A stretch of DNA of 64,000 nucleotides from Nakazawaea peltata (Eukaryota > Ascomycota > Pichiomycetes > Alaninales > Pachysolenaceae): assembly GCA_001599355.1 (NCBI GenBank), contig BCGQ01000004.1:7249-71248 (forward strand), in the 5' to 3' direction. Each line of letters opens with the position of its first letter. Within the stretch, counting starts at the first letter, position 1. Positions 1-64,000 of the stretch are shown here, piece by piece. A program made the position numbers and the translations under genes. The notes under the pieces were generated by a model. That model saw only the letters and a list, made by a program, of their open reading frames with translations, was not told the DNA's origin and ran no database searches.

Positions 1-998
1 CCAGTCCAAGGTTCAGTGGTAGTGGTAGTAATTGGCGTATGGGTTGGAGTTTCAATAATGACAGTGACATCACCGTCAGAAGCAGTGGTCGTTGTGGTCG
101 ACGTTACTGTACCAGTCCATGGCTCTGTGGTAGTGGTAGTGATCGGGACATCAGTTGGCGTCTCAATGATGACTGTTACTTCTCCGTCTGTTCCGGTAGT
201 GGTAGTGGTGGATGTTCCACTACCTGTCCATGGTTCTGTAGTAGTAGTAGTCGAAGGTTCAAAGTTCAGTGAGCTACAAAGACTCTCTTCATCGGTATTT
301 TTAAATTCATAAATCCATTCGTCATAGTTTGAAATGACCTTTTTAGAAGGGGTGGTAACAGTGAAATTCAATCTGGCTGCCCATCTTTCCAGGTTCACGT
401 AAACGATCCTCATTGGGAAATAGTAACCAGACTCCAAGTAAATTGAACTTCTCATCGATGTGTATTCTTCCAGGTCAACGGTCTTCGTAGTGTAAAGCAA
501 GTAGTCATTGGTTACATTAGAACTGATGACAAAGGCATCATCGGCACAACATTCAAATGCAGCCTCTGAACCAAAAAAGACCATAGCGGCATCATCTGCA
601 ACAAGCAATTTGAAGGTATAGTAACCTGATTCCTTTGCGTAAAAGTAGCCCTTCAACTCAGCAAGGAAATGGTTAATAGTCACCGGCACTCCATAGACAT
701 TTCTCATAAGAGTAGCACTGTCGTCATCTACCGTTACAGCGAATTGTGGATCAGTGACTCCAGTTATGTTGGAGGTCTTTTGATTACTAGTGTAACCAAT
801 AGCCATAAACGTTGGGTCAAAAAACGATTCTAAATCTTTATTTACGTACTCGTAAAATTGGACTGAAAATCCAGTTGCAATAGCAGATTCAGAAACGTCA
901 CAACCGTAACTGACTTGACTTTCGGTATTATTACCGGTAGAATCTGCTGCCAATACGGCCACAAGGAAGGTAAATATCTGTAAGCAATGAAGAAGCAT
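1..998 (-). CDS. Flocculin/adhesin with PA14/GLEYA-like domain and Flo repeats, 3' end outside window
   Basis: The reading frame is open from ATG 998 to the window edge, about 332 residues. A hydrophobic N-terminus (MLLHCLQIFTFLVAVLAA) reads as a signal peptide. Residues about 30-250 resemble the PA14/GLEYA sugar-binding fold of yeast flocculins: an Asp-Asp pair in LVADDAAMVFFG, then MRIVYVN and a YDEWIYEF-like end. Two and a half Thr-rich repeats follow, each containing TTTTTEPWTG and VTVIIETPT, which is the Flo1-type flocculin repeat. A cell-surface lectin-type adhesin role is inferred from the family. The repeats and any GPI signal continue beyond the window. CTG occurs in VDxEEYTS and VNxERWAA, where x is probably Ala. 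The short plus-strand frames here are shadows of the repeat. Confidence 0.85.
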   Translation of the reverse strand, partial: MLLHCLQIFTFLVAVLAADSTGNNTESQVSYGCDVSESAIATGFSVQFYEYVNKDLESFFDPTFMAIGYTSNQKTSNITGVTDPQFAVTVDDDSATLMRNVYGVPVTINHFLAELKGYFYAKESGYYTFKLLVADDAAMVFFGSEAAFECCADDAFVISSNVTNDYLLYTTKTVDLEEYTSMRSSIYLESGYYFPMRIVYVNLERWAARLNFTVTTPSKKVISNYDEWIYEFKNTDEESLCSSLNFEPSTTTTTEPWTGSGTSTTTTTGTDGEVTVIIETPTDVPITTTTTEPWTGTVTSTTTTTASDGDVTVIIETPTHTPITTTTTEPWT

Positions 999-2599
999 AA
1001 TCGTGTGTCGATTGTTGATGCCATGTTATTCAGATATCAGCGGTGATGGGGCGTCGTATTTATATTGCTCTTCGACAACATGGTATATCGATAGTTTCCT
1101 TAAAATGTTTGGACTTTATTTCAAACATCTGCCTCAGTGGGCGTTGTCACAAAGGACATATCATAGCTTGCTGTGTTTCGTTATTTGGGTCAGATCAAAA
1201 ACATCGTTCATTGCTCTAAATGTTTGTGCGCGCAAGAGCTAAAAAATGTGTTTTTTCTCAAACTGATTTTGTACCACATACAACATCTTAGGGGAGATTG
1301 GAGATTCTTCTGCTTATTTATAACAAATCCTTCGACAAGGGATTTATGATGAAGCGGGGATGTGTCTAGCTTGTGATATTTATGACAACAATGATGAGAC
1401 AGCCTCAGAAATGTAGTGTATGTTATTGCCACGGCATGCAACCAATCCCTGCGGAATTTCTGTTTTTTTTTTCGCACTGTGTTGAGAGCAAATAATCAAT
1501 GAAACCATTTTTTTTTTACCCAAAAGGGGTGGTATGCTAACATGCTGACTCCGTTTGATAAACAGCTGTTATTTTTGCGCATTGAAACAGTCTTTTGGGC
1601 ATATGTAATGGTCATGTGTCATTCTGAAAGTGGATATTAATTTGTGCGTAACGCTGGAATTCTTGGCTTTCTTTCCTGAAACGTAAGTTTTTGACAAGAC
1701 ATCTTCCCATTAGCCACAGGATCGCCGACATTTCTGTTAAAGAGCATACGTCATATACGTTTGTCTCAATTTTTTTTATGTAAAAGAGTTGAGTCACTAA
1801 AATAGTGGCTAGCTTAATCAAAAGTGCTTGTGGCATGGCTCATCTTGCGACCCGAAAAGGTGAAACGCTTTCAATAACTTGATGACTCCAGGCTTTCCGT
1901 AGAATAGCTTTTTATCCTTTTTTGGAACACAATCAGATAATAATGAATCTACGTAGGGTCTCAGAGCAATCCAAGATTAATCCTCGAAGAATCTAAGATC
2001 TCAAGATGCTCAAGACATTATGAAATTTGAGATGAGAAAAGCCAGACTGTCCACCACGAGGCCAGTTCTCTATCAGTGAAAGTCTTAAGATAATCCCTGT
2101 CTAAACTCAAAGTACTCTTGTTTCGTAAAAAAGGGGGTGAAACCAGATTCCTGTTTTTTTTTTTAAAATTTATCTTTCTATTTGTTAGTGAGAGCTGTTG
2201 AAGCAGTCGATCTCAAGCTTAGTATCTCGAGATTCCTATGCAGCGGACATTCCTGAGCTGCAAATGTGTAGCGTCAGATAATCTGAAGATGTAGATAGTG
2301 AATAATATTCATTTGGAAATTTCCAAAGAAAGAAGGTAGATTTGTATAAGAGATCTATCGTACAGCCTTAATTAATGACAATAAGAAGATGCTGCAGTAG
2401 TGTGAAGCCGCCGCAATATTGTCTGATTAACTGGGCAATCATAGAAATGAAGCCTAAGAACGCAAATAATTTCTACACACGAGTTTGTGGCATACTTATA
2501 TATTAAATTAACTAAATCTACACTGGGTCCTTCACACAATAGCTATGGGAGAGCATTTTGTTAAATAAAAGAGATCAAAAAATAGGGGGCAACGAAGAT
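999..2599. other. Intergenic, no recognisable gene
   Basis: This is 1.6 kb of AT-rich sequence upstream of the flocculin gene and downstream of the zinc-finger gene. It has several poly-T tracts and only short unconserved reading frames. A long upstream region is usual for regulated yeast adhesin genes. I found no tRNA, snoRNA or repeat here. Confidence 0.6.
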
Positions 2600-3649
2600 T
2601 CAAATGAATCTCTTGATGATCTGAGAAAATCTGCTGTTTGGCTTGTCATCTTCTGATTCTGACAACTTTCTCTTCTTTGGCATTGGGAGCTTAATTGGGT
2701 TTTCTGTGGAGTCTTTGGCATCATCGGTCTTAGAGTCGTCGTCAGCCTTAACATCAACATCCTTTGGCTCTGGGGTCTTGTCCTCATCCTCAATACCTTG
2801 TTGCAGGAACAAGTTGTTTTGTTCGGTGATCTTTTCTGGCAGTTTCTTTGGCTCATCCTTCTTTTGAGATTCGTAAATGATGTTTCTGATCTCATCAGTG
2901 TTAAGCTTCTTACCCAGAGAGTCCTTCTTGGAACCTTCAGTCTCTGGAGAGTCATCGAACTCACCCAGCAGCAGCAGACTAGCAAGAGCAGCGGTAAGAG
3001 CCAGAGACAGGGCCAGAGATGGGTCAGCAGCAGCAGAGGCAGGATCAGCCTTCAAGGCAGCCAGAGCAGCGGCAGATGGAGAGGAAACACCATCCTCACC
3101 TTCTCTTCTGATCTTTTGTCTGATGTTATAGACTTTGTTCTTGAATTTTTTCAATTCTTGGCCAACCAAAGGTTCACCCAATTCTTGCTCAATCTCCTTT
3201 AATACCTGTTTCAACTTAATTGAGCGTACAACTTCTGGATCGTAGTATCTTTCCAACAATTCCATCTTGATACGACGCTGAGACTTTTCTCTCTCAATGA
3301 CTGGGTGACTATGGTTGTGCTTGGATCTACCCAATATAACATGTCCTTTAGAACTACCATATCTGATCTTTAACAGGAAGTGGCAATCGTGCTCCTCGCA
3401 TCGCAAGAAACCCTTGTGAGAATCAATACGGTAGTCCAAGTTCTCCTTTTGAATGCGTTCCTTCAAAGTCTTGATGCTATCGTAAACAGAGTCGGTCAAA
3501 TTTGGATCCGAATAAAGGTAACGGTCGGCAGCCGAGGCGCCAACGGCACCTGGAACAACACTGGATTCTCTGCTGGAATCAACAACAGCAGCAGGGTCAG
3601 TCAGAGCAGCGGCAACTGCAACGGCGGAATGCAGTCCAATGTCAGACAT
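2600..3649 (-). CDS. WRKY-GCM1-type zinc-finger protein, probable transcription factor
   Basis: The protein has 349 residues with ATG at 3649. Residues about 55-130 hold a zinc-finger-like pattern C-x4-C-x21-H-x-H (RCEEHDC ... SKHNHSH). This resembles the WRKY-GCM1 superfamily that includes fungal Aft/Rcs1, Rbf1 and FAR1-type DNA-binding domains. A basic, probably helical stretch follows. The C-terminus is acidic with a basic cluster (MPKKRKLS) that looks like a nuclear signal. A central stretch reads as Leu-rich in the standard code, but seven of its Leu codons are CTG; as Ala it is a poly-Ala linker, not a membrane segment. A nuclear DNA-binding role is inferred. I cannot name a one-to-one ortholog. 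Confidence 0.65.
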   Translation of the reverse strand: MSDIGLHSAVAVAAALTDPAAVVDSSRESSVVPGAVGASAADRYLYSDPNLTDSVYDSIKTLKERIQKENLDYRIDSHKGFLRCEEHDCHFLLKIRYGSSKGHVILGRSKHNHSHPVIEREKSQRRIKMELLERYYDPEVVRSIKLKQVLKEIEQELGEPLVGQELKKFKNKVYNIRQKIRREGEDGVSSPSAAALAALKADPASAAADPSLALSLALTAALASLLLLGEFDDSPETEGSKKDSLGKKLNTDEIRNIIYESQKKDEPKKLPEKITEQNNLFLQQGIEDEDKTPEPKDVDVKADDDSKTDDAKDSTENPIKLPMPKKRKLSESEDDKPNSRFSQIIKRFI

Positions 3650-4431
3650 CTCTTTTATATCCTATTAATATACACTATGAAATAACAACAACAAAATGAA
3701 AACAACAACAAAAACAATAAATGGCTGTTTATAATCTTAAAAGTATCAGTACAAACTCCAATCGATGAGATGGAATCAGAACGTTTCGTCTTAATGTCTG
3801 CTTAAAAATTATACTGGTCCACGAATTAGATTCGACTTGATCGATACAACTATGGATTGTCGTCTTGTTTTCGGTTTTGCTCAAATGAGATCAAAATCAA
3901 CAAAGTTAGAGTTACTTCAAAAAAATCAAAAAAAGAAGGGAAAAATTTTTCCCAGTGAGGTTTTTCATAAATCGCGTTGGGTCAACGAAAATTAGGAGTG
4001 GAGGGGCGAATTAGTAGCGAAAATCGTGGGCAAAAGGGCAAGGCTAGTACTAAAGATAACCGTTTTGGGACGAAAAAGGACAACAAGAAAAATTTTCATT
4101 TTTTTGCTCTGGGCTCTAATTGGATGGATTTGATTCTTATGCAATATTTCTTGCCTTTTTCGTCATTTTTTCTGAGCGTAACTTCAGTAATTTACTCACG
4201 CTGCTGTTTGTGTACACAAAGGGGGGACGCCAATAGCTGAGTGCATACAAGGAGGGGATTAAACAGATAAGGGTGATCTTTATTGCATGTGAAGTGGAGA
4301 AGTAAGTGTGTAGGGATAGATTATAGTGGTTGAATATAGTGGTTGAATATAGTGGTTGCTTATAGTGGTTGCTTCTAATGTACTATAGTAGTTTATCTTA
4401 CATAAATTGTCTGTCATTAATCATTTCTATA
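3650..4431. other. Intergenic with 16-bp palindrome and 13-bp x4 tandem repeat
   Basis: At 3938-3953 lies a perfect palindrome (GGGAAAAATTTTTCCC), an RRPE-like A5T5 core about 290 bp upstream of the zinc-finger ATG. At 4322-4373 a 13-bp unit TATAGTGGTTGAA/CT is repeated four times, downstream of the next gene's stop codon. I see no gene between them. Confidence 0.7.
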
Positions 4432-5238
4432 TTATACATTATCTGTCGACTTTAAATATTCGTGGAGCGACTGGATCCGAGACCTCTTGGAAAGTCCTAT
4501 TCGAGGCCTTTTGAAAGGCAGTATTGTAGTTGTTGCACAGAGATCCAGTAAAGAGTTTTGTTTTGTAGATTTGGAAAGAGGAGGTTTTGGTATGACTTCG
4601 GCCACGGAGGGCGGTGGCTCATCAACTACTTGCTTTTTCCCGTCCAAGCCAACATCCTCATTCTCTTTCAAAGGTCCTGCCTCTTGTTGTATCACAAAGG
4701 ATGTTTTCTCTGTCACCACTTGAGAAGAGATCGCGTCAGTGGCGATTGGTGTAGGTAATAAATCAGTCGGTGATCTCTGATCTTTCTTATATCTATGAAC
4801 ATCCACTATTTCTCCAATATCCACATCGCTGTCCAGAATCTCTTCCTCTATTTCACCAATCAAATCGTCATCTTCGCTTTGCTCTCTGCTATTTGCCCCC
4901 CGTTTTCGCGCCGCAGGCCCTGAAACGATGATCAAGTCGTCCTCCTCGATATCATAAAACCTCCCCGGTCGTACCTTTACTGGCGACGACGGCACTTCCC
5001 ATCTTGGCATCTTCCTAGTGTTCGCCCTAACAAGGATATCCTCCCACTTTCTACCCTCCAGCTTTCTACTGTTTACATCAGATGCTCCCTCGCGTCTTTT
5101 TTTCCTTTTTGGGACACCTGAGCGTGTCTCTGGGAGACGTGAAAAATCAGAAGAGGGTAATTTTTTATAGGGGAGAAGAGGATGGGGAATTGAGAAGAGA
5201 AGGTGAGTCGTAAAGGGTGTGAGGGGATGATTTATCAT
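4432..5238 (-). CDS. Small acidic protein with RAD51AP1-like C-terminal motif
   Basis: The ORF has 268 residues from ATG 5238. The N-terminal 76 residues look poorly constrained, and an internal ATG at 5010 (MPRWEVPSSP...) may be the true start, giving 192 residues. An in-frame stop lies just upstream of 5238. The middle is acidic and probably disordered. The last 25 residues contain PRIGLSKRSRIQSLHEYL, which resembles the C-terminal Rad51-binding motif of vertebrate RAD51AP1 and RAD51AP2 (GLSRLARVKPLHP-like). From this I infer, without other support, a Rad51-interacting recombination accessory protein. No enzymatic domain is visible. Confidence 0.55.
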   Translation of the reverse strand: MINHPLTPFTTHLLFSIPHPLLPYKKLPSSDFSRLPETRSGVPKRKKRREGASDVNSRKLEGRKWEDILVRANTRKMPRWEVPSSPVKVRPGRFYDIEEDDLIIVSGPAARKRGANSREQSEDDDLIGEIEEEILDSDVDIGEIVDVHRYKKDQRSPTDLLPTPIATDAISSQVVTEKTSFVIQQEAGPLKENEDVGLDGKKQVVDEPPPSVAEVIPKPPLSKSTKQNSLLDLCATTTILPFKRPRIGLSKRSRIQSLHEYLKSTDNV

Positions 5239-6404
5239 CTCTGAGTAGAAGGAGGTGGCTCATGGTAGAATTCATCATAAAAATGCATATTGTTCCTAAC
5301 TGTTTTAAACATCTCGTGTCTTTGAGCGAATACTCTTAGGTTTGGGCGTGGATCTTGCGCTTGACAGCGGTTTTTAGCTGCTGTCATGCCAGTACCACCC
5401 AAGCCGGGATGCGAGGTATGGTGCAAGTAAACATCATAACACCAACACACCCAAGTGAACTGGAACCAAGACTGAGGTGATTACTCAAAATCTTGATTTC
5501 ATGGCTTATAGCGGGTTGTCTTAAGAGGGGGGATGAGCAGAAGATAAGAATATGAAGAATGATGATCAGATTAGATTTTGTATCGAAAGAGAGCAGTGTT
5601 ATGGCTACGAAAGGTGAGTATCCTTGATATTCACGTAAAAATCCATACCTGTCGTATCTCCGGGTGGGATTTCCCCACATCGTTGCAACTAATTCATACC
5701 TTGTGATATTTAACATGGTGCTGGTCTCGTTCTTTGTATTGTCTCCTGGAGAGTCCCCTCATTCCAAATCTTGAGATCGATGCTATCTCTAGAGTGTATA
5801 CGTCGTTTGGAGTGATCCGCTTTTTGGTTTAAGTGACTTGTACGTTGTTCTTCGGAGCATTTCAAACTGTATACCCCAAAACTCTAAATTTCAAGAACAA
5901 TTGGAAAGTTTCTACGATCAGGAAATATGTTAACAAAAGGATAATTCGAACTTGAGCCATTGGAAGTTAGGCAGAGACCACCTGTACTTGGTGAGAAGGA
6001 GTTAATAGTAGGAAATTCCATTTCAATTGGAATTGGCGCCGATTCACTAGTTGGATCTGCCTTCAATGCTCACTCTAATAAAATGAGGGGCATGTCGAAA
6101 CTAACTTTTCCCTCTCCCAATGGTGTGTCTCCACCCAACTTCCTCCATCTGCCCATCCTTAACCCCTTTACGACCCCCATCTAATCTCTTCCCCATTTTC
6201 ACTTTCCTTTTCGGTGCCTGATTCCTAAACAGGAAATTCTGAAAGTTTTCAGTCGGGTAACGAAGGGCGCAAGGGAAAACAAGCGCAATTTTCCGAAACG
6301 GGAATTATCCGCTTAGAATCAGCAGATTTCGCCTGAAAAAACTTGAGTCATCAGAAGGTAAGTATAGAACTAACATTGAAGTTGAGTAACTGAGTATAGA
6401 CATC
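5239..6404. other. Region with unassigned short ORFs upstream of PDX3
   Basis: Two overlapping minus-strand frames occur. One, with ATG at 5716, begins MLNITRYELVATMWGN and contains RRYDRYGFLREY. The other, ending at 5235, contains NLRVFAQRHEMFKTVR. They could be exons of one small gene, but I found no convincing GT...TACTAAC...AG pair joining them. On the plus strand, ATG 5601 is followed by a good 5' splice site (GTGAGTA at 5614) without a matching acceptor and downstream frame. From 6060 to 6404 the sequence is pyrimidine-rich PDX3 promoter. Confidence 0.3.
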
Positions 6405-7140
6405 ATGGAACAAGACAAGACCACCGAGAAGCCAATTATCTGTAAGTGGAGTTAGGGGTATTGTGGATGGATAATTACTAACTAATGAGATAGTCGCACC
6501 AAAGACTTATCAATATGACAAGGACTCTTTAGAGATCGATCAAGTTGATGAGGACCCAATCAAGCAGTTCACCAAATGGTTTGAGGAGCTGACCAATGAT
6601 AAGGAAGAGTTATTACCTGAATGTTGTAACTTCTCTACTCTGGAGTTGCCTTCAGGTAGAGTCAGTTCCAGAATTGTTTTGTTCAAGGAGTTGGATCATA
6701 AGGGATTTGTCGTTTATTCCAATTGGGAATCGTCGAAGAAGGGTAAGCAAATCAAGAGTAACCCTCATCTGGCTATGACTTTCTTCTGGAAACGTTTGCA
6801 AAGACAATGTCGTATCGAAGGTGTCACCGAATTTGTCAGTAGAGAGACTTCTCAACGTTATTTCGATACCAGACCCCGTGGATCTAGAATTGGAGCATGG
6901 TCGTCTCCTCAAAGTTCTGTTATCAAGGGCAGAGAAGAATTCGAAGATGTTTACAAGAAGAAAGAAGAAGAATTCAAAGACCAAGAACAAGTCCCATGTC
7001 CAGAATTCTGGGGTGGATTGAGAATTGTCCCATTGGAAATCGAATTCTGGCAAGGAAGACCAAGTAGATTGCATGATAGAATCGTTTACCGTAGAGCATC
7101 GGAACATGACAAGTGGGAGATCGTTAGAATTGCTCCATAA
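6405..7140 (+). CDS. PDX3: Pyridoxamine/pyridoxine 5'-phosphate oxidase, one intron
   Basis: The product is the FMN enzyme that oxidises PNP and PMP to pyridoxal 5'-phosphate in vitamin B6 metabolism. Exon 1 is 6405-6441 and exon 2 is 6494-7140. The intron begins GTAAGT and ends TACTAACTAATGAGATAG. Splicing gives 227 residues starting MEQDKTTEKPIIFAPKTYQY, which aligns with S. cerevisiae Pdx3 (228 residues) end to end, including ELPSGRVSSRI, TRPRGSRIGAW and the C-terminal WQGRPSRLHDR. Its three CTG codons that I aligned (6589, 6640, 6769) all face Ala in S. cerevisiae Pdx3. Without the intron the N-terminal 60 residues would be lost. Confidence 0.97.
6442..6493 (+). other. PDX3 spliceosomal intron, 52 nt
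   Basis: The 5' site is GTAAGT (A at +4), the branch site is TACTAAC and the acceptor is TAG, 10 nt after the branch motif. Removal restores the conserved Pdx3 N-terminus. Confidence 0.95.
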
Positions 7141-7196
7141 AAACTACGCAGAGTCTGTAAGAAATCGTAATAAAAGGAAACTGCATCTATTTTAAA

Positions 7197-7967
7197 TTAC
7201 ATAATGACACATTTGCATGAAGAGTCTTCGGATTTTGTAGGAGCTGGCTTAGATTGAGTCAGTCTAGCAGGCTTAGCCTCAGTAGCCTCAACAGCCTCAG
7301 CCTTGGCCTTAGAAGCATCAGCAGCAGCAGGAGTAGCAACCTCGGTGGTCTCAGAAGAGCTAGCACCTGTGAACTTGGCGACGGCCTGAACGAAAGTCTC
7401 ACCTTGAAGCTTAGCCAGCTTCAATTCAACTTCAAGTGGTTGCCTAGAACCGTCAGTACCAGCAAGAGTTCCGGCACCCCATGGAGAACCACCACGGCTG
7501 GTCTCCATGTTACTCAACAATGGGTAAGCAGCACCGTAACCTAATGGGACGTAGATCATACCTTGATGAGCAACAAAGGAAAGGAAACTTCTGATAGTGG
7601 TTTCTTGACCACCACCCAAACCAGCAGTAGAGACAAAGGCACCGGCAAGCTTCTGATACAAAGCACCAGTAGCCCACAATTGACCCAGTTGATCAAAGAA
7701 GCTGAGAACTTGCAGAGGCAAATTACCGAATCTAGTTGGGAAACCGAACAAAATACCATCATAGTTGACAAGGTCTGCAACCTTGGCAATTGGGATAGAG
7801 CTATCCTTTGGAGGAGCGTGAATCATCAGTAAGACATCTTCACTCAAAGTCTCCGGAATTTGGAGCAAATCGACAGTGGCTCCAGCCAGTTCAGCACCGG
7901 CCTTGACCTCCTTGGCCATCGATAAGACGTGGCCATAAGTAGAATAGATAATGACAGCAATCTTCAT
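7197..7967 (-). CDS. YCP4: WrbA-type flavodoxin-like protein with CAAX end (Ycp4-like)
   Basis: The protein has 256 residues from ATG 7967. It belongs to the Pst2/Rfs1/Ycp4 family of FMN-binding, NAD(P)H:quinone-reductase-like proteins. The FMN loop is IIYSTYGH at the N-terminus; GFPTRFGN and GGGQET motifs follow. The C-terminal 60 residues are an Ala/Lys/Thr-rich tail ending CKCVIM, a CAAX box (CVIM) with an extra Cys, so prenylation and palmitoylation are likely; S. cerevisiae Ycp4 is similarly long. CTG in LP-x-QV falls where the family has Ala (LPAQ). It is transcribed away from the PST2-like gene through a shared 900-bp promoter. Assignment to Ycp4 rather than Rfs1 is by length and tail only. 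Confidence 0.85.
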   Translation of the reverse strand: MKIAVIIYSTYGHVLSMAKEVKAGAELAGATVDLLQIPETLSEDVLLMIHAPPKDSSIPIAKVADLVNYDGILFGFPTRFGNLPLQVLSFFDQLGQLWATGALYQKLAGAFVSTAGLGGGQETTIRSFLSFVAHQGMIYVPLGYGAAYPLLSNMETSRGGSPWGAGTLAGTDGSRQPLEVELKLAKLQGETFVQAVAKFTGASSSETTEVATPAAADASKAKAEAVEATEAKPARLTQSKPAPTKSEDSSCKCVIM

Positions 7968-8867
7968 TGTAGGTAAATAGATAGAATGTCGTCTGGAATT
8001 GAAACGGTTTTAATACAGGTGACAGGAAATGCTACGATGATCTGATATTTATAGAAAGGCTGAGGAACCCAATTGAATTTCGCCCTCTTTCTCTCTGAAC
8101 AATATTAGTCTGCATGAAAATATGAGAAATTGTGGGACGGGTTGCATATTCATTACTAATTCTGGCCTAATAGAGTAGTTATAGTTTTTTCTTAGAAAAA
8201 ACACATACAAAGAGAAAAACAATAGCTGAGTAGATTAAGACAGAACCGAAGCTGAAAAAACCGAAGCTGAAAAAACCGAAGCTGAAAGAACCGAAGGAAA
8301 AAGAAACGGAAACGAGGTTGGAGGGGAAAATGATGGGGATCTGTCATTGGAGGTTTGCCAGAGAAGGATGCCGATCATTGGAGCCTGACATCGATTATAT
8401 AATCCAATTTTACCCAGTAAAGTTCAATTCCATTCAATTGGGTAAGTTATAGCCAGTGCGGTGCTTACCACGTTACCTCCGATCGATAACACCGTATAAA
8501 TCGTGGGCTTGACGACCCAAACTAGTCATTACAAATATGTCTCGGAACATCTTTTCTTGCAGGAAAAAGTCTGAATTCTCTTAGTAAATTTTTAGTAATG
8601 CCAAAAATATGTGCGCAGTCTGCTTTCCGAAAAAATCGGTTATGCTGCGCTATCTATTGTTAGGTAATTCTTACTAAGTTAGTCTGCGGTGGACTCCCCC
8701 TCTTACAAATTTGTTTGTAATTGGGCTCCCACACCTATGGAATATTATGGAAACACCGTTTTCGGTAATATTTCAGAATCCATATTTAAGAGTAAGAGGA
8801 TCCCCTGATTCTGAAATTGAGGCCTATCATTGACATTAATCAATACTTAAAAACACATACTACAAAA
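7968..8867. promoter_or_regulatory. Divergent promoter of two flavodoxin genes with Yap1-type sites
   Basis: Four copies of the Yap1 response element TTACTAA/TTAGTAA lie between the divergent genes: 8153-8159, 8581-8587, 8592-8598 and 8671-8677. Three cluster 190-290 bp upstream of the PST2-like ATG. S. cerevisiae PST2 is a known oxidative-stress (Yap1) target, so peroxide/electrophile induction is inferred. CCCCT stress-element cores also occur near 8696 and 8801. Confidence 0.75.
8244..8297. repeat. 15-bp tandem repeat, about 3.5 copies
   Basis: The unit AACCGAAGCTGAAAA is repeated with a final decayed copy, in the promoter between the two flavodoxin genes. Confidence 0.85.
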
Positions 8868-9470
8868 ATGGCTCCAAAAGTTGCTATCATTATCTACTCC
8901 ATGTACGGTCACATCGCCACCTTGGCTGAAGCTGAGAAGAAGGGTATCGAAGCTGCCGGTGGTGAGGCTAAGATTTTCCAAGTTGCAGAGACTTTGAGCG
9001 AGGAGGTCTTGCAAAAGATGTACGCTGCTCCAAAGCCAGACTACCCAATTGCTGACAACGACACCTTGACTTCTTACGATGCCATCTTGTTCGGTTTCCC
9101 AACCAGATTCGGTAACTTCCCACTGCAATTCAAGGCCTTCATCGATGCTACCGGTGGTTTGTGGGCTTCTGGTGCTTTGTACCAAAAGCCAGCTGGTATC
9201 TTTGTTTCCACTGGTTCTCCAGGTGGTGGACAAGAAACCACTGCTATTAACGCTTTGTCTACCTTGGTTCACCACGGTATGATCTACATCCCATTGGGTT
9301 ACGGTCCAGCCTTCCCATATTTGTCTTCCTTCGATGAAATCCACGGTGGTTCTCCATGGGGTGCTGGTACTTTCGCTGGTGCAGATGGTTCTAAGAAGCC
9401 AAATGAAACCGAGTTGAAGATTGCCGAGACTCAAGGTGAGGCTTTCTACAAGGCTATCTCCAAGTTCTAA
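8868..9470 (+). CDS. PST2: WrbA-type flavodoxin-like protein (Pst2-like)
   Basis: The protein has 200 residues from ATG 8868 (context ACAAAAATGGCT). An in-frame extension upstream lacks an ATG. The FMN site is IIYSMYGH, followed by [17 protein letters not shown] and HGGSPWGAG as in Pst2/Rfs1/Ycp4. It lacks the CAAX tail of its neighbour and matches S. cerevisiae Pst2 in length (198). Codons are strongly biased to TTG, GGT, GCT and ACC, suggesting high expression. Its CTG at 9123 lies in FP-x-QF, where the family has Ala. Likely role: antioxidant NAD(P)H:quinone reductase at membranes or eisosomes. Confidence 0.88.
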
Positions 9471-9516
9471 ACTAGTTAGAAAATGATTCTATAAATCTTA
9501 TGAATAAATTGGTTTT

Positions 9517-10677
9517 TTAAATTATGATATGTTGTAGTTGCCTAAGGTAGTTACAGAAGCTGATGAAGAGTTGTTCATTGAATCCGTAGGTCCATTGGAT
9601 CTTATTTTGGAGTATTTCAACCCTAATTCCAATCTTATCAAGTTTAAATTTAGATTTCCCTGTCCGTTTATACTTTCTTGACCAAGTATCCAGCTTCAAT
9701 TCACAACGTAGAACACCTTCTGTAGGAGAATTGACTTTAATATTCACAGATAAGAGTTGTTGCATCAATTGACCCAAATTTTTAGCCTCAAACGGGACAA
9801 CATTTCGAGGAGTAGACCCAAGACAGATCTGATTATCTAATTTTACAATCCTCTCAGGTTTCAAAGACCATCCAATTACCCATCTTTGAGTTTTACCCTC
9901 GTTTATAGGCAACTTCACTATAAAATAGTTAGAGATTGAGTGATTTTGGAGTACTTGCGACAACTTATGACCGCTGGAAAGCTTCCCTATCAACGAAGTA
10001 TACCAATTGTATGGATTTTTCACTAGACTTTCCTCTATCATTTTCGAGATGAAACCTACTTCTCCACCATCTTCGTGAATCAACTCATTTGGTAATGCTT
10101 TTAATTCTGTTACAGATCTCTGAACCTTGAGAGATGATAACAGTTTCATTTCTGTTTCAGATGAGTAGAATGGGGGGTTACATATGCTGACAGAATGGGA
10201 AATAGAGTTTAGATGATCAATATTTGGGAGAATATTCGTCTGAGCAGCAGCGTCTACTAACTCAATCTTCGCTTCAAGTCCGTTTAATTTAAGTACATTT
10301 TTCAGCGAGACCAATGAGTCCAGATTAATTTCTGACCCGACCATTGTCGTTAATGCAGGGAACAATCTTGCCAGCAAGATCAAATAAATGCAACAGAAAC
10401 CAGTCCCAATATCAATGAGTACCTGGCTGATATCTTCACCTCGTAGTATCCCTAATTCCTCGATAAATCTCAAATACAGCACTCTGTTCAGAACTCTGGG
10501 GCAGAGATGATCTTCAGATATGGGCATCTCGAGGTCATAGTAATGACTCAAGATGCATTTGGTCAATTGCAGCACAGCCAAATGAGCAGTGAAATCAAAT
10601 CCCCGCTCGTCAGACCAGAAGGCCTTGAGTTCTTCATATTTGGAGACCAATAACTCAATGTCATAACTTGGAGTCAT
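9517..10677 (-). CDS. METTL16-type U6 snRNA N6-adenosine methyltransferase
   Basis: The protein has 386 residues from ATG 10677. It is a class I SAM methyltransferase: an SAM-binding motif IDIGTG lies at residues 88-93, GSEIN at about 114-118, and the catalytic CNPPF at 166-170. The order and the N-terminal FDFT...L..C.L..YYDLEM-like region match METTL16 (S. pombe Mtl16), which methylates A of the U6 ACAGAGA box. S. cerevisiae lacks it. CTG in VS-x-KNV falls at a typical Ala position of this family. It sits between the PST2-like gene and MIX14, converging on PST2. The presence of GTAAGT and GTGAGT introns in this window fits known co-occurrence of METTL16 with A at +4. Confidence 0.85.
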   Translation of the reverse strand: MTPSYDIELLVSKYEELKAFWSDERGFDFTAHLAVLQLTKCILSHYYDLEMPISEDHLCPRVLNRVLYLRFIEELGILRGEDISQVLIDIGTGFCCIYLILLARLFPALTTMVGSEINLDSLVSLKNVLKLNGLEAKIELVDAAAQTNILPNIDHLNSISHSVSICNPPFYSSETEMKLLSSLKVQRSVTELKALPNELIHEDGGEVGFISKMIEESLVKNPYNWYTSLIGKLSSGHKLSQVLQNHSISNYFIVKLPINEGKTQRWVIGWSLKPERIVKLDNQICLGSTPRNVVPFEAKNLGQLMQQLLSVNIKVNSPTEGVLRCELKLDTWSRKYKRTGKSKFKLDKIGIRVEILQNKIQWTYGFNEQLFISFCNYLRQLQHIII

Positions 10678-10761
10678 CTCAGTGTCACACCATTTAAAGT
10701 TTCGTGTCAGTGCTTAAGCCGATGCTTAAGACTACGCAAGGAAAAAAAGTTTAAAACGAAA

Positions 10762-10780
10762 AAGGTTGAAATTTTTCACC
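10762..10780. promoter_or_regulatory. RRPE-like palindrome in METTL16/MIX14 divergent promoter
   Basis: TGAAATTTTTCA is a palindrome of the RRPE type in the 151-bp interval between the two divergent start codons. Function is inferred only. Confidence 0.45.
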
Positions 10781-10828
10781 AATTCCAGACGACAAGATAT
10801 ACTTGCTGGTAGCGAAATATAGGTGATA

Positions 10829-11128
10829 ATGTCGGGAGTTTTGGACCAAATCATCTTGGAAGACGTTCAAAAGAACTGTCCACAATTCCTTATGGATTTC
10901 CACAAGTGCATGGCCCAACAAGACCCATCTCAGTGTGGTAAGGAACAGTTCGAGTTAAGTCAATGTGTCAGAGCCAAGGTGCCTTCTATCCAAAAGATCC
11001 AAACAGAATGCAAGAACGTCATGCTTCAGTACGAGACATGTTTAAGAACCACCGGAAAGGTCAGTGAATGTGCCGTACAATTGGAGGAACTCAGAAGCTG
11101 TGCTGAGAGCATGGTCGTCAAGAAATAG
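10829..11128 (+). CDS. MIX14: Twin CX9C mitochondrial intermembrane-space protein
   Basis: The protein has 99 residues from ATG 10829. It matches S. cerevisiae Mix14/Mic14: LDQIILEDVQKNCP, KVPSIQ and repeated cysteines with twin CX9C spacing (for example C-x9-C in CPQFLMDFHKC and later pairs). Such proteins enter the intermembrane space by the Mia40 disulfide relay and support respiratory-chain function. A short in-frame extension to 10823 begins with GTG and is not used. In S. cerevisiae MIX14 and PST2 are neighbours, as they nearly are here. Confidence 0.9.
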   Translation: MSGVLDQIILEDVQKNCPQFLMDFHKCMAQQDPSQCGKEQFELSQCVRAKVPSIQKIQTECKNVMLQYETCLRTTGKVSECAVQLEELRSCAESMVVKK

Positions 11129-11184
11129 TTTAGCCGTGTATAAAGTTATGGGAATAGAGTATTATTTTATATTTATGTACAAGT

Positions 11185-11724
11185 TTATTTAAGCTTTTTA
11201 ATTTCATTGTCATCGTCTTCAAGGTACTCCAGAGGCAGATCCTTGGCATAATATCCCAAAGTCTTCTTCAACTTTTCTGGGATTTCATCAAAAACGAGAT
11301 CGTCGGTGGATTTACTGACCTCCATTAACTCCTCGATAGTAAATCTGTTGTCTTTGAAGATCTTCAAATGGTCCAGGATCAAATGTCTGTTCTTACAGCC
11401 GGGGCACTGTACAAGAACAGTTCCACCAGTGTAGGCTTGCTTAGAGATGGTATGTGAAGATCTGGTGGAGCACACAGTACAAGTGAACAGAAGCATCAAC
11501 TCTTGCTTGAGTTCAGCTTGTAAGGGAGTTGATCCAGACACAGATCCGTTACCGTTCCCAGACCCATTTGACGATCCAACTCCGCTCCCAGCTCCACTGC
11601 CAGCTCCATTACCTGCTATACTTCCTTGAAATCTGCGACATATACGAACTGATGGTGGCAGTACAAGTCTTAAACCTTGTTTTCTAGTCAAAATAGCTCC
11701 AGATCTAACAAATGACCTCAACAT
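11185..11724 (-). CDS. ZIM17: Mitochondrial Hsp70 escort protein, DNL zinc finger
   Basis: The protein has 179 residues from ATG 11724, and the first 25 are basic and look like a presequence. The DNL zinc finger is clear: [19 protein letters not shown] ... [17 protein letters not shown]-like, with two CxxC pairs. Zim17/Hep1 prevents aggregation of Ssc1 in the matrix. A Gly/Ser-rich linker ([20 protein letters not shown]) between presequence and finger is unusually long. CTG at 11488-11490 lies in ML-x-FTC, where S. cerevisiae Zim17 has Ala (MLVAFTC). Confidence 0.95.
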
Positions 11725-11930
11725 CTTGCTTGGTATCAATACGGTTTCCAATACTTATCTTGAAAATGTTCCATCGAAGTTCCATCTCATCTTGAGCTTT
11801 TTAAAGTTTGAAACTTTTTTTTTCGTCAGTGTCATAATTTGCTGCAAGGTAGATTTAGACTGAGCAGAGAAAGTGTGTCACGGTGACAGTGTCATAGATA
11901 AAAAGCATTCCCATTCATTTTATACAAAAC

Positions 11931-12527
11931 CTAGATCTTCTCAAGGTAACCTTGCTGGATTAAACGTTCAACGTCCAGCTGACGGACAAAGAATTGTGAA
12001 TTCTTAGTCATATTGAAAACTCCATACTCGGTTTGAATTTCTCCTATATCTTTTAAGACGCGTACATCTATAAAAATATCCTGTGGTGGCTCCATAGAGC
12101 CATTCAAATCAATGTCAGTGTACTCTCCTCTGTAGTCAGATATTATTTGAGTGTAGTTACGATAATATTCCTGTTCATTATATGATAAGTTGTCCATCTG
12201 AAGTTTGGATAACTCCTGTCCCTGCCAGCAAAGCGAGTCCAATTTCGTCAGTCTTTCATGTTGATACAGCAAAAGGCATCTCTTATTACGTCTCATACTC
12301 AAATGGGTGATGAAAAGTTGACAATTCTTAATTCTATCTTCCTCCACACTTGAAGGCAGTTGTACTGCTCCCTCTACATTCCCCGCCAAGATATCTGCCT
12401 CTCTAGAAAGATCATTAGTCTCCCTCACTATCAGCTGTACCAAGTCTTCCTTATATAAGGGCAAGACGTCCAAGGGTTGGGATCTTTTCAGTTCCTGGAC
12501 CAATTTCATAGCCAAATCACCGTACAT
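11931..12527 (-). CDS. PSF1: GINS complex subunit Psf1
   Basis: The protein has 198 residues from ATG 12527. It has the N-terminal helical A-domain of Psf1 (MYGDLAMKLVQELKRS), the conserved RRNKRCLLLYQHERL segment and a C-terminal B-domain ending QLDVERLIQQGYLEKI. GINS joins Cdc45 and Mcm2-7 in the CMG helicase. It is divergent from WPL1, and in S. cerevisiae PSF1 and RAD61 are adjacent too. Confidence 0.95.
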   Translation of the reverse strand: MYGDLAMKLVQELKRSQPLDVLPLYKEDLVQLIVRETNDLSREADILAGNVEGAVQLPSSVEEDRIKNCQLFITHLSMRRNKRCLLLYQHERLTKLDSLCWQGQELSKLQMDNLSYNEQEYYRNYTQIISDYRGEYTDIDLNGSMEPPQDIFIDVRVLKDIGEIQTEYGVFNMTKNSQFFVRQLDVERLIQQGYLEKI

Positions 12528-12654
12528 CGTGACTTAATCTCTTGTTCTATCAGATTATCCCAAAATTAGTTCCCTTTGCTCTTCAGATCGCTCTCAAATC
12601 TTCCTGTCCTTCAACCGCTTCCCTTAACTTTCTAAACTCCCTCGGGAAATTTTG

Positions 12655-12659
12655 ACGCG
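12655..12659. promoter_or_regulatory. MCB-like core between PSF1 and WPL1
   Basis: ACGCG (in GACGCGCCG) lies in the 229-bp divergent promoter. MBF-type control at G1/S is plausible for a replication gene and a cohesin gene; this is inference from a 5-bp core. Confidence 0.45.
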
Positions 12660-12756
12660 CCGTGAAAAATTCGGGGGGAGTTTCGGTAGGGTAAGTGATG
12701 GGGGGTTAAGAGACGAGGCGGGAGGAGCAACATTTGAGGGTGGAATTGAGATAAAA

Positions 12757-14490
12757 ATGACAGGAAGGAGCTACTCGAGGAAAGGAATGTTGAAAGGAGT
12801 TCGCATGAACCGAGTAATGAAGACTCCTGAGCCGTTGTCGGACGATGAAATGCATATAAGCATAGTGGAAGAGCTGGAGATAGAGGAGGATGGGGGAGGA
12901 CCGGGAATGACACAAGTGGCAGGTAAAACTAGAGGCAATTCAGTGGTTGCTAGTGAAATAAAAGAGGAATTAGGTTCATTAGAGGCGCCATTCCGCCCAA
13001 AAGTTGAGGGAAACGTTGCTACTGTTAGAGATTACCGTGCTATTAAAAGAGCACCTCTGGAAATTGATGCCTGGGACTTGATAGATGATATGGCTGAACC
13101 TAAAAAGGTGCGGCTTGTCACAAATTCTCCTCAGCAGAGCATGGAACATGAACAAACGGAAGATACGATCGTCGTGCCCGAGACGTACGAGAAAATGTAC
13201 CAAAAATTGATCCAAACGACGCCTCGTAAAAAGAGTCTGCTTGAGATGTCACCATGCAGGAACACATCGGTACAGGGGACTCCTAAAGCTTCTCCAATAC
13301 GGATCAATAGGAGAACTTACTCTGTAGTACGTAGTTTTCGTGAGGAAGTAGACCTTGACAACCAAGAGAATGATACAAGTACTGACAATGACAACGACGT
13401 ACAAATTTACTCGGAAAATGAGCCTTCCCAACAATCTCCTTCGCTGAAAGTACAAGGACTCGGGCAATTGAGGCTGAATGGTTTAAATTTTAAGTTTGTA
13501 GAGAAGCTAGAGTTATTGGCCGAGGATCTAAAATATGGCAGCGAGTCTCTACAGAGACTTAGTTGTCTTGAATTTGTAAATCTGTTAGTATCAGATGTCG
13601 ATTATCTTGAGTATGTCCTGAAAGTTGGTGTTCCTGATGTCATAATCGATACTTTGATAAATTGTAGAGGTGTTAATAGCGAAGATTTACATAAATGCTT
13701 GATCATATCACTGTCTGTCATAGGGAGTAAAAGTGAAAGACTTGTAGATCAACTTCAAAGCCATGTCAAGAAGATAAATCAGGATTTAGTTTCGTACAAG
13801 AATTTAGAATCTTTGAGTGGTTTTGAAGTTGGGAGAGAGTCATTCAGCTACTTTCGTTACAAATTCTTAAAAGAGTTTGGTCCTTGTATTGATTTGGATG
13901 TCGATGCAGTCTCATTGGACGGTGACAACTTGTTTGCTGATCTAAATTTTATTGAAAGTGTAATAGCACGAGATGCTGGTGCACCAATACCAGCTCAAAT
14001 ACTTGCTAAAGTGATAGAAATTGCATTGACCAATACAGAAGGGGAGATTCCTCTCAAATGTCAAATCGTGGCCCTCAAAGTGCTTATATCGTTGCCTCGG
14101 CCTGTCTTACAGAAAGAGCAGAATTTGTGTTCTCAGCTTTACTCCATAATCGAGAATCTTCTGTTATCTGACAAAGTATCAACCGAGCCTTTGCTCTCTA
14201 CTGTTCTTCTCCTCCAATTAGGACTTCTGGTAGAGTTATCTGAGTCACTTGAGATCCCCAAAGACGTTCATTTGGTATCACAAATGGCTCCTATTTTCCT
14301 CAATCAAAATGATGATTTCCATATTCATCTGTTTGGATACATTTGTTTAATTCATGGAGTCAGAGAGGTCAATGATAAGCATGAGAACGTCTTTCTTGTC
14401 GAAGGATTATCCAGATTCCATGATGCAGTGGACGAACAGTCTCTCAAACTTCGTATCTCCGAAACCCTCAACCTCCTAAAATCAAACTAA
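12757..14490 (+). CDS. WPL1: Cohesin release factor Wapl/Rad61
   Basis: The protein has 577 residues from ATG 12757; the frame is open upstream but begins with TTG. Residues about 190-235 contain RRTYSVVRSFREE, a match to the conserved RTYG-x-x-RS motif that starts the WAPL region in fungi. The C-terminal 350 residues form an all-helical, HEAT-like WAPL domain starting near LRLNGLNFKFVEKLELLAED. The N-terminus is acidic and low in complexity. Wapl opens the Smc3-Scc1 gate of cohesin. Adjacency to PSF1, as for S. cerevisiae RAD61, supports the call. Confidence 0.8.
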   Translation: MTGRSYSRKGMLKGVRMNRVMKTPEPLSDDEMHISIVEELEIEEDGGGPGMTQVAGKTRGNSVVASEIKEELGSLEAPFRPKVEGNVATVRDYRAIKRAPLEIDAWDLIDDMAEPKKVRLVTNSPQQSMEHEQTEDTIVVPETYEKMYQKLIQTTPRKKSLLEMSPCRNTSVQGTPKASPIRINRRTYSVVRSFREEVDLDNQENDTSTDNDNDVQIYSENEPSQQSPSLKVQGLGQLRLNGLNFKFVEKLELLAEDLKYGSESLQRLSCLEFVNLLVSDVDYLEYVLKVGVPDVIIDTLINCRGVNSEDLHKCLIISLSVIGSKSERLVDQLQSHVKKINQDLVSYKNLESLSGFEVGRESFSYFRYKFLKEFGPCIDLDVDAVSLDGDNLFADLNFIESVIARDAGAPIPAQILAKVIEIALTNTEGEIPLKCQIVALKVLISLPRPVLQKEQNLCSQLYSIIENLLLSDKVSTEPLLSTVLLLQLGLLVELSESLEIPKDVHLVSQMAPIFLNQNDDFHIHLFGYICLIHGVREVNDKHENVFLVEGLSRFHDAVDEQSLKLRISETLNLLKSN

Positions 14491-14548
14491 GTCACCTATC
14501 TACGTCATCTACAATATTGTCATATAAATATATAATAATGCATATATC

Positions 14549-16696
14549 TTACAGGAAATTAAACTCACTACTGACCTGTTTGGCAGCCAACTTAGCCATC
14601 TTCAACATCTTAGTTCTAGGATCCTCTTTCTTAGGTTTACTACTCTTAGAAGATACACTATTACCACTGTTGATGTTCTTAGGAGTCTCTCTTAAACCGA
14701 AACTCTTTGCTAAATGTCCAAGATGTAAAGCTTTTACGTTGAAAATGCTTCTCTCGCTCGATAAATGGGTAGCATACAGTCTTACATGAGAGGTAAACCC
14801 TTGCTTAGCAAGATCCAACAGAGTAGAATCCTCCAACAACCATCTCTCTACATTCAAATGCCAGGTAGTAGCATCATAGTCCCAATTATCTTTCTTCTTA
14901 GGATCAGTACTTACGAAACCTTCTTTCAAAACTTGCTCGTAATGGATAGTTTGCAAACCAGAAGGATGACTCTTCCTAATATATTCTACATAACCTTCTT
15001 CCAGGCCAGGTAAAAGGAATAAGGCAGATTCACCACGAAGACCAGCTCTGGCAGTTCTACCAACTCTGTGTAAATGATCATCGACACTGAACAGCGGGTC
15101 ATACTCTACAATGTTGGAGATATGGGGTAAATCCAAACCTCTAGAAGCCACATCAGTACAGAATAAGACAGTGTGCTTGCTCTTGGATTGGACAAACTTC
15201 TGTAAAGTGGAGGTTCTTACTTGTTGAGAGAGGGAACCGTGCAATTTGAAAAAGGCAATGTTAATGGCAGGTTCTTCAACTACAGGCTTTTCAGAGTCAT
15301 CGTCCTGGGATTGTGTTTTTCTCAGAGCTCTTTCTTGAGCTTCAGTCAATTGTGGAGAATCCCTTGTGAAGACTTGATGATGAAACTCGACACTATCAGA
15401 ACAAGAGAAGAATACCATAGTTCTAGTTTGATCTTCAGAGGCATTGATACGACTCAATAATGCATTCAACGAGACCAAACGTAATTTAGGAGGTACGATA
15501 ATTACTTGTTGGGTTAATTGATCAGGAGCAACCAGATCTTCTAATTCTACGACACCCGACTCACCAGAGACGGTGACATTCTCGGCATTCTTCAACGAGA
15601 TCTCACCCAACTTCTTAACATCATTCTTCATTGTGGCAGAACATAATACGTTGACTCTTCTAGTAGATGGTAAAGTAGAGTTATAACTGGAATGGAATTT
15701 CTGGGTCTTCTCCAATTTATCTAAGATCTTAGTGATGGTCTCTTCGAACCCAAGGTCCATTAAACGATCACCTTCATCCAACACCAAGTATCTAACCTCA
15801 GAAAGATCTAAAGACTCGGTATTTTCAATATGGTCTACTAATCTACCAGGAGTAGCTACTAAGATATTTACACCTTTACGAATTCTAGCCTTCTCACTCT
15901 TCTTCTTCTCACCACCAATGACGATCCCTGGCACGATTCTATGACAACAACGAGTCAATGTCTCTAAGACAGAGTAAATCTGTTGCAGTAACTCACGAGT
16001 TGGCACTAAAATCAACAGGAAGAGACCACTGTTTCTGGAGATCTCTCTATTGGACATCAACAGTTGGAAAATTGGCAAGACAAACGACAACGTCTTACCA
16101 GAACCTGTTTGGGCTTGTACAAACAAGTCACTACTACTATCAGTGGTACGATATAACAATCTAGGGATTACGGATCTTTGAATCTTGGTGGGCTTTAAGA
16201 ATCTCAAATGTTGAGTCAAATGATTACTTAAATCTTTGTCCAAACCTAAACCTTCAAAAGTTGTGGCTTCAGTAGCAGCTAAAGGAGCATTGGAAGGAGC
16301 CAATTGCTCAAGCAGAGCACTTTCCAGTACTTTAAACTCTGGGTTAGACGTGAATAAAGACGACACATAACTGTTATTCATTCCTCCACCTTCACCACTC
16401 TTTTCTTTACCCAAACTTGGTCTTGGTCTTTTGTTTTCTCCACTGTTTGTGGAGCTGGCTGGGTCTGCACGTACTCTTTTCTTAACTTCAACACTATTGG
16501 ATCCACTTTTCAGTGGTTCTTTAACCTTTTTACCCACGCCACCAGCACCTCCAGCTCCTCTTCCTCTATTTTGACTTACAAGTTGAGCTCTTCTACGTTC
16601 TTTCCATCTTCCACCAGTTACTTTGGTCAGAACTTTAGCAGGCCCAACAGAGGCCGTGCTGAAATTCATCAACATTCCATCTTCGTCGTCACTCAT
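14549..16696 (-). CDS. DBP7: DEAD-box RNA helicase for 60S ribosome assembly
   Basis: The protein has 715 residues from ATG 16696 ([16 protein letters not shown]), like S. cerevisiae Dbp7 (742). Motifs are visible in order: [13 protein letters not shown]-x-[22 protein letters not shown] ([13 protein letters not shown]), SAT, then [13 protein letters not shown] and [10 protein letters not shown]. The C-terminal block [15 protein letters not shown] is typical of Dbp7. The sixth residue of motif Ia is encoded by CTG (15986-15988): standard code gives PTRELL, Ala gives the canonical PTRELA. It acts in the nucleolus. Gene order DBP7-RPC37-GCN3 with these orientations equals S. cerevisiae YKR024C-YKR025W-YKR026C. 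Confidence 0.96.
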
Positions 16697-16740
16697 TTTT
16701 AGTCTAAGTGAACTCAATTCCAATTGAACCTGATAATCTT

Positions 16741-16779
16741 GGTGTCAGTGTCCGGTGTCAGTGTCTAGTGTCAGCGTCT
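16741..16779. repeat. 13-bp tandem repeat, three copies
   Basis: The unit GGTGTCAGTGTCC is repeated three times with two to four changes in the last copy, in the DBP7/RPC37 divergent promoter. Confidence 0.85.
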
Positions 16780-16780
16780 A

Positions 16781-16840
16781 GCTCATCTCATCTGCAGAAA
16801 ATTTTTTTCTCAGCAAAAACAAGGTTTGTGAAAAATTTTA
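16781..16840. promoter_or_regulatory. PAC-like and RRPE elements of DBP7/RPC37 promoter
   Basis: On the minus strand 16781-16792 reads GATGAGATGAGC, close to the PAC element. TGAAAAATTTTA at 16829-16840 is an RRPE core. In yeasts this pair drives ribosome-biogenesis and Pol I/III subunit genes, which fits both flanking genes (ribosome assembly helicase, Pol III subunit). Confidence 0.75.
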
Positions 16841-16968
16841 AGGTTCACTTTACGCACAGACTTAAGGTAGAGAAATTATTAAAGAAATCTCAGTGATACG
16901 GAGATTTTCATCCCAAAGATCAATTTCAGCTCCAAAACCTACCCTCAACTTATCTCCCAGTGGTTAAA

Positions 16969-17718
16969 ATGAGCTTGTTCGTGAGCGAGGAAGACGAGAA
17001 AGTGGCACACCAGCCCCAGAATACCACACAACCCCAAATAGATGACGACGACGTCATCATGGAAATCCCAGTCCATTTAGACTCAACTGTCACCCCCGGA
17101 TCAACCTTGAACATCTTACAATATCCCAACAGAAAAAGCCGTGGTGATGTGCTCGCCGCCAAAATGAAGAAAGAAAGTGGAATCCTAGAGGTCGAGTTAC
17201 CCGTAGATACATCGAGATTCTACGATTCCGACAAAGCTGGTGACTGGGGAGGAGTACTGAAACAAACCCTCTCTGGAGTGATGAAATCTCAAAGTGGGCT
17301 CTACTACATTGGTCAAATGAATGGAGATGGAGAAAGACTCACGTTACGTCCAGTTGACGGAACAGTCCAATTGCGTCCAGCTTTACGATACATCGACGAA
17401 GCTGCCACGATCAGCCGTCTGCAACTGCTGCATTCAAGAGCTTCTCATGCCGCAAGTACTTCCGATGACAGTAAAAAGAATGAGGTGAAGATGATCCAAA
17501 TGACGGTGAAATCTTCGTCGGAACTGGCCCAACAACGTTTAGGAGGAGCTTTACAAGCATCTAAGAAACTGGACGATGAATTTTATGTGAATTATTCATG
17601 GCATGAGGGTGGTGAATCTACAGTCAGTGATGAGCTGACAGCTAACAAGACTTTGGTTTCAACTACGACCAATAATGAGTATCTTGATCTGTTATTTAAG
17701 GATACGATGACTGAGTAA
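16969..17718 (+). CDS. RPC37: RNA polymerase III subunit C37
   Basis: The protein has 249 residues from ATG 16969 (MSLFVSEEDEK), comparable to S. cerevisiae Rpc37 (282). The dimerisation domain matches: LNILQYPNRKSRGD, ELPVDTSRFYDSDKA, then a C-terminal MTVKSSSELAQQRL...SWHEG. Rpc37 pairs with Rpc53 in the TFIIF-like module used for initiation and termination by Pol III. A GTG at 16960 is not taken as the start. Confidence 0.93.
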   Translation: MSLFVSEEDEKVAHQPQNTTQPQIDDDDVIMEIPVHLDSTVTPGSTLNILQYPNRKSRGDVLAAKMKKESGILEVELPVDTSRFYDSDKAGDWGGVLKQTLSGVMKSQSGLYYIGQMNGDGERLTLRPVDGTVQLRPALRYIDEAATISRLQLLHSRASHAASTSDDSKKNEVKMIQMTVKSSSELAQQRLGGALQASKKLDDEFYVNYSWHEGGESTVSDELTANKTLVSTTTNNEYLDLLFKDTMTE

Positions 17719-17828
17719 CCATCAGGTCGCCATTAGCATAGCCAGGTCGCCATTAGCCTGCCAGCTCAGCCAGCTCAGCCAGCTACCCCCTACATATCTT
17801 CCCTGTATATTACTAGTATATTACCTAT

Positions 17829-18746
17829 CTAATCATACCAAATCTTAATCAACTCCTCACTAACTGCACTTGGTGTCAATACTCCCAAGTCCGTAATCAA
17901 AGCCGTAATATACTCATGAGATGTATAGTCAATCAACGGACTCAGCTCATCCTCAACTCCCTTACCCTGTGTCAAATTGATATCATCCGGTCCCAATGGG
18001 AACATTCTAACAAACTTATGAGACTCAGCAACTACATACAACGGTTTATTAGCGTTCTTCAGTAATACTCCAATCTGATACGATCCAATATGGTTTATAA
18101 TTCCTCCACTTTCTGCCACACCTTCAGCTCCTACAAACACCTTATCAACTTTATGGATATAATAACCTACAGCCGAGTCATTGATCAAGGTGACTGGGAT
18201 CTTCAACAGACGTAAAGACTCAGCCATCTCCCGTCCTTGACATGTAGGCATCAGCTCACACACAATGACCTTGAATCTGATGAACTTAGAAGCCGCAAGC
18301 GACAACAAATTCAATACAACTCTCGAATAAGAATGGATCAAGATGATATCCCCATCACGAATGAACGGTAACCCGATCTCGGCGATCTTCTCACGTGACA
18401 GCTTGGCTCTATTGACGAACAATTGTCCATTTGATACCAAATGAGTACGGCAGCTCTCCCAATCCGAGTACAAATGGGTGTTTCTGAACACAAATCTCAT
18501 GAACAAATCACATCCAGCACTAAGAGAGATGTTATTTGGGATCGACTGTTTCAACAACTGGATTTGTTCGGTCAATAAAACTTGTAATTCACTGGAGGTC
18601 GAGGGTTGTTTGACCTTTAATAAGGTGACAAGCGACTCGATCAGAGCTACAGGCATGGTCATTTCTTTGTCCTCTTCGAGGAATTTTAAGTAAGTTTCTT
18701 TGATATTGAAGTCTGGGGAGTTAGTATGGGAGTCTACTGGAGGCAT
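17829..18746 (-). CDS. GCN3: eIF2B alpha subunit
   Basis: The protein has 305 residues from ATG 18746, the same length as S. cerevisiae Gcn3. Matching blocks include TYLKFLEEDKEMTMP, KIAEIGLPFIRDGDIIL, DKVFVGAEGVAESGGIIN, ESHKFVRMFPL and the C-terminal LGVLTPSAVSEELIKIWYD. It is a regulatory subunit of the eIF2 exchange factor that senses phosphorylated eIF2. CTG at 18642-18644 lies in MPVA-x-IE, where S. cerevisiae has MPIAAIE. A TGACTCA (Gcn4-type) site lies at 18853-18859 upstream. Confidence 0.97.
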   Translation of the reverse strand: MPPVDSHTNSPDFNIKETYLKFLEEDKEMTMPVALIESLVTLLKVKQPSTSSELQVLLTEQIQLLKQSIPNNISLSAGCDLFMRFVFRNTHLYSDWESCRTHLVSNGQLFVNRAKLSREKIAEIGLPFIRDGDIILIHSYSRVVLNLLSLAASKFIRFKVIVCELMPTCQGREMAESLRLLKIPVTLINDSAVGYYIHKVDKVFVGAEGVAESGGIINHIGSYQIGVLLKNANKPLYVVAESHKFVRMFPLGPDDINLTQGKGVEDELSPLIDYTSHEYITALITDLGVLTPSAVSEELIKIWYD

Positions 18747-19188
18747 GGTGGTGACCCACAGACCAGCCTAGGAGGTGACCTGGTATGGGGTGTATTGGAT
18801 GTGACCTGAGCTGTCGCATGAGGTGTGGCCTGTAGTCCTTGGTGACCTGTGATGACTCAGTAAACCACCAGGTAGTAACGCCAACGCTCGCCCGCCGTCA
18901 CCCTCACCCACCCACTCATTAAAATCTCACTTACCTGTCATTTTGTCAACTATCTGAGTCTCTGTACCTTTGTATTCTCTTCTATAGTGACTGCTTATCT
19001 CTTCTCCGCTTCTGCTTCTGCTTGTCCGCTTCTGCTTGTCCTGTCCACTCTCTCTCTCTAATTGTCTTCCCTGCCAATTTCCCCTGCCAATTTCCCCTGC
19101 CAATTTCCACTTTTTCAGCTCATCGCTGAAAAATTTTCAAAGTGAGAGGTCCAACTGATGGTCAATATCCAGGTGATTACTCGAGGAA
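18747..19188. promoter_or_regulatory. GCN3/MEF2 divergent promoter with abutting PAC and RRPE
   Basis: On the MEF2 side, CAGCTCATCGC at 19116-19126 is a perfect reverse PAC element (GCGATGAGCTG). It directly abuts TGAAAAATTTTCA (19127-19139), a palindromic RRPE, about 50 bp from the ATG. A 13-bp unit CTGCCAATTTCCC is repeated three times at 19071-19109. Near GCN3 there are several GGTGACC copies and a TGACTCA site. Confidence 0.75.
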
Positions 19189-21786
19189 ATGGAGATATTT
19201 ATGAGATCACATTGTAGAACAATCGGTTTCGGTGTGTTTCAGAGTTTAAAGCTCGCGAAACCGCCGAGTTTTGACCATTTAACCCCCCTCCATTCAACTA
19301 CCTCTTACTCTCCCACCCATCGATGCTACACTACTGGAGCTAAGACCAGCGGTAAGGTCAATGACTTGAGAAAACTAAGGAATATCGGTGTCATTCTGCA
19401 TATCGATGCCGGAAAGACCACAACTACCGAAAGAATGCTTTACTACAGTGGAATTACAAAGAGAATTGGTAATGTAGATGAAGGAGATACTATGACCGAC
19501 TATTTATCACAAGAAAGAGATAGAGGGATCACTATTCAGAGTGCTGCCGTGACAATCCCTTGGAATCTGCACAGAATCAATATTATAGACACTCCTGGTC
19601 ATGCCGACTTCACTTTTGAAGTCATCAGATCTCTCAGAGTTCTCGACGGTGCCGTCACAATCTTAGATGCCGTCGCTGGTGTGGAACTGCAAACTGAGAA
19701 AGTTTGGAAACAGGCTGCCGACTTGGGTATTCCTAGAGTCGTATTTGTGAATAAGATGGATAGAGAAGGTGCTGGGTTTGGAAGAACTGTCAAGGAAGTC
19801 ATCACCAAGTTGAATACCAAGGTGGTTTTAGTAAATGTTCCGTATTTTGTAGAAGATCCAAAGACCAGACAACAAATCTTCGTAGGGGTCGTCGATGTGT
19901 TCAATAAGAAGCTTTTGAAATGGAATGACTCTTCTAAAGGTGATGGTAAAGATGTCCAAGTGACTGATATCACCGAGGATACTCCAGAATTGTATGAAGA
20001 AGTGTATAAATGTAGAGAACAGCTGGTGGAAACTTTGGGTGAGATCGATGATCTGGTCGTCGATTCTTTCTTGGAATCTGATGAGGATTATATGGCTGTT
20101 CCCACCCATATTTTGAAACTGCTGTTACGTAGAGCCACTTTAGAGAATTATGCTTGTCCTGTTCTTTGTGGTGCATCCTTCAAAAACATCGCTGTTCAAC
20201 CATTGATGGACTCAATTGTTGATTACTTGCCTTCTCCATTGGAGATTTCACCTCCTCAAGTTTCTAGTAGACTTGTGGCCACAAAGAAGTCAAAGGCTCA
20301 AAAATCAACTGATTCAAGCCCACTGCTGTCACAGCAGGTCACTTTGGACTCTGTGATTGACCCCGTTGAAGGCTGTATCATCAACAACAACAAGAATTTG
20401 ACAGCTGCTTTGCTGTTCAAAGTAATTACTGATCCTAACAGAGGTATCATGGTCTTTGTCCGTGTCTACTCAGGTAAATTACAATCGAATTCTCATGTTC
20501 TCAACACGAAAGATGGAGAGTCGGTCAGAATCGGTAAGCTTTTGCTTATGATGGCTGACCAACCTCAGGATGTACCTGTCTTGGGTGAAGGAAGTATCGG
20601 AGTTATCACAGGAACTAATGGTGAGATCACTACTGGTGACACTTTACTTTGCAACAAGAATGGTAAGAGTAACGTTGCGGTAATTGAGAAAGCTGCCAAG
20701 TTGCATCCTATTCCTGTCCCACCTCTGGTCTTCTCTGTATCGTTAGAACCACAAACTGTAGGAGATACAAGGAAGATGGAAGAAAGCTTAAAGATTTTAC
20801 TTCGGGAAGACCCGTCTTTAAAAACTCATATTGATGATGAGAGTGGTCAGACGATCTTGACTGGAATGGGTGAACTCCATTTGGACATCGCCGTAGACAG
20901 ATTGACTAACGATTTAAAACTGAAAGTCCAAGTAGGTGAAGTAATGGTCACTTATAAAGAGAGTTACTTGGGTTCCCTGCCTACAAATGTATACGAGAAA
21001 GAGTTGGTTTCTTCTAAGGGAGATACCTATTCTGTATCTGTCTCTTTGGAATCTTTTGAAACTGATGTTGAAGAATACCTTGCAAGCAGCACTGGTGACG
21101 TTTACTATTTGTCTGACAACAATGCTGTAGTATTCGAGGAAGGATGTGACCCTGAATTTGTAGAAAAAGAGTTACTGAAAGAAGTTTGGAGTTTGAAAGT
21201 TCCGTACGAGAGAATACTAAAGAATATTGTGTCTGGATTACAAGCGTCGTTGAATATTGGTGGTCCTATCCTGAGACTTCCATTCCATTCCACCGTGATC
21301 AGAGTACACAGCTACGATTTCCCATCTGATACCGATAATGTAAAAGACTTGATTTCTTGCTCGAGATTACTGTTATTAGAATTGATCAAACAATACCCAG
21401 TCGAACAATTCACTTTCTTAGAACCTTTCATGTCGATTCAAGTCCATGTCAATGATAACGATTTAGGAAATGTTTCACAAGATTTGATGACCGCAAGAAA
21501 ACTGATTATTCACTCCATTGATGATGACAGTATAGGAACAGAGCTCGACTCAACCTGGAGTCTCAAAGAAGCTCAAGACATGTATTTACCTAAAGATATC
21601 ACTATGGAAAGATTCGATAGCTCTCAATCGATCAAGAAAATCATCAAACTGGAACTGCCATTAAAAGAAATGGTCGGGTATTTGACAAAATTAAGAAGCT
21701 TGACCAAGGGAACCGCTAATTATGATATGGTTTATCTTGGCATGAGACGTGTTGATAAGGACAGGCTTTCCAAGATTTTAGAATGA
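19189..21786 (+). CDS. MEF2: Mitochondrial ribosome-recycling GTPase (EF-G2 type)
   Basis: The protein has 865 residues from ATG 19189 with a basic N-terminal presequence. G motifs: x-HIDAGKTTTTERMLYY, DTPGHADFTFEV, NKMDREG; domain II follows, and the domain IV/V end is KLRSLTKGTANYDMVY. Blocks such as CGASFKNIAVQPLMDSIVDYLPSP favour Mef2 (EF-G2, ribosome splitting after termination) over Mef1. CTG encodes the residue before HIDAGKTT (19396) and the x in GVExQTE (19687). Both are near-invariant Ala in EF-G proteins, among the strongest evidence for CUG=Ala. Confidence 0.93.
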   Translation: MEIFMRSHCRTIGFGVFQSLKLAKPPSFDHLTPLHSTTSYSPTHRCYTTGAKTSGKVNDLRKLRNIGVILHIDAGKTTTTERMLYYSGITKRIGNVDEGDTMTDYLSQERDRGITIQSAAVTIPWNLHRINIIDTPGHADFTFEVIRSLRVLDGAVTILDAVAGVELQTEKVWKQAADLGIPRVVFVNKMDREGAGFGRTVKEVITKLNTKVVLVNVPYFVEDPKTRQQIFVGVVDVFNKKLLKWNDSSKGDGKDVQVTDITEDTPELYEEVYKCREQLVETLGEIDDLVVDSFLESDEDYMAVPTHILKLLLRRATLENYACPVLCGASFKNIAVQPLMDSIVDYLPSPLEISPPQVSSRLVATKKSKAQKSTDSSPLLSQQVTLDSVIDPVEGCIINNNKNLTAALLFKVITDPNRGIMVFVRVYSGKLQSNSHVLNTKDGESVRIGKLLLMMADQPQDVPVLGEGSIGVITGTNGEITTGDTLLCNKNGKSNVAVIEKAAKLHPIPVPPLVFSVSLEPQTVGDTRKMEESLKILLREDPSLKTHIDDESGQTILTGMGELHLDIAVDRLTNDLKLKVQVGEVMVTYKESYLGSLPTNVYEKELVSSKGDTYSVSVSLESFETDVEEYLASSTGDVYYLSDNNAVVFEEGCDPEFVEKELLKEVWSLKVPYERILKNIVSGLQASLNIGGPILRLPFHSTVIRVHSYDFPSDTDNVKDLISCSRLLLLELIKQYPVEQFTFLEPFMSIQVHVNDNDLGNVSQDLMTARKLIIHSIDDDSIGTELDSTWSLKEAQDMYLPKDITMERFDSSQSIKKIIKLELPLKEMVGYLTKLRSLTKGTANYDMVYLGMRRVDKDRLSKILE

Positions 21787-22150
21787 TTCTGTATATTTTT
21801 TTATTTATTTCAAGTATTTTAAATCCGACACCCCTTGTAATATATGCACCCAGCAACCAAATCATCTATTATCGATTTCATCTACGCCCGACCGTAACAA
21901 TCGCAGTACCGTTAACTAAGGTAGCAATCACCGGAAATAGCAACTTAGCCGTCCGCGGGTACAGTCCCTGCATTAGTCCGATATGAAAAAACTTACGTTC
22001 CCACGATCCCCCATCACCGCAGCTCAGCCTATTATTCGATCGACCGTTGGCCTATCGGTTCTATGCAGGTTGAAACTTTAAATGTATGTACAGCCCCTGT
22101 TTTCGTCGTCTCCGTTAGCCGCCGGAGAAACCGCGGATGGGTCGCAGCCG
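21787..22150. other. Intergenic, upstream part of xanthine dioxygenase promoter
   Basis: No gene seen. The segment is rich in CCG/CGG triplets (for example CCG-N9-CGG near 22044), possible half-sites for Zn2Cys6 activators. Confidence 0.5.
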
Positions 22151-22225
22151 CGGCATCTTCCGATCCTTTCCCAATTAGGAAATCTTCCCTCGATAAGATA
22201 ACGACCAACCTGAAACTTATATAAA
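22151..22225 (+). promoter_or_regulatory. CGG-N6-CCG, GATAAG and TATA of xanthine dioxygenase gene
   Basis: CGGCATCTTCCG at 22151-22162 has the spacing of the Ppr1/UaY class of Zn2Cys6 activators; UaY induces xanA and other purine genes in Aspergillus. GATAAG at 22192-22197 fits GATA-factor nitrogen control. TATATAAA is at 22218-22225, about 80 bp before the ATG. Purine induction plus nitrogen repression is inferred. Confidence 0.6.
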
Positions 22226-22305
22226 GAGTTATCCGACGTCTGATTTCATCTCATCGCAGACCAGTAACACAAAAGAGAACAACAAATTCACACTAATATT
22301 CCAAG

Positions 22306-23502
22306 ATGCTTTCTACTGTCACCGCTACTACCCCAGCTGAGAAGCTTACTTTGTCTGGTACCTCTACCAGACCAACTTTGAAGATCAGACCTTTAGAGGG
22401 AGCCGCCTTTGGTGCCACTGTCGAGTTGCCAGAAGGTATTACTGATCCTATGGATTTGGATGACGAACAATTTGCCGAGTTGAAGCTGGGTTTAATGAAG
22501 AACTTAGTTCTTGTCATCCCAGGCCAAAGAAACTTGCCTCCAAGATCTCAATACAATTTGACTAAGAGATTCGACCCAACTTGTGATGGAGGTTATGGTC
22601 ACGACAGAAAGACTTTCCACAACAACAACTCCGTCTTAGCCAAGGATGGTAGATCCATGACCGACACTCCTGAAGTTATGATGGTCGGTAACTCTTTCTT
22701 CCCTAAAGGTTTCGAGCCAGGTATTGGTCAAGATGTCACTTTGGAACACCCAACTCATTTCACTTTCCACAAGAAGATCTTGAATGAGGAAGAGGTTGCT
22801 GCTGGTCAAACCAGATTCTTCAGATGGCACATCGATGCCGCTTTGTACGGTTTAAGTCCTCCAATGGTCACCACTTTGTTAGGTTGTGTCGTTCCATCTA
22901 AGCAAGAGAAGCAAAAGATCGTCTACGAAGACACCAAGGAAGAGTTGGAGTTGGTCAAAGGATCTACTCTGTTTGCTTCAGGTGCCACTGCTTTCGAATT
23001 ATTGAGTGACGAAGAGAAGGAGTTTGCTCTTAACGCTACCGTTGTCTACGCTCCACATCCTTACATTTACATCAACAAAGCCAAGGCCACTTCCGATGGT
23101 TTGACCATGGAAAGTGAAGGTAAAGAAATCCCATTGGATGAGTTACCAGAGTGGGAAGAATCTAAGATCAAGAAATTACCTTTGGTATGGACTAACCCAG
23201 AGACCGGTGCTCCACATTTGCAGGTCCACGGATGCTGTGTCTACCAAGTCATTAACAACAAGACCGGGGAGGTCTTTGAGTTGGAAAAGGCCAGAGAACT
23301 CGTCCATAAGTTCATGAGACCTGCTATCTCTCCAGATAAGGTTTACTGCCATGCCTGGAATGAGGGAGATTTATGTATTTTCTTCAACAGAGGTGTATGG
23401 CATTCTGTTACTGGTGAATTTGCTGAGAATGAAAAGAGATTAATGCACCAATGTAATGTTGCCAGTGGTTTGGATCCTGAAAACTTGAACACCTCTGCCT
23501 AA
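22306..23502 (+). CDS. Alpha-ketoglutarate-dependent xanthine dioxygenase (XanA type)
   Basis: The protein has 398 residues from ATG 22306. It belongs to the TauD-like Fe(II)/2-oxoglutarate dioxygenases. The signature FFRWHIDAALYGLSPPMVTT carries the HxD iron ligands (H175, D177), and the distal His is in RGVWHSVTGEF (about H366). These blocks match A. nidulans XanA and its S. pombe homolog, which convert xanthine to urate without molybdenum cofactor. Codons are strongly biased, suggesting high expression. Most yeasts lack xanthine dehydrogenase; this enzyme would let the species use xanthine as nitrogen source. Confidence 0.88.
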   Translation: MLSTVTATTPAEKLTLSGTSTRPTLKIRPLEGAAFGATVELPEGITDPMDLDDEQFAELKLGLMKNLVLVIPGQRNLPPRSQYNLTKRFDPTCDGGYGHDRKTFHNNNSVLAKDGRSMTDTPEVMMVGNSFFPKGFEPGIGQDVTLEHPTHFTFHKKILNEEEVAAGQTRFFRWHIDAALYGLSPPMVTTLLGCVVPSKQEKQKIVYEDTKEELELVKGSTLFASGATAFELLSDEEKEFALNATVVYAPHPYIYINKAKATSDGLTMESEGKEIPLDELPEWEESKIKKLPLVWTNPETGAPHLQVHGCCVYQVINNKTGEVFELEKARELVHKFMRPAISPDKVYCHAWNEGDLCIFFNRGVWHSVTGEFAENEKRLMHQCNVASGLDPENLNTSA

Positions 23503-24828
23503 ATTGAGTAGAAATATATTATATATAATATTTAATGAGACCAAAAGATTTGTTATGATTGATTTAAGTTGTAGATTTTAGCACTCTTTGTTTGTGAAAA
23601 TAGAGGACGGAGAGATAGAGATCAGATATTACACGATAACCACCATAGTTGATCTCTCTACCTTGTTAAATACCCAGCAAGGTATCAATTATTGAACTAA
23701 ATTGGTTAATGGGGGTGTTTGAGCAGATTATTACAATTACTCGAGGTATCTTGACAACTTAAACATCATATGATGGACAGCTGACTTGATAACTCCTTAG
23801 TTACATCTAACTGAACTCTAAACGGTATTGAATCATTTGAAATTTCCCACTTTACTAAAATCTAATTGCTTTCAGTTCAATTCCAAATGGGGATACATTG
23901 TTAAGCAATTTCCAATCTCGTATCATTACCAGAATATTCGAGGAATTCTCCGGAATTCTCCTTTATTCGTATCATAAACCACTCTCGGTCCATAAATACT
24001 CCAATCCGAAACATGCCACCGCTGAAAACCTCTCAACTTCCCACGCCTCACCTTGAATGCATTGGGGCAAATCTATTTCTGACTTACCCAAAACAGCAGG
24101 ACTGCAACCATGAAAAACTCAACCGATCCCGGTTATAAGGGTCTAGATTCCTGCAAGGGGATTGCTTTATGAAACCTTCAGATGATGTATCCCTGCTCTC
24201 CTCAACGTCTCCTCAAATGTTTTTGTGAAACCCCCCGAGGCGGCCTCATATGCACCGAAGCAAAATATCAATAATAATTATGCAGGTGTCGAACTTTGTT
24301 GCATACTTAGCTCGACGAGCAGATTACCACACATAAAAAATCAAAATACCGTTTATGGCAAGGCTTCAAAAATTTCAACCTACTTACGTTTAAAGCTTGC
24401 TCTCGAGGCACCCGCCTTACGTCCTTGTCCCTATTACAATAGAGATGCCACCGACTAAGAACCCGCCAAGAATTTCCTTCCAATGCGACTCAAAACAATC
24501 TGGAATATGCACGCGCTATTTTAAAGTTTCCCCTTCAGAAACCTTCTTTCGCATAAAAGTCTTCTAAATAAAGAAGGTGAAAAGTTTTGTCACATTTCAC
24601 TGTGAGGAGGTTCCCGAATGCATGAATACTATTCCATAACAATTAGTTGCCCAAAAGCCATGTAGACTGACTCATTCTGCCTCATGGAGAAATACCAAAA
24701 CAACGGGCCCGTGTCAACCTCACTGGGCAACCTCACGGGGGGTTTGAGGGTTATATAAAAGAGATGATCCGTCTTCCCTTCTCAGTTTTTCAAAGGTCGA
24801 CGACTTCCTAGACCTCCTTATACGCAAT
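23503..24828 (+). promoter_or_regulatory. Long promoter of giant adhesin gene
   Basis: This is 1.3 kb without a recognisable gene, as is common upstream of regulated yeast adhesins. TATATAAAA at 24752-24760 lies 70 bp before the ATG. GGAATTCTCC is directly repeated at 23942-23961. Confidence 0.6.
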
Positions 24829-27800
24829 ATGAATCCTTCAGTATTGTATATGGTTTTAATGCTGTCCTCGGCTATGGCCGGCGGACAAAACTATTGGAAT
24901 TGGAAAGGTGGTAACGGCGGTAAGGGTAACAATGAAGATTGCGACACTACCGAAGGCCACAAGACCAAGACCATTGGCGAGACTGATTGTGATACTACCA
25001 CTAAAGGTCACGTCAAAACCAATGACATCACTACTGACTGTGATACCACCACTACTTGGGGAAACAATCTCCCAACTACTTTGAATACCCACACTAAGAA
25101 CACTGGTACTACTGATTGTGATGACGACGATGACCATTGGGGTCATCACACCAATACTAAAGGTACTACTTGGGGTGTAACAACCGGTACTACTGATTGT
25201 GATGATGACCATACTGATGGTCATCACACCAAGACCAGGGGTACTACCACTTGGGGTTATCCAACCACCGACTGTGACGATGATCACACTGATGGCCATC
25301 ACACTAAAACCAAAGATACCACTTGGGGTTATCCAACCACCGACTGTGATGATGACCACACTGATGGCCATCACACCAAAACTAAAGATACCACTTGGGG
25401 TTACCCAACAACTGATTGTGATGATGACCATACCGATGGACATCACACAAGAACTAAGACAAGACATACACCAACTACCGGTCCTGATTGTGATACTACT
25501 GAGACATGTACTGGTCCAGATTGTGAGGCTACCACTTTCTCTACCACTACACCAGTTACTACTGCATCAACTACTGAGCCTTGTACCGGACCAGACTGTG
25601 ATATCACCACTCCAATTACTTCTGAGTCATCTACTGCTCCAGTAACCGAATCTTCTACATGTACTGGACCAGATTGTGAGACCACTACTTTGTCTACCAC
25701 TATTCCAGTCACTACTTCCGAGACTTGCACTGGACCAGACTGTGAGATCACTACTCCAATTACATCTGAGTCTTCCACTGCCCCAGTTACCGAGTCTTCA
25801 ACTTGTACTGGGCCAGATTGTGAAGTCACTACTCCAGTTACATCCGAGTCATCTACATGCACTGGACCAGATTGTGAAACTACTACTTTGTCCACTACTA
25901 TTCCGGTAACAACATCGGAGACATGTACTGGACCAGACTGTAGCGAGACCACTCCAGTAACTTCTGAGTCTTCTACTTCTCCAGTTACCTCTGAGTCTAC
26001 TGCTCCAGAAACTTCTGAGTCTTCTACTAGTCCAGTTACTTCTGAGTCTACTACTTCTCCAGTAACTTCTGAGTCTACCACTCCAGTTACCTCGGAATCT
26101 TCTACTTGCACTGGTCCAGATTGTGAAGCTACTACTCCAGCTACTTCTGAGTCTACTACTACTCCAGCTACTTCCGAGTCTACAGCTCCAGTCACCTCTG
26201 AGTCTACCACTCCAGTTACTTCTGAGTCTACTACTTGCACTGGTCCAGACTGCGAAGAGACTACTACTCCAGTAACTTCTGAGTCTACTACTCCAGTAAC
26301 TTCTGAGTCTACTGCTCCAGAAACTTCCGAGTCCTCTACTTCTCCAGTCACCTCAGAGTCTACTACCCCAGTTACTTCTGAGTCCTCGACTTCTCCGGTT
26401 ACCTCTGAGTCCACTACTTGCACCGGTCCAGATTGTGGTGAGACCACTCCAGTTACTTCTGAATCTTCAACTTCTCCAGTAACCTCTGAATCTACCACAA
26501 CTAGTCCAGATTGCGATGAGACGACGACTCCAGCTACTACTTCTGAATCTTCGACTTCTCCAGTCACTTCCGGATCTTCTACTGCTCCAGAAACTTCTGA
26601 GTCTACTACTTGCACCGGTCCTGACTGCAGTGAGACCACTCCAGTAACTTCTGAGTCTTCAACTTCTCCAGTTACTTCAGAATCCTCTACTTCTCCAGTC
26701 ACTTCCGGATCTTCTACTGCTCCAGAGACTTCTGAGTCTAGTACTCCAGCTACTTCTGAGTCTTCAACTTGTACCGGTCCAGACTGCAGTGAGACCACTC
26801 CAGCTACTTCTGAGTCCTCTACCCCTGTAACTTCTGAGTCTACGACTCCAGTTACCTCCGAGTCTACTACTTGCACTGGTCCAGATTGTGAGCAGACCAC
26901 CCCAGCTACTACTTCTGAGTCCTCTACTTCTCCAGTAACTTCTGAGTCTACTGCTCCAGAAACTTCTGAGTCATCTACTAGTCCAGTAACTTCCGAGTCT
27001 ACCACTCCAGTTACCTCGGAATCTACTGCTCCAGAGACTTCTGAGTCTTCTACTTCTCCAGCTACCTCTGAGTCTACTGCTCCAGAGACCTCGGAGTCTT
27101 CGACTACTCCAGTTACCACTGGACCATCGACTACTCCAGCTACTTCAGAATCGACCACTACCAGCCCAGATTGCGACGAGACTACTACTCCAGCTACTAC
27201 TTCAGAAAGCTCCGAGTCTTCGACTTCTCCAGTTACTTCTGAGTCAACTGCTCCAGAGACTTCTGAGTCTTCTACTAGTCCAGAGACCTCAGAATCTTCT
27301 ACTAGTCCAGTTACCTCTGAGTCCTCGACTTCTCCAGTAACTTCTGAGTCTTCCACTCCAGCTACCACTTCTGAGTCTTCTACTTGTACTGGTCCAGACT
27401 GTGAGCTGACTACTCCTGTTACCTCTGAGTCTTCTACTAGCCCAGTTACTTCAGGATCTTCGACTGCTCCAGAGACTTCTGAGTCTACTCCAGTCACCTC
27501 AGAATCTTCTACATGTACCGGTCCAGACTGTGGAGAGACTACTCCAGTTACTTCTGAGTCTACTACTTGTACTGGCCCAGATTGTGAGCTGACTACTCCA
27601 GCTACTACTGAGTCTTCGACTTCTCCAGTTACTACTCCAGTAACCTCTGAGTCTACTGTTCCAGAAACTACTCCAGTAACCTCTGAGTCTACTGTTCCAG
27701 TAACTTCTGAGTCATCTACTAGTCCAGTAACTTCTGAGTCTACTACTAGTCCAGTAACTTCTGAGTCTACTACTTCTCCAGTAACTTCTGAGTCCTCTAC

Positions 27801-30800
27801 CCCAGTTACCTCAGAGTCCACTACATGCACTGGTCCGGACTGTGAACTGACTACTCCAGCTACATCTGAATCTACAACCTGTACTGGTCCTGACTGTGAG
27901 CTGACTACTCCAGGCTCCTCAGAATCTTCAACTACTCCTCTGACTTCTGAGACTACTACTACTCCAGATTGTGATGAGACAACTACTCCAGCTACCACTG
28001 AGTCCTCCACTTCTCCAGCAACTTCAGAGTCTTCTACTAGTCCAGTTACCTCAGAGTCATCTACTGCTCCAGAAACCTCGGAATCTTCGACTACTCCAAT
28101 TACCTCTGAGTCCTCGACTTCTCCAGTCACATCTGAGTCTACTACTCCAGTCACCTCAGAATCTTCCACTTGTACTGGACCAGACTGTGAAGCTACAACT
28201 CCAGTAACTTCTGAGTCTTCTACTAGCCCAGTTACTTCAGGATCTTCGACTGCTCCAGTAACCTCTGAGTCTTCTACATGCACCGGTCCAGACTGTGAGG
28301 CATCTACTTCTCCAGTTACTTCCGAGTCTTCAACCTGTACTGGACCAGACTGCAGTGAGACCACTCCAGCTACTTCTGAGTCTTCGACTTCTCCAGTAAC
28401 CTCTGAATCTACTACTACTAGTCCAGACTGTGACGAGACCACGACTCCAGCTACTACTTCGGAATCTTCGACTTCTCCAGTAACTTCTGAGTCGTCAACT
28501 TCCCCAGTTACTTCTGAGTCTACCGCTCCAGTTACCTCCGGATCTTCTACTGCTCCAGAGACTTCAGAATCTACTACTCCAGTTACATCTGAATCTTCCA
28601 CATGCACTGGTCCAGACTGTGGGGCTACTACTCCAGTTACTTCTGACTCCACTACTCCAGTAACCTCTGAGTCTACCACTCCAGTTACTTCTGAGTCTAG
28701 TACTTGTACCGGTCCTGATTGTGGAGAGACTACTCCAGTAACTTCAGAGTCCTCGACCTCTCCAGTAACTTCCGAGTCTTCTACTAGCCCAGTTACCTCT
28801 GAATCTACTACCAGCCCAGCTACTTCTGAGTCGACTACTACCACTCCAGATTGTGATGAGACCACTACTACCCCAGTAACTTCTGAGTCATCTACTGCTC
28901 CAGAAACCTCGGAATCTTCGACTACTCCAGTTACCACTGGACCATCGACTACTCCAGCTACTTCTTCTGAGACATGCACTGGCCCAGACTGTGGACTGAC
29001 TACTCCAGTCACTTCCGGATCTTCTACTGCTCCAGAAACCTCAGAGTCGTCAACTTCTCCAGTTACAACTCCTGGTACTTCTGAGTCGACCACTCCAGTT
29101 ACCTCCGAGTCTTCTACTTGCACTGGTCCAGATTGTGAACTGACTACCCCAGTAACCTCTGAGTCCTCGACTTCTCCAGTTACTACCCCAGTCACATCTG
29201 AGTCCTCTACTGCTCCAGTAACTGAGTCTTCTACTTGCACTGGTCCAAACTGTGAGACCACTACTTTATCTACAACTATCCCAGTAACTACATCTGAGAC
29301 TTGTACCGGACCAGACTGTGAGCTGACTACTCCAGCTACTACTGAGTCCTCGACTTCTCCAGCTACTACTCCAGCTACTACCGAGTCTTCAACCTGTACT
29401 GGTCCAGACTGTGAAGCTACAACTCCAGTTACCTCCGAGTCTTCTACTTCTCCAGTCACTTCTGAGTCAACTGCTCCAGTAACATCCGAGTCTACTACTT
29501 GCACTGGTCCAGATTGTGGAGCTACCACTCCAGCTACTACTTCTGAGTCTACCGCTCCAGCTACCTCCGAGTCTTCTACCTGTACCGGTCCAGACTGTGA
29601 ACTGACTACTCCAGCTACTACTTCTGAGTCGACCACACCAGCTACCACCCCAGTAACTTCTGAGTCTTCTACCGCTCCAGTTACCGAGTCATCAACTTGC
29701 ACTGGTCCAGACTGTGAACTGACTACTCCAGTCACTTCTGAGTCTTCTACTAGTCCAGTTACTACTCCAGCAACATCTGAGTCATCAACATGTACTGGTC
29801 CAGACTGTGGAGTTACAACTCCAATCACTTCTGAATCATCTACTGCTCCAGTCACTGAGTCTTCTACTTGTACCGGTCCAAACTGCGAAGCTACTACTCC
29901 AGTAACCTCTGAGTCGTCGACTGGTCCAGTTACTTCTGGATCATCTACTACTCCAGTCACTACTCCAGTCACCACTCCAGGTCATACTACTCCAGGTGGT
30001 CCAGATTGTGATACCACAACCACCCCAGTCACTACCCCAGGTCATACTACTCCAGGTGGNNNNNNNNNNNNNNNNNNNNNNNNNNNNNNNNNNNNNNNNN
30101 NNNNNNNNNNNNNNNNNNNNNNNNNNNNNNNNNNNNNNNNNNNNNNNNNNNNNNNNNNNNNNNNNNNNNNNNNNNNNNNNNNNNNNNNNNNNNNNNNNNN
30201 NNNNNNNNNNNNNNNNNNNNNNNNNNNNNNNNNNNNNNNNNNNNNNNNNNNNNNNNNNNNNNNNNNNNNNNNNNNNNNNNNNNNNNNNNNNNNNNNNNNN
30301 NNNNNNNNNNNNNNNNNNNNNNNNNNNNNNNNNNNNNNNNNNNNNNNNNNNNNNACTACTCCAGGTGGTCCAGACTGTGACACCACAACCACCCCAGTCA
30401 CCACTCCAGGTCATACTACTCCAGGTGGTCCAGACTGTGACACCACAACTACTCCAGGTCACACTGGTAACACTGGTCACACTGGTCATACCGGACACAC
30501 TGGTCATACTACTCCAGGTGGCCCAGACTGTGACACTACAACCACTCAAGTCGAGCCAACTACAACTGACTGTGATACTCCAGTCCCAACTACTACCGAC
30601 TGTGATACTCCAGCCGTTACTACAACTGACTGCGACACCCCAGTCCCAACTACAACTGACTGTGATGACGAAGGTCACTACGGTAATGGAAAGGACAAGA
30701 GAGCCGCCTCAATTGAGCCTGTAGCTTCAACTGAGTCTGCTTATACCTCGGCTCTGCTGCAAACCGCTGCTAGCAGCGTTGATGCAACTGCCGTCTCGAG

Positions 30801-30990
30801 TAACTACGCTGAAACTCCTTCTACCTTGATTACTGCCTCTGTACCAGCTGCTAGCAGCTCCGTACAACAGGCTTCTGCTGCTACTTCCGCCGCTGTCTCA
30901 AGTATCTTCGAAGGTAACGCTTCTTCGTCGTTCTCCTACAAGTCTAGCAGTATCTTCTTCTCGTTGATTCTGTTCGTCTTCTTATTCTGA
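24829..30990 (+). CDS. Giant Ser/Thr-rich GPI-anchored adhesin with His/Asp and CTGPDC repeats
   Basis: The ORF has about 2053 codons including a gap, with ATG at 24829. A short signal peptide (MVLMLSSAMAG region) precedes a Trp/Gly segment. Five Cys-Asp-His units follow (core DCDDDHTDGHHTKTKDTTWG, about residues 95-215). Then come some 1,500 residues of VTSESST/SPVTSES repeats punctuated by about 35 CTGPDC modules, 20-residue TTPGGPDCDTTTTPVTTPGH units, and TTTDCDTPVP units. A KDKR Kex2-like site precedes a C-terminal Ala/Ser region ending in a hydrophobic GPI signal (SIFFSLIL...FLF). No ligand-binding domain is recognised. A cell-wall adhesion role is inferred. Within DCE-x-TTP and DCG-x-TTP, x is GCT in some copies and CTG in others. 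Confidence 0.85.
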   Translation: MNPSVLYMVLMLSSAMAGGQNYWNWKGGNGGKGNNEDCDTTEGHKTKTIGETDCDTTTKGHVKTNDITTDCDTTTTWGNNLPTTLNTHTKNTGTTDCDDDDDHWGHHTNTKGTTWGVTTGTTDCDDDHTDGHHTKTRGTTTWGYPTTDCDDDHTDGHHTKTKDTTWGYPTTDCDDDHTDGHHTKTKDTTWGYPTTDCDDDHTDGHHTRTKTRHTPTTGPDCDTTETCTGPDCEATTFSTTTPVTTASTTEPCTGPDCDITTPITSESSTAPVTESSTCTGPDCETTTLSTTIPVTTSETCTGPDCEITTPITSESSTAPVTESSTCTGPDCEVTTPVTSESSTCTGPDCETTTLSTTIPVTTSETCTGPDCSETTPVTSESSTSPVTSESTAPETSESSTSPVTSESTTSPVTSESTTPVTSESSTCTGPDCEATTPATSESTTTPATSESTAPVTSESTTPVTSESTTCTGPDCEETTTPVTSESTTPVTSESTAPETSESSTSPVTSESTTPVTSESSTSPVTSESTTCTGPDCGETTPVTSESSTSPVTSESTTTSPDCDETTTPATTSESSTSPVTSGSSTAPETSESTTCTGPDCSETTPVTSESSTSPVTSESSTSPVTSGSSTAPETSESSTPATSESSTCTGPDCSETTPATSESSTPVTSESTTPVTSESTTCTGPDCEQTTPATTSESSTSPVTSESTAPETSESSTSPVTSESTTPVTSESTAPETSESSTSPATSESTAPETSESSTTPVTTGPSTTPATSESTTTSPDCDETTTPATTSESSESSTSPVTSESTAPETSESSTSPETSESSTSPVTSESSTSPVTSESSTPATTSESSTCTGPDCELTTPVTSESSTSPVTSGSSTAPETSESTPVTSESSTCTGPDCGETTPVTSESTTCTGPDCELTTPATTESSTSPVTTPVTSESTVPETTPVTSESTVPVTSESSTSPVTSESTTSPVTSESTTSPVTSESSTPVTSESTTCTGPDCELTTPATSESTTCTGPDCELTTPGSSESSTTPLTSETTTTPDCDETTTPATTESSTSPATSESSTSPVTSESSTAPETSESSTTPITSESSTSPVTSESTTPVTSESSTCTGPDCEATTPVTSESSTSPVTSGSSTAPVTSESSTCTGPDCEASTSPVTSESSTCTGPDCSETTPATSESSTSPVTSESTTTSPDCDETTTPATTSESSTSPVTSESSTSPVTSESTAPVTSGSSTAPETSESTTPVTSESSTCTGPDCGATTPVTSDSTTPVTSESTTPVTSESSTCTGPDCGETTPVTSESSTSPVTSESSTSPVTSESTTSPATSESTTTTPDCDETTTTPVTSESSTAPETSESSTTPVTTGPSTTPATSSETCTGPDCGLTTPVTSGSSTAPETSESSTSPVTTPGTSESTTPVTSESSTCTGPDCELTTPVTSESSTSPVTTPVTSESSTAPVTESSTCTGPNCETTTLSTTIPVTTSETCTGPDCELTTPATTESSTSPATTPATTESSTCTGPDCEATTPVTSESSTSPVTSESTAPVTSESTTCTGPDCGATTPATTSESTAPATSESSTCTGPDCELTTPATTSESTTPATTPVTSESSTAPVTESSTCTGPDCELTTPVTSESSTSPVTTPATSESSTCTGPDCGVTTPITSESSTAPVTESSTCTGPNCEATTPVTSESSTGPVTSGSSTTPVTTPVTTPGHTTPGGPDCDTTTTPVTTPGHTTPGXXXXXXXXXXXXXXXXXXXXXXXXXXXXXXXXXXXXXXXXXXXXXXXXXXXXXXXXXXXXXXXXXXXXXXXXXXXXXXXXXXXXXXXXXXXXXXXXXXXTTPGGPDCDTTTTPVTTPGHTTPGGPDCDTTTTPGHTGNTGHTGHTGHTGHTTPGGPDCDTTTTQVEPTTTDCDTPVPTTTDCDTPAVTTTDCDTPVPTTTDCDDEGHYGNGKDKRAASIEPVASTESAYTSALLQTAASSVDATAVSSNYAETPSTLITASVPAASSSVQQASAATSAAVSSIFEGNASSSFSYKSSSIFFSLILFVFLF
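25108..25480 (+). repeat. 72-bp coding repeat, five units, His/Asp-rich
   Basis: Each unit encodes TTDCDDDHTDGHHTKTKDTT followed by WGYP, with one Cys, three His and four or five Asp. The middle copies are nearly identical in DNA; the first is more diverged (DCDDDDDHWGHHTNTKG). The composition suggests metal binding, which is inference. Confidence 0.9.
29980..30530 (+). repeat. 60-bp coding repeat interrupted by assembly gap
   Basis: The unit encodes TTPGGPDCDTTTTPVTTPGH. One full unit and a partial precede the gap and two or three follow, degenerating into a GHT/GNT run. Confidence 0.9.
30060..30354. other. Assembly gap, 295 N
   Basis: The gap lies inside the 60-bp repeat. Both sides stay in the same adhesin frame, but the spacing between matching unit starts (30046 and 30355, 309 bp) is not a multiple of 60, so the copy number is unknown. 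Confidence 0.98.
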
Positions 30991-31196
30991 TACCATCGTT
31001 ATAACTGGTCAAGAAGCATCCAATGTGAGCTTCTTAGGCACCACTCGCTTTTTTATATCTACTTTGTTAGCTTTTACCCTTCTTTTATCCGACTATTCTT
31101 TTCAATTTGACTCTTAAGTCGATATCAGCTCTTTTAAAGCTATTTTCTCGATACACTTTCTAGGTAATACACGATACTCTTTTTATTTTAACTTTA

Positions 31197-32300
31197 CTAT
31201 CTAGGTGTAATAACGGTTCTTGGGCCCTGTCTCTTTACACGAGCATATTTCATTATGAAATTTGTTGGTTTGAGTTTTTTAGTGTTGATATCTGTGATAA
31301 ATGGCTCGAAATCAGTCAATGACCACTCAGATTGGAGTTTAAACAAATCTTTGAACCGTGACACAGGGTCAGATGCAAGCGTAGATGAATTGAAATACCG
31401 AATTTGTCCAGGATTAGGTGTATAAAAGTTCCCTCTAAGTGAAGAAAGATCTAAATCAACCGAGAGCAGCAGTGGAAGGGTCGATCTCCAACTAATGAGG
31501 AATTCATCTACTGACATGCTACTTTGACTGCATCTAGTCTTAAGGGTATGAACTCCATACCATTCTGAGATCTTCTTCAAATCCATCTGAAACTCCGATA
31601 ATGCTTCAAAATCTGTAGCATCATCGGAATCAGCGCTACAAAATCTAGCCAACACAGTATGAACCACATCGATACAGACCGAGGGATCCAGCTGAGACAC
31701 CAACTTATAACACTCCAGCAAGCTCAACAGAGTCGACTTCAAGTCCCACTGTTGCAGCACAGCACTATTTATGATCAAATTTAATACTTCTGTTACATAT
31801 TCTTTACTTAATAAAACCAGTACTCCATCGATTTCAGAACCGTTCAATTCAAGTACCCATTTACGGAAGAATTCACGGCGTGAGATCGGCGACCGACGAA
31901 GAACATCCTCCACACTCATATGCATTTCTTCAGCTCCTATTTGACCCCCGTTAAACATCGGCACCCGTCCATAATCCACTGTACCTTCAATAGGCTTGAT
32001 CTCTAATTCATTAGTGAAATTTGCCCTTGCCATAATAGCATAGTCTTCACCGGAGCTTGAATCACCTTGCTTCACCACAAAAGATTCACTCAAAAACTGT
32101 GTATTGGAATGATTATTCTGCCTCAATTGGAACGTTTTAGTATCAGAGGCAACTACCAAATCTCGACTCCTAGCGCTGTTAGATTTAATATGGAGTTTCT
32201 CTCCACGTTTCATCACCGCCAAAAGCTCAGGAGTGAGCAGCATTAATTTGTAATTGGTATCAAACGGTACCTTACCGTATACATTGACCGTTGAAACCAT
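31197..32300 (-). CDS. DCC1: Sister-chromatid cohesion protein of Ctf18-RFC
   Basis: The protein has 367 residues from ATG 32300; codons further upstream begin with GTG. It aligns with S. cerevisiae Dcc1 (380): YKLMxLTPELL, KTFQLRQNNHSNT, GTVDYGRVPMFNGG, EWYGVHTLK, DEFLISWRS and the C-terminal FIMKYARVKRQGPRTVITPR-like block that forms the winged-helix end. Dcc1 joins Ctf8 and Ctf18-RFC at forks and supports cohesion. It is divergent from BUD3 exactly as in S. cerevisiae (YCL016C-YCL014W). Confidence 0.95.
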   Translation of the reverse strand: MVSTVNVYGKVPFDTNYKLMLLTPELLAVMKRGEKLHIKSNSARSRDLVVASDTKTFQLRQNNHSNTQFLSESFVVKQGDSSSGEDYAIMARANFTNELEIKPIEGTVDYGRVPMFNGGQIGAEEMHMSVEDVLRRSPISRREFFRKWVLELNGSEIDGVLVLLSKEYVTEVLNLIINSAVLQQWDLKSTLLSLLECYKLVSQLDPSVCIDVVHTVLARFCSADSDDATDFEALSEFQMDLKKISEWYGVHTLKTRCSQSSMSVDEFLISWRSTLPLLLSVDLDLSSLRGNFYTPNPGQIRYFNSSTLASDPVSRFKDLFKLQSEWSLTDFEPFITDINTKKLKPTNFIMKYARVKRQGPRTVITPR

Positions 32301-32625
32301 CACTTTTCCCCCGTAATCCCTTCTATCGAACACTATACCCTTCTAAACTTACCCTCTCAAATTGAGATCTCGCTAACTTTTCAAGCTTCCGGTTTTCTTT
32401 TGCACGCGTCCGGTTTACGCGAGGGTGCGCGTAGGGCTGAGCGAGTCTCGAATCTCAAAATGGATACAAGACTTCCTATTACAGTAAGTATTCTAAATCT
32501 GGCGATTTCATCCCCCCATTTGGCACATCGCGCCCCCAATTAGGAAATTGTTTACCAAATACCTTTGAAATTATAAACAAACCATCTACAGATGAGTAAC
32601 TACTTCATCACTTCACCAAAACACC
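32301..32625. promoter_or_regulatory. DCC1/BUD3 divergent promoter with MCB sites
   Basis: A perfect MCB (ACGCGT) is at 32404-32409 and a second ACGCG at 32417-32421, about 100 bp upstream of DCC1. A short upstream ORF (ATG 32460) precedes BUD3 and contains GTAAGT at 32484; no acceptor gives an in-frame join to BUD3. Confidence 0.65.
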
Positions 32626-35600
32626 ATGACTGACCACCGATACGTGTCCAGTACCTACGATACAATGATCGAGGAGACTCATTTAGAGTCTATCATCGAA
32701 AAGGACAAAGTAGTGCGTCTTAAACATGACTGTCATATGCAATATTGGGATTGGCTTGAGGTGATACTGGAACTGGTATATTTTGAAGGGGAAGATGAAC
32801 TTATTTTCGGGCGTCTCTTGGTCGTTATCTATGAGCACCATGATCTGTTACATTCTGTGGTCATTTCCAAGTTTGGGGAGACCCATTATTCCTCCATCCT
32901 CCTCGACTCAAAATCCAAATATTACCCCCTGAGTGAGAATTTGAGCCCACAAAACCTGAAAAGTAATGTTCGCAAACTGTTACTGGTCAGTTTGTTGAGA
33001 AATTTTGCTCTTTTGGACCCGGCAGTTAAAAAGCTGCTCAATCCAGAAATGGTTGAAAAAGATCTTTGGGACGAAACGAGGGCTGGCCGGTTGGCTAATG
33101 AGATGAAATTGATCTCCCGTAAGAAACCAGCCAATATCGGTATGAAACTCTTAGAATTGGGATTCTTACAACAACAATTTGTGAGTTCTGCCATGTTAGA
33201 TGTTGTCTATGCGAATAAAACTCAACTGGATATCGATGATAATAACAAATTAGTCTTTGCTATAGGGGAACAATTGGATCAGTTATTCGATCCTCTCACT
33301 GAGTACTCTCCAGAGCCAACTGAAAAAGTATATCAGCCGCCAACGGCTTCATCTGGAGCTCCTCCTCTGCCAGTAACAGACTCCTCACTCCAACAGAGTA
33401 TTTGCCAAGAGCTTTTACAATTCCAAATAAATTTCACCCGTAGTTTAGTAGAATTCCTTCAGAATTATATTCTTCCAATGAGAATTAGAGTTCTCAATGG
33501 CTCAGTTAAAGGTTATACAACGGCTAAGCTTAACCTTATATTCCCTCCTACCATAGATGAGGTTACTAGAATTAACTGTATTTATTTAGACCTGTTAAAG
33601 CTTTCGTTACCTCACGGTTCAGAAGAGGTAATCAAAGCTTCCGGAATGACAATTCCATACTTCTATAAAGCTTATATGAGACATGAACTGGCTACTAAGA
33701 ACTTCACAGCCAATTTAAAAGTCTTCTTGCGTGATTTGTCCCGTCAAGGAATAGATGACGACGTAGTTTATACTAAACTGAAAATGGAATCAATTATTCA
33801 TGGGTCTTTGAACTTACTGAAAGTGAAAATGATCTTGAATAGGCTTCTGAAAGCAAGCCAGATCGATTCTGATCACGAACTTCAACTGTTCATGGATAGT
33901 GCCACTACCACTATCGATTCCTTTGCCAAACAAGACCTCGCTCCATATAATAGACGTATCTTCACTCCAACAGGGAAGATGTTGACAGAGTTAGCTAACG
34001 GATGGCCCTTGGAATTGCAATATGGATGGCTTACTAGACGTGTAGTTGCTATCTATGATGTTATTCCTCTCATTGGAGCTCAACAGCTGTCCCCTGTCCC
34101 GTATGAGGCCCCCTCTGAAGTCTTTGTCATTTTCAGTGACCATGTTTTATTCCTCCAAGTGATCTCAGACACCTCTAAATCATCTAAAAATTATCATACC
34201 CCCTCCATTTCAGACATTTTGATGCATTCGTTGATCAACGAGAGTCCTGTCTCTAATATCCCACCATTGTCAGTGAATGGATGGGCTTCTATCCAAGATA
34301 TTCACATTTCTACTTTTGGAGATGACGATAAATTAAGAGTATTCGTAAATAATGTATCTGGGATCACTTCTGGATCACAGCCAGGTGATAAAACTCGTGC
34401 TTACCGCTTAGTAAACACTTCCGGTAACACTTCCGGCTCTAAACTTGTTGAACTCGTCAATAAGCTGAAAATTCTTAACAAAACTCAACCTTTCCATCTC
34501 TTCAGAACCAAATCTCATGGATTTTCAGTATATTCTACTGCCCATGATTTCACTAATTACAGTGAGGAGGTTGTCAGGTCACCATTTGCCATCTTTCTTA
34601 AGACTTCTGTCGATAGAGCCTTCCTTACAGCTAATCATCTTTTCTTTGCCTTATGTATTTTCATGAAAAGTGAAGATACTGTAATTTTGAAGGGTTACCA
34701 ACAAGATCCTTCGTATGATTTCACCCGGACAGTACCTCTTAACGAGTTATCCCAGGTTTTATGTGATATCTTAGAGACAGTCTACCCTCGCTACCTTTCT
34801 TACTCTCTGAATCTGGCCGATAGAGCCAATTTACTCGGACTGAACGAAGAAATGTTAGTACATGTATTCGATTATGTAAACGATGTGAAACGTGTGGCTG
34901 CTTCTCAACCTCGTTCTACATCTGCTGCCTCCGAGGGATCATCTTCCAAACCAAGACTCACAAGAAAGTCCATGGAACTTCTCTCAGGTATCAGAAACAC
35001 CTCTTCTTCAAGTGTAGTTTACACTAGACAGGCTAGTGATAGCTCTAAAAATAGCTCTGGATCAAGAAAGAGCTTCAGTAGTATTTTAAGACGTAGATCA
35101 TCTAATGATGAAAATAAGAGATCCCATAGTTTGGTTCACAAGTTGAACAAAGTGTTCAAATCGAGAGAAAATCTCAATGAGATGTATCAGAAAGACCAGA
35201 ATAGACCTCTGGTACCTCGTGATCCTGTTCCAACGAGAAGTAGACGTGCCTCTAGTGTGATAATAACTCCTTCTACTCCAATGGCCGTCGATGATGTTAA
35301 GAAATCACAAACTGCGCTGAGTTCTCCGATTAAAACTCCTGCAAAATCATCGATTATGAACAAACAGACCATGATAGAGAAGCTGCTGAACCCTCCTCTG
35401 AACGCACCTCTGAACGCACCTCTGAACCCTACTTCGGATAATCCTTTCGATATAACTCTTCTGAACTCATCTCACTATGGAGATACGGCAAACTCCACGA
35501 CTTTTGCAGGTTGGGAACCAGCTCCCCCATTCTCACACCCTCTTCCTGATATCCTTGATAAGTCTAGCCGGGTTCTGTCTCAGAAATCGACTCCTACAAT

Positions 35601-37140
35601 CTTCAAAGACCAAATGATCAGAGAAGTTGATCCTGCTCAAGACCCTGCTAAACCTTTGACAGCATTCTCTCACTTACAAACTTCTCATAGTGTCCGTAGG
35701 AAATTGTCCAGTTTGATAAACGAGATGGACATTGACTTCTATGAAGATGGTGAGAGAAATTGGGAGATTGTAGATAGTGCTGCCCCATCAGTTATGACCT
35801 CCAGGGATGGTTATTTTGCTAGTTCTGGTAAAGAGAATAATCTGACAGGTACTGAGCCAGCTCTCACTAATTCTAATGGTCATAAGCTGCAAAGATCTAG
35901 TATCACTAATATGCTTGCGGTATCTCAAGAGCCGGCCATTTCCCCACCTAAAACTCATAATTATAGAGCTTTAATTCCTCAGAAACAAGAGCAAATGATT
36001 CCTATTTCTCCTCCAAAGGTCAGGGTACCAGTTGCTCTGCCAAGTGTTCCAGAGAAACGTCAATCTCTCTTGGCTCTGCCCGTAGTAATTCCTCTGCTGA
36101 AACCTTACAGATCTCCTGCTGAAGCTTCTGATAATGCCGAGGTATTCGTAACTCCATACTTAGAGCCATCTGCCGCATTTAATGATGACAAATCAGATGA
36201 TGATGAAGTTTTCGAAACTCCTTATCTTCAGGACACTGAGAAATTCATTGCTGATCTTGATTTCGATAAAGATGACGACTCTTTCAATGTCAATTTCGAT
36301 GATATAGACTCCAATGTTGTTCATGAAGTTAACGGGTTTGAAAGCATCAGGTCTATGAATAAGGAAGTAGAAACAGAGGCCTTGACCGAGGAAGAGGCAA
36401 AGAAATTAGATAGTGACAGTGTAGTAGATGCCTTAGGTGATGGAGAAGTCGAGTATGAGAAGTGTATGCCACAGGCTCAGCAATTCACCTATAAAAATGC
36501 AGATGAATATGAGGAAGGAGCAGAATCAGAAGGTGAGCCTTCAGCTGAGAATCAAATTGATTTTGCCGACGATTCAGGTGGTGACTTTACATGGTCAACA
36601 AATGCTCTGTTGAAGTCTGTCATTATGAGAGATGACTCAGGAGACATTGTTGCTACGGCCAATCAGACTCTGACCGAGCCTATCGATGGAATTCTGGAGA
36701 TTTCAACCTATTTCTCTCCATCTCAACTCGATTTATTAGCTGGTCCAGAACAAAGAGTGACAAAATCACAAACTCTGTTACTGCAAATCTCTAAAAAGCA
36801 ATTCACCAGTAAAATCAACATCATTAGCCCTCCTCCTCCTGTCATCAACCCTCATTCCAACAAAAAATTCTACGTCCAGAAGGAGGATTCAATTAAGTTT
36901 GACGATCCTGTCTTGAGGACTTCATCTTATTCGTATTTGACAGGAATTTTGGACGGATCGGCTGACGTATTACTTGAGGAGTCACCAGAGCTGCAAGACT
37001 ATTCTAATGCTACTGATGATGACGATTCTCCTCAACTGGAAACCTCCATGATGTACAACCATAAATTACAGAAGAATTTGAAAGAGGGATCCTACCAATA
37101 TATTAGTGGATTTCTCGATGGTGATGGAGTGATCCTGTAG
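32626..37140 (+). CDS. BUD3: Bud-site selection protein with DH domain
   Basis: The protein has 1504 residues from ATG 32626, near the 1636 of S. cerevisiae Bud3. The N-terminal 600 residues match closely: YYPxSENLSPQNLKSN, QQFVSSAMLDVVY, GEQLDQLFDPLTEYSPE, then the DH region FPPTIDEVTRINCIYLD and TIPYFYKAYMRHE. The rest is Ser-rich and acidic with three FxTPYL-like repeats (VFVTPYLEPS, VFETPYLQDT) and Pro-rich stretches. Bud3 acts at the bud neck as a Cdc42 guanine-nucleotide exchange factor with septins. CTG at 32929 falls where S. cerevisiae has Ala (YYPAIENLSP). A short PLNA repeat is near 35395-35425. Confidence 0.95.
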   Translation: MTDHRYVSSTYDTMIEETHLESIIEKDKVVRLKHDCHMQYWDWLEVILELVYFEGEDELIFGRLLVVIYEHHDLLHSVVISKFGETHYSSILLDSKSKYYPLSENLSPQNLKSNVRKLLLVSLLRNFALLDPAVKKLLNPEMVEKDLWDETRAGRLANEMKLISRKKPANIGMKLLELGFLQQQFVSSAMLDVVYANKTQLDIDDNNKLVFAIGEQLDQLFDPLTEYSPEPTEKVYQPPTASSGAPPLPVTDSSLQQSICQELLQFQINFTRSLVEFLQNYILPMRIRVLNGSVKGYTTAKLNLIFPPTIDEVTRINCIYLDLLKLSLPHGSEEVIKASGMTIPYFYKAYMRHELATKNFTANLKVFLRDLSRQGIDDDVVYTKLKMESIIHGSLNLLKVKMILNRLLKASQIDSDHELQLFMDSATTTIDSFAKQDLAPYNRRIFTPTGKMLTELANGWPLELQYGWLTRRVVAIYDVIPLIGAQQLSPVPYEAPSEVFVIFSDHVLFLQVISDTSKSSKNYHTPSISDILMHSLINESPVSNIPPLSVNGWASIQDIHISTFGDDDKLRVFVNNVSGITSGSQPGDKTRAYRLVNTSGNTSGSKLVELVNKLKILNKTQPFHLFRTKSHGFSVYSTAHDFTNYSEEVVRSPFAIFLKTSVDRAFLTANHLFFALCIFMKSEDTVILKGYQQDPSYDFTRTVPLNELSQVLCDILETVYPRYLSYSLNLADRANLLGLNEEMLVHVFDYVNDVKRVAASQPRSTSAASEGSSSKPRLTRKSMELLSGIRNTSSSSVVYTRQASDSSKNSSGSRKSFSSILRRRSSNDENKRSHSLVHKLNKVFKSRENLNEMYQKDQNRPLVPRDPVPTRSRRASSVIITPSTPMAVDDVKKSQTALSSPIKTPAKSSIMNKQTMIEKLLNPPLNAPLNAPLNPTSDNPFDITLLNSSHYGDTANSTTFAGWEPAPPFSHPLPDILDKSSRVLSQKSTPTIFKDQMIREVDPAQDPAKPLTAFSHLQTSHSVRRKLSSLINEMDIDFYEDGERNWEIVDSAAPSVMTSRDGYFASSGKENNLTGTEPALTNSNGHKLQRSSITNMLAVSQEPAISPPKTHNYRALIPQKQEQMIPISPPKVRVPVALPSVPEKRQSLLALPVVIPLLKPYRSPAEASDNAEVFVTPYLEPSAAFNDDKSDDDEVFETPYLQDTEKFIADLDFDKDDDSFNVNFDDIDSNVVHEVNGFESIRSMNKEVETEALTEEEAKKLDSDSVVDALGDGEVEYEKCMPQAQQFTYKNADEYEEGAESEGEPSAENQIDFADDSGGDFTWSTNALLKSVIMRDDSGDIVATANQTLTEPIDGILEISTYFSPSQLDLLAGPEQRVTKSQTLLLQISKKQFTSKINIISPPPPVINPHSNKKFYVQKEDSIKFDDPVLRTSSYSYLTGILDGSADVLLEESPELQDYSNATDDDDSPQLETSMMYNHKLQKNLKEGSYQYISGFLDGDGVIL

Positions 37141-37482
37141 ATTGATGTATAGTGCATTCATGAGAATAAAAGTTATATACGGTTAGTCTTATTTGTAGAG
37201 GGGGACATAGACTCCGATCTAATCTGAAATAACCCCCAAAATTGGGGGTATAGATATGGATAAGGTCGTGTACTACTCAAATTGCTTATTTGGGAATAAA
37301 TGCACGACCGCACAACTCCACCCAAGGTCGTGCTCATATCAATATTCCCTATTAGGCATTTGATATTTTTCAAACGATCTTTTGAGTTTTCTCGAATTTA
37401 CCTGAAGATCCACTTACAGACAATATCCAAAAGGTCAGATACCTAACGATTTGTATTGATTTGAAGCCTTATCCCAGCCATC
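37141..37482. other. Intergenic with three GTCGTG motifs
   Basis: GTCGTG occurs at 37265-37270 and 37327-37332, and its reverse CACGAC at 37303-37308, between BUD3 and ATP11. No gene is seen. Confidence 0.5.
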
Positions 37483-38454
37483 ATGTCATTAGTCCGTTTA
37501 AGCGCTCGTTTAACCGAAAAACTCACCTCAAATGGTGTCAATTTGGCCCAAATCAGAGGCGCCTCTCTGCTGAGACCGCCTTTAGTGGGAAGAAGATGGG
37601 TTCAAACGCTGCCATCTCAAGAAGAATTAATGGAGAAGTATAAAGAGAAGTTACAAAAGAAACTGAAAGAGGTCGGTGTCAGTGATGTTGACCAGTTGAA
37701 AGAGAAGTTAAAAGATAATATTGAACAAGTGAAGAAAGAGATGAACAAAGTCGATCCATTGAAAGAGTTAGAAGAGTATGAGAAGAAGATGGCCCAAAAA
37801 GATGAGGAATCTAAGGGTCCTGCACCTGAAAAACGTTCTCCGTACAAAAAAGTTGCTCCTCCACCAGGCGAAGAAGGCTCTTATAAGACTCTCTCGTCAT
37901 TCTTAGAATTGGAGAAAGTCAAGGAATTAGGACTGAAGGAATTAGAGTTCATTTGGAGACTGAGGTTCCAATCCAAAGAGAACAGTTTAGTTCTGGTGAT
38001 TGGTAACGATATTTTCAACAAATTTTATTACAACGCTCGTAAGAACCCCTCATTTGTTCTCCCATTGCCTAAGAACGATGCCGGAGATGAGATCGAAATG
38101 CACTATATCCAATGGAGTTTCGTAGGAAAGGACACCGTCCACTGTATGATGACTTCTTTAGTGGAGTACAAATTACATGGAGAATTTGCTAGACCGCACA
38201 CGACCTTAATGTTCCATTCGGAGTTACAAAAATCTCACCAAGTGGTATTAATGAATGGGTCAATTGAGAAGGATGCCAATATGACAGTGCCAGAAGCTCA
38301 TCTTTTATTACTTAATTTACAAAGATTCTATGGACTGTTGGCAGAATCTCCACTGAGTCTGAGAAGATTGGCATTATTGAATGACTTTACTAGAGGTGCT
38401 TCTAACTTCAATTTGGAGCTGTTGATCAAGGAATCTTCTTCTATGGAGAATTAA
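37483..38454 (+). CDS. ATP11: F1-ATPase assembly chaperone (beta subunit)
   Basis: The protein has 323 residues from ATG 37483 (S. cerevisiae Atp11 318). The N-terminus is basic and mitochondrial in character, followed by a Lys/Glu coiled-coil region (KEKLQKKLKEVGVSDVDQLK). The Atp11 domain follows with SYKTLSSFLELEKV, IWRxRFQSKENSL and RPHTTLMFHSEL. It binds free F1 beta in the matrix. CTG occurs in IWR-x-RF. ATP11 and PHA2 are neighbours in S. cerevisiae too (YNL315C, YNL316W). Confidence 0.95.
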   Translation: MSLVRLSARLTEKLTSNGVNLAQIRGASLLRPPLVGRRWVQTLPSQEELMEKYKEKLQKKLKEVGVSDVDQLKEKLKDNIEQVKKEMNKVDPLKELEEYEKKMAQKDEESKGPAPEKRSPYKKVAPPPGEEGSYKTLSSFLELEKVKELGLKELEFIWRLRFQSKENSLVLVIGNDIFNKFYYNARKNPSFVLPLPKNDAGDEIEMHYIQWSFVGKDTVHCMMTSLVEYKLHGEFARPHTTLMFHSELQKSHQVVLMNGSIEKDANMTVPEAHLLLLNLQRFYGLLAESPLSLRRLALLNDFTRGASNFNLELLIKESSSMEN

Positions 38455-39238
38455 GTAGAATCTTGTATATGAGTGATGTGGTTGTATGTATGTGAATTTA
38501 AGGTATATTTTCGTATAGATCAATTGAAAATTTCAGTAAATCAAATAGGGTTGAGTAGAGGGGGGGGGGGGGGAGTGTAAGGAGGAGCAATAAATGTTGG
38601 ACAGAGTTGGTAGCCAGTGATATGGACATAGACTCTATATACTACTCAATACACCATGGAGATCTAAAAACTCAACGAGAAACTGCCGACATTCATCCCC
38701 AACCGTATTGATCAAATCCTTCTAGGTCCGATTCCGGCCCTGATCTGCCCCTTCGATGATCTCCTGAACAGGCGAAAAGGGCAGATCTCATAGAAAAAAA
38801 GGGCAAGCGAAATGCTCAGACGCCGACGAGAGGAATCTGAAAGAAATGTGTGGCTTCACAACCCTCCACCCAACTAAATAACCTGACAAATTTGATAGCC
38901 ATTGTACTCAGATTGCTATTCTTATTCAAATTCATCCCAAAAATCCCCACTTTCATCTCTTGTCGTTTGATCTCCTATCCCCCTCCTTCTCTAAAGTCCT
39001 CCTCTGCCCTCTTCCCCATCTTTGCCCTTTCTGCCCCACCACACCCCTGCAAGCAAAAATTTTCAGCGCTGAAAATTTTTAAGACGAAACGACGGCAGGG
39101 AAGACCAACCAGAGTGGCATCAAACAATCCAGGGCACGGTATTCTGTCAAGTTTTCGAGCTATATCCTAATAAAAGACCCACAGAAGTCTATTAAGCCCA
39201 AAAACCCGATCACTTTCACATACAAATTCATACAAACC
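38455..39238. promoter_or_regulatory. Intergenic with G14 tract and 26-bp perfect palindrome
   Basis: A run of 14 G lies at 38560-38573, just after ATP11. At 39055-39080 a perfect 26-bp inverted repeat is built of two head-to-head AAAAATTTTCAGC halves, that is two RRPE-like cores, 160 bp upstream of PHA2. No gene is seen. Confidence 0.7.
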
Positions 39239-40381
39239 ATGGCCTCCAAACGTACTATGAAAGTACTGTACTTGGGACCTCCAGGAACCTACTCTCACCA
39301 GCTGCTGATGCAGGAATTCGAGAAATATCAAGGTCAAATAGTAGACCATTTGGGTTTCAGTGCGAGTGGTCATCATCTGGAAACTTTAGAAGTGGAATAC
39401 TTCCCTCAATCGTCTATAGATGACTGTTTCAAGTTCATAAACGAGGGCCGCTGTGACTACTCGGTGGTCCCCTTCGAAAACTCCACCAATGGTCAAGTCA
39501 TCTTCACCTATGATTTATTACGTGACTGGTACTGTAATAAGCAAGGTTGGGAAGATTTCAATGGAGAATTACAAATCGTACAGAAACCTCAAAAGACTAC
39601 CAATGATGAGAATGAAAACGGTAATGGAACTAGAAGTGGGACTCCAACAGGAGACCAACAACCATTATTCCGTGTTGTCGGAGAACAATTTGTAAGTATT
39701 CACCATTCGCTTATATCATATGCCAAATCGTTGGCCGATATTAAGACTATTTATTCGCATCCTCAAGTCTGGTCGCAGTGCGGCAAGTTCTTCAAATCCA
39801 ATCTGCAAATACTCGATAAAAGTGTGGAGAAAATCGACACTTCAAGTACATCCAGAGCCGTAGAAATCGTCAGTAAGTTGGACCCGATATTCAAGGGAGA
39901 AGCAGCTCTGATTCTGAGTGCAGCCAGTGCCACTATCTACGATGTACCGATCTTACAACAACAAGTGGAAGATAACCGTGAAAATACCACCAGATTCCTC
40001 GTCTTAGGGTACAATAACTTGCCCGTAATCGACCCAATGCACAACCAAATCTCGAAATCTAGTGTCAAGGTCACCTTGGTGTCGTTCATCCTCAAGTCTA
40101 ACAACGCAAACGGTACACTTTGTGCATCTCTTAACTGTTTCAGTTCCAGAAACTTGAACTTGGTCAGTATCACCACCAGACCTTCAAGATTAAAATCATG
40201 GCTCTACGTATTCTTCATCGAAGTACTTACAGGGACAGAAGAAGACTCGCTCAATTTACATCTCGCTTTGGATAACCTCGACGACTACGTCAGTGATAAA
40301 GTAGTCATCGGTGAAGAATTCCAAAGAGACTACAGATATTGGAAAGACGATCATGAGTTCACCTCGATGGGTCATGTATAA
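39239..40381 (+). CDS. PHA2: Prephenate dehydratase
   Basis: The protein has 380 residues from ATG 39239. It makes phenylpyruvate from prephenate in phenylalanine synthesis. Catalytic-domain motifs: LGPPGTYSHQ, VVPFENSTNGQV, IYSHPQVWSQC, then the TRFLVLG end. A C-terminal ACT-like domain contains LNLVSITTRPSR. Tandem CTG codons at 39302-39307 follow TYSHQ; Ala-Ala restores the classic SHQAA. An Asn/Gly/Thr insert (DENENGNGTRSG) is species-specific. Confidence 0.95.
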   Translation: MASKRTMKVLYLGPPGTYSHQLLMQEFEKYQGQIVDHLGFSASGHHLETLEVEYFPQSSIDDCFKFINEGRCDYSVVPFENSTNGQVIFTYDLLRDWYCNKQGWEDFNGELQIVQKPQKTTNDENENGNGTRSGTPTGDQQPLFRVVGEQFVSIHHSLISYAKSLADIKTIYSHPQVWSQCGKFFKSNLQILDKSVEKIDTSSTSRAVEIVSKLDPIFKGEAALILSAASATIYDVPILQQQVEDNRENTTRFLVLGYNNLPVIDPMHNQISKSSVKVTLVSFILKSNNANGTLCASLNCFSSRNLNLVSITTRPSRLKSWLYVFFIEVLTGTEEDSLNLHLALDNLDDYVSDKVVIGEEFQRDYRYWKDDHEFTSMGHV

Positions 40382-40405
40382 ATGTAAAATAAAGCCACAT
40401 ATTCA

Positions 40406-41028
40406 TTATTTACCGTATCTCTGTAATACCCATTCCCTGTTATCCAATGGGCATACATTTCTGGTCTTCAACCATCTAGTTATACAATGCAAATGGAACG
40501 CGTGATTACACAGACCCCACGCCGTTTGACATTCTTCTGAAGTTTGAGACATCGAGTTCGGTTGACATTCTATGCAAGGTTCCATCAAATGGTTACGACA
40601 AATGGCACAATTATCGACGTCCATATCCCAAGACCAGAACAGAACAGCAGTCCATTTCCTCACTTCGAATTTTTTACGAGAAGACGAGGATTTTTTAGAT
40701 GGTGGTTCTTCTGTTGGTTCTCTTGAGACTTCTCTTGATCCTGTTGGTGTTAGTATGATGATATAGGAGGGGTGATGGGTGATGGGACAGGCGTTTTGTC
40801 TGAAGCTCTGTCTCTCTGTCTCTCTGTTTCTCTGTCTGTTTCTCTGTCCATATCTCTGTGTGTGTGTCTCTCTGTCCGTATCTCTTTCTATCTCTCTCTC
40901 TCCCTCTCTCTCTCCTCCTCCTCCGCCGCCTGTCCCTGCCCGCCAGCTGCCCGTTCAACTGTCACTGCCAAACACTGCTAATAATACTCACCTTCATCCA
41001 CATCCATACGATCTTCTAATTCTGACAT
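40406..41028 (-). CDS. HRT1: RING-box subunit of SCF ubiquitin ligases, one intron
   Basis: Exon 1 is 40992-41028 (ATG 41028) and exon 2 is 40406-40740. The intron begins GTGAGT and ends with TACTAACACCAACAG. The spliced 123-residue protein starts [12 protein letters not shown], matching S. cerevisiae Hrt1 (DRMDVDE), and has the RING-H2 sequence [18 protein letters not shown] ... [13 protein letters not shown] ... CPLDNREW. It recruits E2 to cullins. CTG at 40640-40642 lies in TAV-x-FWSW, where the family has Ala. It is divergent from MED7, as in S. cerevisiae. Confidence 0.95.
40741..40991 (-). other. HRT1 intron with CT-rich microsatellite
   Basis: This 251-nt intron contains about 120 bp (40797-40920) of CTCTGT/CTCT repeats on the plus strand, that is AGAGAC-type purine repeats in the transcript. 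The branch site is TACTAAC and the 5' site is GTGAGT (A at +4). Confidence 0.9.
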
Positions 41029-41451
41029 CCTCAAATACTCTTTCTATCCAAAAGATCTCCCGGAATTCAATTCCTTATATAATCTCTAACCACCTCTTAC
41101 TAATTGAATCGAACTACCGCTGAACTTGTGGATGGATTTTGTTTTGCTTTAGCTAATTACTTTAAATGGGATTACTATATTAGGCAGTCTACATACCTGA
41201 ATGCTCAAATATTACAAATATCAGAGCGTATTACTAATAAATATTAGTAAAATTATCTTGAGCAGTATACGAATTATCGAGACATTTTCAACTCATTGGC
41301 GGTTCTTTGCCTGACGGTGATTGACCCAGTTGAACAGCTACTTGAACAGCTACTTCATCAGAGATTGATTAGGTTAGTTAACCGGTGAGTGTTAATTGAG
41401 TGGAGTAATCGATTGTCTCCGAGCCAGTGATAAAAGTAGCCCTTACTTGCG
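41029..41451. other. HRT1/MED7 divergent intergenic
   Basis: AT-rich, 423 bp, with short direct repeats (TTGAACAGCTAC twice near 41332-41355). No gene is seen. Confidence 0.6.
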
Positions 41452-42225
41452 ATGAACGATATCTCCCTTTTATATCCACTGCCACCACCTTATTATAAGG
41501 CATTCACAAAGGCCAATATAGAACAAATAAGGAAGCTCTCTGAAGAGGAGCAAGGATCTTTTGAACAACTCAGAAACAGAACTGAGGTAATAGCTGATGA
41601 AGGTGGTAATAAACTATTGAAATATTTGGTTCCACCCGGTCCTCCTGACCTGGAAGTGTATCATTCATTTGGAAATGTATGGCAATTTAAAGACAAGTTT
41701 ATGGACTTGAAAGACGCTGGAATCCAGAAATTGTATCCTGATATTGAAACAGGAGGTGAATCTGGTGAAGAAGAGATATTTACTCTGGAGAGAATCCAAG
41801 AACTCAAAAAGATGACCAAGTCGTTACTCTTGAACTTTTTAGAGTTAGTAGGGTTATTGGTGAAGAACCCTCATTATGTGACGGAGAAAATCGAACAAAT
41901 TAGGATCATTTTGATCAATATTCATCATCTTTTGAATAGTTATCGTCTTCATCAATCGAGAGAGGACTTGATATTACGAATTGAGGATAAAATAGCCCTG
42001 ACTTTGAAAGAGCTGGACGAAATAGACAATACTGTAAGGACAATAGAGACGAAATTCAGACTGTTATTGAAGAGAATTGATGAAGCAACTGAAAATTCAG
42101 CTTCCGACGTACTTGCAAGTGATTCGACTACTCAACAAGGGCTGATGGATGTTGATAGTGAGTCGGTAGAGGAGTTGAAAGAGGCTAGATCTCGCTTAAT
42201 TAAACAAATATTGGAGTCTGAATAA
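41452..42225 (+). CDS. MED7: Mediator middle-module subunit 7
   Basis: The protein has 257 residues from ATG 41452. Med7 signatures: ISLLYPLPPPYYKAFT at the start, KYLVPPGPP, then the helical C-terminus with LLNFLELVGLLVKNP and NIHHLLNSYRLHQSRE, where S. cerevisiae has NSYRPHQSRE. It forms a heterodimer with Med21/Med31 in Mediator. Confidence 0.95.
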   Translation: MNDISLLYPLPPPYYKAFTKANIEQIRKLSEEEQGSFEQLRNRTEVIADEGGNKLLKYLVPPGPPDLEVYHSFGNVWQFKDKFMDLKDAGIQKLYPDIETGGESGEEEIFTLERIQELKKMTKSLLLNFLELVGLLVKNPHYVTEKIEQIRIILINIHHLLNSYRLHQSREDLILRIEDKIALTLKELDEIDNTVRTIETKFRLLLKRIDEATENSASDVLASDSTTQQGLMDVDSESVEELKEARSRLIKQILESE

Positions 42226-42536
42226 TTACTGCATATATTCGCATTCAACTATCTTTGGACTACCATCATAACCATCACTTGGTCCATCACTTCCATCCTT
42301 CGTCTCCATCCATCACCTCCATCCATATCATAACCTAATGTATATTTAAGAAGTCGTGTATTATAACACAATTAAATTAGCACAATACGAATTATAATAT
42401 TTGTAAATAGTCGTGTATTAAATCCCAATTACGCGTCTCACGCGCTCCTTTTCGCGTGCGATTTCGCCTTCCTCTGTTTTTATTACTTGTAAAGGGGTAG
42501 ATAAAGAATTGAAGTGATCATTATTGATTATCCAAG
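42226..42536. promoter_or_regulatory. RFA2 promoter with MCB and repeated GTCGTGTATTA
   Basis: A perfect MCB (ACGCGT) is at 42431-42436, with CACGCG and CGCGTG close by; RFA2 is an MBF target in S. cerevisiae. AGTCGTGTATTA occurs twice (42352 and 42409). Confidence 0.65.
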
Positions 42537-43477
42537 ATGGCTAGTAAGTATTGAGAATATTATATTTGAGTTGGAGTTGATGCCCGGGATCTTTTCAGCC
42601 CCATTAGCCTCCCTCTCTCCCACTTCTTGCCCCCATCTGCTCCCTACTAACCCCTCTAGCTTATCAATACAACAACTACCAAACCGATTTCTCTGGAAAC
42701 AACAGTGGCGGTTTCCAACTGAACGGAAACTATAACTCTGGATTCGGTGGCGACTCCTCTCAAGGACGTGCTCAGCAACCTCGTACTACTATAACTCCAG
42801 TTACTTTGAAACAACTCACTGAGCTGACCCAACCTACTCCAGATGGAGAATTCGTGATAAATGGTGTCGAATTATCGACCGTAAGTGTCATTGGTGTCGT
42901 ACGTAACGTAGTAGATAACACCGCCAACCTTAATATCACTATTGAAGATGGTACCGGGTCATTTGAGTTCAAGAAATGGATCGATGACAATGAAAACAAT
43001 GGAGGTGACGATGGAATGGATGGTAGCTCGTCAAGTGCCGCCTCTGAATTCCCTATCGGACAATATGTCGAAGTATGTGGATCTTTAAAGGAGTTCAATG
43101 GCCGTAAGAACATTCAATATGCTGTTGTCAAGCCAGTTAAGGATGCCAACCAAGTGATTTATCACCATTTGAGTGCTATCAGTGTCCATTTGAAACTGCA
43201 AGGAGCCTCTGAATCGAGACTGGGAGCCGGAGCTACTTCATCTTCCGGAGGATTGTTCGTTTCCGAGCCTTCTTCCTCAGGTCCAAAATCCACCGTTGAC
43301 AAAATTTACGAATTCATCCATGAACAAACTCCTTCTATGCCAGAGGGTGTACCAATCCAATTGATCCTGCAAACTTTGGGTGTTCTGGTAGACGATGTGC
43401 AATTACATACTCTGAAATTGACCGAAGACGGTAAGATTTATCACGGCTACGACGATAACGGATTCTTGGCCGTCTAA
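42537..43477 (+). CDS. RFA2: Replication protein A 32-kDa subunit, one intron
   Basis: Exon 1 is only 7 nt (42537-42543, ATGGCTA) and exon 2 is 42660-43477. The intron begins GTAAGT and ends CTACTAACCCCTCTAG. Splicing gives 274 residues starting MATYQYNNYQTDFSGNNSGG, like S. cerevisiae Rfa2 (MATYQPYNEY; 273). The OB fold is visible (SVIGVVRNVVDNTANLNITI, EDGTGSFEFKKW), as is the C-terminal winged helix (IHEQTPSMPEGVPIQLI). It is part of the ssDNA-binding RPA trimer, and the N-terminal Ser/Gly region is the usual phosphorylation target. Confidence 0.96.
42544..42659 (+). other. RFA2 intron after a 7-nt first exon
   Basis: 116 nt, 5' site GTAAGT, branch TACTAAC, acceptor TAG. Joining ATGGCTA to CTTATCAATAC gives the conserved MATYQ start. 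Confidence 0.95.
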
Positions 43478-43522
43478 TTATCTACAAATATACTTAATAA
43501 ATATAGTTTATGACCTAAGTTT

Positions 43523-46500
43523 TTAGCTAAAGAAACATGACCATAAGTCTCCCGTAGATACGACTTCACCTCCACTCAGCTTTTTATCAAAAAGGTTATC
43601 TACAGTAGCTGTCAATTCGACCGTAGTGACGGTATCGATGGCCAGTTCATCGATTTCGGCTTCATCTGGAAGCTGGTCCTCAATCTCAGCATCCGTATGT
43701 TGTTCCGGTGCAAGATATTCAAGCCTTCTCCTTGTAGACAACTTCACAATAGACTGCTCTACAGTATTACTAGTAGCGAACATCCATACAGTAGTAGGGT
43801 TCCTCTGACCAATCCTATGAATCCGACTAATGGCCTGTAACTCCAACAGAGTGTTCACAAGAGGCTCACAAAGGAACACATGTGAAGCATTGACCAACGT
43901 CAACCCACTCAGTTGCAGCTTAGCATTTAATAAGAAACATGTGATGTCTGAGTTCTTCTTGAACATCTCTACATCGGTATGTTTGACCATACGACGACCA
44001 GAACCTATTCCTGAACTGAGAGAGTCGTTCGACGTCAAGAACTTGATCCCTTCCAGTTTGAACAGAGTCGCAATTACATATAAGAATTCTGACCATTGTG
44101 AGAATACCACAATTTGCAGTCGAGGATTCGTCTGAACCAATTGCTTGGCTACTTTTACAATGAGATTTACTTTTGACCCCCATGATCTCAGAGTCTTGGT
44201 GTCTTCGATAGCACGAAGTTCAGATGAGTTTAGAGTTTGGTAAATGGAATGGAGGAAGGAGTCATCACCTTTAGTCTCACTCAGATTTTCTTCCTTCTGA
44301 CCCTCTTCATCCCCTTCCACCAAAGCTTGCTTCAAACTCACCCGAGTATATGTAAACGTATATAAAGAAGCTCTATCTAAAGTAGTTTTACACATTGGAC
44401 ACTTCCTCCAACTATGTCTCATCCACTCTTCAAGACAATCTCTACAATATTGATGACCACAAAGAGTTAAGACACCTTCTTCGATAGGTGAATGACAAAT
44501 AATACAAATCTTATCATCATCATCGTCATCCTTCCCATCTTCGCTTTGCTCATTTGTAGCCTTCAAACTATTAAGATATTTGGATCTGACCATTATCCGT
44601 TTCTTGGTATTCTCCAAATTCTCAATCTCTACATTCAATTGTCTAGTATCTTTACCCATTGAGTCCAATGCCGAAGTCGTCACCATGTCACTCAATTGTT
44701 GTAAGCTCTTATAGTATTCGATTCTGGCATTGTACAAGGTATTGAGGGGATCGAAATGTTCTCTTTTTAATTTGAAAAGCAGCTTCTTTTGTTGGTCTAA
44801 AGTACTCTTCAAATGACTAACTAAATGTTGGAATAACTGCTCTTCTACACTTCCATTTCCCCCCATTTTACTTCCTACAGTTATAGAATCACTGATCAGT
44901 TTCAGTTTTAAGATCATAGATCTCAAGGAAAGTTCAGGATGATAAACCAGTTGAGGTAATACCAGCCTTCTTTGAAGTTCGAGTTCTTTCGAGAATTCAG
45001 ACATATTTTCATTGCTAGAGCTTGTATTCTTTCTACTATTATTGAACTCTTCATCCGCTTCATCTTCATCTTCCAATTTGGTCAATGAAGTTACCACAGA
45101 TTGATCTACGACACCAGTTAAACATTCATTACGGTCTTTAAGACATTTCTGAACAACTTCCAATAACAGAAACAGTTTCTCTTGATTATCAAGAGACTCT
45201 TCATACTCTTTGGAGTCTGCATCTTCTACCAGAGTCGCATCCTCTTTTTTACTGGAATCTTCAAGTTCGTCTTTCAACTTTTTATCTAATAATTTATAGG
45301 CCTCATGGATCCATTTATTCATCAAGATGGCCTGTTTGTTGAGTTCATCCAGATAAAAGAGGAACTTGTCTAAGAATAACAGCAGTTCAATTCCAAGAAC
45401 TTCGAATCCGTCTTTGATAATGGTTGGAACTACATCTTGGTTTTGATTTGGAGCTTTCAAGGACATGACAAGACGATTGACTTTAGAAATAGACTCTTGT
45501 AATAACTCACGTCTTACAAATTCGGCTTTGTCGTAGTATTTTACTTCAAGTTTACGATGTTCGAGTTGATCTGGCGTAAGATCTTCATCTTTTACGTCAT
45601 CCGGGTCGATTTCTGTCTCGACTTCTACAACTGACGGATCTTCACCATTGGCAACTGCTTCTGAGGCTCGTAGTCTAGCTCTCTCAGCTTCAATTTCTCC
45701 CATATACACTTGGTAATGCAGGGTAGCTACTAAGAAATACACTCTATGTAAGATTTCCAACCAACTTCTGAGTCTGGCTCTCAGCAGAGTCATTGAATCG
45801 TCATCAGAATCCACCAGGATCGTACTTAGCAGTTCTCTAGCTTGAGATAGTTGCGATTCGGTCGGCTCAAGACACAATTCCCACTCCAGAAGAGCATTGA
45901 CCGGTGATTTTAAGGTCTCGAAGACTTGTCCCTTAGAAAGACGCAGTAGAATTATACGACGTTCATGTTTAACTACTTGCTCTTCGTTCTCCTTGATCAG
46001 AAGATCCAAAACAGCATCTACAGTACGAAATCTAGCATCCTCTGAATGAGAAGAACCATTCAGAAGCTGACCAGGACCCATTCCACCTCTCGGACCCATT
46101 CCAAATTGACCCCCATCACCAAATCTTCCCACTGTTCCCCTTCCAATCTGAGGATGACAACAAGCTTGTCTCAATTTGACAAGCCATTCCCTCATTAAAG
46201 AGACGACGGCAGGATTTGAGAGGATCAGATCGATATCAGGACGATTATTGGCATGTTCATCGTCTTGGGAAATTCCCCCAGCCACTACAGAGCGACCATC
46301 GCTGGTCAATTGAGCTCTCATAAGGAATCTCTCAAACATATGATCATAAAGATTACGTTCAATGGGGGTAAATTGAGTCATTAAAAGCACTCTTCTTTGA
46401 GGTGGAAGTTTTACCTCATTACTAACCATAGATTTAGTATGTCTGATCAGAATTGACTCGAATAATCGGAAGAAATGAGGTGAACAGTCCATCAATTTCA

Positions 46501-48484
46501 GCCATACCGACCGATTATGTTTAGGAGAGGATAAATTATCGTTAAATGGGTATAAATGCAGGAACAGCATGAACAGATGTAAGTCATTCAGTAAATCTTT
46601 ACGGATAGGAGTGCCTGAAACACCCCATGAATGGTATCGAGGGATGATTTTTGCAATTTTCAGGGCATTCGAAATCTTAGAACTAACCATTTGAACCTCA
46701 TCAAGGATCACACGGAAGAATTGAAGAAGCACAAGTGGTGATGAGTGATCAGAAAGTTCATCGTATCGATCGTCATCCACTGATCCTGCACCGACAGATT
46801 CATTATCCTCATTCTCCGTCTCCTGCTCATCCATTACAAGTTTAGCTATTCTATTACGAGATACTCTGGAGCACTGTCTTTTGGGCCTCAGAGTAGGATT
46901 ATATAGGGCATGATGAATCTCTTTGGCCACTACTTGATACGACAGAAGTACTATATCGTATTTAGCCAAGTGTTTTTTAGCAATTTCGAGTCGAGATTTG
47001 TAATCTTTGGCATGGATATTGTTACCGTTGGATCGGTTATAATAATGGACACCTTTATATATAGATACTCTAAGAGTTGGCAGGAGATTACTGATTTCTT
47101 GATACCATTGCTTTAAAATTGACAGTGGACAGATGATAAGCGTTGTTTTGGACTTAAGAACTCTCCTAGAAGATACGGTATCGAATATATAATTGTCAGA
47201 ATCATTTGGGGGTAATTCACGACGATTTAATAAGATCAAAGATAGCATTTCTACGGTTTTTCCGAGTCCCATTTCTTCAGCAAGTAATCCTTGAGCTCCT
47301 GGAGGGATTTTAACTTGAGATAAGAAATATTTAACGAATTCGGGACCCAGAAGGTTCAGAGTATATCGATTATAGAAAAGTTGTTGTGTCAGATATGGAT
47401 CCAGATCGGTTGGGATTGGAAGAGTGATCAAATCCCATCCAAAACTTAACTGGTCCAATAACATAAGTAAAGAATCCCCCGATTGGTCCAATTTTGGGTC
47501 AAACAGCACTGGATCTACAGAATGAGATTCGGTATTATACTTGACATGCTCTTTATGGAGAAGCCAATTGACAGTTTTACGTTGAAAATCAAATAACTCG
47601 GTATCCAATTCATATGGCAGAAGTGGCATATCAAGATCTTCAAGTTTCTTAGTATCACTTATAAGAGAATAAAATAATTGGGGGGTTATGTCGATTTTTT
47701 GGGAAATTTCGGTCGAATCTACATGATCTACCCTGATTAATTGCATGAGATCCTGAATCATCTGAGTTGTCTTTAGCGGATGTTGGAATAAACAACATTC
47801 TTTGGCCAATATCAGGTATTTTAACTCGATTTTCTCTTTGGAAATGTACAATATTGGTTCATGACAAATTATGTAGTTTGATTTTTCGAAAATTCGGAGG
47901 GTTGGCTTGAAGAACAGTAACTCCAGTTCAATCGTGGAGGCATTGAACCCCAGATCTTCCGATATTTCGAACTCTACCATCCTTCTTCTTACGAGTTTCT
48001 TCTTTGGTAAATTATACACGACCACATTAAACGTCTTGCCTGTAGATTCCACAGTAATGGAGAGGTCCTTAAGAGGGATATACAGTGGCTCAATTTGACC
48101 TTCAGAATCGTCCAATTGTAATTGAATATCTTCTAACAGCCTGTATCCTTCAGATTTTGCCTCTATTGGAACCGTAAATGTCCTGTTAACTATGGTGATC
48201 GATCTCTGTATTTGCCTCTGTTTGGTTACATTCACCTCGATCACCAGACCATTATCGCATACCATTTCGTGAAATTCTGGTTGTATATGTGATGATTCGG
48301 TGATCTCCAGCTGCTTATCCGCAGTTTTCTTGCCCCCATTGAGTCTCCTCTTCACATCGACCTTTGGATCATCGCTCAGATCAAGGTCATTGTACAGTCT
48401 TTTTTTAGAGGATTTGGAGAAATCATGTTTCTTCAGTGAAGAGAAATGGAGTAGTTCTATTATAGGCTCCCAATAAATGGTCAT
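43523..48484 (-). CDS. IRC20: SNF2-family ATPase with RING finger (Irc20)
   Basis: The protein has 1653 residues from ATG 48484 (S. cerevisiae Irc20 1556). The Walker A LLAEEMGLGKTVE is at about residue 400, motif II VILDEVQ at about 596, a C3HC4 RING (ICIICHSPIEEG ... CGHQYC ... CPMC) at about 1328-1370, and the helicase C lobe ends LQAISRIHRIGQ. The extreme C-terminus DLWSCFF matches Irc20. The long helical insertion between lobes is typical of the SHPRH/Irc20 class. It is a probable ubiquitin ligase linked to DNA repair. CTG codons at 43910, 43916 and 43847 lie where homologs have AKAQASG and NTALELQ. Confidence 0.93.
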   Translation of the reverse strand: MTIYWEPIIELLHFSSLKKHDFSKSSKKRLYNDLDLSDDPKVDVKRRLNGGKKTADKQLEITESSHIQPEFHEMVCDNGLVIEVNVTKQRQIQRSITIVNRTFTVPIEAKSEGYRLLEDIQLQLDDSEGQIEPLYIPLKDLSITVESTGKTFNVVVYNLPKKKLVRRRMVEFEISEDLGFNASTIELELLFFKPTLRIFEKSNYIICHEPILYISKEKIELKYLILAKECCLFQHPLKTTQMIQDLMQLIRVDHVDSTEISQKIDITPQLFYSLISDTKKLEDLDMPLLPYELDTELFDFQRKTVNWLLHKEHVKYNTESHSVDPVLFDPKLDQSGDSLLMLLDQLSFGWDLITLPIPTDLDPYLTQQLFYNRYTLNLLGPEFVKYFLSQVKIPPGAQGLLAEEMGLGKTVEMLSLILLNRRELPPNDSDNYIFDTVSSRRVLKSKTTLIICPLSILKQWYQEISNLLPTLRVSIYKGVHYYNRSNGNNIHAKDYKSRLEIAKKHLAKYDIVLLSYQVVAKEIHHALYNPTLRPKRQCSRVSRNRIAKLVMDEQETENEDNESVGAGSVDDDRYDELSDHSSPLVLLQFFRVILDEVQMVSSKISNALKIAKIIPRYHSWGVSGTPIRKDLLNDLHLFMLFLHLYPFNDNLSSPKHNRSVWLKLMDCSPHFFRLFESILIRHTKSMVSNEVKLPPQRRVLLMTQFTPIERNLYDHMFERFLMRAQLTSDGRSVVAGGISQDDEHANNRPDIDLILSNPAVVSLMREWLVKLRQACCHPQIGRGTVGRFGDGGQFGMGPRGGMGPGQLLNGSSHSEDARFRTVDAVLDLLIKENEEQVVKHERRIILLRLSKGQVFETLKSPVNALLEWELCLEPTESQLSQARELLSTILVDSDDDSMTLLRARLRSWLEILHRVYFLVATLHYQVYMGEIEAERARLRASEAVANGEDPSVVEVETEIDPDDVKDEDLTPDQLEHRKLEVKYYDKAEFVRRELLQESISKVNRLVMSLKAPNQNQDVVPTIIKDGFEVLGIELLLFLDKFLFYLDELNKQAILMNKWIHEAYKLLDKKLKDELEDSSKKEDATLVEDADSKEYEESLDNQEKLFLLLEVVQKCLKDRNECLTGVVDQSVVTSLTKLEDEDEADEEFNNSRKNTSSSNENMSEFSKELELQRRLVLPQLVYHPELSLRSMILKLKLISDSITVGSKMGGNGSVEEQLFQHLVSHLKSTLDQQKKLLFKLKREHFDPLNTLYNARIEYYKSLQQLSDMVTTSALDSMGKDTRQLNVEIENLENTKKRIMVRSKYLNSLKATNEQSEDGKDDDDDDKICIICHSPIEEGVLTLCGHQYCRDCLEEWMRHSWRKCPMCKTTLDRASLYTFTYTRVSLKQALVEGDEEGQKEENLSETKGDDSFLHSIYQTLNSSELRAIEDTKTLRSWGSKVNLIVKVAKQLVQTNPRLQIVVFSQWSEFLYVIATLFKLEGIKFLTSNDSLSSGIGSGRRMVKHTDVEMFKKNSDITCFLLNAKLQLSGLTLVNASHVFLCEPLVNTLLELQAISRIHRIGQRNPTTVWMFATSNTVEQSIVKLSTRRRLEYLAPEQHTDAEIEDQLPDEAEIDELAIDTVTTVELTATVDNLFDKKLSGGEVVSTGDLWSCFFS

Positions 48485-49491
48485 TGCTATAGGAGGCCTG
48501 GTATGACAGCTGGTGTGATGTGGAGTAATGAGGAGGGGCGATAAGTATGTAGTGATAGGCAGGTAAATTTTAAGCAGGGTAAGTGAGCAGGATATGGAAA
48601 TTGGGTGCGCACGACCTAACGATTACAAAGCAAGGAAAATAATAAGGAAAAGTTATAAAGTTAGTAAATTTAGAGCGAGAAAAGTGATAAAGTTTGAGCA
48701 ACGTAGGAAGTCTCTAGGAAAAAAGTAATAAGCTCAGAGCAGATCCACAGGTTAGCACACAAAGGCTAGCGCAGAGCTGATGTGGGACAAGGTTTCGCTA
48801 GGTTTACACAAAGTTTATAGAAAGTTGATATTTTGCTACGCTTAGTTCAATTAGATTAAAGTGAAGATAAAGGGGGGGGATAAAGCGGGGGAATAAAGGG
48901 GTAAGGTAGGGTGAATAAGAGAGGGGATGGTTTATGGCTATTCAGTGATCGGATTATCTGATCAGAGCAAAGATCTTAAATGGATTCTTCCCATCTGTCC
49001 AATAATATATGTAGTCCCCTCCTTCCCTTCCTTATCCAGCCCTGTGGTTCCACCCCAGACCCCCTTCTCCCTCCCCATCTTATTCTCCTACCCCCTCTTC
49101 ATTTTCATATCCATTCACTCCCCCCATAATTACCCCATATTTACCCCATATTTACCATATTACACTGTGTCAAATTATATAAATTTATTCACTAACTCAA
49201 AAAAAAAATGTATATATAAAATAAGTTATCACGAGCATTGACAAAGTGAAGTCCAATCATATCAAATTAGAAAAAAACAATCCACTTCAATCGATGAAAG
49301 GTTTGGAGGAGCAGAGTGTGCGGAAATCACCACAACACTTTTAAAATCATCAAGTTCAAAAAGTGAATCCCCTTTTCAAGCTTGACCTATTCAGACCCCA
49401 ACTATATCAACCCCCAATTAAATAACCAATAAAAAATCAAATTAACAAAAACCAAGACTAAAAACAGAAAAAGAATAAATGATCAATGAAT
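48485..49491. other. Intergenic between IRC20 and YEF3
   Basis: About 1 kb with poly-G/C patches, ATTTACCCCAT repeated near 49130-49155 and AT-rich YEF3 3' sequence. I see no gene or RNA. Confidence 0.6.
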
Positions 49492-52400
49492 TTAGAATTC
49501 GTCATCAGAAGAGACGTAGGCATCACCTAATTCCTTCTTCTTCTTCATTCTTTCCTTCTTCTTCTTTCTCAACTCGGCAGAAGATAACTTGGCCTTCTTA
49601 GCCTTAGTAACAATCTTGTTACCCATGGCATCGAATTTGTCACCTTCTTCCTCCTTCTTGGACAATCTTGGACCAGTACCTTGACCGGCAACCCAGTTGT
49701 GACCAGATGGAACCATTTGACCGTTGTTGACGGTCCAGACTTCCTCGGTCAAGTCCTTGGTGAACTCAGAAGAGTGAGTAATGATGATAACACCACCCTC
49801 GAAAGCCTTCAAAGCCTTGGACAAGGCTCCCAAGGAGTCTCTGTCCAAATAGTTAGTTGGCTCATCCAAGACGATCAAGTGAGGTCTTTGCCAGGTACAA
49901 GCAGCCAAGACCAACTTAACCTTTTGACCACCAGACAAACCTCTGATATGAGCGTGGGAAACCAACTCGGTGTCCAAACCTAACATGGCACAGTGCAGTT
50001 CGATTTCCTTTCTAACCAATGGTCTGAATTGACCAGAAGCCAAGGCTTCCTTCATATCAACTTCGGCAACCATCTTGGAGTGGGTCTCAACCAACTCACC
50101 TCTTGGTAACCAGGTGTTGTCGGCAGACATCATGTTGATCCATCTCTCGTTCTTCATACCAATGTTCTCACCTAATTGCCATTCAATCTCGTACTCGTAA
50201 GAGTTCTTGAACTTTCTTCTGGCAATAATGTTCTTAATACGTCTTGGGGTACCTTCAACCTTGAAGATCTTCTTCATGTTCTCCTCATCGTTCTCGTTGA
50301 TTTGTCTAGAAGCTCTGTCCATGGTTTCTCTGTCCTCACCGGTTTGGAATCTCCATTGGATATATTCGGATGGAGTCTTGTCCAAGTGGGAGTCGATGTG
50401 GGCGAAAGCGTGTTGCTTAATGTAGGCAATTCTACAGTTCTCGTGAGTGTAAACTTCACCCTCGGTTGGCAACAATTCACCGGTCAAAACGTTAATCAAA
50501 GTGGACTTACCAGCACCGTTTGGACCAATGACGGCAATTCTCGAAGACAAGGAACATTGGAAGTTAACGTTAGAAACTTGTGGCTTGGTGGTACCTGGGT
50601 ATTGGAAGGTCATGTTGGAAACCTTGACAATAGCCTTTTGCTTGGTCTTAACACCTTCCAAGAAACCTGGTTCTGGGAATCTGAACTCCAAGTCAGAGTT
50701 TCCGATTTCCTCGTAAGCCTTAGCAGCTGGAACCTTCTTGATGAACTCAGAAAGGTTACCCTTGTACTTTCTCAATTTGTAACCCTCGTAGTGGATAATG
50801 TATTGACAAACATTGTCCAAGAATCCAGAGTCGTGGGAAACGATAATGGAAGAAATACCACAGGTGTTCAAGTAGTTGACTAACCAAGCAACGTTGACGG
50901 TATCCAAATGGTTAGTTGGCTCATCCAACAACAAAATGTCGGCGTTTCTTAAGACGGCTCTAGCCAAGGCCAATTTCATCTTCCAACCACCGGACAAGGA
51001 GAAGATAGACATCTTAATCATCTCTTCGGTGAACATGAACTCTCTCAACTTTTGTTCAATCTCTTCTCTGGTAGATTCTGGGTTGGTCTCCAAAACGAAG
51101 TCAACGACAGACATATCGGCAGAAGCAGAGTCGATATCGTGCTCGACGTAAACGGTTCTACATTCCTCTGGGGTTGGGAAACCGTCAACTTGACCGTTAG
51201 CAATGGCCTTCATCAAGGTGGACTTACCAGCACCGTTTGGACCACACAAACCGTATCTTCTACCTCTCTTCAATCTCAATTGGGTCTTGTTCAACAAGAT
51301 CTTAGCACCGTAAGCCAAAGAGAACTCACAGTTACACAAGTCTTCACCTTCATCGTCCTCATCTTCGAAAGATGGACCAACTGGGATGTTGTCGACAGAG
51401 GTCTTTCTGAAGTCCTCCAACAACAGCTTCAGTTCCTTCTCGTGCAAGAAGATGGTCAAGAATGGCAAGATGTTTTGTAACCAAGATTGTGGGTCGATAA
51501 TTCTCTCGTCAATCAAGTCACCGGCAATAGCGGCAATGTAGGACTTGACAACGTTGAATTTGGCATCGACTTCGAACTTACCGTCCTTCAACAACTTGTT
51601 CAAAATGTCCAAGTTGACTTGAACGTCACCAGCGGTGGACATTTCTGGGATGGTGTCATCTTCTGGAACCAAACCAACTCTCTTCAAAGTGTTCAAACCT
51701 CTGATGGTAACCTCACGGGCTTCTGGGTCGGCAATGTTAGCAACGTTGTGCTTCAAAGCTGGCAACAATTTACTCAAGAATGGAGCAACGACTTGTGGGT
51801 CATCGACCAACTTACACATGTTGTCGATAATAACGGCAGACTTTCTCTTGATGGCAGTCTCTCTCTCGACCAAACCTCTGGACAACAATGGAACCATGAT
51901 GGACAAAGTAGAGATGGTGACTTCGGCAACGAAAGTGGTGGCACCCAAGGTGTGAACGGTGGATGGAACCTTGTTTGGATCAGCGATAGACTCGATCAAC
52001 TTTGGCAAGAATGGCTTAACATCCTTGTTCTCAACGGTCTCAGAACACTTGGTCATGGTGGCAGTAGCAGCCTCCTTAACCTCAACCTTGGTGTCCCACA
52101 TCTCCTCAGACAAGATTGGGATCAACTCAGGCATACGCAAAGAAACTTGGTCCTTGGCGGTGTCGACCAATTGGGCAATAGCGTCCAAAATGGCAATCTT
52201 TTCTTGCCATTTGTTGGTGTTCTTCAAGTTCTCCAACAACAAAGCCAAGAAGATCTTGATAGAAGATGGGGTGATAGCAGCGGCAATTTGCTTCAACAGC
52301 TTCAGAGCAGTCTCTCTAACTTCCTTGTCCTTCTCACCAGCCTTGGTGGCAACCTCTGGGGTCAAGTCAACAACGTATGGCTCAACAGATGGACTCAAAC

Positions 52401-52638
52401 CGTTGGTAGAAGCAATGTGGGAAACAGCCTCCAAAGCGTTAAGAGCGCTCTTCTTGTTCTTAACTTGGTCCTTCAATTGCTTGAAAAATTCTTGTGGAAC
52501 ATCATGCTCAATGATGTTACCGTTCAAGAATGAGGAAACGTTGGCAGCGGCGCCATCACGCTCCTCCAGGGTCAGGATGGCCAACTTGCCGAATAATTCA
52601 CTGAGAACCTCGGTAGAGTTAATCTTCTCGGATGCCAT
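49492..52638 (-). CDS. YEF3: Translation elongation factor 3
   Basis: The protein has 1048 residues from ATG 52638 (S. cerevisiae Yef3 1044). N-terminal HEAT repeats (about 1-320), two ABC cassettes with GPNGAGKST at about residues 468 and 700, LSGG signatures, a chromodomain insert (about 800-870), and a Lys-rich tail ([14 protein letters not shown]). It is a fungal-specific ATPase for E-site tRNA release. Codons are extremely biased, mostly TTG for Leu and GCC/GCT for Ala, with few CTG, as expected for a highly expressed gene. Confidence 0.98.
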
Positions 52639-53831
52639 GATTTCTAGTACACTATAATATTCGTCAAGGCAAATCTAACTTCAAACTTTTTAATAAAAGA
52701 AAACTGGCGGGCGGTTTTTTTTTTTTATAAATGAAAATTTTTTCACCAGGAGGGAAAAATTCACCAGGAGGAAAAAATTTTTATTTTTTCTTTTTTTTGA
52801 TTGTGATGAGGGCAGGGGCAGATAGGGGCAGATAGGGGAGGGTAGAGTATGGGAAGAATATGGGAAGAATATGGGGGTATATTGGACAATGCTAGTGATT
52901 GCTTCGGTTCTAGATCATCCAGATCGTTGTTCTTGTTATAACTCTCTATGATTCAATGCCTCTATATCACTTTCCACAATTCTTATTCCTATCACTTCCC
53001 CTATTGCTGTCTCGTCTTACTTTCCATTCCTGCCCTTCAACTAGTCCTGCCCTTGCCTAAATATTTCCTTTCGATGAGTCGTGTAACTTATACCAAATTA
53101 CATCTATAATCTACAGGGTCTAATTACATAGTAATAAGTAAGTAGTAGCGTTCATGGATAAACTACTGTAAACAGATCAGGTTCCTCTCCATCACTTCAT
53201 TCTGTTACTTTCTCTATCAATTGATCTGTTATTCTTATTTAGTTCATTAATTCCTACCCACTTCTTAACACAGATCTAAATTATAAACTTTACTTCCGTT
53301 TTGAGAAATTTTACTCTGTAGAATTCTTTTCTACATTTTTACTCTTCTAAATTGATTGATCTGTAGATTAATGGTACTGAGAACTCTATTCAGCCAATCC
53401 TCTTTCTTCTCATTCAATTGTCTGCTGTTCTCTTTTCTCGTCCCACCACATCTCGCTTTGTATCGGTCTCGCCCTCAGCCTATCTCTCTCCCATCCCCTT
53501 CTTTGCTCTGCCCCGGGTAACCCTTACAAATCCATCTAAGCGAGAACATTCACTCTAATAAAATTTCAGCTACATCTGTCAAAATCATCAATATCCAACT
53601 CTTCAACTCATGATCTTTAAAGTTTTCATCTCTTCCGATCCCAACTCAATCCAACACTCTCTATCTAACCTCACACTAATCTCACCCTAATCTCATCCTC
53701 ATCCCCATTGACACGTGTCGCCTATATACCCCTCTTAGTATTTGCGCAACAATAACCGGGTAATCATTACCCAAACTGGAGTCATCGCATAACGTTAACA
53801 CTCGATTTTTCTCATTTAATCAAGTAGTTAA
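52639..53831. promoter_or_regulatory. YEF3 upstream region with small tandem repeats
   Basis: TTCACCAGGAGG(G)AAAAA is repeated twice near 52741-52778, and GGGGCAGATA and GGGAAGAATAT units repeat at 52813-52875. The rest is AT-rich without a recognisable gene up to the tRNA. Confidence 0.6.
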
Positions 53832-53903
53832 GGTTGTGTAGTGTAGTGGTTATCACCCCTGATTCTGATTCAGGCAACCCCAGTTCGAATCCGGGCACGA
53901 CCT
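53832..53903 (+). tRNA. tRNA-Gln (anticodon CUG)
   Basis: A 72-nt intronless cloverleaf: acceptor GGTTGTG/CACGACC with discriminator T, anticodon stem CCTGA/TCAGG around the loop TTCTGAT (anticodon CTG, reading CAG), T loop TTCGAAT. The D arm GTGTAGTGGTTATCAC is typical of yeast tRNA-Gln. TTTTT at 53912-53916 is the Pol III terminator. It reads CAG and is not the tRNA that decodes CUG. Confidence 0.96.
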
Positions 53904-54118
53904 TTGGCTTATTTTTAATTTTTTTCTTCAAAAAAAGGGCAGATAAAGAGGGAGAGCAGGGTCTGGACAGAGTCTGGACAGTCTGGAGCACACATTTGTG
54001 CATACGGTGAAGAAGCTGAAAAGCAGATAAACAAAGTAGGAGAGCTTTGAACTTCTCCTCCACTTCTTTTACTCCACAAACTATCCACTATAAATAATCC
54101 AGTCTTATTTTGGTATTT

Positions 54119-55084
54119 CTATATAGGATTGTTTCTAAACAAATAACTAATACTCTCACCATTGTGCAATCTTCTAATACTCTCCAGTAATACTCCAGAG
54201 ATATCAATAGAATCCAATTTAGGACACTTCAGCAGCTTTTCTTCGAAAGGAACAGTGTTTGTGCAAACAACTCTATCCAATTTAGAGTTATTGATATTCT
54301 CAATCAGTTTACCACTTAAAACACCATGAGTTACAATCAGAATAACACCTTTAGCACCATTCTCCAACAATATTTCCAGCAGCTTCAGTAAAGTTCCACA
54401 AGTATCAGCCATATCATCAACAATAATACAGATCTTATCGGTAACATCACCAACAAGTACCATCTTACTGACTTCATTCAGTCTAGCACGTTCCTTATGA
54501 ATAAGGGCGAAATTCAAATCCAATCTGTCCAGCAAACCCAGAGCACGTTTCAGCCCACCTGCATCAGGAGAGATGATGATACAGTCTTGCTTATAATTCA
54601 AGTTCTCTTTGATATAACGAACAACACTTGGTTCCAGGTATAAGTTATCTACTGGGACATCGAAGAAACCTTGGATTTGAGACAGATGTAAATCCATAGT
54701 GATCACATGATCACATCCCGCAGTGGTCAACATATCAGCCATCAATTTCAGAGTAATAGGAGCACGAGATTTATCCTTACGATCTTGTCTCAGGTATGGG
54801 AAGTTAGGTAATACCAGGGTGATACGTCTCAGCGACAGGGTTTTACAAGCATTGATCATAATCAACAACTCCAAAACACGGTCATTCACAATACCAGACC
54901 CGATCTGTTGAATGATATAGATATCTTCATCTCTAATACTCTCTCCTATACTGAAGGAGACTTCTTTATTGGAGTCTCTTTTCAATTCAGTATGACATAA
55001 CTTGATTCCCAACCTACTGGAAACCAACTCCAGTAATCCGGTATGGGTATCACCAGTCAATAATTTGATAGAGTTAGTTGACAT
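54119..55084 (-). CDS. PRS4: Ribose-phosphate pyrophosphokinase (Prs2/Prs4 type)
   Basis: The protein has 321 residues from ATG 55084. It makes PRPP for nucleotide, His and Trp synthesis. It aligns almost without gaps to S. cerevisiae Prs2/Prs4: EVSFSIGESIRDEDIYIIQQ, NFPYxRQDRKDKSRAP, MLTTAGCDHVITMDLH, and the PRPP loop VDDMADTCGT. Nearly every standard-code mismatch to Prs2/Prs4 is Leu for Ala at a CTG: PYxRQD (54791), MDLHxSQI (54683), DNLYxEPS, PDAGGxKRA, GTLxK. This makes it the clearest single-gene demonstration of CUG=Ala. Prs2 versus Prs4 cannot be decided. Confidence 0.95.
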   Translation of the reverse strand: MSTNSIKLLTGDTHTGLLELVSSRLGIKLCHTELKRDSNKEVSFSIGESIRDEDIYIIQQIGSGIVNDRVLELLIMINACKTLSLRRITLVLPNFPYLRQDRKDKSRAPITLKLMADMLTTAGCDHVITMDLHLSQIQGFFDVPVDNLYLEPSVVRYIKENLNYKQDCIIISPDAGGLKRALGLLDRLDLNFALIHKERARLNEVSKMVLVGDVTDKICIIVDDMADTCGTLLKLLEILLENGAKGVILIVTHGVLSGKLIENINNSKLDRVVCTNTVPFEEKLLKCPKLDSIDISGVLLESIRRLHNGESISYLFRNNPI

Positions 55085-55736
55085 TATGGTTTATGTATGA
55101 ACAGTTGGCAGCTGAGAGACAACTGACCACTAACGTTAAGCGCCGAGTTTGGCTCTTTAAGTATAAAATTTTTTCTGTAGCAAAATTTTCTTAGTTAGCG
55201 AAAGAGTAGGGGGAAGGGAAGGGGCAGGAAAAGAGAGGGCAGAATGAGAAGAGGGAGAAGGAAAGGAAGGGATAGAGGAAGGGGAGGAGAAGAGGTAGAG
55301 GAAGTGCAAGGGCAGTGCAAGGCAAGGGCCGGTAGACAAGGAGACATCAAGTGAATCTGAAGTCAATCAGAGTTGAGCAGAAGAGGTTGAGAGAAAATTG
55401 TCTGATTATTGTCTGGTGAACGTTGTCCGGTTATTCTTGTGTGTCCTTCGATCTGCCCTTCCTCTATTTGCCTTTACCACGAGCTCAATCCCGTCGAATC
55501 TCATCGCTTAATCTGAGCAGAGCTAAAGCAAATCCTGACTCCCGGTGTGAGCAGACGGAGATCCAAACTGGGGCTGTCTACATCCAAATAGGGGCTGTCT
55601 ACAACTGGGGCTGTCTACAACTCGGGCTATACAAAACCCACGCTCACCCAAATAGGGGCGCTCCTTCTGCCTAATTAAATTCCACACATTAACCGCCATA
55701 CAAATCCCATCCAACCACTCCATCCACCAAATCACA
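55085..55736. other. Intergenic with polypurine tract and GGGGCTGTCTACA repeats
   Basis: 55200-55320 is an almost pure G/A strand. At 55569-55630 GGGGCTGTCTACA recurs three times, followed by decayed copies. An A4T6 and A4T4 pair near 55167-55190 lies upstream of the PRS gene. Confidence 0.7.
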
Positions 55737-56201
55737 ATGGGTATCAGATATATCGTCTTATTATCCAGACAAGGCAAAGTAAGACTCTCCAAATGGTACA
55801 CAGCCGTACCTCAAAAAGAACGTACAAAGATCATCCGTGAATTGACCCTGGTGATCTTGTCAAGAAGACTGAAAATGTGTAACGTGTTAGAATACAGAGA
55901 TTCCAAGTTGATCTACAGGAGGTATCTGTCGTTATTTTTCATTGCTGGTATCGAGCAGGACGACAATGAGTTGTTACTGTTAGAGATTATTCACAGATAC
56001 GTTGAGCAAATGGATAAAAGTTATGGTAGTGTTTGTGAGTTGGATATTATTTATGACTTTGAGAGAGCATTGAGTATTTTAGATCAATTGGTGATCAATG
56101 GAGAGATTTATGAGAGTAGTAGGACGGCGGTATTGGATCTGATTCTGCAACATCATAGATTGGAAACACCATTTTCAGAAGTAGAGGATGTTATAGGTTG
56201 A
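55737..56201 (+). CDS. APS1: AP-1 clathrin adaptor sigma subunit
   Basis: The protein has 154 residues from ATG 55737 (S. cerevisiae Aps1 156). Sigma-adaptin blocks: IVLLSRQGKVRLSKWYT, KMCNVLEYRDSKLIYRRY, NELLLLEIIHRYVE and GSVCELDIIYDFERA. It acts at the trans-Golgi and endosomes. CTG at 55926 lies in RY-x-SLFF, where sigma adaptins have RYASLYF. Confidence 0.95.
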   Translation: MGIRYIVLLSRQGKVRLSKWYTAVPQKERTKIIRELTLVILSRRLKMCNVLEYRDSKLIYRRYLSLFFIAGIEQDDNELLLLEIIHRYVEQMDKSYGSVCELDIIYDFERALSILDQLVINGEIYESSRTAVLDLILQHHRLETPFSEVEDVIG

Positions 56202-56254
56202 ATATATATATATAATGAATAGTTTATAAGAAAGCAAGTGTATTAAACAGTAGT

Positions 56255-56995
56255 CTATTTAGAAGAATTCTCTATATAGTCCTCAATCTTGGCCTCTCCA
56301 GAGACAACAGCCTTGATACGGGTCAAGATGTCTTCGAAAGAGTCAAATTGAGTGTATGGGATACCTTCTCTTTCACAGAAACGGATCAATTTCTTACCAC
56401 GTTTAGCAAATAAGAGATCGGATTCACGAGCCAGACTCAAATCAGAGACTCCGTCACCACAGTAGAACATAATTGGTCTCTGTCCAGCAGGTAAAGTACG
56501 GTAAGGCTTTAAAGAACGAGATTTATCATGGCCAAAACCACTGTCCTCATGTAAGTATTGGATTTCCCAAGCCCCAGTTTTAGGATCGACTTCAACACCA
56601 TTAGCAATGATCTTGATATTCAGCATCTCCTTCTCACCAAGCAACTTCTTCAACAACAGCTCGATGACTGGAACCATTCCACTGCTTACAACGACGACTG
56701 GGATGTCATTCTCGGTACACCATTTGTGCAGTTCCTTGAATCCAGGGTCCAACTGAATGTGATCACATAAGTATTGGACACACTCGTCAAAAGGATGCTT
56801 GATCGAACGTAACATGATACGGAACCCGTCTCTGAAATTCAACTCTCCATTGAAGATTTTATCGTCGATAACGAGACGTTCTTTCTCACCGAACCCAAGG
56901 TGCTCGGTCATATAATCATTGGAGTCTTGTAAAGTGATAGTACCGTCGAAATCACTGAAGAGGATCAGCTTGGCGTCTTTGAATTCTTCTGTCAT
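56255..56995 (-). CDS. PYP1: HAD phosphatase, Pyp1/YNL010W type
   Basis: The protein has 246 residues from ATG 56995. HAD motif I is FSDFDGTIT, motif II VVVVSSG, motif III/IV CGDGVSDLS. ARESDLLFAKRG and the FDSFEDILTRI end match S. cerevisiae YNL010W (Pyp1, a polyol/sugar phosphatase). CTG at 56432-56434 lies in DLS-x-ARE, where S. cerevisiae has Ala. In S. cerevisiae it is adjacent to YNL011C, also nearby here. Confidence 0.9.
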   Translation of the reverse strand: MTEEFKDAKLILFSDFDGTITLQDSNDYMTEHLGFGEKERLVIDDKIFNGELNFRDGFRIMLRSIKHPFDECVQYLCDHIQLDPGFKELHKWCTENDIPVVVVSSGMVPVIELLLKKLLGEKEMLNIKIIANGVEVDPKTGAWEIQYLHEDSGFGHDKSRSLKPYRTLPAGQRPIMFYCGDGVSDLSLARESDLLFAKRGKKLIRFCEREGIPYTQFDSFEDILTRIKAVVSGEAKIEDYIENSSK

Positions 56996-57336
56996 TATTG
57001 GCTATGTCTAATGTTGGTTATTTTGTACCACCTCTTGGTGTCCCAATCTGTAGTATTTTTCAGGTTCTCCCCGCCCGTTGGGCTGGAGTGCGTCTGCCCA
57101 CGCTCCAAGCTGGGAGCCTGCGTATTTGCCGGGGCGCTTAAGTCGATTAGGGAAAGGTCGTGGATGAAACTCAAATTTGTGTTATTTTTAGATATTGGCA
57201 TTTAATACACGACTATTTCACACTAGCTCTGATTTCTTCAGGAATTGATCTCATTGATCTTGTTGATCTGGTGCAATATTGAGGATACTTTGTGGTTCAT
57301 TACACTCGATAGTCTGACATCAGCCACTTCATCCAA
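56996..57336. other. PYP1/SSP120 divergent intergenic with GC-rich hairpin island
   Basis: 57065-57140 is strikingly GC-rich for this genome and can fold: GGAGTGCG pairs with CACGCTCC, enclosed by GGCT/AGCC. TAATACACGACTA at 57203-57215 is the exact reverse of a 13-bp motif in the RFA2 promoter. No homologous protein is seen. Confidence 0.5.
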
Positions 57337-57984
57337 ATGAAATTATCTTATTTCCTGTTTTTATCGGCAGTTTGTGCCGCCTCAGAAACCCATTTACGTG
57401 AGAAAATGCCTAAAGGTTTGACATGGGAAGAATGGCATATGCAAAGTGAGCATGGGATCACTGAAGGTGGAGTTGATGCCACCACATTCTTCACATTACA
57501 TGATTTCGGTAAGCTGGGAGCTTGGGAACCAAGTGATATCCTTGCTATGTACGGTTTACTGAGAGACGAAGTGGTAGGAGATGGAGACGGAATGGGCAAG
57601 CATGACAATAGTGAAGAGATCAGTAAAGATTTGAAAGAACAAGTAGTACTGCAGATTTTAAAGATGATGGACACAGATCATGATGGTATGGTACAATTGG
57701 AAGAATTTGTCCTGTTCAAAAAGGCCGGAAATAACTTACCTGATTTGGGTGTCGGAGTTGGTCACCATTTAAGCTTTGAGGAGGAATACGAGCAGCATCA
57801 TTGGAATAAATTCCATAAAGACCAAGACCCAGATATTAAGATCGTGCATAAAGAGGATATTGAGCATGAGATGTTGCATCATGATCACGAATTGGAACAT
57901 GGGGATGATGAGTTTGGCGTGACCGATTCTAAAATTATCAATCAAATTCAATTGCAATTCGTTCCAGCTAAGTATTTAAAGTAA
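57337..57984 (+). CDS. SSP120: Secretory-pathway EF-hand protein
   Basis: The protein has 215 residues from ATG 57337. A signal peptide (MKLSYFLFLSAVCAAS) is followed by WEEWHMQSEHGITE, a degenerate EF-hand region, a good EF-hand loop DTDHDGMVQLEEF, then HHWNKFHKDQDPDIKIVHKE and a His/Glu-rich stretch (EHEMLHHDHELEHGDDE). This order matches S. cerevisiae Ssp120, a nucleobindin-like protein of the early secretory pathway that partners cargo receptors Emp46/47. In S. cerevisiae SSP120 lies beside YEF3, and it is 5 kb from YEF3 here. Confidence 0.9.
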   Translation: MKLSYFLFLSAVCAASETHLREKMPKGLTWEEWHMQSEHGITEGGVDATTFFTLHDFGKLGAWEPSDILAMYGLLRDEVVGDGDGMGKHDNSEEISKDLKEQVVLQILKMMDTDHDGMVQLEEFVLFKKAGNNLPDLGVGVGHHLSFEEEYEQHHWNKFHKDQDPDIKIVHKEDIEHEMLHHDHELEHGDDEFGVTDSKIINQIQLQFVPAKYLK

Positions 57985-58003
57985 ATGGATGATCGATTTT
58001 ATT

Positions 58004-59443
58004 TTATTTATCTAAACTCAGAAGAACTTCTTCTAAGGCTGAAAGGTCGTAATGAGAGGGGTTACCTTGAGCAGCAGGAACCTCAATGAGCTTAATCTGT
58101 TTCTTTCGTAATATATCAAAATCTAATTCAATATTCAGATGACTTGGTAAATGGACCAAATGGGTTACATATTGGGACCAGTCCAACATATCTACGTAAT
58201 CTGGGTCTTCCAGTTGCCCTCTATGTAAACTGTACTCAAGAGATTTGACGATGAACCGTACAAATCCAGACAGGGTCAACGAATGGGTTTCTCTGTCATT
58301 AATTCCATTCAACAAGAGCACTTTATTCTTCGATTGGCCATTTGGCATCCCACTTAAGATCAGCTTACCAACTCCTTGTAAAATTAACACCGGGATAGTC
58401 GATGTCATTAAAGATCCGATACTATAAACGATACATGAGCTCTCACTGAGCAGCTTGAGAACCCTTGTGTGCAGAGAAGGAAAGATCTCTTCTCCATAAG
58501 GTGAGATATAGAAGATTCTCGATATAGGAGCTGCCAAAGGGATCTGGTCATCTTTACTGAAATGAAGGTTTGACTTCTTAAGGTCTGGATGAATGTATGA
58601 GGGAGTCAGATATTCCTCAGTTTCTTGATCGAGTTTATGGATGAGGAGATCATCATTGGAAATGGTCAGCCCCAAGGTTTGATTGGATACACCAGGTACA
58701 ATTGTGGGGCTGGTCATTGTCTTGACGATATCGGAAGAACTGAGACTCAGAACACTATTCAGAAGATCAACGACAGCGTTATTTCCCGGGCCCTCTTCGG
58801 GCAGGGGATGAGAAATTTGAGATTGTCCCGTTATGATGGTATTATCTTCGAGTAACGCACTGATATGGTATGTGAAGTTGGTGTTCAAGCAAGGTAATAC
58901 TTGAATTTGAGTAGGCACACGAGTTAATCTCAAGAATAATTCGATTGCACTATCAAGAGAACCACAAAACAACCGAGCCCCAGTTAAAAACAAGTTTCCT
59001 ACACTCAGCAACTCGAAACGGTAACTTGAAGCACCACGAGATCTCTTAAGAAGCTCCATATGGACATGAATTAAGAAACTTCTGAACATTTCTTTACAAC
59101 CAGGTTGAATCCCGTCCCAAAGTGGGCTAGTCCCATCGACAATTTGCCCCCATTCCCGTTGCAGCAGTTCACTACTAGCGGGCAAACGATGACTTAAGAG
59201 GTTTTTTATTCTGACGTTCTCGATATCTTCAGGATTATCTTCATCAGCAGGGATCAAACGAGTCAACCGGGATCTGATATCACCAACAGCGGGACCACTG
59301 AGTACCCTAATCAATTCCAGAGTAGACCCTCCATTGTCACTGACAGGTAAAATATAGGAGACTTGTTCGTCTTGACCCAATCTATTGAAGATGGGTACTA
59401 AAGCATTTGCCGCGGTTCCTCCGCTAATAACTGATAGTTTCAT
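58004..59443 (-). CDS. CofD/YvcK-like protein (YNL011C family)
   Basis: The protein has 479 residues from ATG 59443. It begins with a Rossmann-type SVISGGTAANALVP, then LPVSDNGGSTLELIRVLSGP and VGDIRSRLTRL, the nucleotide/metal-binding motifs of the CofD-like (UPF0052) family. S. cerevisiae YNL011C is its likely ortholog, of unknown function. The closeness to PYP1 is conserved, with SSP120 inserted between them here. Confidence 0.9.
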   Translation of the reverse strand: MKLSVISGGTAANALVPIFNRLGQDEQVSYILPVSDNGGSTLELIRVLSGPAVGDIRSRLTRLIPADEDNPEDIENVRIKNLLSHRLPASSELLQREWGQIVDGTSPLWDGIQPGCKEMFRSFLIHVHMELLKRSRGASSYRFELLSVGNLFLTGARLFCGSLDSAIELFLRLTRVPTQIQVLPCLNTNFTYHISALLEDNTIITGQSQISHPLPEEGPGNNAVVDLLNSVLSLSSSDIVKTMTSPTIVPGVSNQTLGLTISNDDLLIHKLDQETEEYLTPSYIHPDLKKSNLHFSKDDQIPLAAPISRIFYISPYGEEIFPSLHTRVLKLLSESSCIVYSIGSLMTSTIPVLILQGVGKLILSGMPNGQSKNKVLLLNGINDRETHSLTLSGFVRFIVKSLEYSLHRGQLEDPDYVDMLDWSQYVTHLVHLPSHLNIELDFDILRKKQIKLIEVPAAQGNPSHYDLSALEEVLLSLDK

Positions 59444-60490
59444 GGATAGTATGTAGATTGAGTAATGTAAGACTTGAGTAGCGATGAGTCACGATGAATA
59501 GCGATTGAATGAATGTGTGAGACTATGTATGTAACGATGTAAAGATGTAAAGATGTAGCGATGTAAGTAATGGAAAGAGAACAATAGAAAAGATGAGATT
59601 TTATGGAATCGAATTGGAGTAGAAAGGATGAGATTTATATGGAATTGAGCGAGTAGGAGAGAAAAAGAGTAGCAGTAGGAGTGTGTGGGAGATTCTGGGA
59701 GATTCTAGAGCTGTGGAGGTGACGATGGCGTGAGGTTGAAGTGTTTGGTGTACGTGGCCATTGACCCCGCGCTTAAGCATTACATCAAGGTACTATATAT
59801 AGAATTGAGTCATGCACGACTTGATGAGAATGGTCTTGGCATGATGAGTAAGCAGTAGCATGGTGGTAGTGCGGCAGTGCGGTAGTGCGGTATTAGCACA
59901 ATAAGAGGCTCAGGCTAAACGACGCGTAAATGCCAGCGCACTAAACGCTCTACTAAACGCACAAAACAAATCTCAGCAATACTATGTGCATTCTACGTCA
60001 GATCTATAAATTATGCGCAAAGGCCATAACTTCAATAGCAATTTATTAATATTATGACTTTGTCCTATATATGTGGTAGTGCGTGTCAAATTTTCCCAAT
60101 CTGGAAATATCCCGCTTTAACTTAAAGCTCCTGTTTCGGACCTCACTCTGCATATCCGGCCAAAGATCACTAGGAAAAAGATGAGATGATAGGAGAAAGA
60201 TATTAGGCGATATCTGAGGGATATGAGTCATGGAGTATGGAGATCACGTATGAAGTAAGTCAATTGGTCGTCCTGCTCAGACTATCCCACCCACTGTCCT
60301 TCCGTCTCCTCCCCTCCCCCTCTTCTTTCCTCCCCTCTCCTCTCCCCTCTGTTCCCCTTCTCTCCCCTCCACACCCCCATCTTTATCAACTGCGCACCAC
60401 TGAAAAATTTTCAATTAACCGCCATTTACTCATAAACCTACCACTAAACATAACCAACCTCCATACTATCCCCTCCATACAATCCCAACA
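59444..60490. promoter_or_regulatory. LYS2 upstream region with three Gcn4-type sites and RRPE
   Basis: TGAGTCA occurs at 59485-59491, 59806-59812 and 60224-60230, matching the Gcn4 site expected for lysine genes. TGAAAAATTTTCA at 60401-60413 is a palindromic RRPE 78 bp before the LYS2 ATG. GATGTAAA repeats occur near 59538-59570. I did not find a clear Lys14 site (TCC-N3-GGA). Confidence 0.7.
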
Positions 60491-63400
60491 ATGTCAATGG
60501 AATATTGGACTAACGTGTTGTCTAGCCCAACACTCAGCGTGTTACCACACGATTTCCTCAAACCTTCCAATGGGCGTGTAGTGGAATCCACCTACTCATT
60601 TGAAGTGGCGGGAGCCGACTCCAAATCTCATACCGATTTCATCAGCGGATTAGCTCTGTTTGCTCTGTTAATCTACAGATTAACTGGAGATGATGACATT
60701 GTGATCTTCACCGATGATCAAGCCGGAGACGAGTTCATCGTAAGAACTACCGTCGACCCAACCTTGACGTTCAAACTGTTCGCCCAAATCATCGCCCAAC
60801 TGTACAATCAACTGTTATCAAATAGATTGCCCTTGAGTGAAATATTGGAAAAAATGGGCAAAGATCTGCCCCAACACCCTTACCGTTTGTCCTTCCAACA
60901 CGATAAAAAGAACAAAAACTTGCCCGCGCACAGTGACATGGCCATCTATGTCAGTGCCGTCTGCCCTTCTTATCAGATCCACTACAATTCTTTGTTGTAC
61001 AAATATGACAGATTGGTGATCATTGGGGAGCAATTGAACCGCTTTTTGGATCCTGCTAACCATGACTTGGTGTTGACCCATATTAACTTGGTGACTCCTT
61101 CTCAGAAACTGGCTTTGCCCGACCCAACTGTAGACTTGGAATTCTCTAATTATAGAGGGGCTATTCATGACATTTTCCATGAGAATGCTCAGAAATTCCC
61201 GGACAGAACCTGTGTTGTCGAGGCCAAATCGTTCTTGAACCCTGACTCGAAGGACAGAGTCTTCACTTACAAGCAGATCAACGAGTCTTCCAACGTAGTA
61301 GCTCATTATTTATGTCAAACTGGTATTAAGAGAGGAGACGTAGTCATGATTTATCTGTACCGTGGAGTCGACTTGATGATCGCCGTTATGGGTGTATTGA
61401 AACTGGGTGCCACATTCAGTGTCATTGACCCTCTGTATCCTCCTCTGAGACAGAACATCTACTTGAGTGTAGCTAAACCAAGAGGTCTTATTGTGATTGA
61501 GAAGCTGGGAATTTTAGATGATTTGGTATTGGATTATATTAAAGATGAGTTAGATGTAGTATCTACGATTCCAAAATTGAGAATTGAGGATGATGGTACT
61601 ATTGTAGGTGGATCTACCGAAAGCTCTGGCGATATCCTTGCTCCATACTATGAATTGAAATCCCAAAAGACTGGTGTCATTGTCGGCCCAGACTCCAATC
61701 CAACTCTTTCCTTCACTTCAGGTTCCGAAGGTATTCCAAAAGGTGTCCTCGGTAGACACTTCTCTCTTCTGTACTACTTCCCATGGATGGCCAAGACATT
61801 CGGACTCTCGGAGAATGACAAATTCACCATGTTAAGTGGTATTGCTCACGATCCAATCCAAAGAGATATGTTCACCCCATTATTCTTGGGTCTGCAATTG
61901 TTGGTTCCTACTCTGGATGATATTGGAACTCCAGGACGTTTGGCCGAGTGGATGGACGAATATGGTGCTACTGTCACCCATTTGACTCCTCTGATGGGTC
62001 AATTATTGAGTGCCCAACTGACTCATGAGATCCCTTCTTTGCACCATCTGTTCTTTGTAGGTGATATCTTGACCAAGAGAGACTGTCTTCGTTTACAAAC
62101 TTTGGCCAAGAACGTGTTCATCGTCAACATGTATGGAACCACCGAGACTCAGCGTGCTGTCTCATACTTTGAAGTCAAGTCCAGAGCTGCTGACTCGTCT
62201 TTCTTGGAATCTTTGAAAGACGTCATGCCAGCCGGTAAAGGTATGTTGAATGTCCAATTGCTTGTGGTTAACAGACATGACAGAACCCAGACTTGTGGTG
62301 TAGGAGAAGTTGGTGAGATCTACGTCAGAGCCGGAGGTTTGCTGGAAGGATACCGTGGATTGCCTGACTTGAACGAGCAAAAATTCATCAAGAATTGGTA
62401 CGTCGACAACGCCCAATGGGTCCTGAAGGACAAAGCTTTGGACAACCAAGATGCTCCTTGGAGAGAAGTCTGGTTAGGCCCAAGAGACAGATTGTATAGA
62501 ACTGGAGATTTGGGTAGATATTTGCCAGACGGAAACTGTGAATGCTCAGGTAGAGCTGATGACCAAGTCAAGATCCGTGGATTCAGAATTGAATTGGGAG
62601 AGATCGACACCCATTTGTCCCAACATTCTGCCGTTAGAGAGAATGTCACTTTAGTTAGACGTGATAAGAATGAGGAACCTACTTTGATTTCTTATATTGT
62701 GATCAAGAGTGAGGCAGAGATTGCTCTGGCTACTTCTGGAGCTGCTTCTGCTGCTTCTCCTGACTCTCCTTCAGTTGATGCTGACCCAATCGTTCACGGT
62801 CTTGTCCAATACAGAGAGCTTATCAAAGACATCAAACTGTACCTTAAGACCAAGTTGGCTTCTTATCTGGTACCAACTATCATTGTTCCTCTTAAGAAGT
62901 TACCTTTGAATCCTAACGGTAAGATCGATAAGCCAAAATTACCGTTCCCAGATACTGCTCAATTGGCTGCAGTTCTGAGATTGACCCAATCTCAATCTCG
63001 TTCCGACGACAAGCCTGAGCAACTCACTGCTACTGAGCTGCTGGTCCAACAATTATGGACTGAGATCTTGCCTAATGCTCCGGCTTTGGTCAAGACCGAC
63101 TCTTTCTTCGACGTTGGAGGTCATTCCATTCTTGCTACTCGTATGATCTTCGAGATCAGAAAACTGATGACCGTTGCCTTGCCATTGAACCTGGTCTTCA
63201 AACATCCAACTATTGAGAAGTTTGCTGCCGAGATCGACCGTTTGAAATCCGAGGATGAAGTCGAGTTGGCCGGCTCTGCTAACACTCAGCTGGAAGAAGA
63301 GGAAGATTCCAATGCTATCGACTATTTCGAAGATGCCAAACACTTGGTCGAAACTCTGTTGCTGTCCAAGTATTTGAGCAGAGAATCTGTTGGTCAAGAT

Positions 63401-64000
63401 GAAGATCTCACCTTCTTCGTCACCGGTGTCACTGGTTTCCTCGGTTCTTACATTGTCCGTGATATCTTGAGTAGATCCAATGCTAACTATAAGATCTATG
63501 CCCACGTTCGTGCTAGTTCCAAGGAGCTGGGTCTTGAGAGAATCAGAAAGGCCGGTAAGGTCTACGGAGTCTGGGATGAATCCTACCTGGAGAAGATTGA
63601 GGTTGTCCTTGGAGATTTGAGTAAACGGAGATTCGGAATGGAAGAAGGTTCCAGTGTCTGGTCCTCTTTGTGTGACAACGTAGACGTTGTCATTCATAAC
63701 GGTGCCCTCGTCCACTGGGTTTACCCATACCATAAATTGAGAGATCTGAACGTTCTCAGTACCATCAACGTGATGGAATTGTGTTCCCAAGGTAAACTGA
63801 AGATCTTCAACTTTGTCTCGTCCACTTCCACCATCGATACCGACCATTACGTCGAGTTGAGTGACAAGATCTTACTGAGTAGCAGCAATGGAGCTGGTAT
63901 TCCTGAATCTGATGATTTACTCGGCTCTAGTTCAGGTCTTGGTACTGGATACGGTCAAAGTAAATGGAGTGCCGAGTACATCATTCGTCACCTGCTGAAA
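60491..64000 (+). CDS. LYS2: Alpha-aminoadipate reductase, 3' end outside window
   Basis: The frame is open from ATG 60491 to the window end, 1170 codons of the usual about 1390. An adenylation domain has [13 protein letters not shown] at about residue 407, [15 protein letters not shown] and [14 protein letters not shown] carrier domain has [15 protein letters not shown] (phosphopantetheine Ser at about 878). The reductase domain starts with [15 protein letters not shown] at about 977. The enzyme reduces 2-aminoadipate to its semialdehyde in lysine synthesis and needs Lys5. CTG at 61892, 61991 and 62048 face Ala in S. cerevisiae (FLGAQL, TPAMGQ, HHAFFVGD). Confidence 0.98.

Follow-up and report, generated by a model that had tools for sequence, protein, structure and literature searches.

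Alanine as the best-supported meaning of CUG in a nuclear contig of a budding yeast

CUG stands for leucine in nearly all life, and the question raised by the contig studied here is whether it does so in this genome. An earlier note on the same DNA had proposed that CUG is read as alanine, and our analysis of the window (the whole 64,000-nucleotide stretch) bears this out: three partly independent tests, namely residue tallies in alignment columns with CTG masked, a 20-residue log-odds score and summed Pfam domain scores, agree in supporting alanine as the best meaning. Alanine columns hold CTG at a rate well above that expected by chance, in unrelated genes along the contig, including genes to the left and to the right of the N gap (30060-30354). 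Judged from sequence, the contig is almost certainly nuclear DNA of a CUG-Ala budding yeast (Alaninales). Such a yeast translates CUG as alanine, here most likely via tRNA-Ala(CAG); the other codons for which data suffice keep their standard meaning.

The claims made earlier about individual sites fared well on placement and less evenly on conservation. All 23 numbered positions are in-frame CTG codons in the frame given, and the LPxQ site of the YCP4-like gene, mentioned without a number, was located at 7713-7715. Not every one of these sites proved to be a family-conserved alanine. In MEF2 (mitochondrial EF-G2; 19189-21786, forward strand, 19 CTG codons), the CTG of xHIDAGKTT (19396-19398) is alanine in 80/80 bacterial EF-G sequences and in the EF-G2 chain 7nsh_BC. 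In PRS (ribose-phosphate pyrophosphokinase; 54119-55084, reverse strand), where 20 CTG stand beside 10 GCN codons, the PYxRQD codon (54791-54793) aligns with Ala 27 and Ser 3 (n=30), the MDLHxSQ codon (54683-54685) with Ala 20, Thr 6 and Ser 4 (n=30), and, beyond the sites listed earlier, those of residues 85 (54830-54832) and 260 (54305-54307) with alanine in 30/30. Similarly strong are motif Ia (PTRELx, 15986-15988) of DBP7 (14549-16696, reverse strand, 14 CTG codons), with alanine in 23/24, and the first codon of the SHQxx pair in PHA2 (prephenate dehydratase; 39302-39307, forward strand), with 14/15; the second, at 39305, is moderately alanine (6/14, with Leu 4).

A further set of sites was graded strong on comparison with one to three structure chains each. 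In PDX3, a forward-strand gene at 6405-7140 with one short intron whose boundaries were read from the sequence, the CTG codons at 6589, 6640 and 6769 each match alanine in the one chain compared, the yeast chain 1ci0_A. Residue 35 of GCN3 (eIF2B alpha; 18642-18644, reverse strand) is alanine in 3/3 eIF2B alpha chains, the APS1 (AP-1 sigma) codon in RRYxSLFF (55926-55928, forward strand) in the two AP-1 sigma chains compared, and the HRT1/RBX1 codon in AVxFWSWD (40640-40642, reverse strand) in the one RBX1 chain compared. Support is moderate at LYS2 61892 (11/21), PST2 9123 (5/9) and the YCP4-like site (4/8). The claim was weak or did not hold for two codons of LYS2 (60491-64000, forward strand, 38 CTG codons, cut by the window end): the column at 61991 is weak and split among Ala, Thr and Ser (5 each, n=21), and that at 62048 holds mainly Val (8) and Ile (5; n=19), with alanine outside the four commonest residues. 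MEF2 19687 belongs with these two, being proline in 71/80 and alanine in 4/80 bacterial EF-G sequences but alanine in the closer mitochondrial EF-G2 chain.

The tally of consensus residues at masked CTG codons, a check suggested in the earlier note, was made in bacterial alignments, with a column called conserved when at least 60% of it was one residue. By this measure 30 of 72 aligned CTG codons lay in conserved columns, and alanine led with 19, followed by Pro and Val (3 each) and Leu, Phe, Arg, Met and Thr (1 each), so that 11 of the 30 were other than alanine. Dominance of leucine or serine, the outcome named beforehand as contrary to alanine, was not seen in these columns, leucine accounting for one and serine for none. 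The 19 alanine columns are distributed as PRS 12, MEF2 3, PHA2 2 and DBP7 2; with PRS removed, alanine still holds 7 of 14 conserved columns, and its mean share over CTG columns drops to 0.28. A CofD-like protein gave one weak match in 25 bacterial genomes and was left out of the counts. Among solved-structure relatives, for which only the first aligned domain of MEF2 against EF-G2 was counted, 17/31 CTG sites are other than alanine (including Leu 2 and Ser 2).

Chance placement was assessed blind, by masking every Ala, Leu and Ser codon as well as CTG. In 10,000 shuffles the number of CTG codons on conserved alanine columns averaged 2.85 with a maximum of 11, and none reached the observed 19; without PRS the mean was 1.19 and the maximum 6, and again none reached the observed 7. 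Blind mean column shares for CTG were Ala 0.38, Leu 0.06 and Ser 0.06, against an alanine share of 0.43 for GCT and a leucine share of 0.43 for TTG; YCP4 and PST2 had no column with 8 sequences in this test.

It could nevertheless be argued that CUG is still leucine and that the alanine positions arose by chance or divergence. MEF2 does carry a CTG (20023) in a conserved leucine column (Leu in 59/79 bacteria and in the EF-G2 chain), and GCN3 residue 268 is leucine in the yeast chain. Yet no shuffle equalled the observed count, and the log-odds score, with per-gene values added, is about -108 for CTG as leucine against +76 for alanine, the best residue. The conserved columns of TTG (45/59), TTA (26/34), CTT (7/13) and CTC (5/5) are mostly leucine, and CTT and CTC remain leucine by log-odds as well. 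We regard a leucine reading as extremely improbable.

For the sense codons other than CTG, the standard meaning holds wherever the data suffice: the log-odds method recovered the standard residue for 50 of the 60 codons with data, CGA having none, and the misses besides CTG (AAA, AGC, AGG, CGG, CTA, GCA, TCG, TGC and TGT) had small margins or few columns, only 2 in the case of CTA.

That CUG stands for serine, the meaning it has in the Candida group (Serinales) and in Ascoideales, has somewhat more in its favour, and we still consider it very improbable. Serine ranks second to alanine both in log-odds (-42) and in summed Pfam bits, which the chemical similarity of the two residues would lead one to expect; GCN3 residue 165 is serine in 3/3 chains, YEF3 residue 112 is serine in yeast eEF3, and in YCP4 taken alone (4 columns) Thr and Ser outscore Ala. 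Against this, none of the conserved CTG columns is serine, alanine leads by about 118 log-odds units, and 33 of 35 Pfam domains prefer alanine to serine. On the log-odds, the masked columns and the shuffles with and without PRS, both serine and leucine were rejected as the meaning of CUG.

Translating 20 proteins under the three codes gave summed Pfam scores, over 35 domains, of 4369 bits for alanine, 4255 for serine and 4142 for leucine. Alanine also exceeded leucine in 33/35 domains, and in the gene sums it exceeded leucine in 20/20 and serine in 19/20. Examples are the PRS N domain (Ala 149.2, Ser 138.6, Leu 130.8) and Bud3_N of BUD3 (155.0, 152.4 and 137.1; gene at 32626-37140, forward strand, 44 CTG codons). 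Nine more proteins were scanned with CTG as alanine only and stand outside the sums. The sites listed earlier in ZIM17, IRC20 (an IRC20-like gene at 43523-48484, reverse strand, 59 CTG codons), BUD3 and PYP1 were assessed by whole-domain Pfam score only. The sums rest on one hand-picked, non-overlapping family per stretch, and some of the overlapping families dropped went against alanine; PSF1_C and some overlapping families slightly preferred Leu or Ser. Dropped families of this kind were ResIII on DBP7 (Ala 42.7, Leu 43.3) and on IRC20 (Ala 20.8, Ser 21.1), Flavodoxin_1 on PST2 (Ala 35.2, Ser 35.3) as well as on YCP4 (Ala 38.6, Ser 39.5), Flavodoxin_5 on PST2 (Ala 22.5, Ser 23.4), 3Beta_HSD (favouring Leu) and GDP_Man_Dehyd (favouring Ser) on LYS2, by 0.3 bits, UMPH-1 on PYP1 and, on YEF3, a number of minor P-loop families.

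Internal repeats offered a further comparison, one that needs no homologues. In the Ser/Thr-rich giant ORF at 24829-30990, 10 of 14 CTG sites were matched to repeat copies with equal three-residue flanks, and the copies carried Val 38, Ala 33, Ile 12, Gln 8, Glu 3 and Gly 1, with no Leu or Ser. Valine being as frequent as alanine, this is compatible with CUG as alanine and is not decisive.

If CUG is alanine, the decoder would most likely be a tRNA-Ala with its anticodon changed to CAG, probably acting alone and unmixed. No tRNA reading CUG was found in the 64-kb window, where the search detected only a tRNA-Gln with anticodon CTG. An alternative is that CUG is ambiguous, mainly alanine with minor Leu or Ser through a competing or mischarged tRNA. 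Mixed Ser/Leu reading is described for Candida albicans and Ascoidea asiatica (PMC5951914, PMC8629427), and this precedent, together with the one CTG at a conserved leucine column, speaks for ambiguity. CTG nonetheless occupies invariant alanine sites (80/80, 30/30), no depletion relative to GCN was detected at conserved sites, and the single leucine column does not exceed the count for GCT (1/26 conserved), a test to which low-level mixing would be invisible. We hold ambiguous decoding to be unlikely, though less so than a serine reading, and single decoding as alanine remains our preferred interpretation.

CTG makes up about 2.3% of codons (about 1 in 43) and about one third of the alanine codons in the window, rising to 67% in PRS. 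Depletion of CTG relative to GCN at conserved sites was sought and not detected, either with all genes (28/57 vs 31/74, p = 0.48) or without PRS (14/37 vs 24/64, p = 1.00). YEF3 (eEF3; 49492-52638, reverse strand), with only 7 CTG against 78 GCN codons, gave the only significant gene contrast (7/85 vs other genes, p = 1.4e-8), and PST2 has 1 CTG among 28 alanine codons; across 29 genes, the CTG share of alanine codons had no significant link with codon bias (Spearman -0.29, p = 0.13). It may be, with even chances in our estimation, that CUG is here a mature, ordinary and frequent alanine codon, free at invariant alanine sites and avoided only in the genes of strongest bias, such as YEF3 and PST2. 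Such avoidance, if true, would reflect a limited supply of one CUG-reading tRNA. The mature-codon reading, if true, would be an exception to the published generalisation (PMC5951914) that CUG is rare and peripheral in recoded clades. The high frequency of CTG in this contig, with its depletion at conserved sites undetected, is less expected and unlike that generalisation, and it gives an opportunity to follow the spread of a sense codon once it has been reassigned.

Gene models and proteins predicted from this contig under the standard code would carry an error at each CTG. The article on Nakazawaea ambrosiae and other beetle yeasts (PMC10106607) uses none of the terms codon, genetic code, CUG and CTG in its main text, so some public annotations of the group may use the standard code. 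The GC content of the window (42.17%) is close to that of N. ambrosiae CCF 6643 (42.3%; PMC10106607 Table 2), which is only suggestive; a species name based on GC content by itself was rejected as too weak.

The phenomenon itself is already known: NCBI table 26 is the yeast alternative nuclear code of Pachysolen tannophilus, with CUG as alanine, and the order Alaninales takes its name from this code. CTG mostly at the alanine positions of relatives fits this small, already described group, to which the species probably belongs; the genera given earlier (Pachysolen, Nakazawaea and Peterozyma) agree with Krassowski 2018 (PMC5951914). Like code 26, the contig has CTG on conserved alanines in unrelated genes, keeps CTT, CTC, TTA and TTG as leucine and carries a budding-yeast gene set; unlike it, CTG is common here. 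With code 12 (Serinales and, separately, Ascoideales) it shares the codon moved from leucine, but differs in that 0/30 conserved CTG columns in the bacterial alignments are serine; one GCN3 site is serine in 3/3 eukaryotic chains. From the standard code, which it otherwise resembles across the codons with data, CTG is the sole large departure.

The earlier note had proposed that CUG is read as alanine in this genome, and all 23 of the positions it numbered proved to be in-frame CTG codons of the genes it assigned them to. We aligned bacterial relatives of MEF2 (mitochondrial EF-G2; 80 loci), PRS (ribose-phosphate pyrophosphokinase; 30), PHA2 (prephenate dehydratase; 30), LYS2 (25), DBP7 (25) and the flavodoxin-like YCP4/PST2 family (9), all searched with CTG translated as leucine, which biases the search against alanine. 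With CTG masked and at least eight aligned sequences required, 72 CTG codons could be tallied. Thirty of these lay on conserved columns (at least 60% one residue), and as the note had anticipated the conserved residue was mostly Ala (19), with Pro and Val at three each, Leu, Phe, Arg, Met and Thr at one each and Ser at none. The 19 alanine columns belonged to PRS (12), MEF2 (3), PHA2 (2) and DBP7 (2); LYS2, YCP4 and PST2 had none at the 60% threshold. At single sites alanine was found in 80/80 sequences at MEF2 19396, 30/30 at each of PRS residues 85 and 260, and 23/24 at DBP7 15986 in motif Ia. Codons of settled meaning behaved as controls on the same columns, GCT and GCC marking Ala in 20/26 and 11/16, and TTG, TTA, CTT and CTC marking Leu in 45/59, 26/34, 7/13 (Ala in 3) and 5/5, respectively.

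Because the query letters could themselves bias an alignment, CTG and all Ala, Leu and Ser codons were also masked and the sequences realigned (1,844 columns, five genes). Mean column shares for CTG were then 0.38 Ala, 0.06 Leu and 0.06 Ser (57 columns). The Ala share was 0.43 for GCT (37 columns) and 0.30 for GCC (29), and the Leu share 0.43 for TTG (86), 0.38 for CTT (24) and 0.46 for CTC (11). When codon labels were shuffled within genes, the 19 conserved-Ala CTG codons observed were never reached in 10,000 trials (mean 2.85, maximum 11). Since PRS dominates the tally, the analysis was rerun without it: of the 14 conserved columns then left under CTG, seven were Ala, three Pro and one each Leu, Phe, Val and Met, and the mean Ala share across CTG columns was 0.28. 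Seven conserved-Ala CTG codons again exceeded every shuffle (mean 1.19, maximum 6; 0/10,000), and one conserved-Leu CTG was observed against a shuffle mean of 1.78.

Log-odds over 20 residues and 76 columns likewise favoured Ala for CTG (+76) over Ser (-42), Val (-58), Thr (-70) and Leu (about -108, a sum of per-gene values); per-gene sums without PRS were about +36 for Ala, -32 for Ser and -69 for Leu. Neither the columns nor the sequences are independent, so the scores should not be read as probabilities. Applied to the 60 codons with data, the method returned the standard meaning in 50; it departed from it at CTG itself, AAA (Arg ahead of Lys by 12), AGC, AGG, CGG, CTA, GCA, TCG, TGC and TGT (margin 13); apart from CTG, margins were small or columns few. 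Alanine ranked first for CTG in MEF2, PRS, PHA2, LYS2, DBP7 and PST2, and Thr and Ser stood above it in YCP4 (4 columns). In a Pfam test, CTG was translated as Ala, Leu or Ser in 20 genes and scored over 35 hand-chosen, non-overlapping domains, the overlapping families dropped including some that went against Ala. Bit sums were 4369.2 for Ala, 4142.3 for Leu and 4255.1 for Ser. Ala outscored Leu in 33/35 domains and 20/20 genes, and Ser in 33/35 domains and 19/20 genes; the exceptions were EF-G_D2 (Leu +0.1), PSF1_C (Ser +0.4) and one tied zinc finger. Serine led in a single gene because PSF1 is near-even (Ala 118.6, Ser 118.8).

Comparison with eukaryotes used one solved-structure chain per gene and gave Ala at 14 of 31 CTG sites, Leu at 2 and Ser at 2. 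Alanine was present at 3/3 sites in PDX3, 2/6 in APS1 (AP-1 sigma; otherwise Gln, Pro, Thr, Glu), 1/2 in HRT1 (RBX1; otherwise Val), 2/6 in GCN3 (eIF2B alpha; otherwise Lys, Ser, Gln, Leu), 3/7 in YEF3 (eEF3; otherwise Ser, Thr, Asp, Glu) and 3/7 in the first domain of MEF2 (against an EF-G2 chain; otherwise Gly, Leu, Glu, Thr). One site speaks against alanine: residue 165 of GCN3 (17829-18746, minus strand), a CTG codon, is Ser in all three eIF2B alpha chains compared. MEF2 19687, put forward in the earlier note as a conserved alanine, is Ala in the EF-G2 chain but mostly Pro in bacteria. The sole conserved-Leu CTG among the 30 columns, MEF2 20023-20025 (plus strand), is Leu in 59/79 bacteria and in EF-G2, and may be either a relic or a substitution that the protein tolerates.

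The window (GC 42.17%, one run of N at 30060-30354) carries YEF3, LYS2, BUD3, GCN3, ATP11, MED7, DCC1, PSF1 and HRT1 among other budding-yeast genes; names beyond Pfam and structure labels come in part from the earlier note. Pfam assigns the ORF at 37483 to ATP11 and not to TIM44. In the stretch 6405-6495 (plus strand) of PDX3, a short intron (GTAAGT ... TACTAAC ... TAG) directly follows a 37-base first exon, so that a plain ORF caller loses the start. Two WrbA-type flavodoxin-like paralogues lie close to one another on opposite strands (7197-7967, minus; 8868-9470, plus); both have CTG at a common FPxQ/LPxQ site, and their CTG shares of Ala codons are unlike (6/41 and 1/28). A giant Ser/Thr/Pro-rich repeat ORF of 2,053 residues (24829-30990, plus strand; repeating units TGPDCE and PVTSES), with a signal-like start, a hydrophobic end and the assembly gap inside it, looks like a cell-wall adhesin. 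The ORF cut by the window edge (3-998, minus strand), with GLEYA and PA14 domains followed by tandem repeats, is a flocculin-like adhesin.

In the Ala clade the recoding is known to stem from an anticodon mutation to CAG in a gene for tRNA-Ala; alanine and serine synthetases need no particular anticodon bases, so CUG could pass readily to either residue (PMC5951914). No tRNA-Ala with a CAG anticodon was found within the 64-kb window, so the decoder is one we infer: CUG would be read here by such a tRNA. The sole tRNA found, a tRNA-Gln with anticodon CTG (53831-53904, plus strand), reads CAG and is distinct from it.

CTG is abundant here, with 359 codons in 29 ORFs (about 23 per thousand) and 364 against 757 GCN codons in 31 ORFs. 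YEF3 is poor in CTG (7/85, p = 1.4e-8), as are PST2 (1/28) and a TauD-like gene (2/28); no significant trend in CTG share was seen across 29 genes. On small counts, no depletion of CTG relative to GCN was detected at conserved columns (28/57 against 31/74, p = 0.48; without PRS, 14/37 against 24/64, p = 1.00), nor at conserved Ala columns (19/57 against 20/74, p = 0.45; without PRS, 7/37 against 14/64, p = 0.80). At 80% conservation, Ala columns lean to GCN (CTG 10/57, GCN 18/74, p = 0.40). In the literature consulted, mostly titles and openings of abstracts without supplementary tables, we found no statement of frequent, undepleted CTG in Alaninales.

Reading CUG as alanine in this window is well founded and the code itself is not new, with NCBI table 26 and the order Alaninales already assigned to it. 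The genera that the note had named, Pachysolen, Nakazawaea and Peterozyma, make up the Ala clade as given by Krassowski 2018 (PMC5951914). Of 462 yeast species, Codetta left CUG undecided in nine, and its assignments for the remaining 453 are consistent with the distribution already described (PMC8629427); a 2025 study counts 17 Alaninales genomes (PMC12322030, as excerpted). The GC content is near-equal to that of N. ambrosiae CCF 6643 (42.3%), a likeness that names no species. Less expected is the high use of CTG, which makes up 34% of Ala codons with the repeat ORF left out, against a published generalisation that recoded clades use CUG rarely. For species with a recoded CUG, a 2021 study puts average CUG frequencies in three GAL genes at 0.003-0.006 (PMC8084343), and a 2014 study reports no CUG codon of Pachysolen where Leu or Ser is highly conserved (PMC4986446). 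For CTG avoidance, the accessible part of a 2024 codon-usage study names Serinales and Ascoideales, not Alaninales (PMC11540330).
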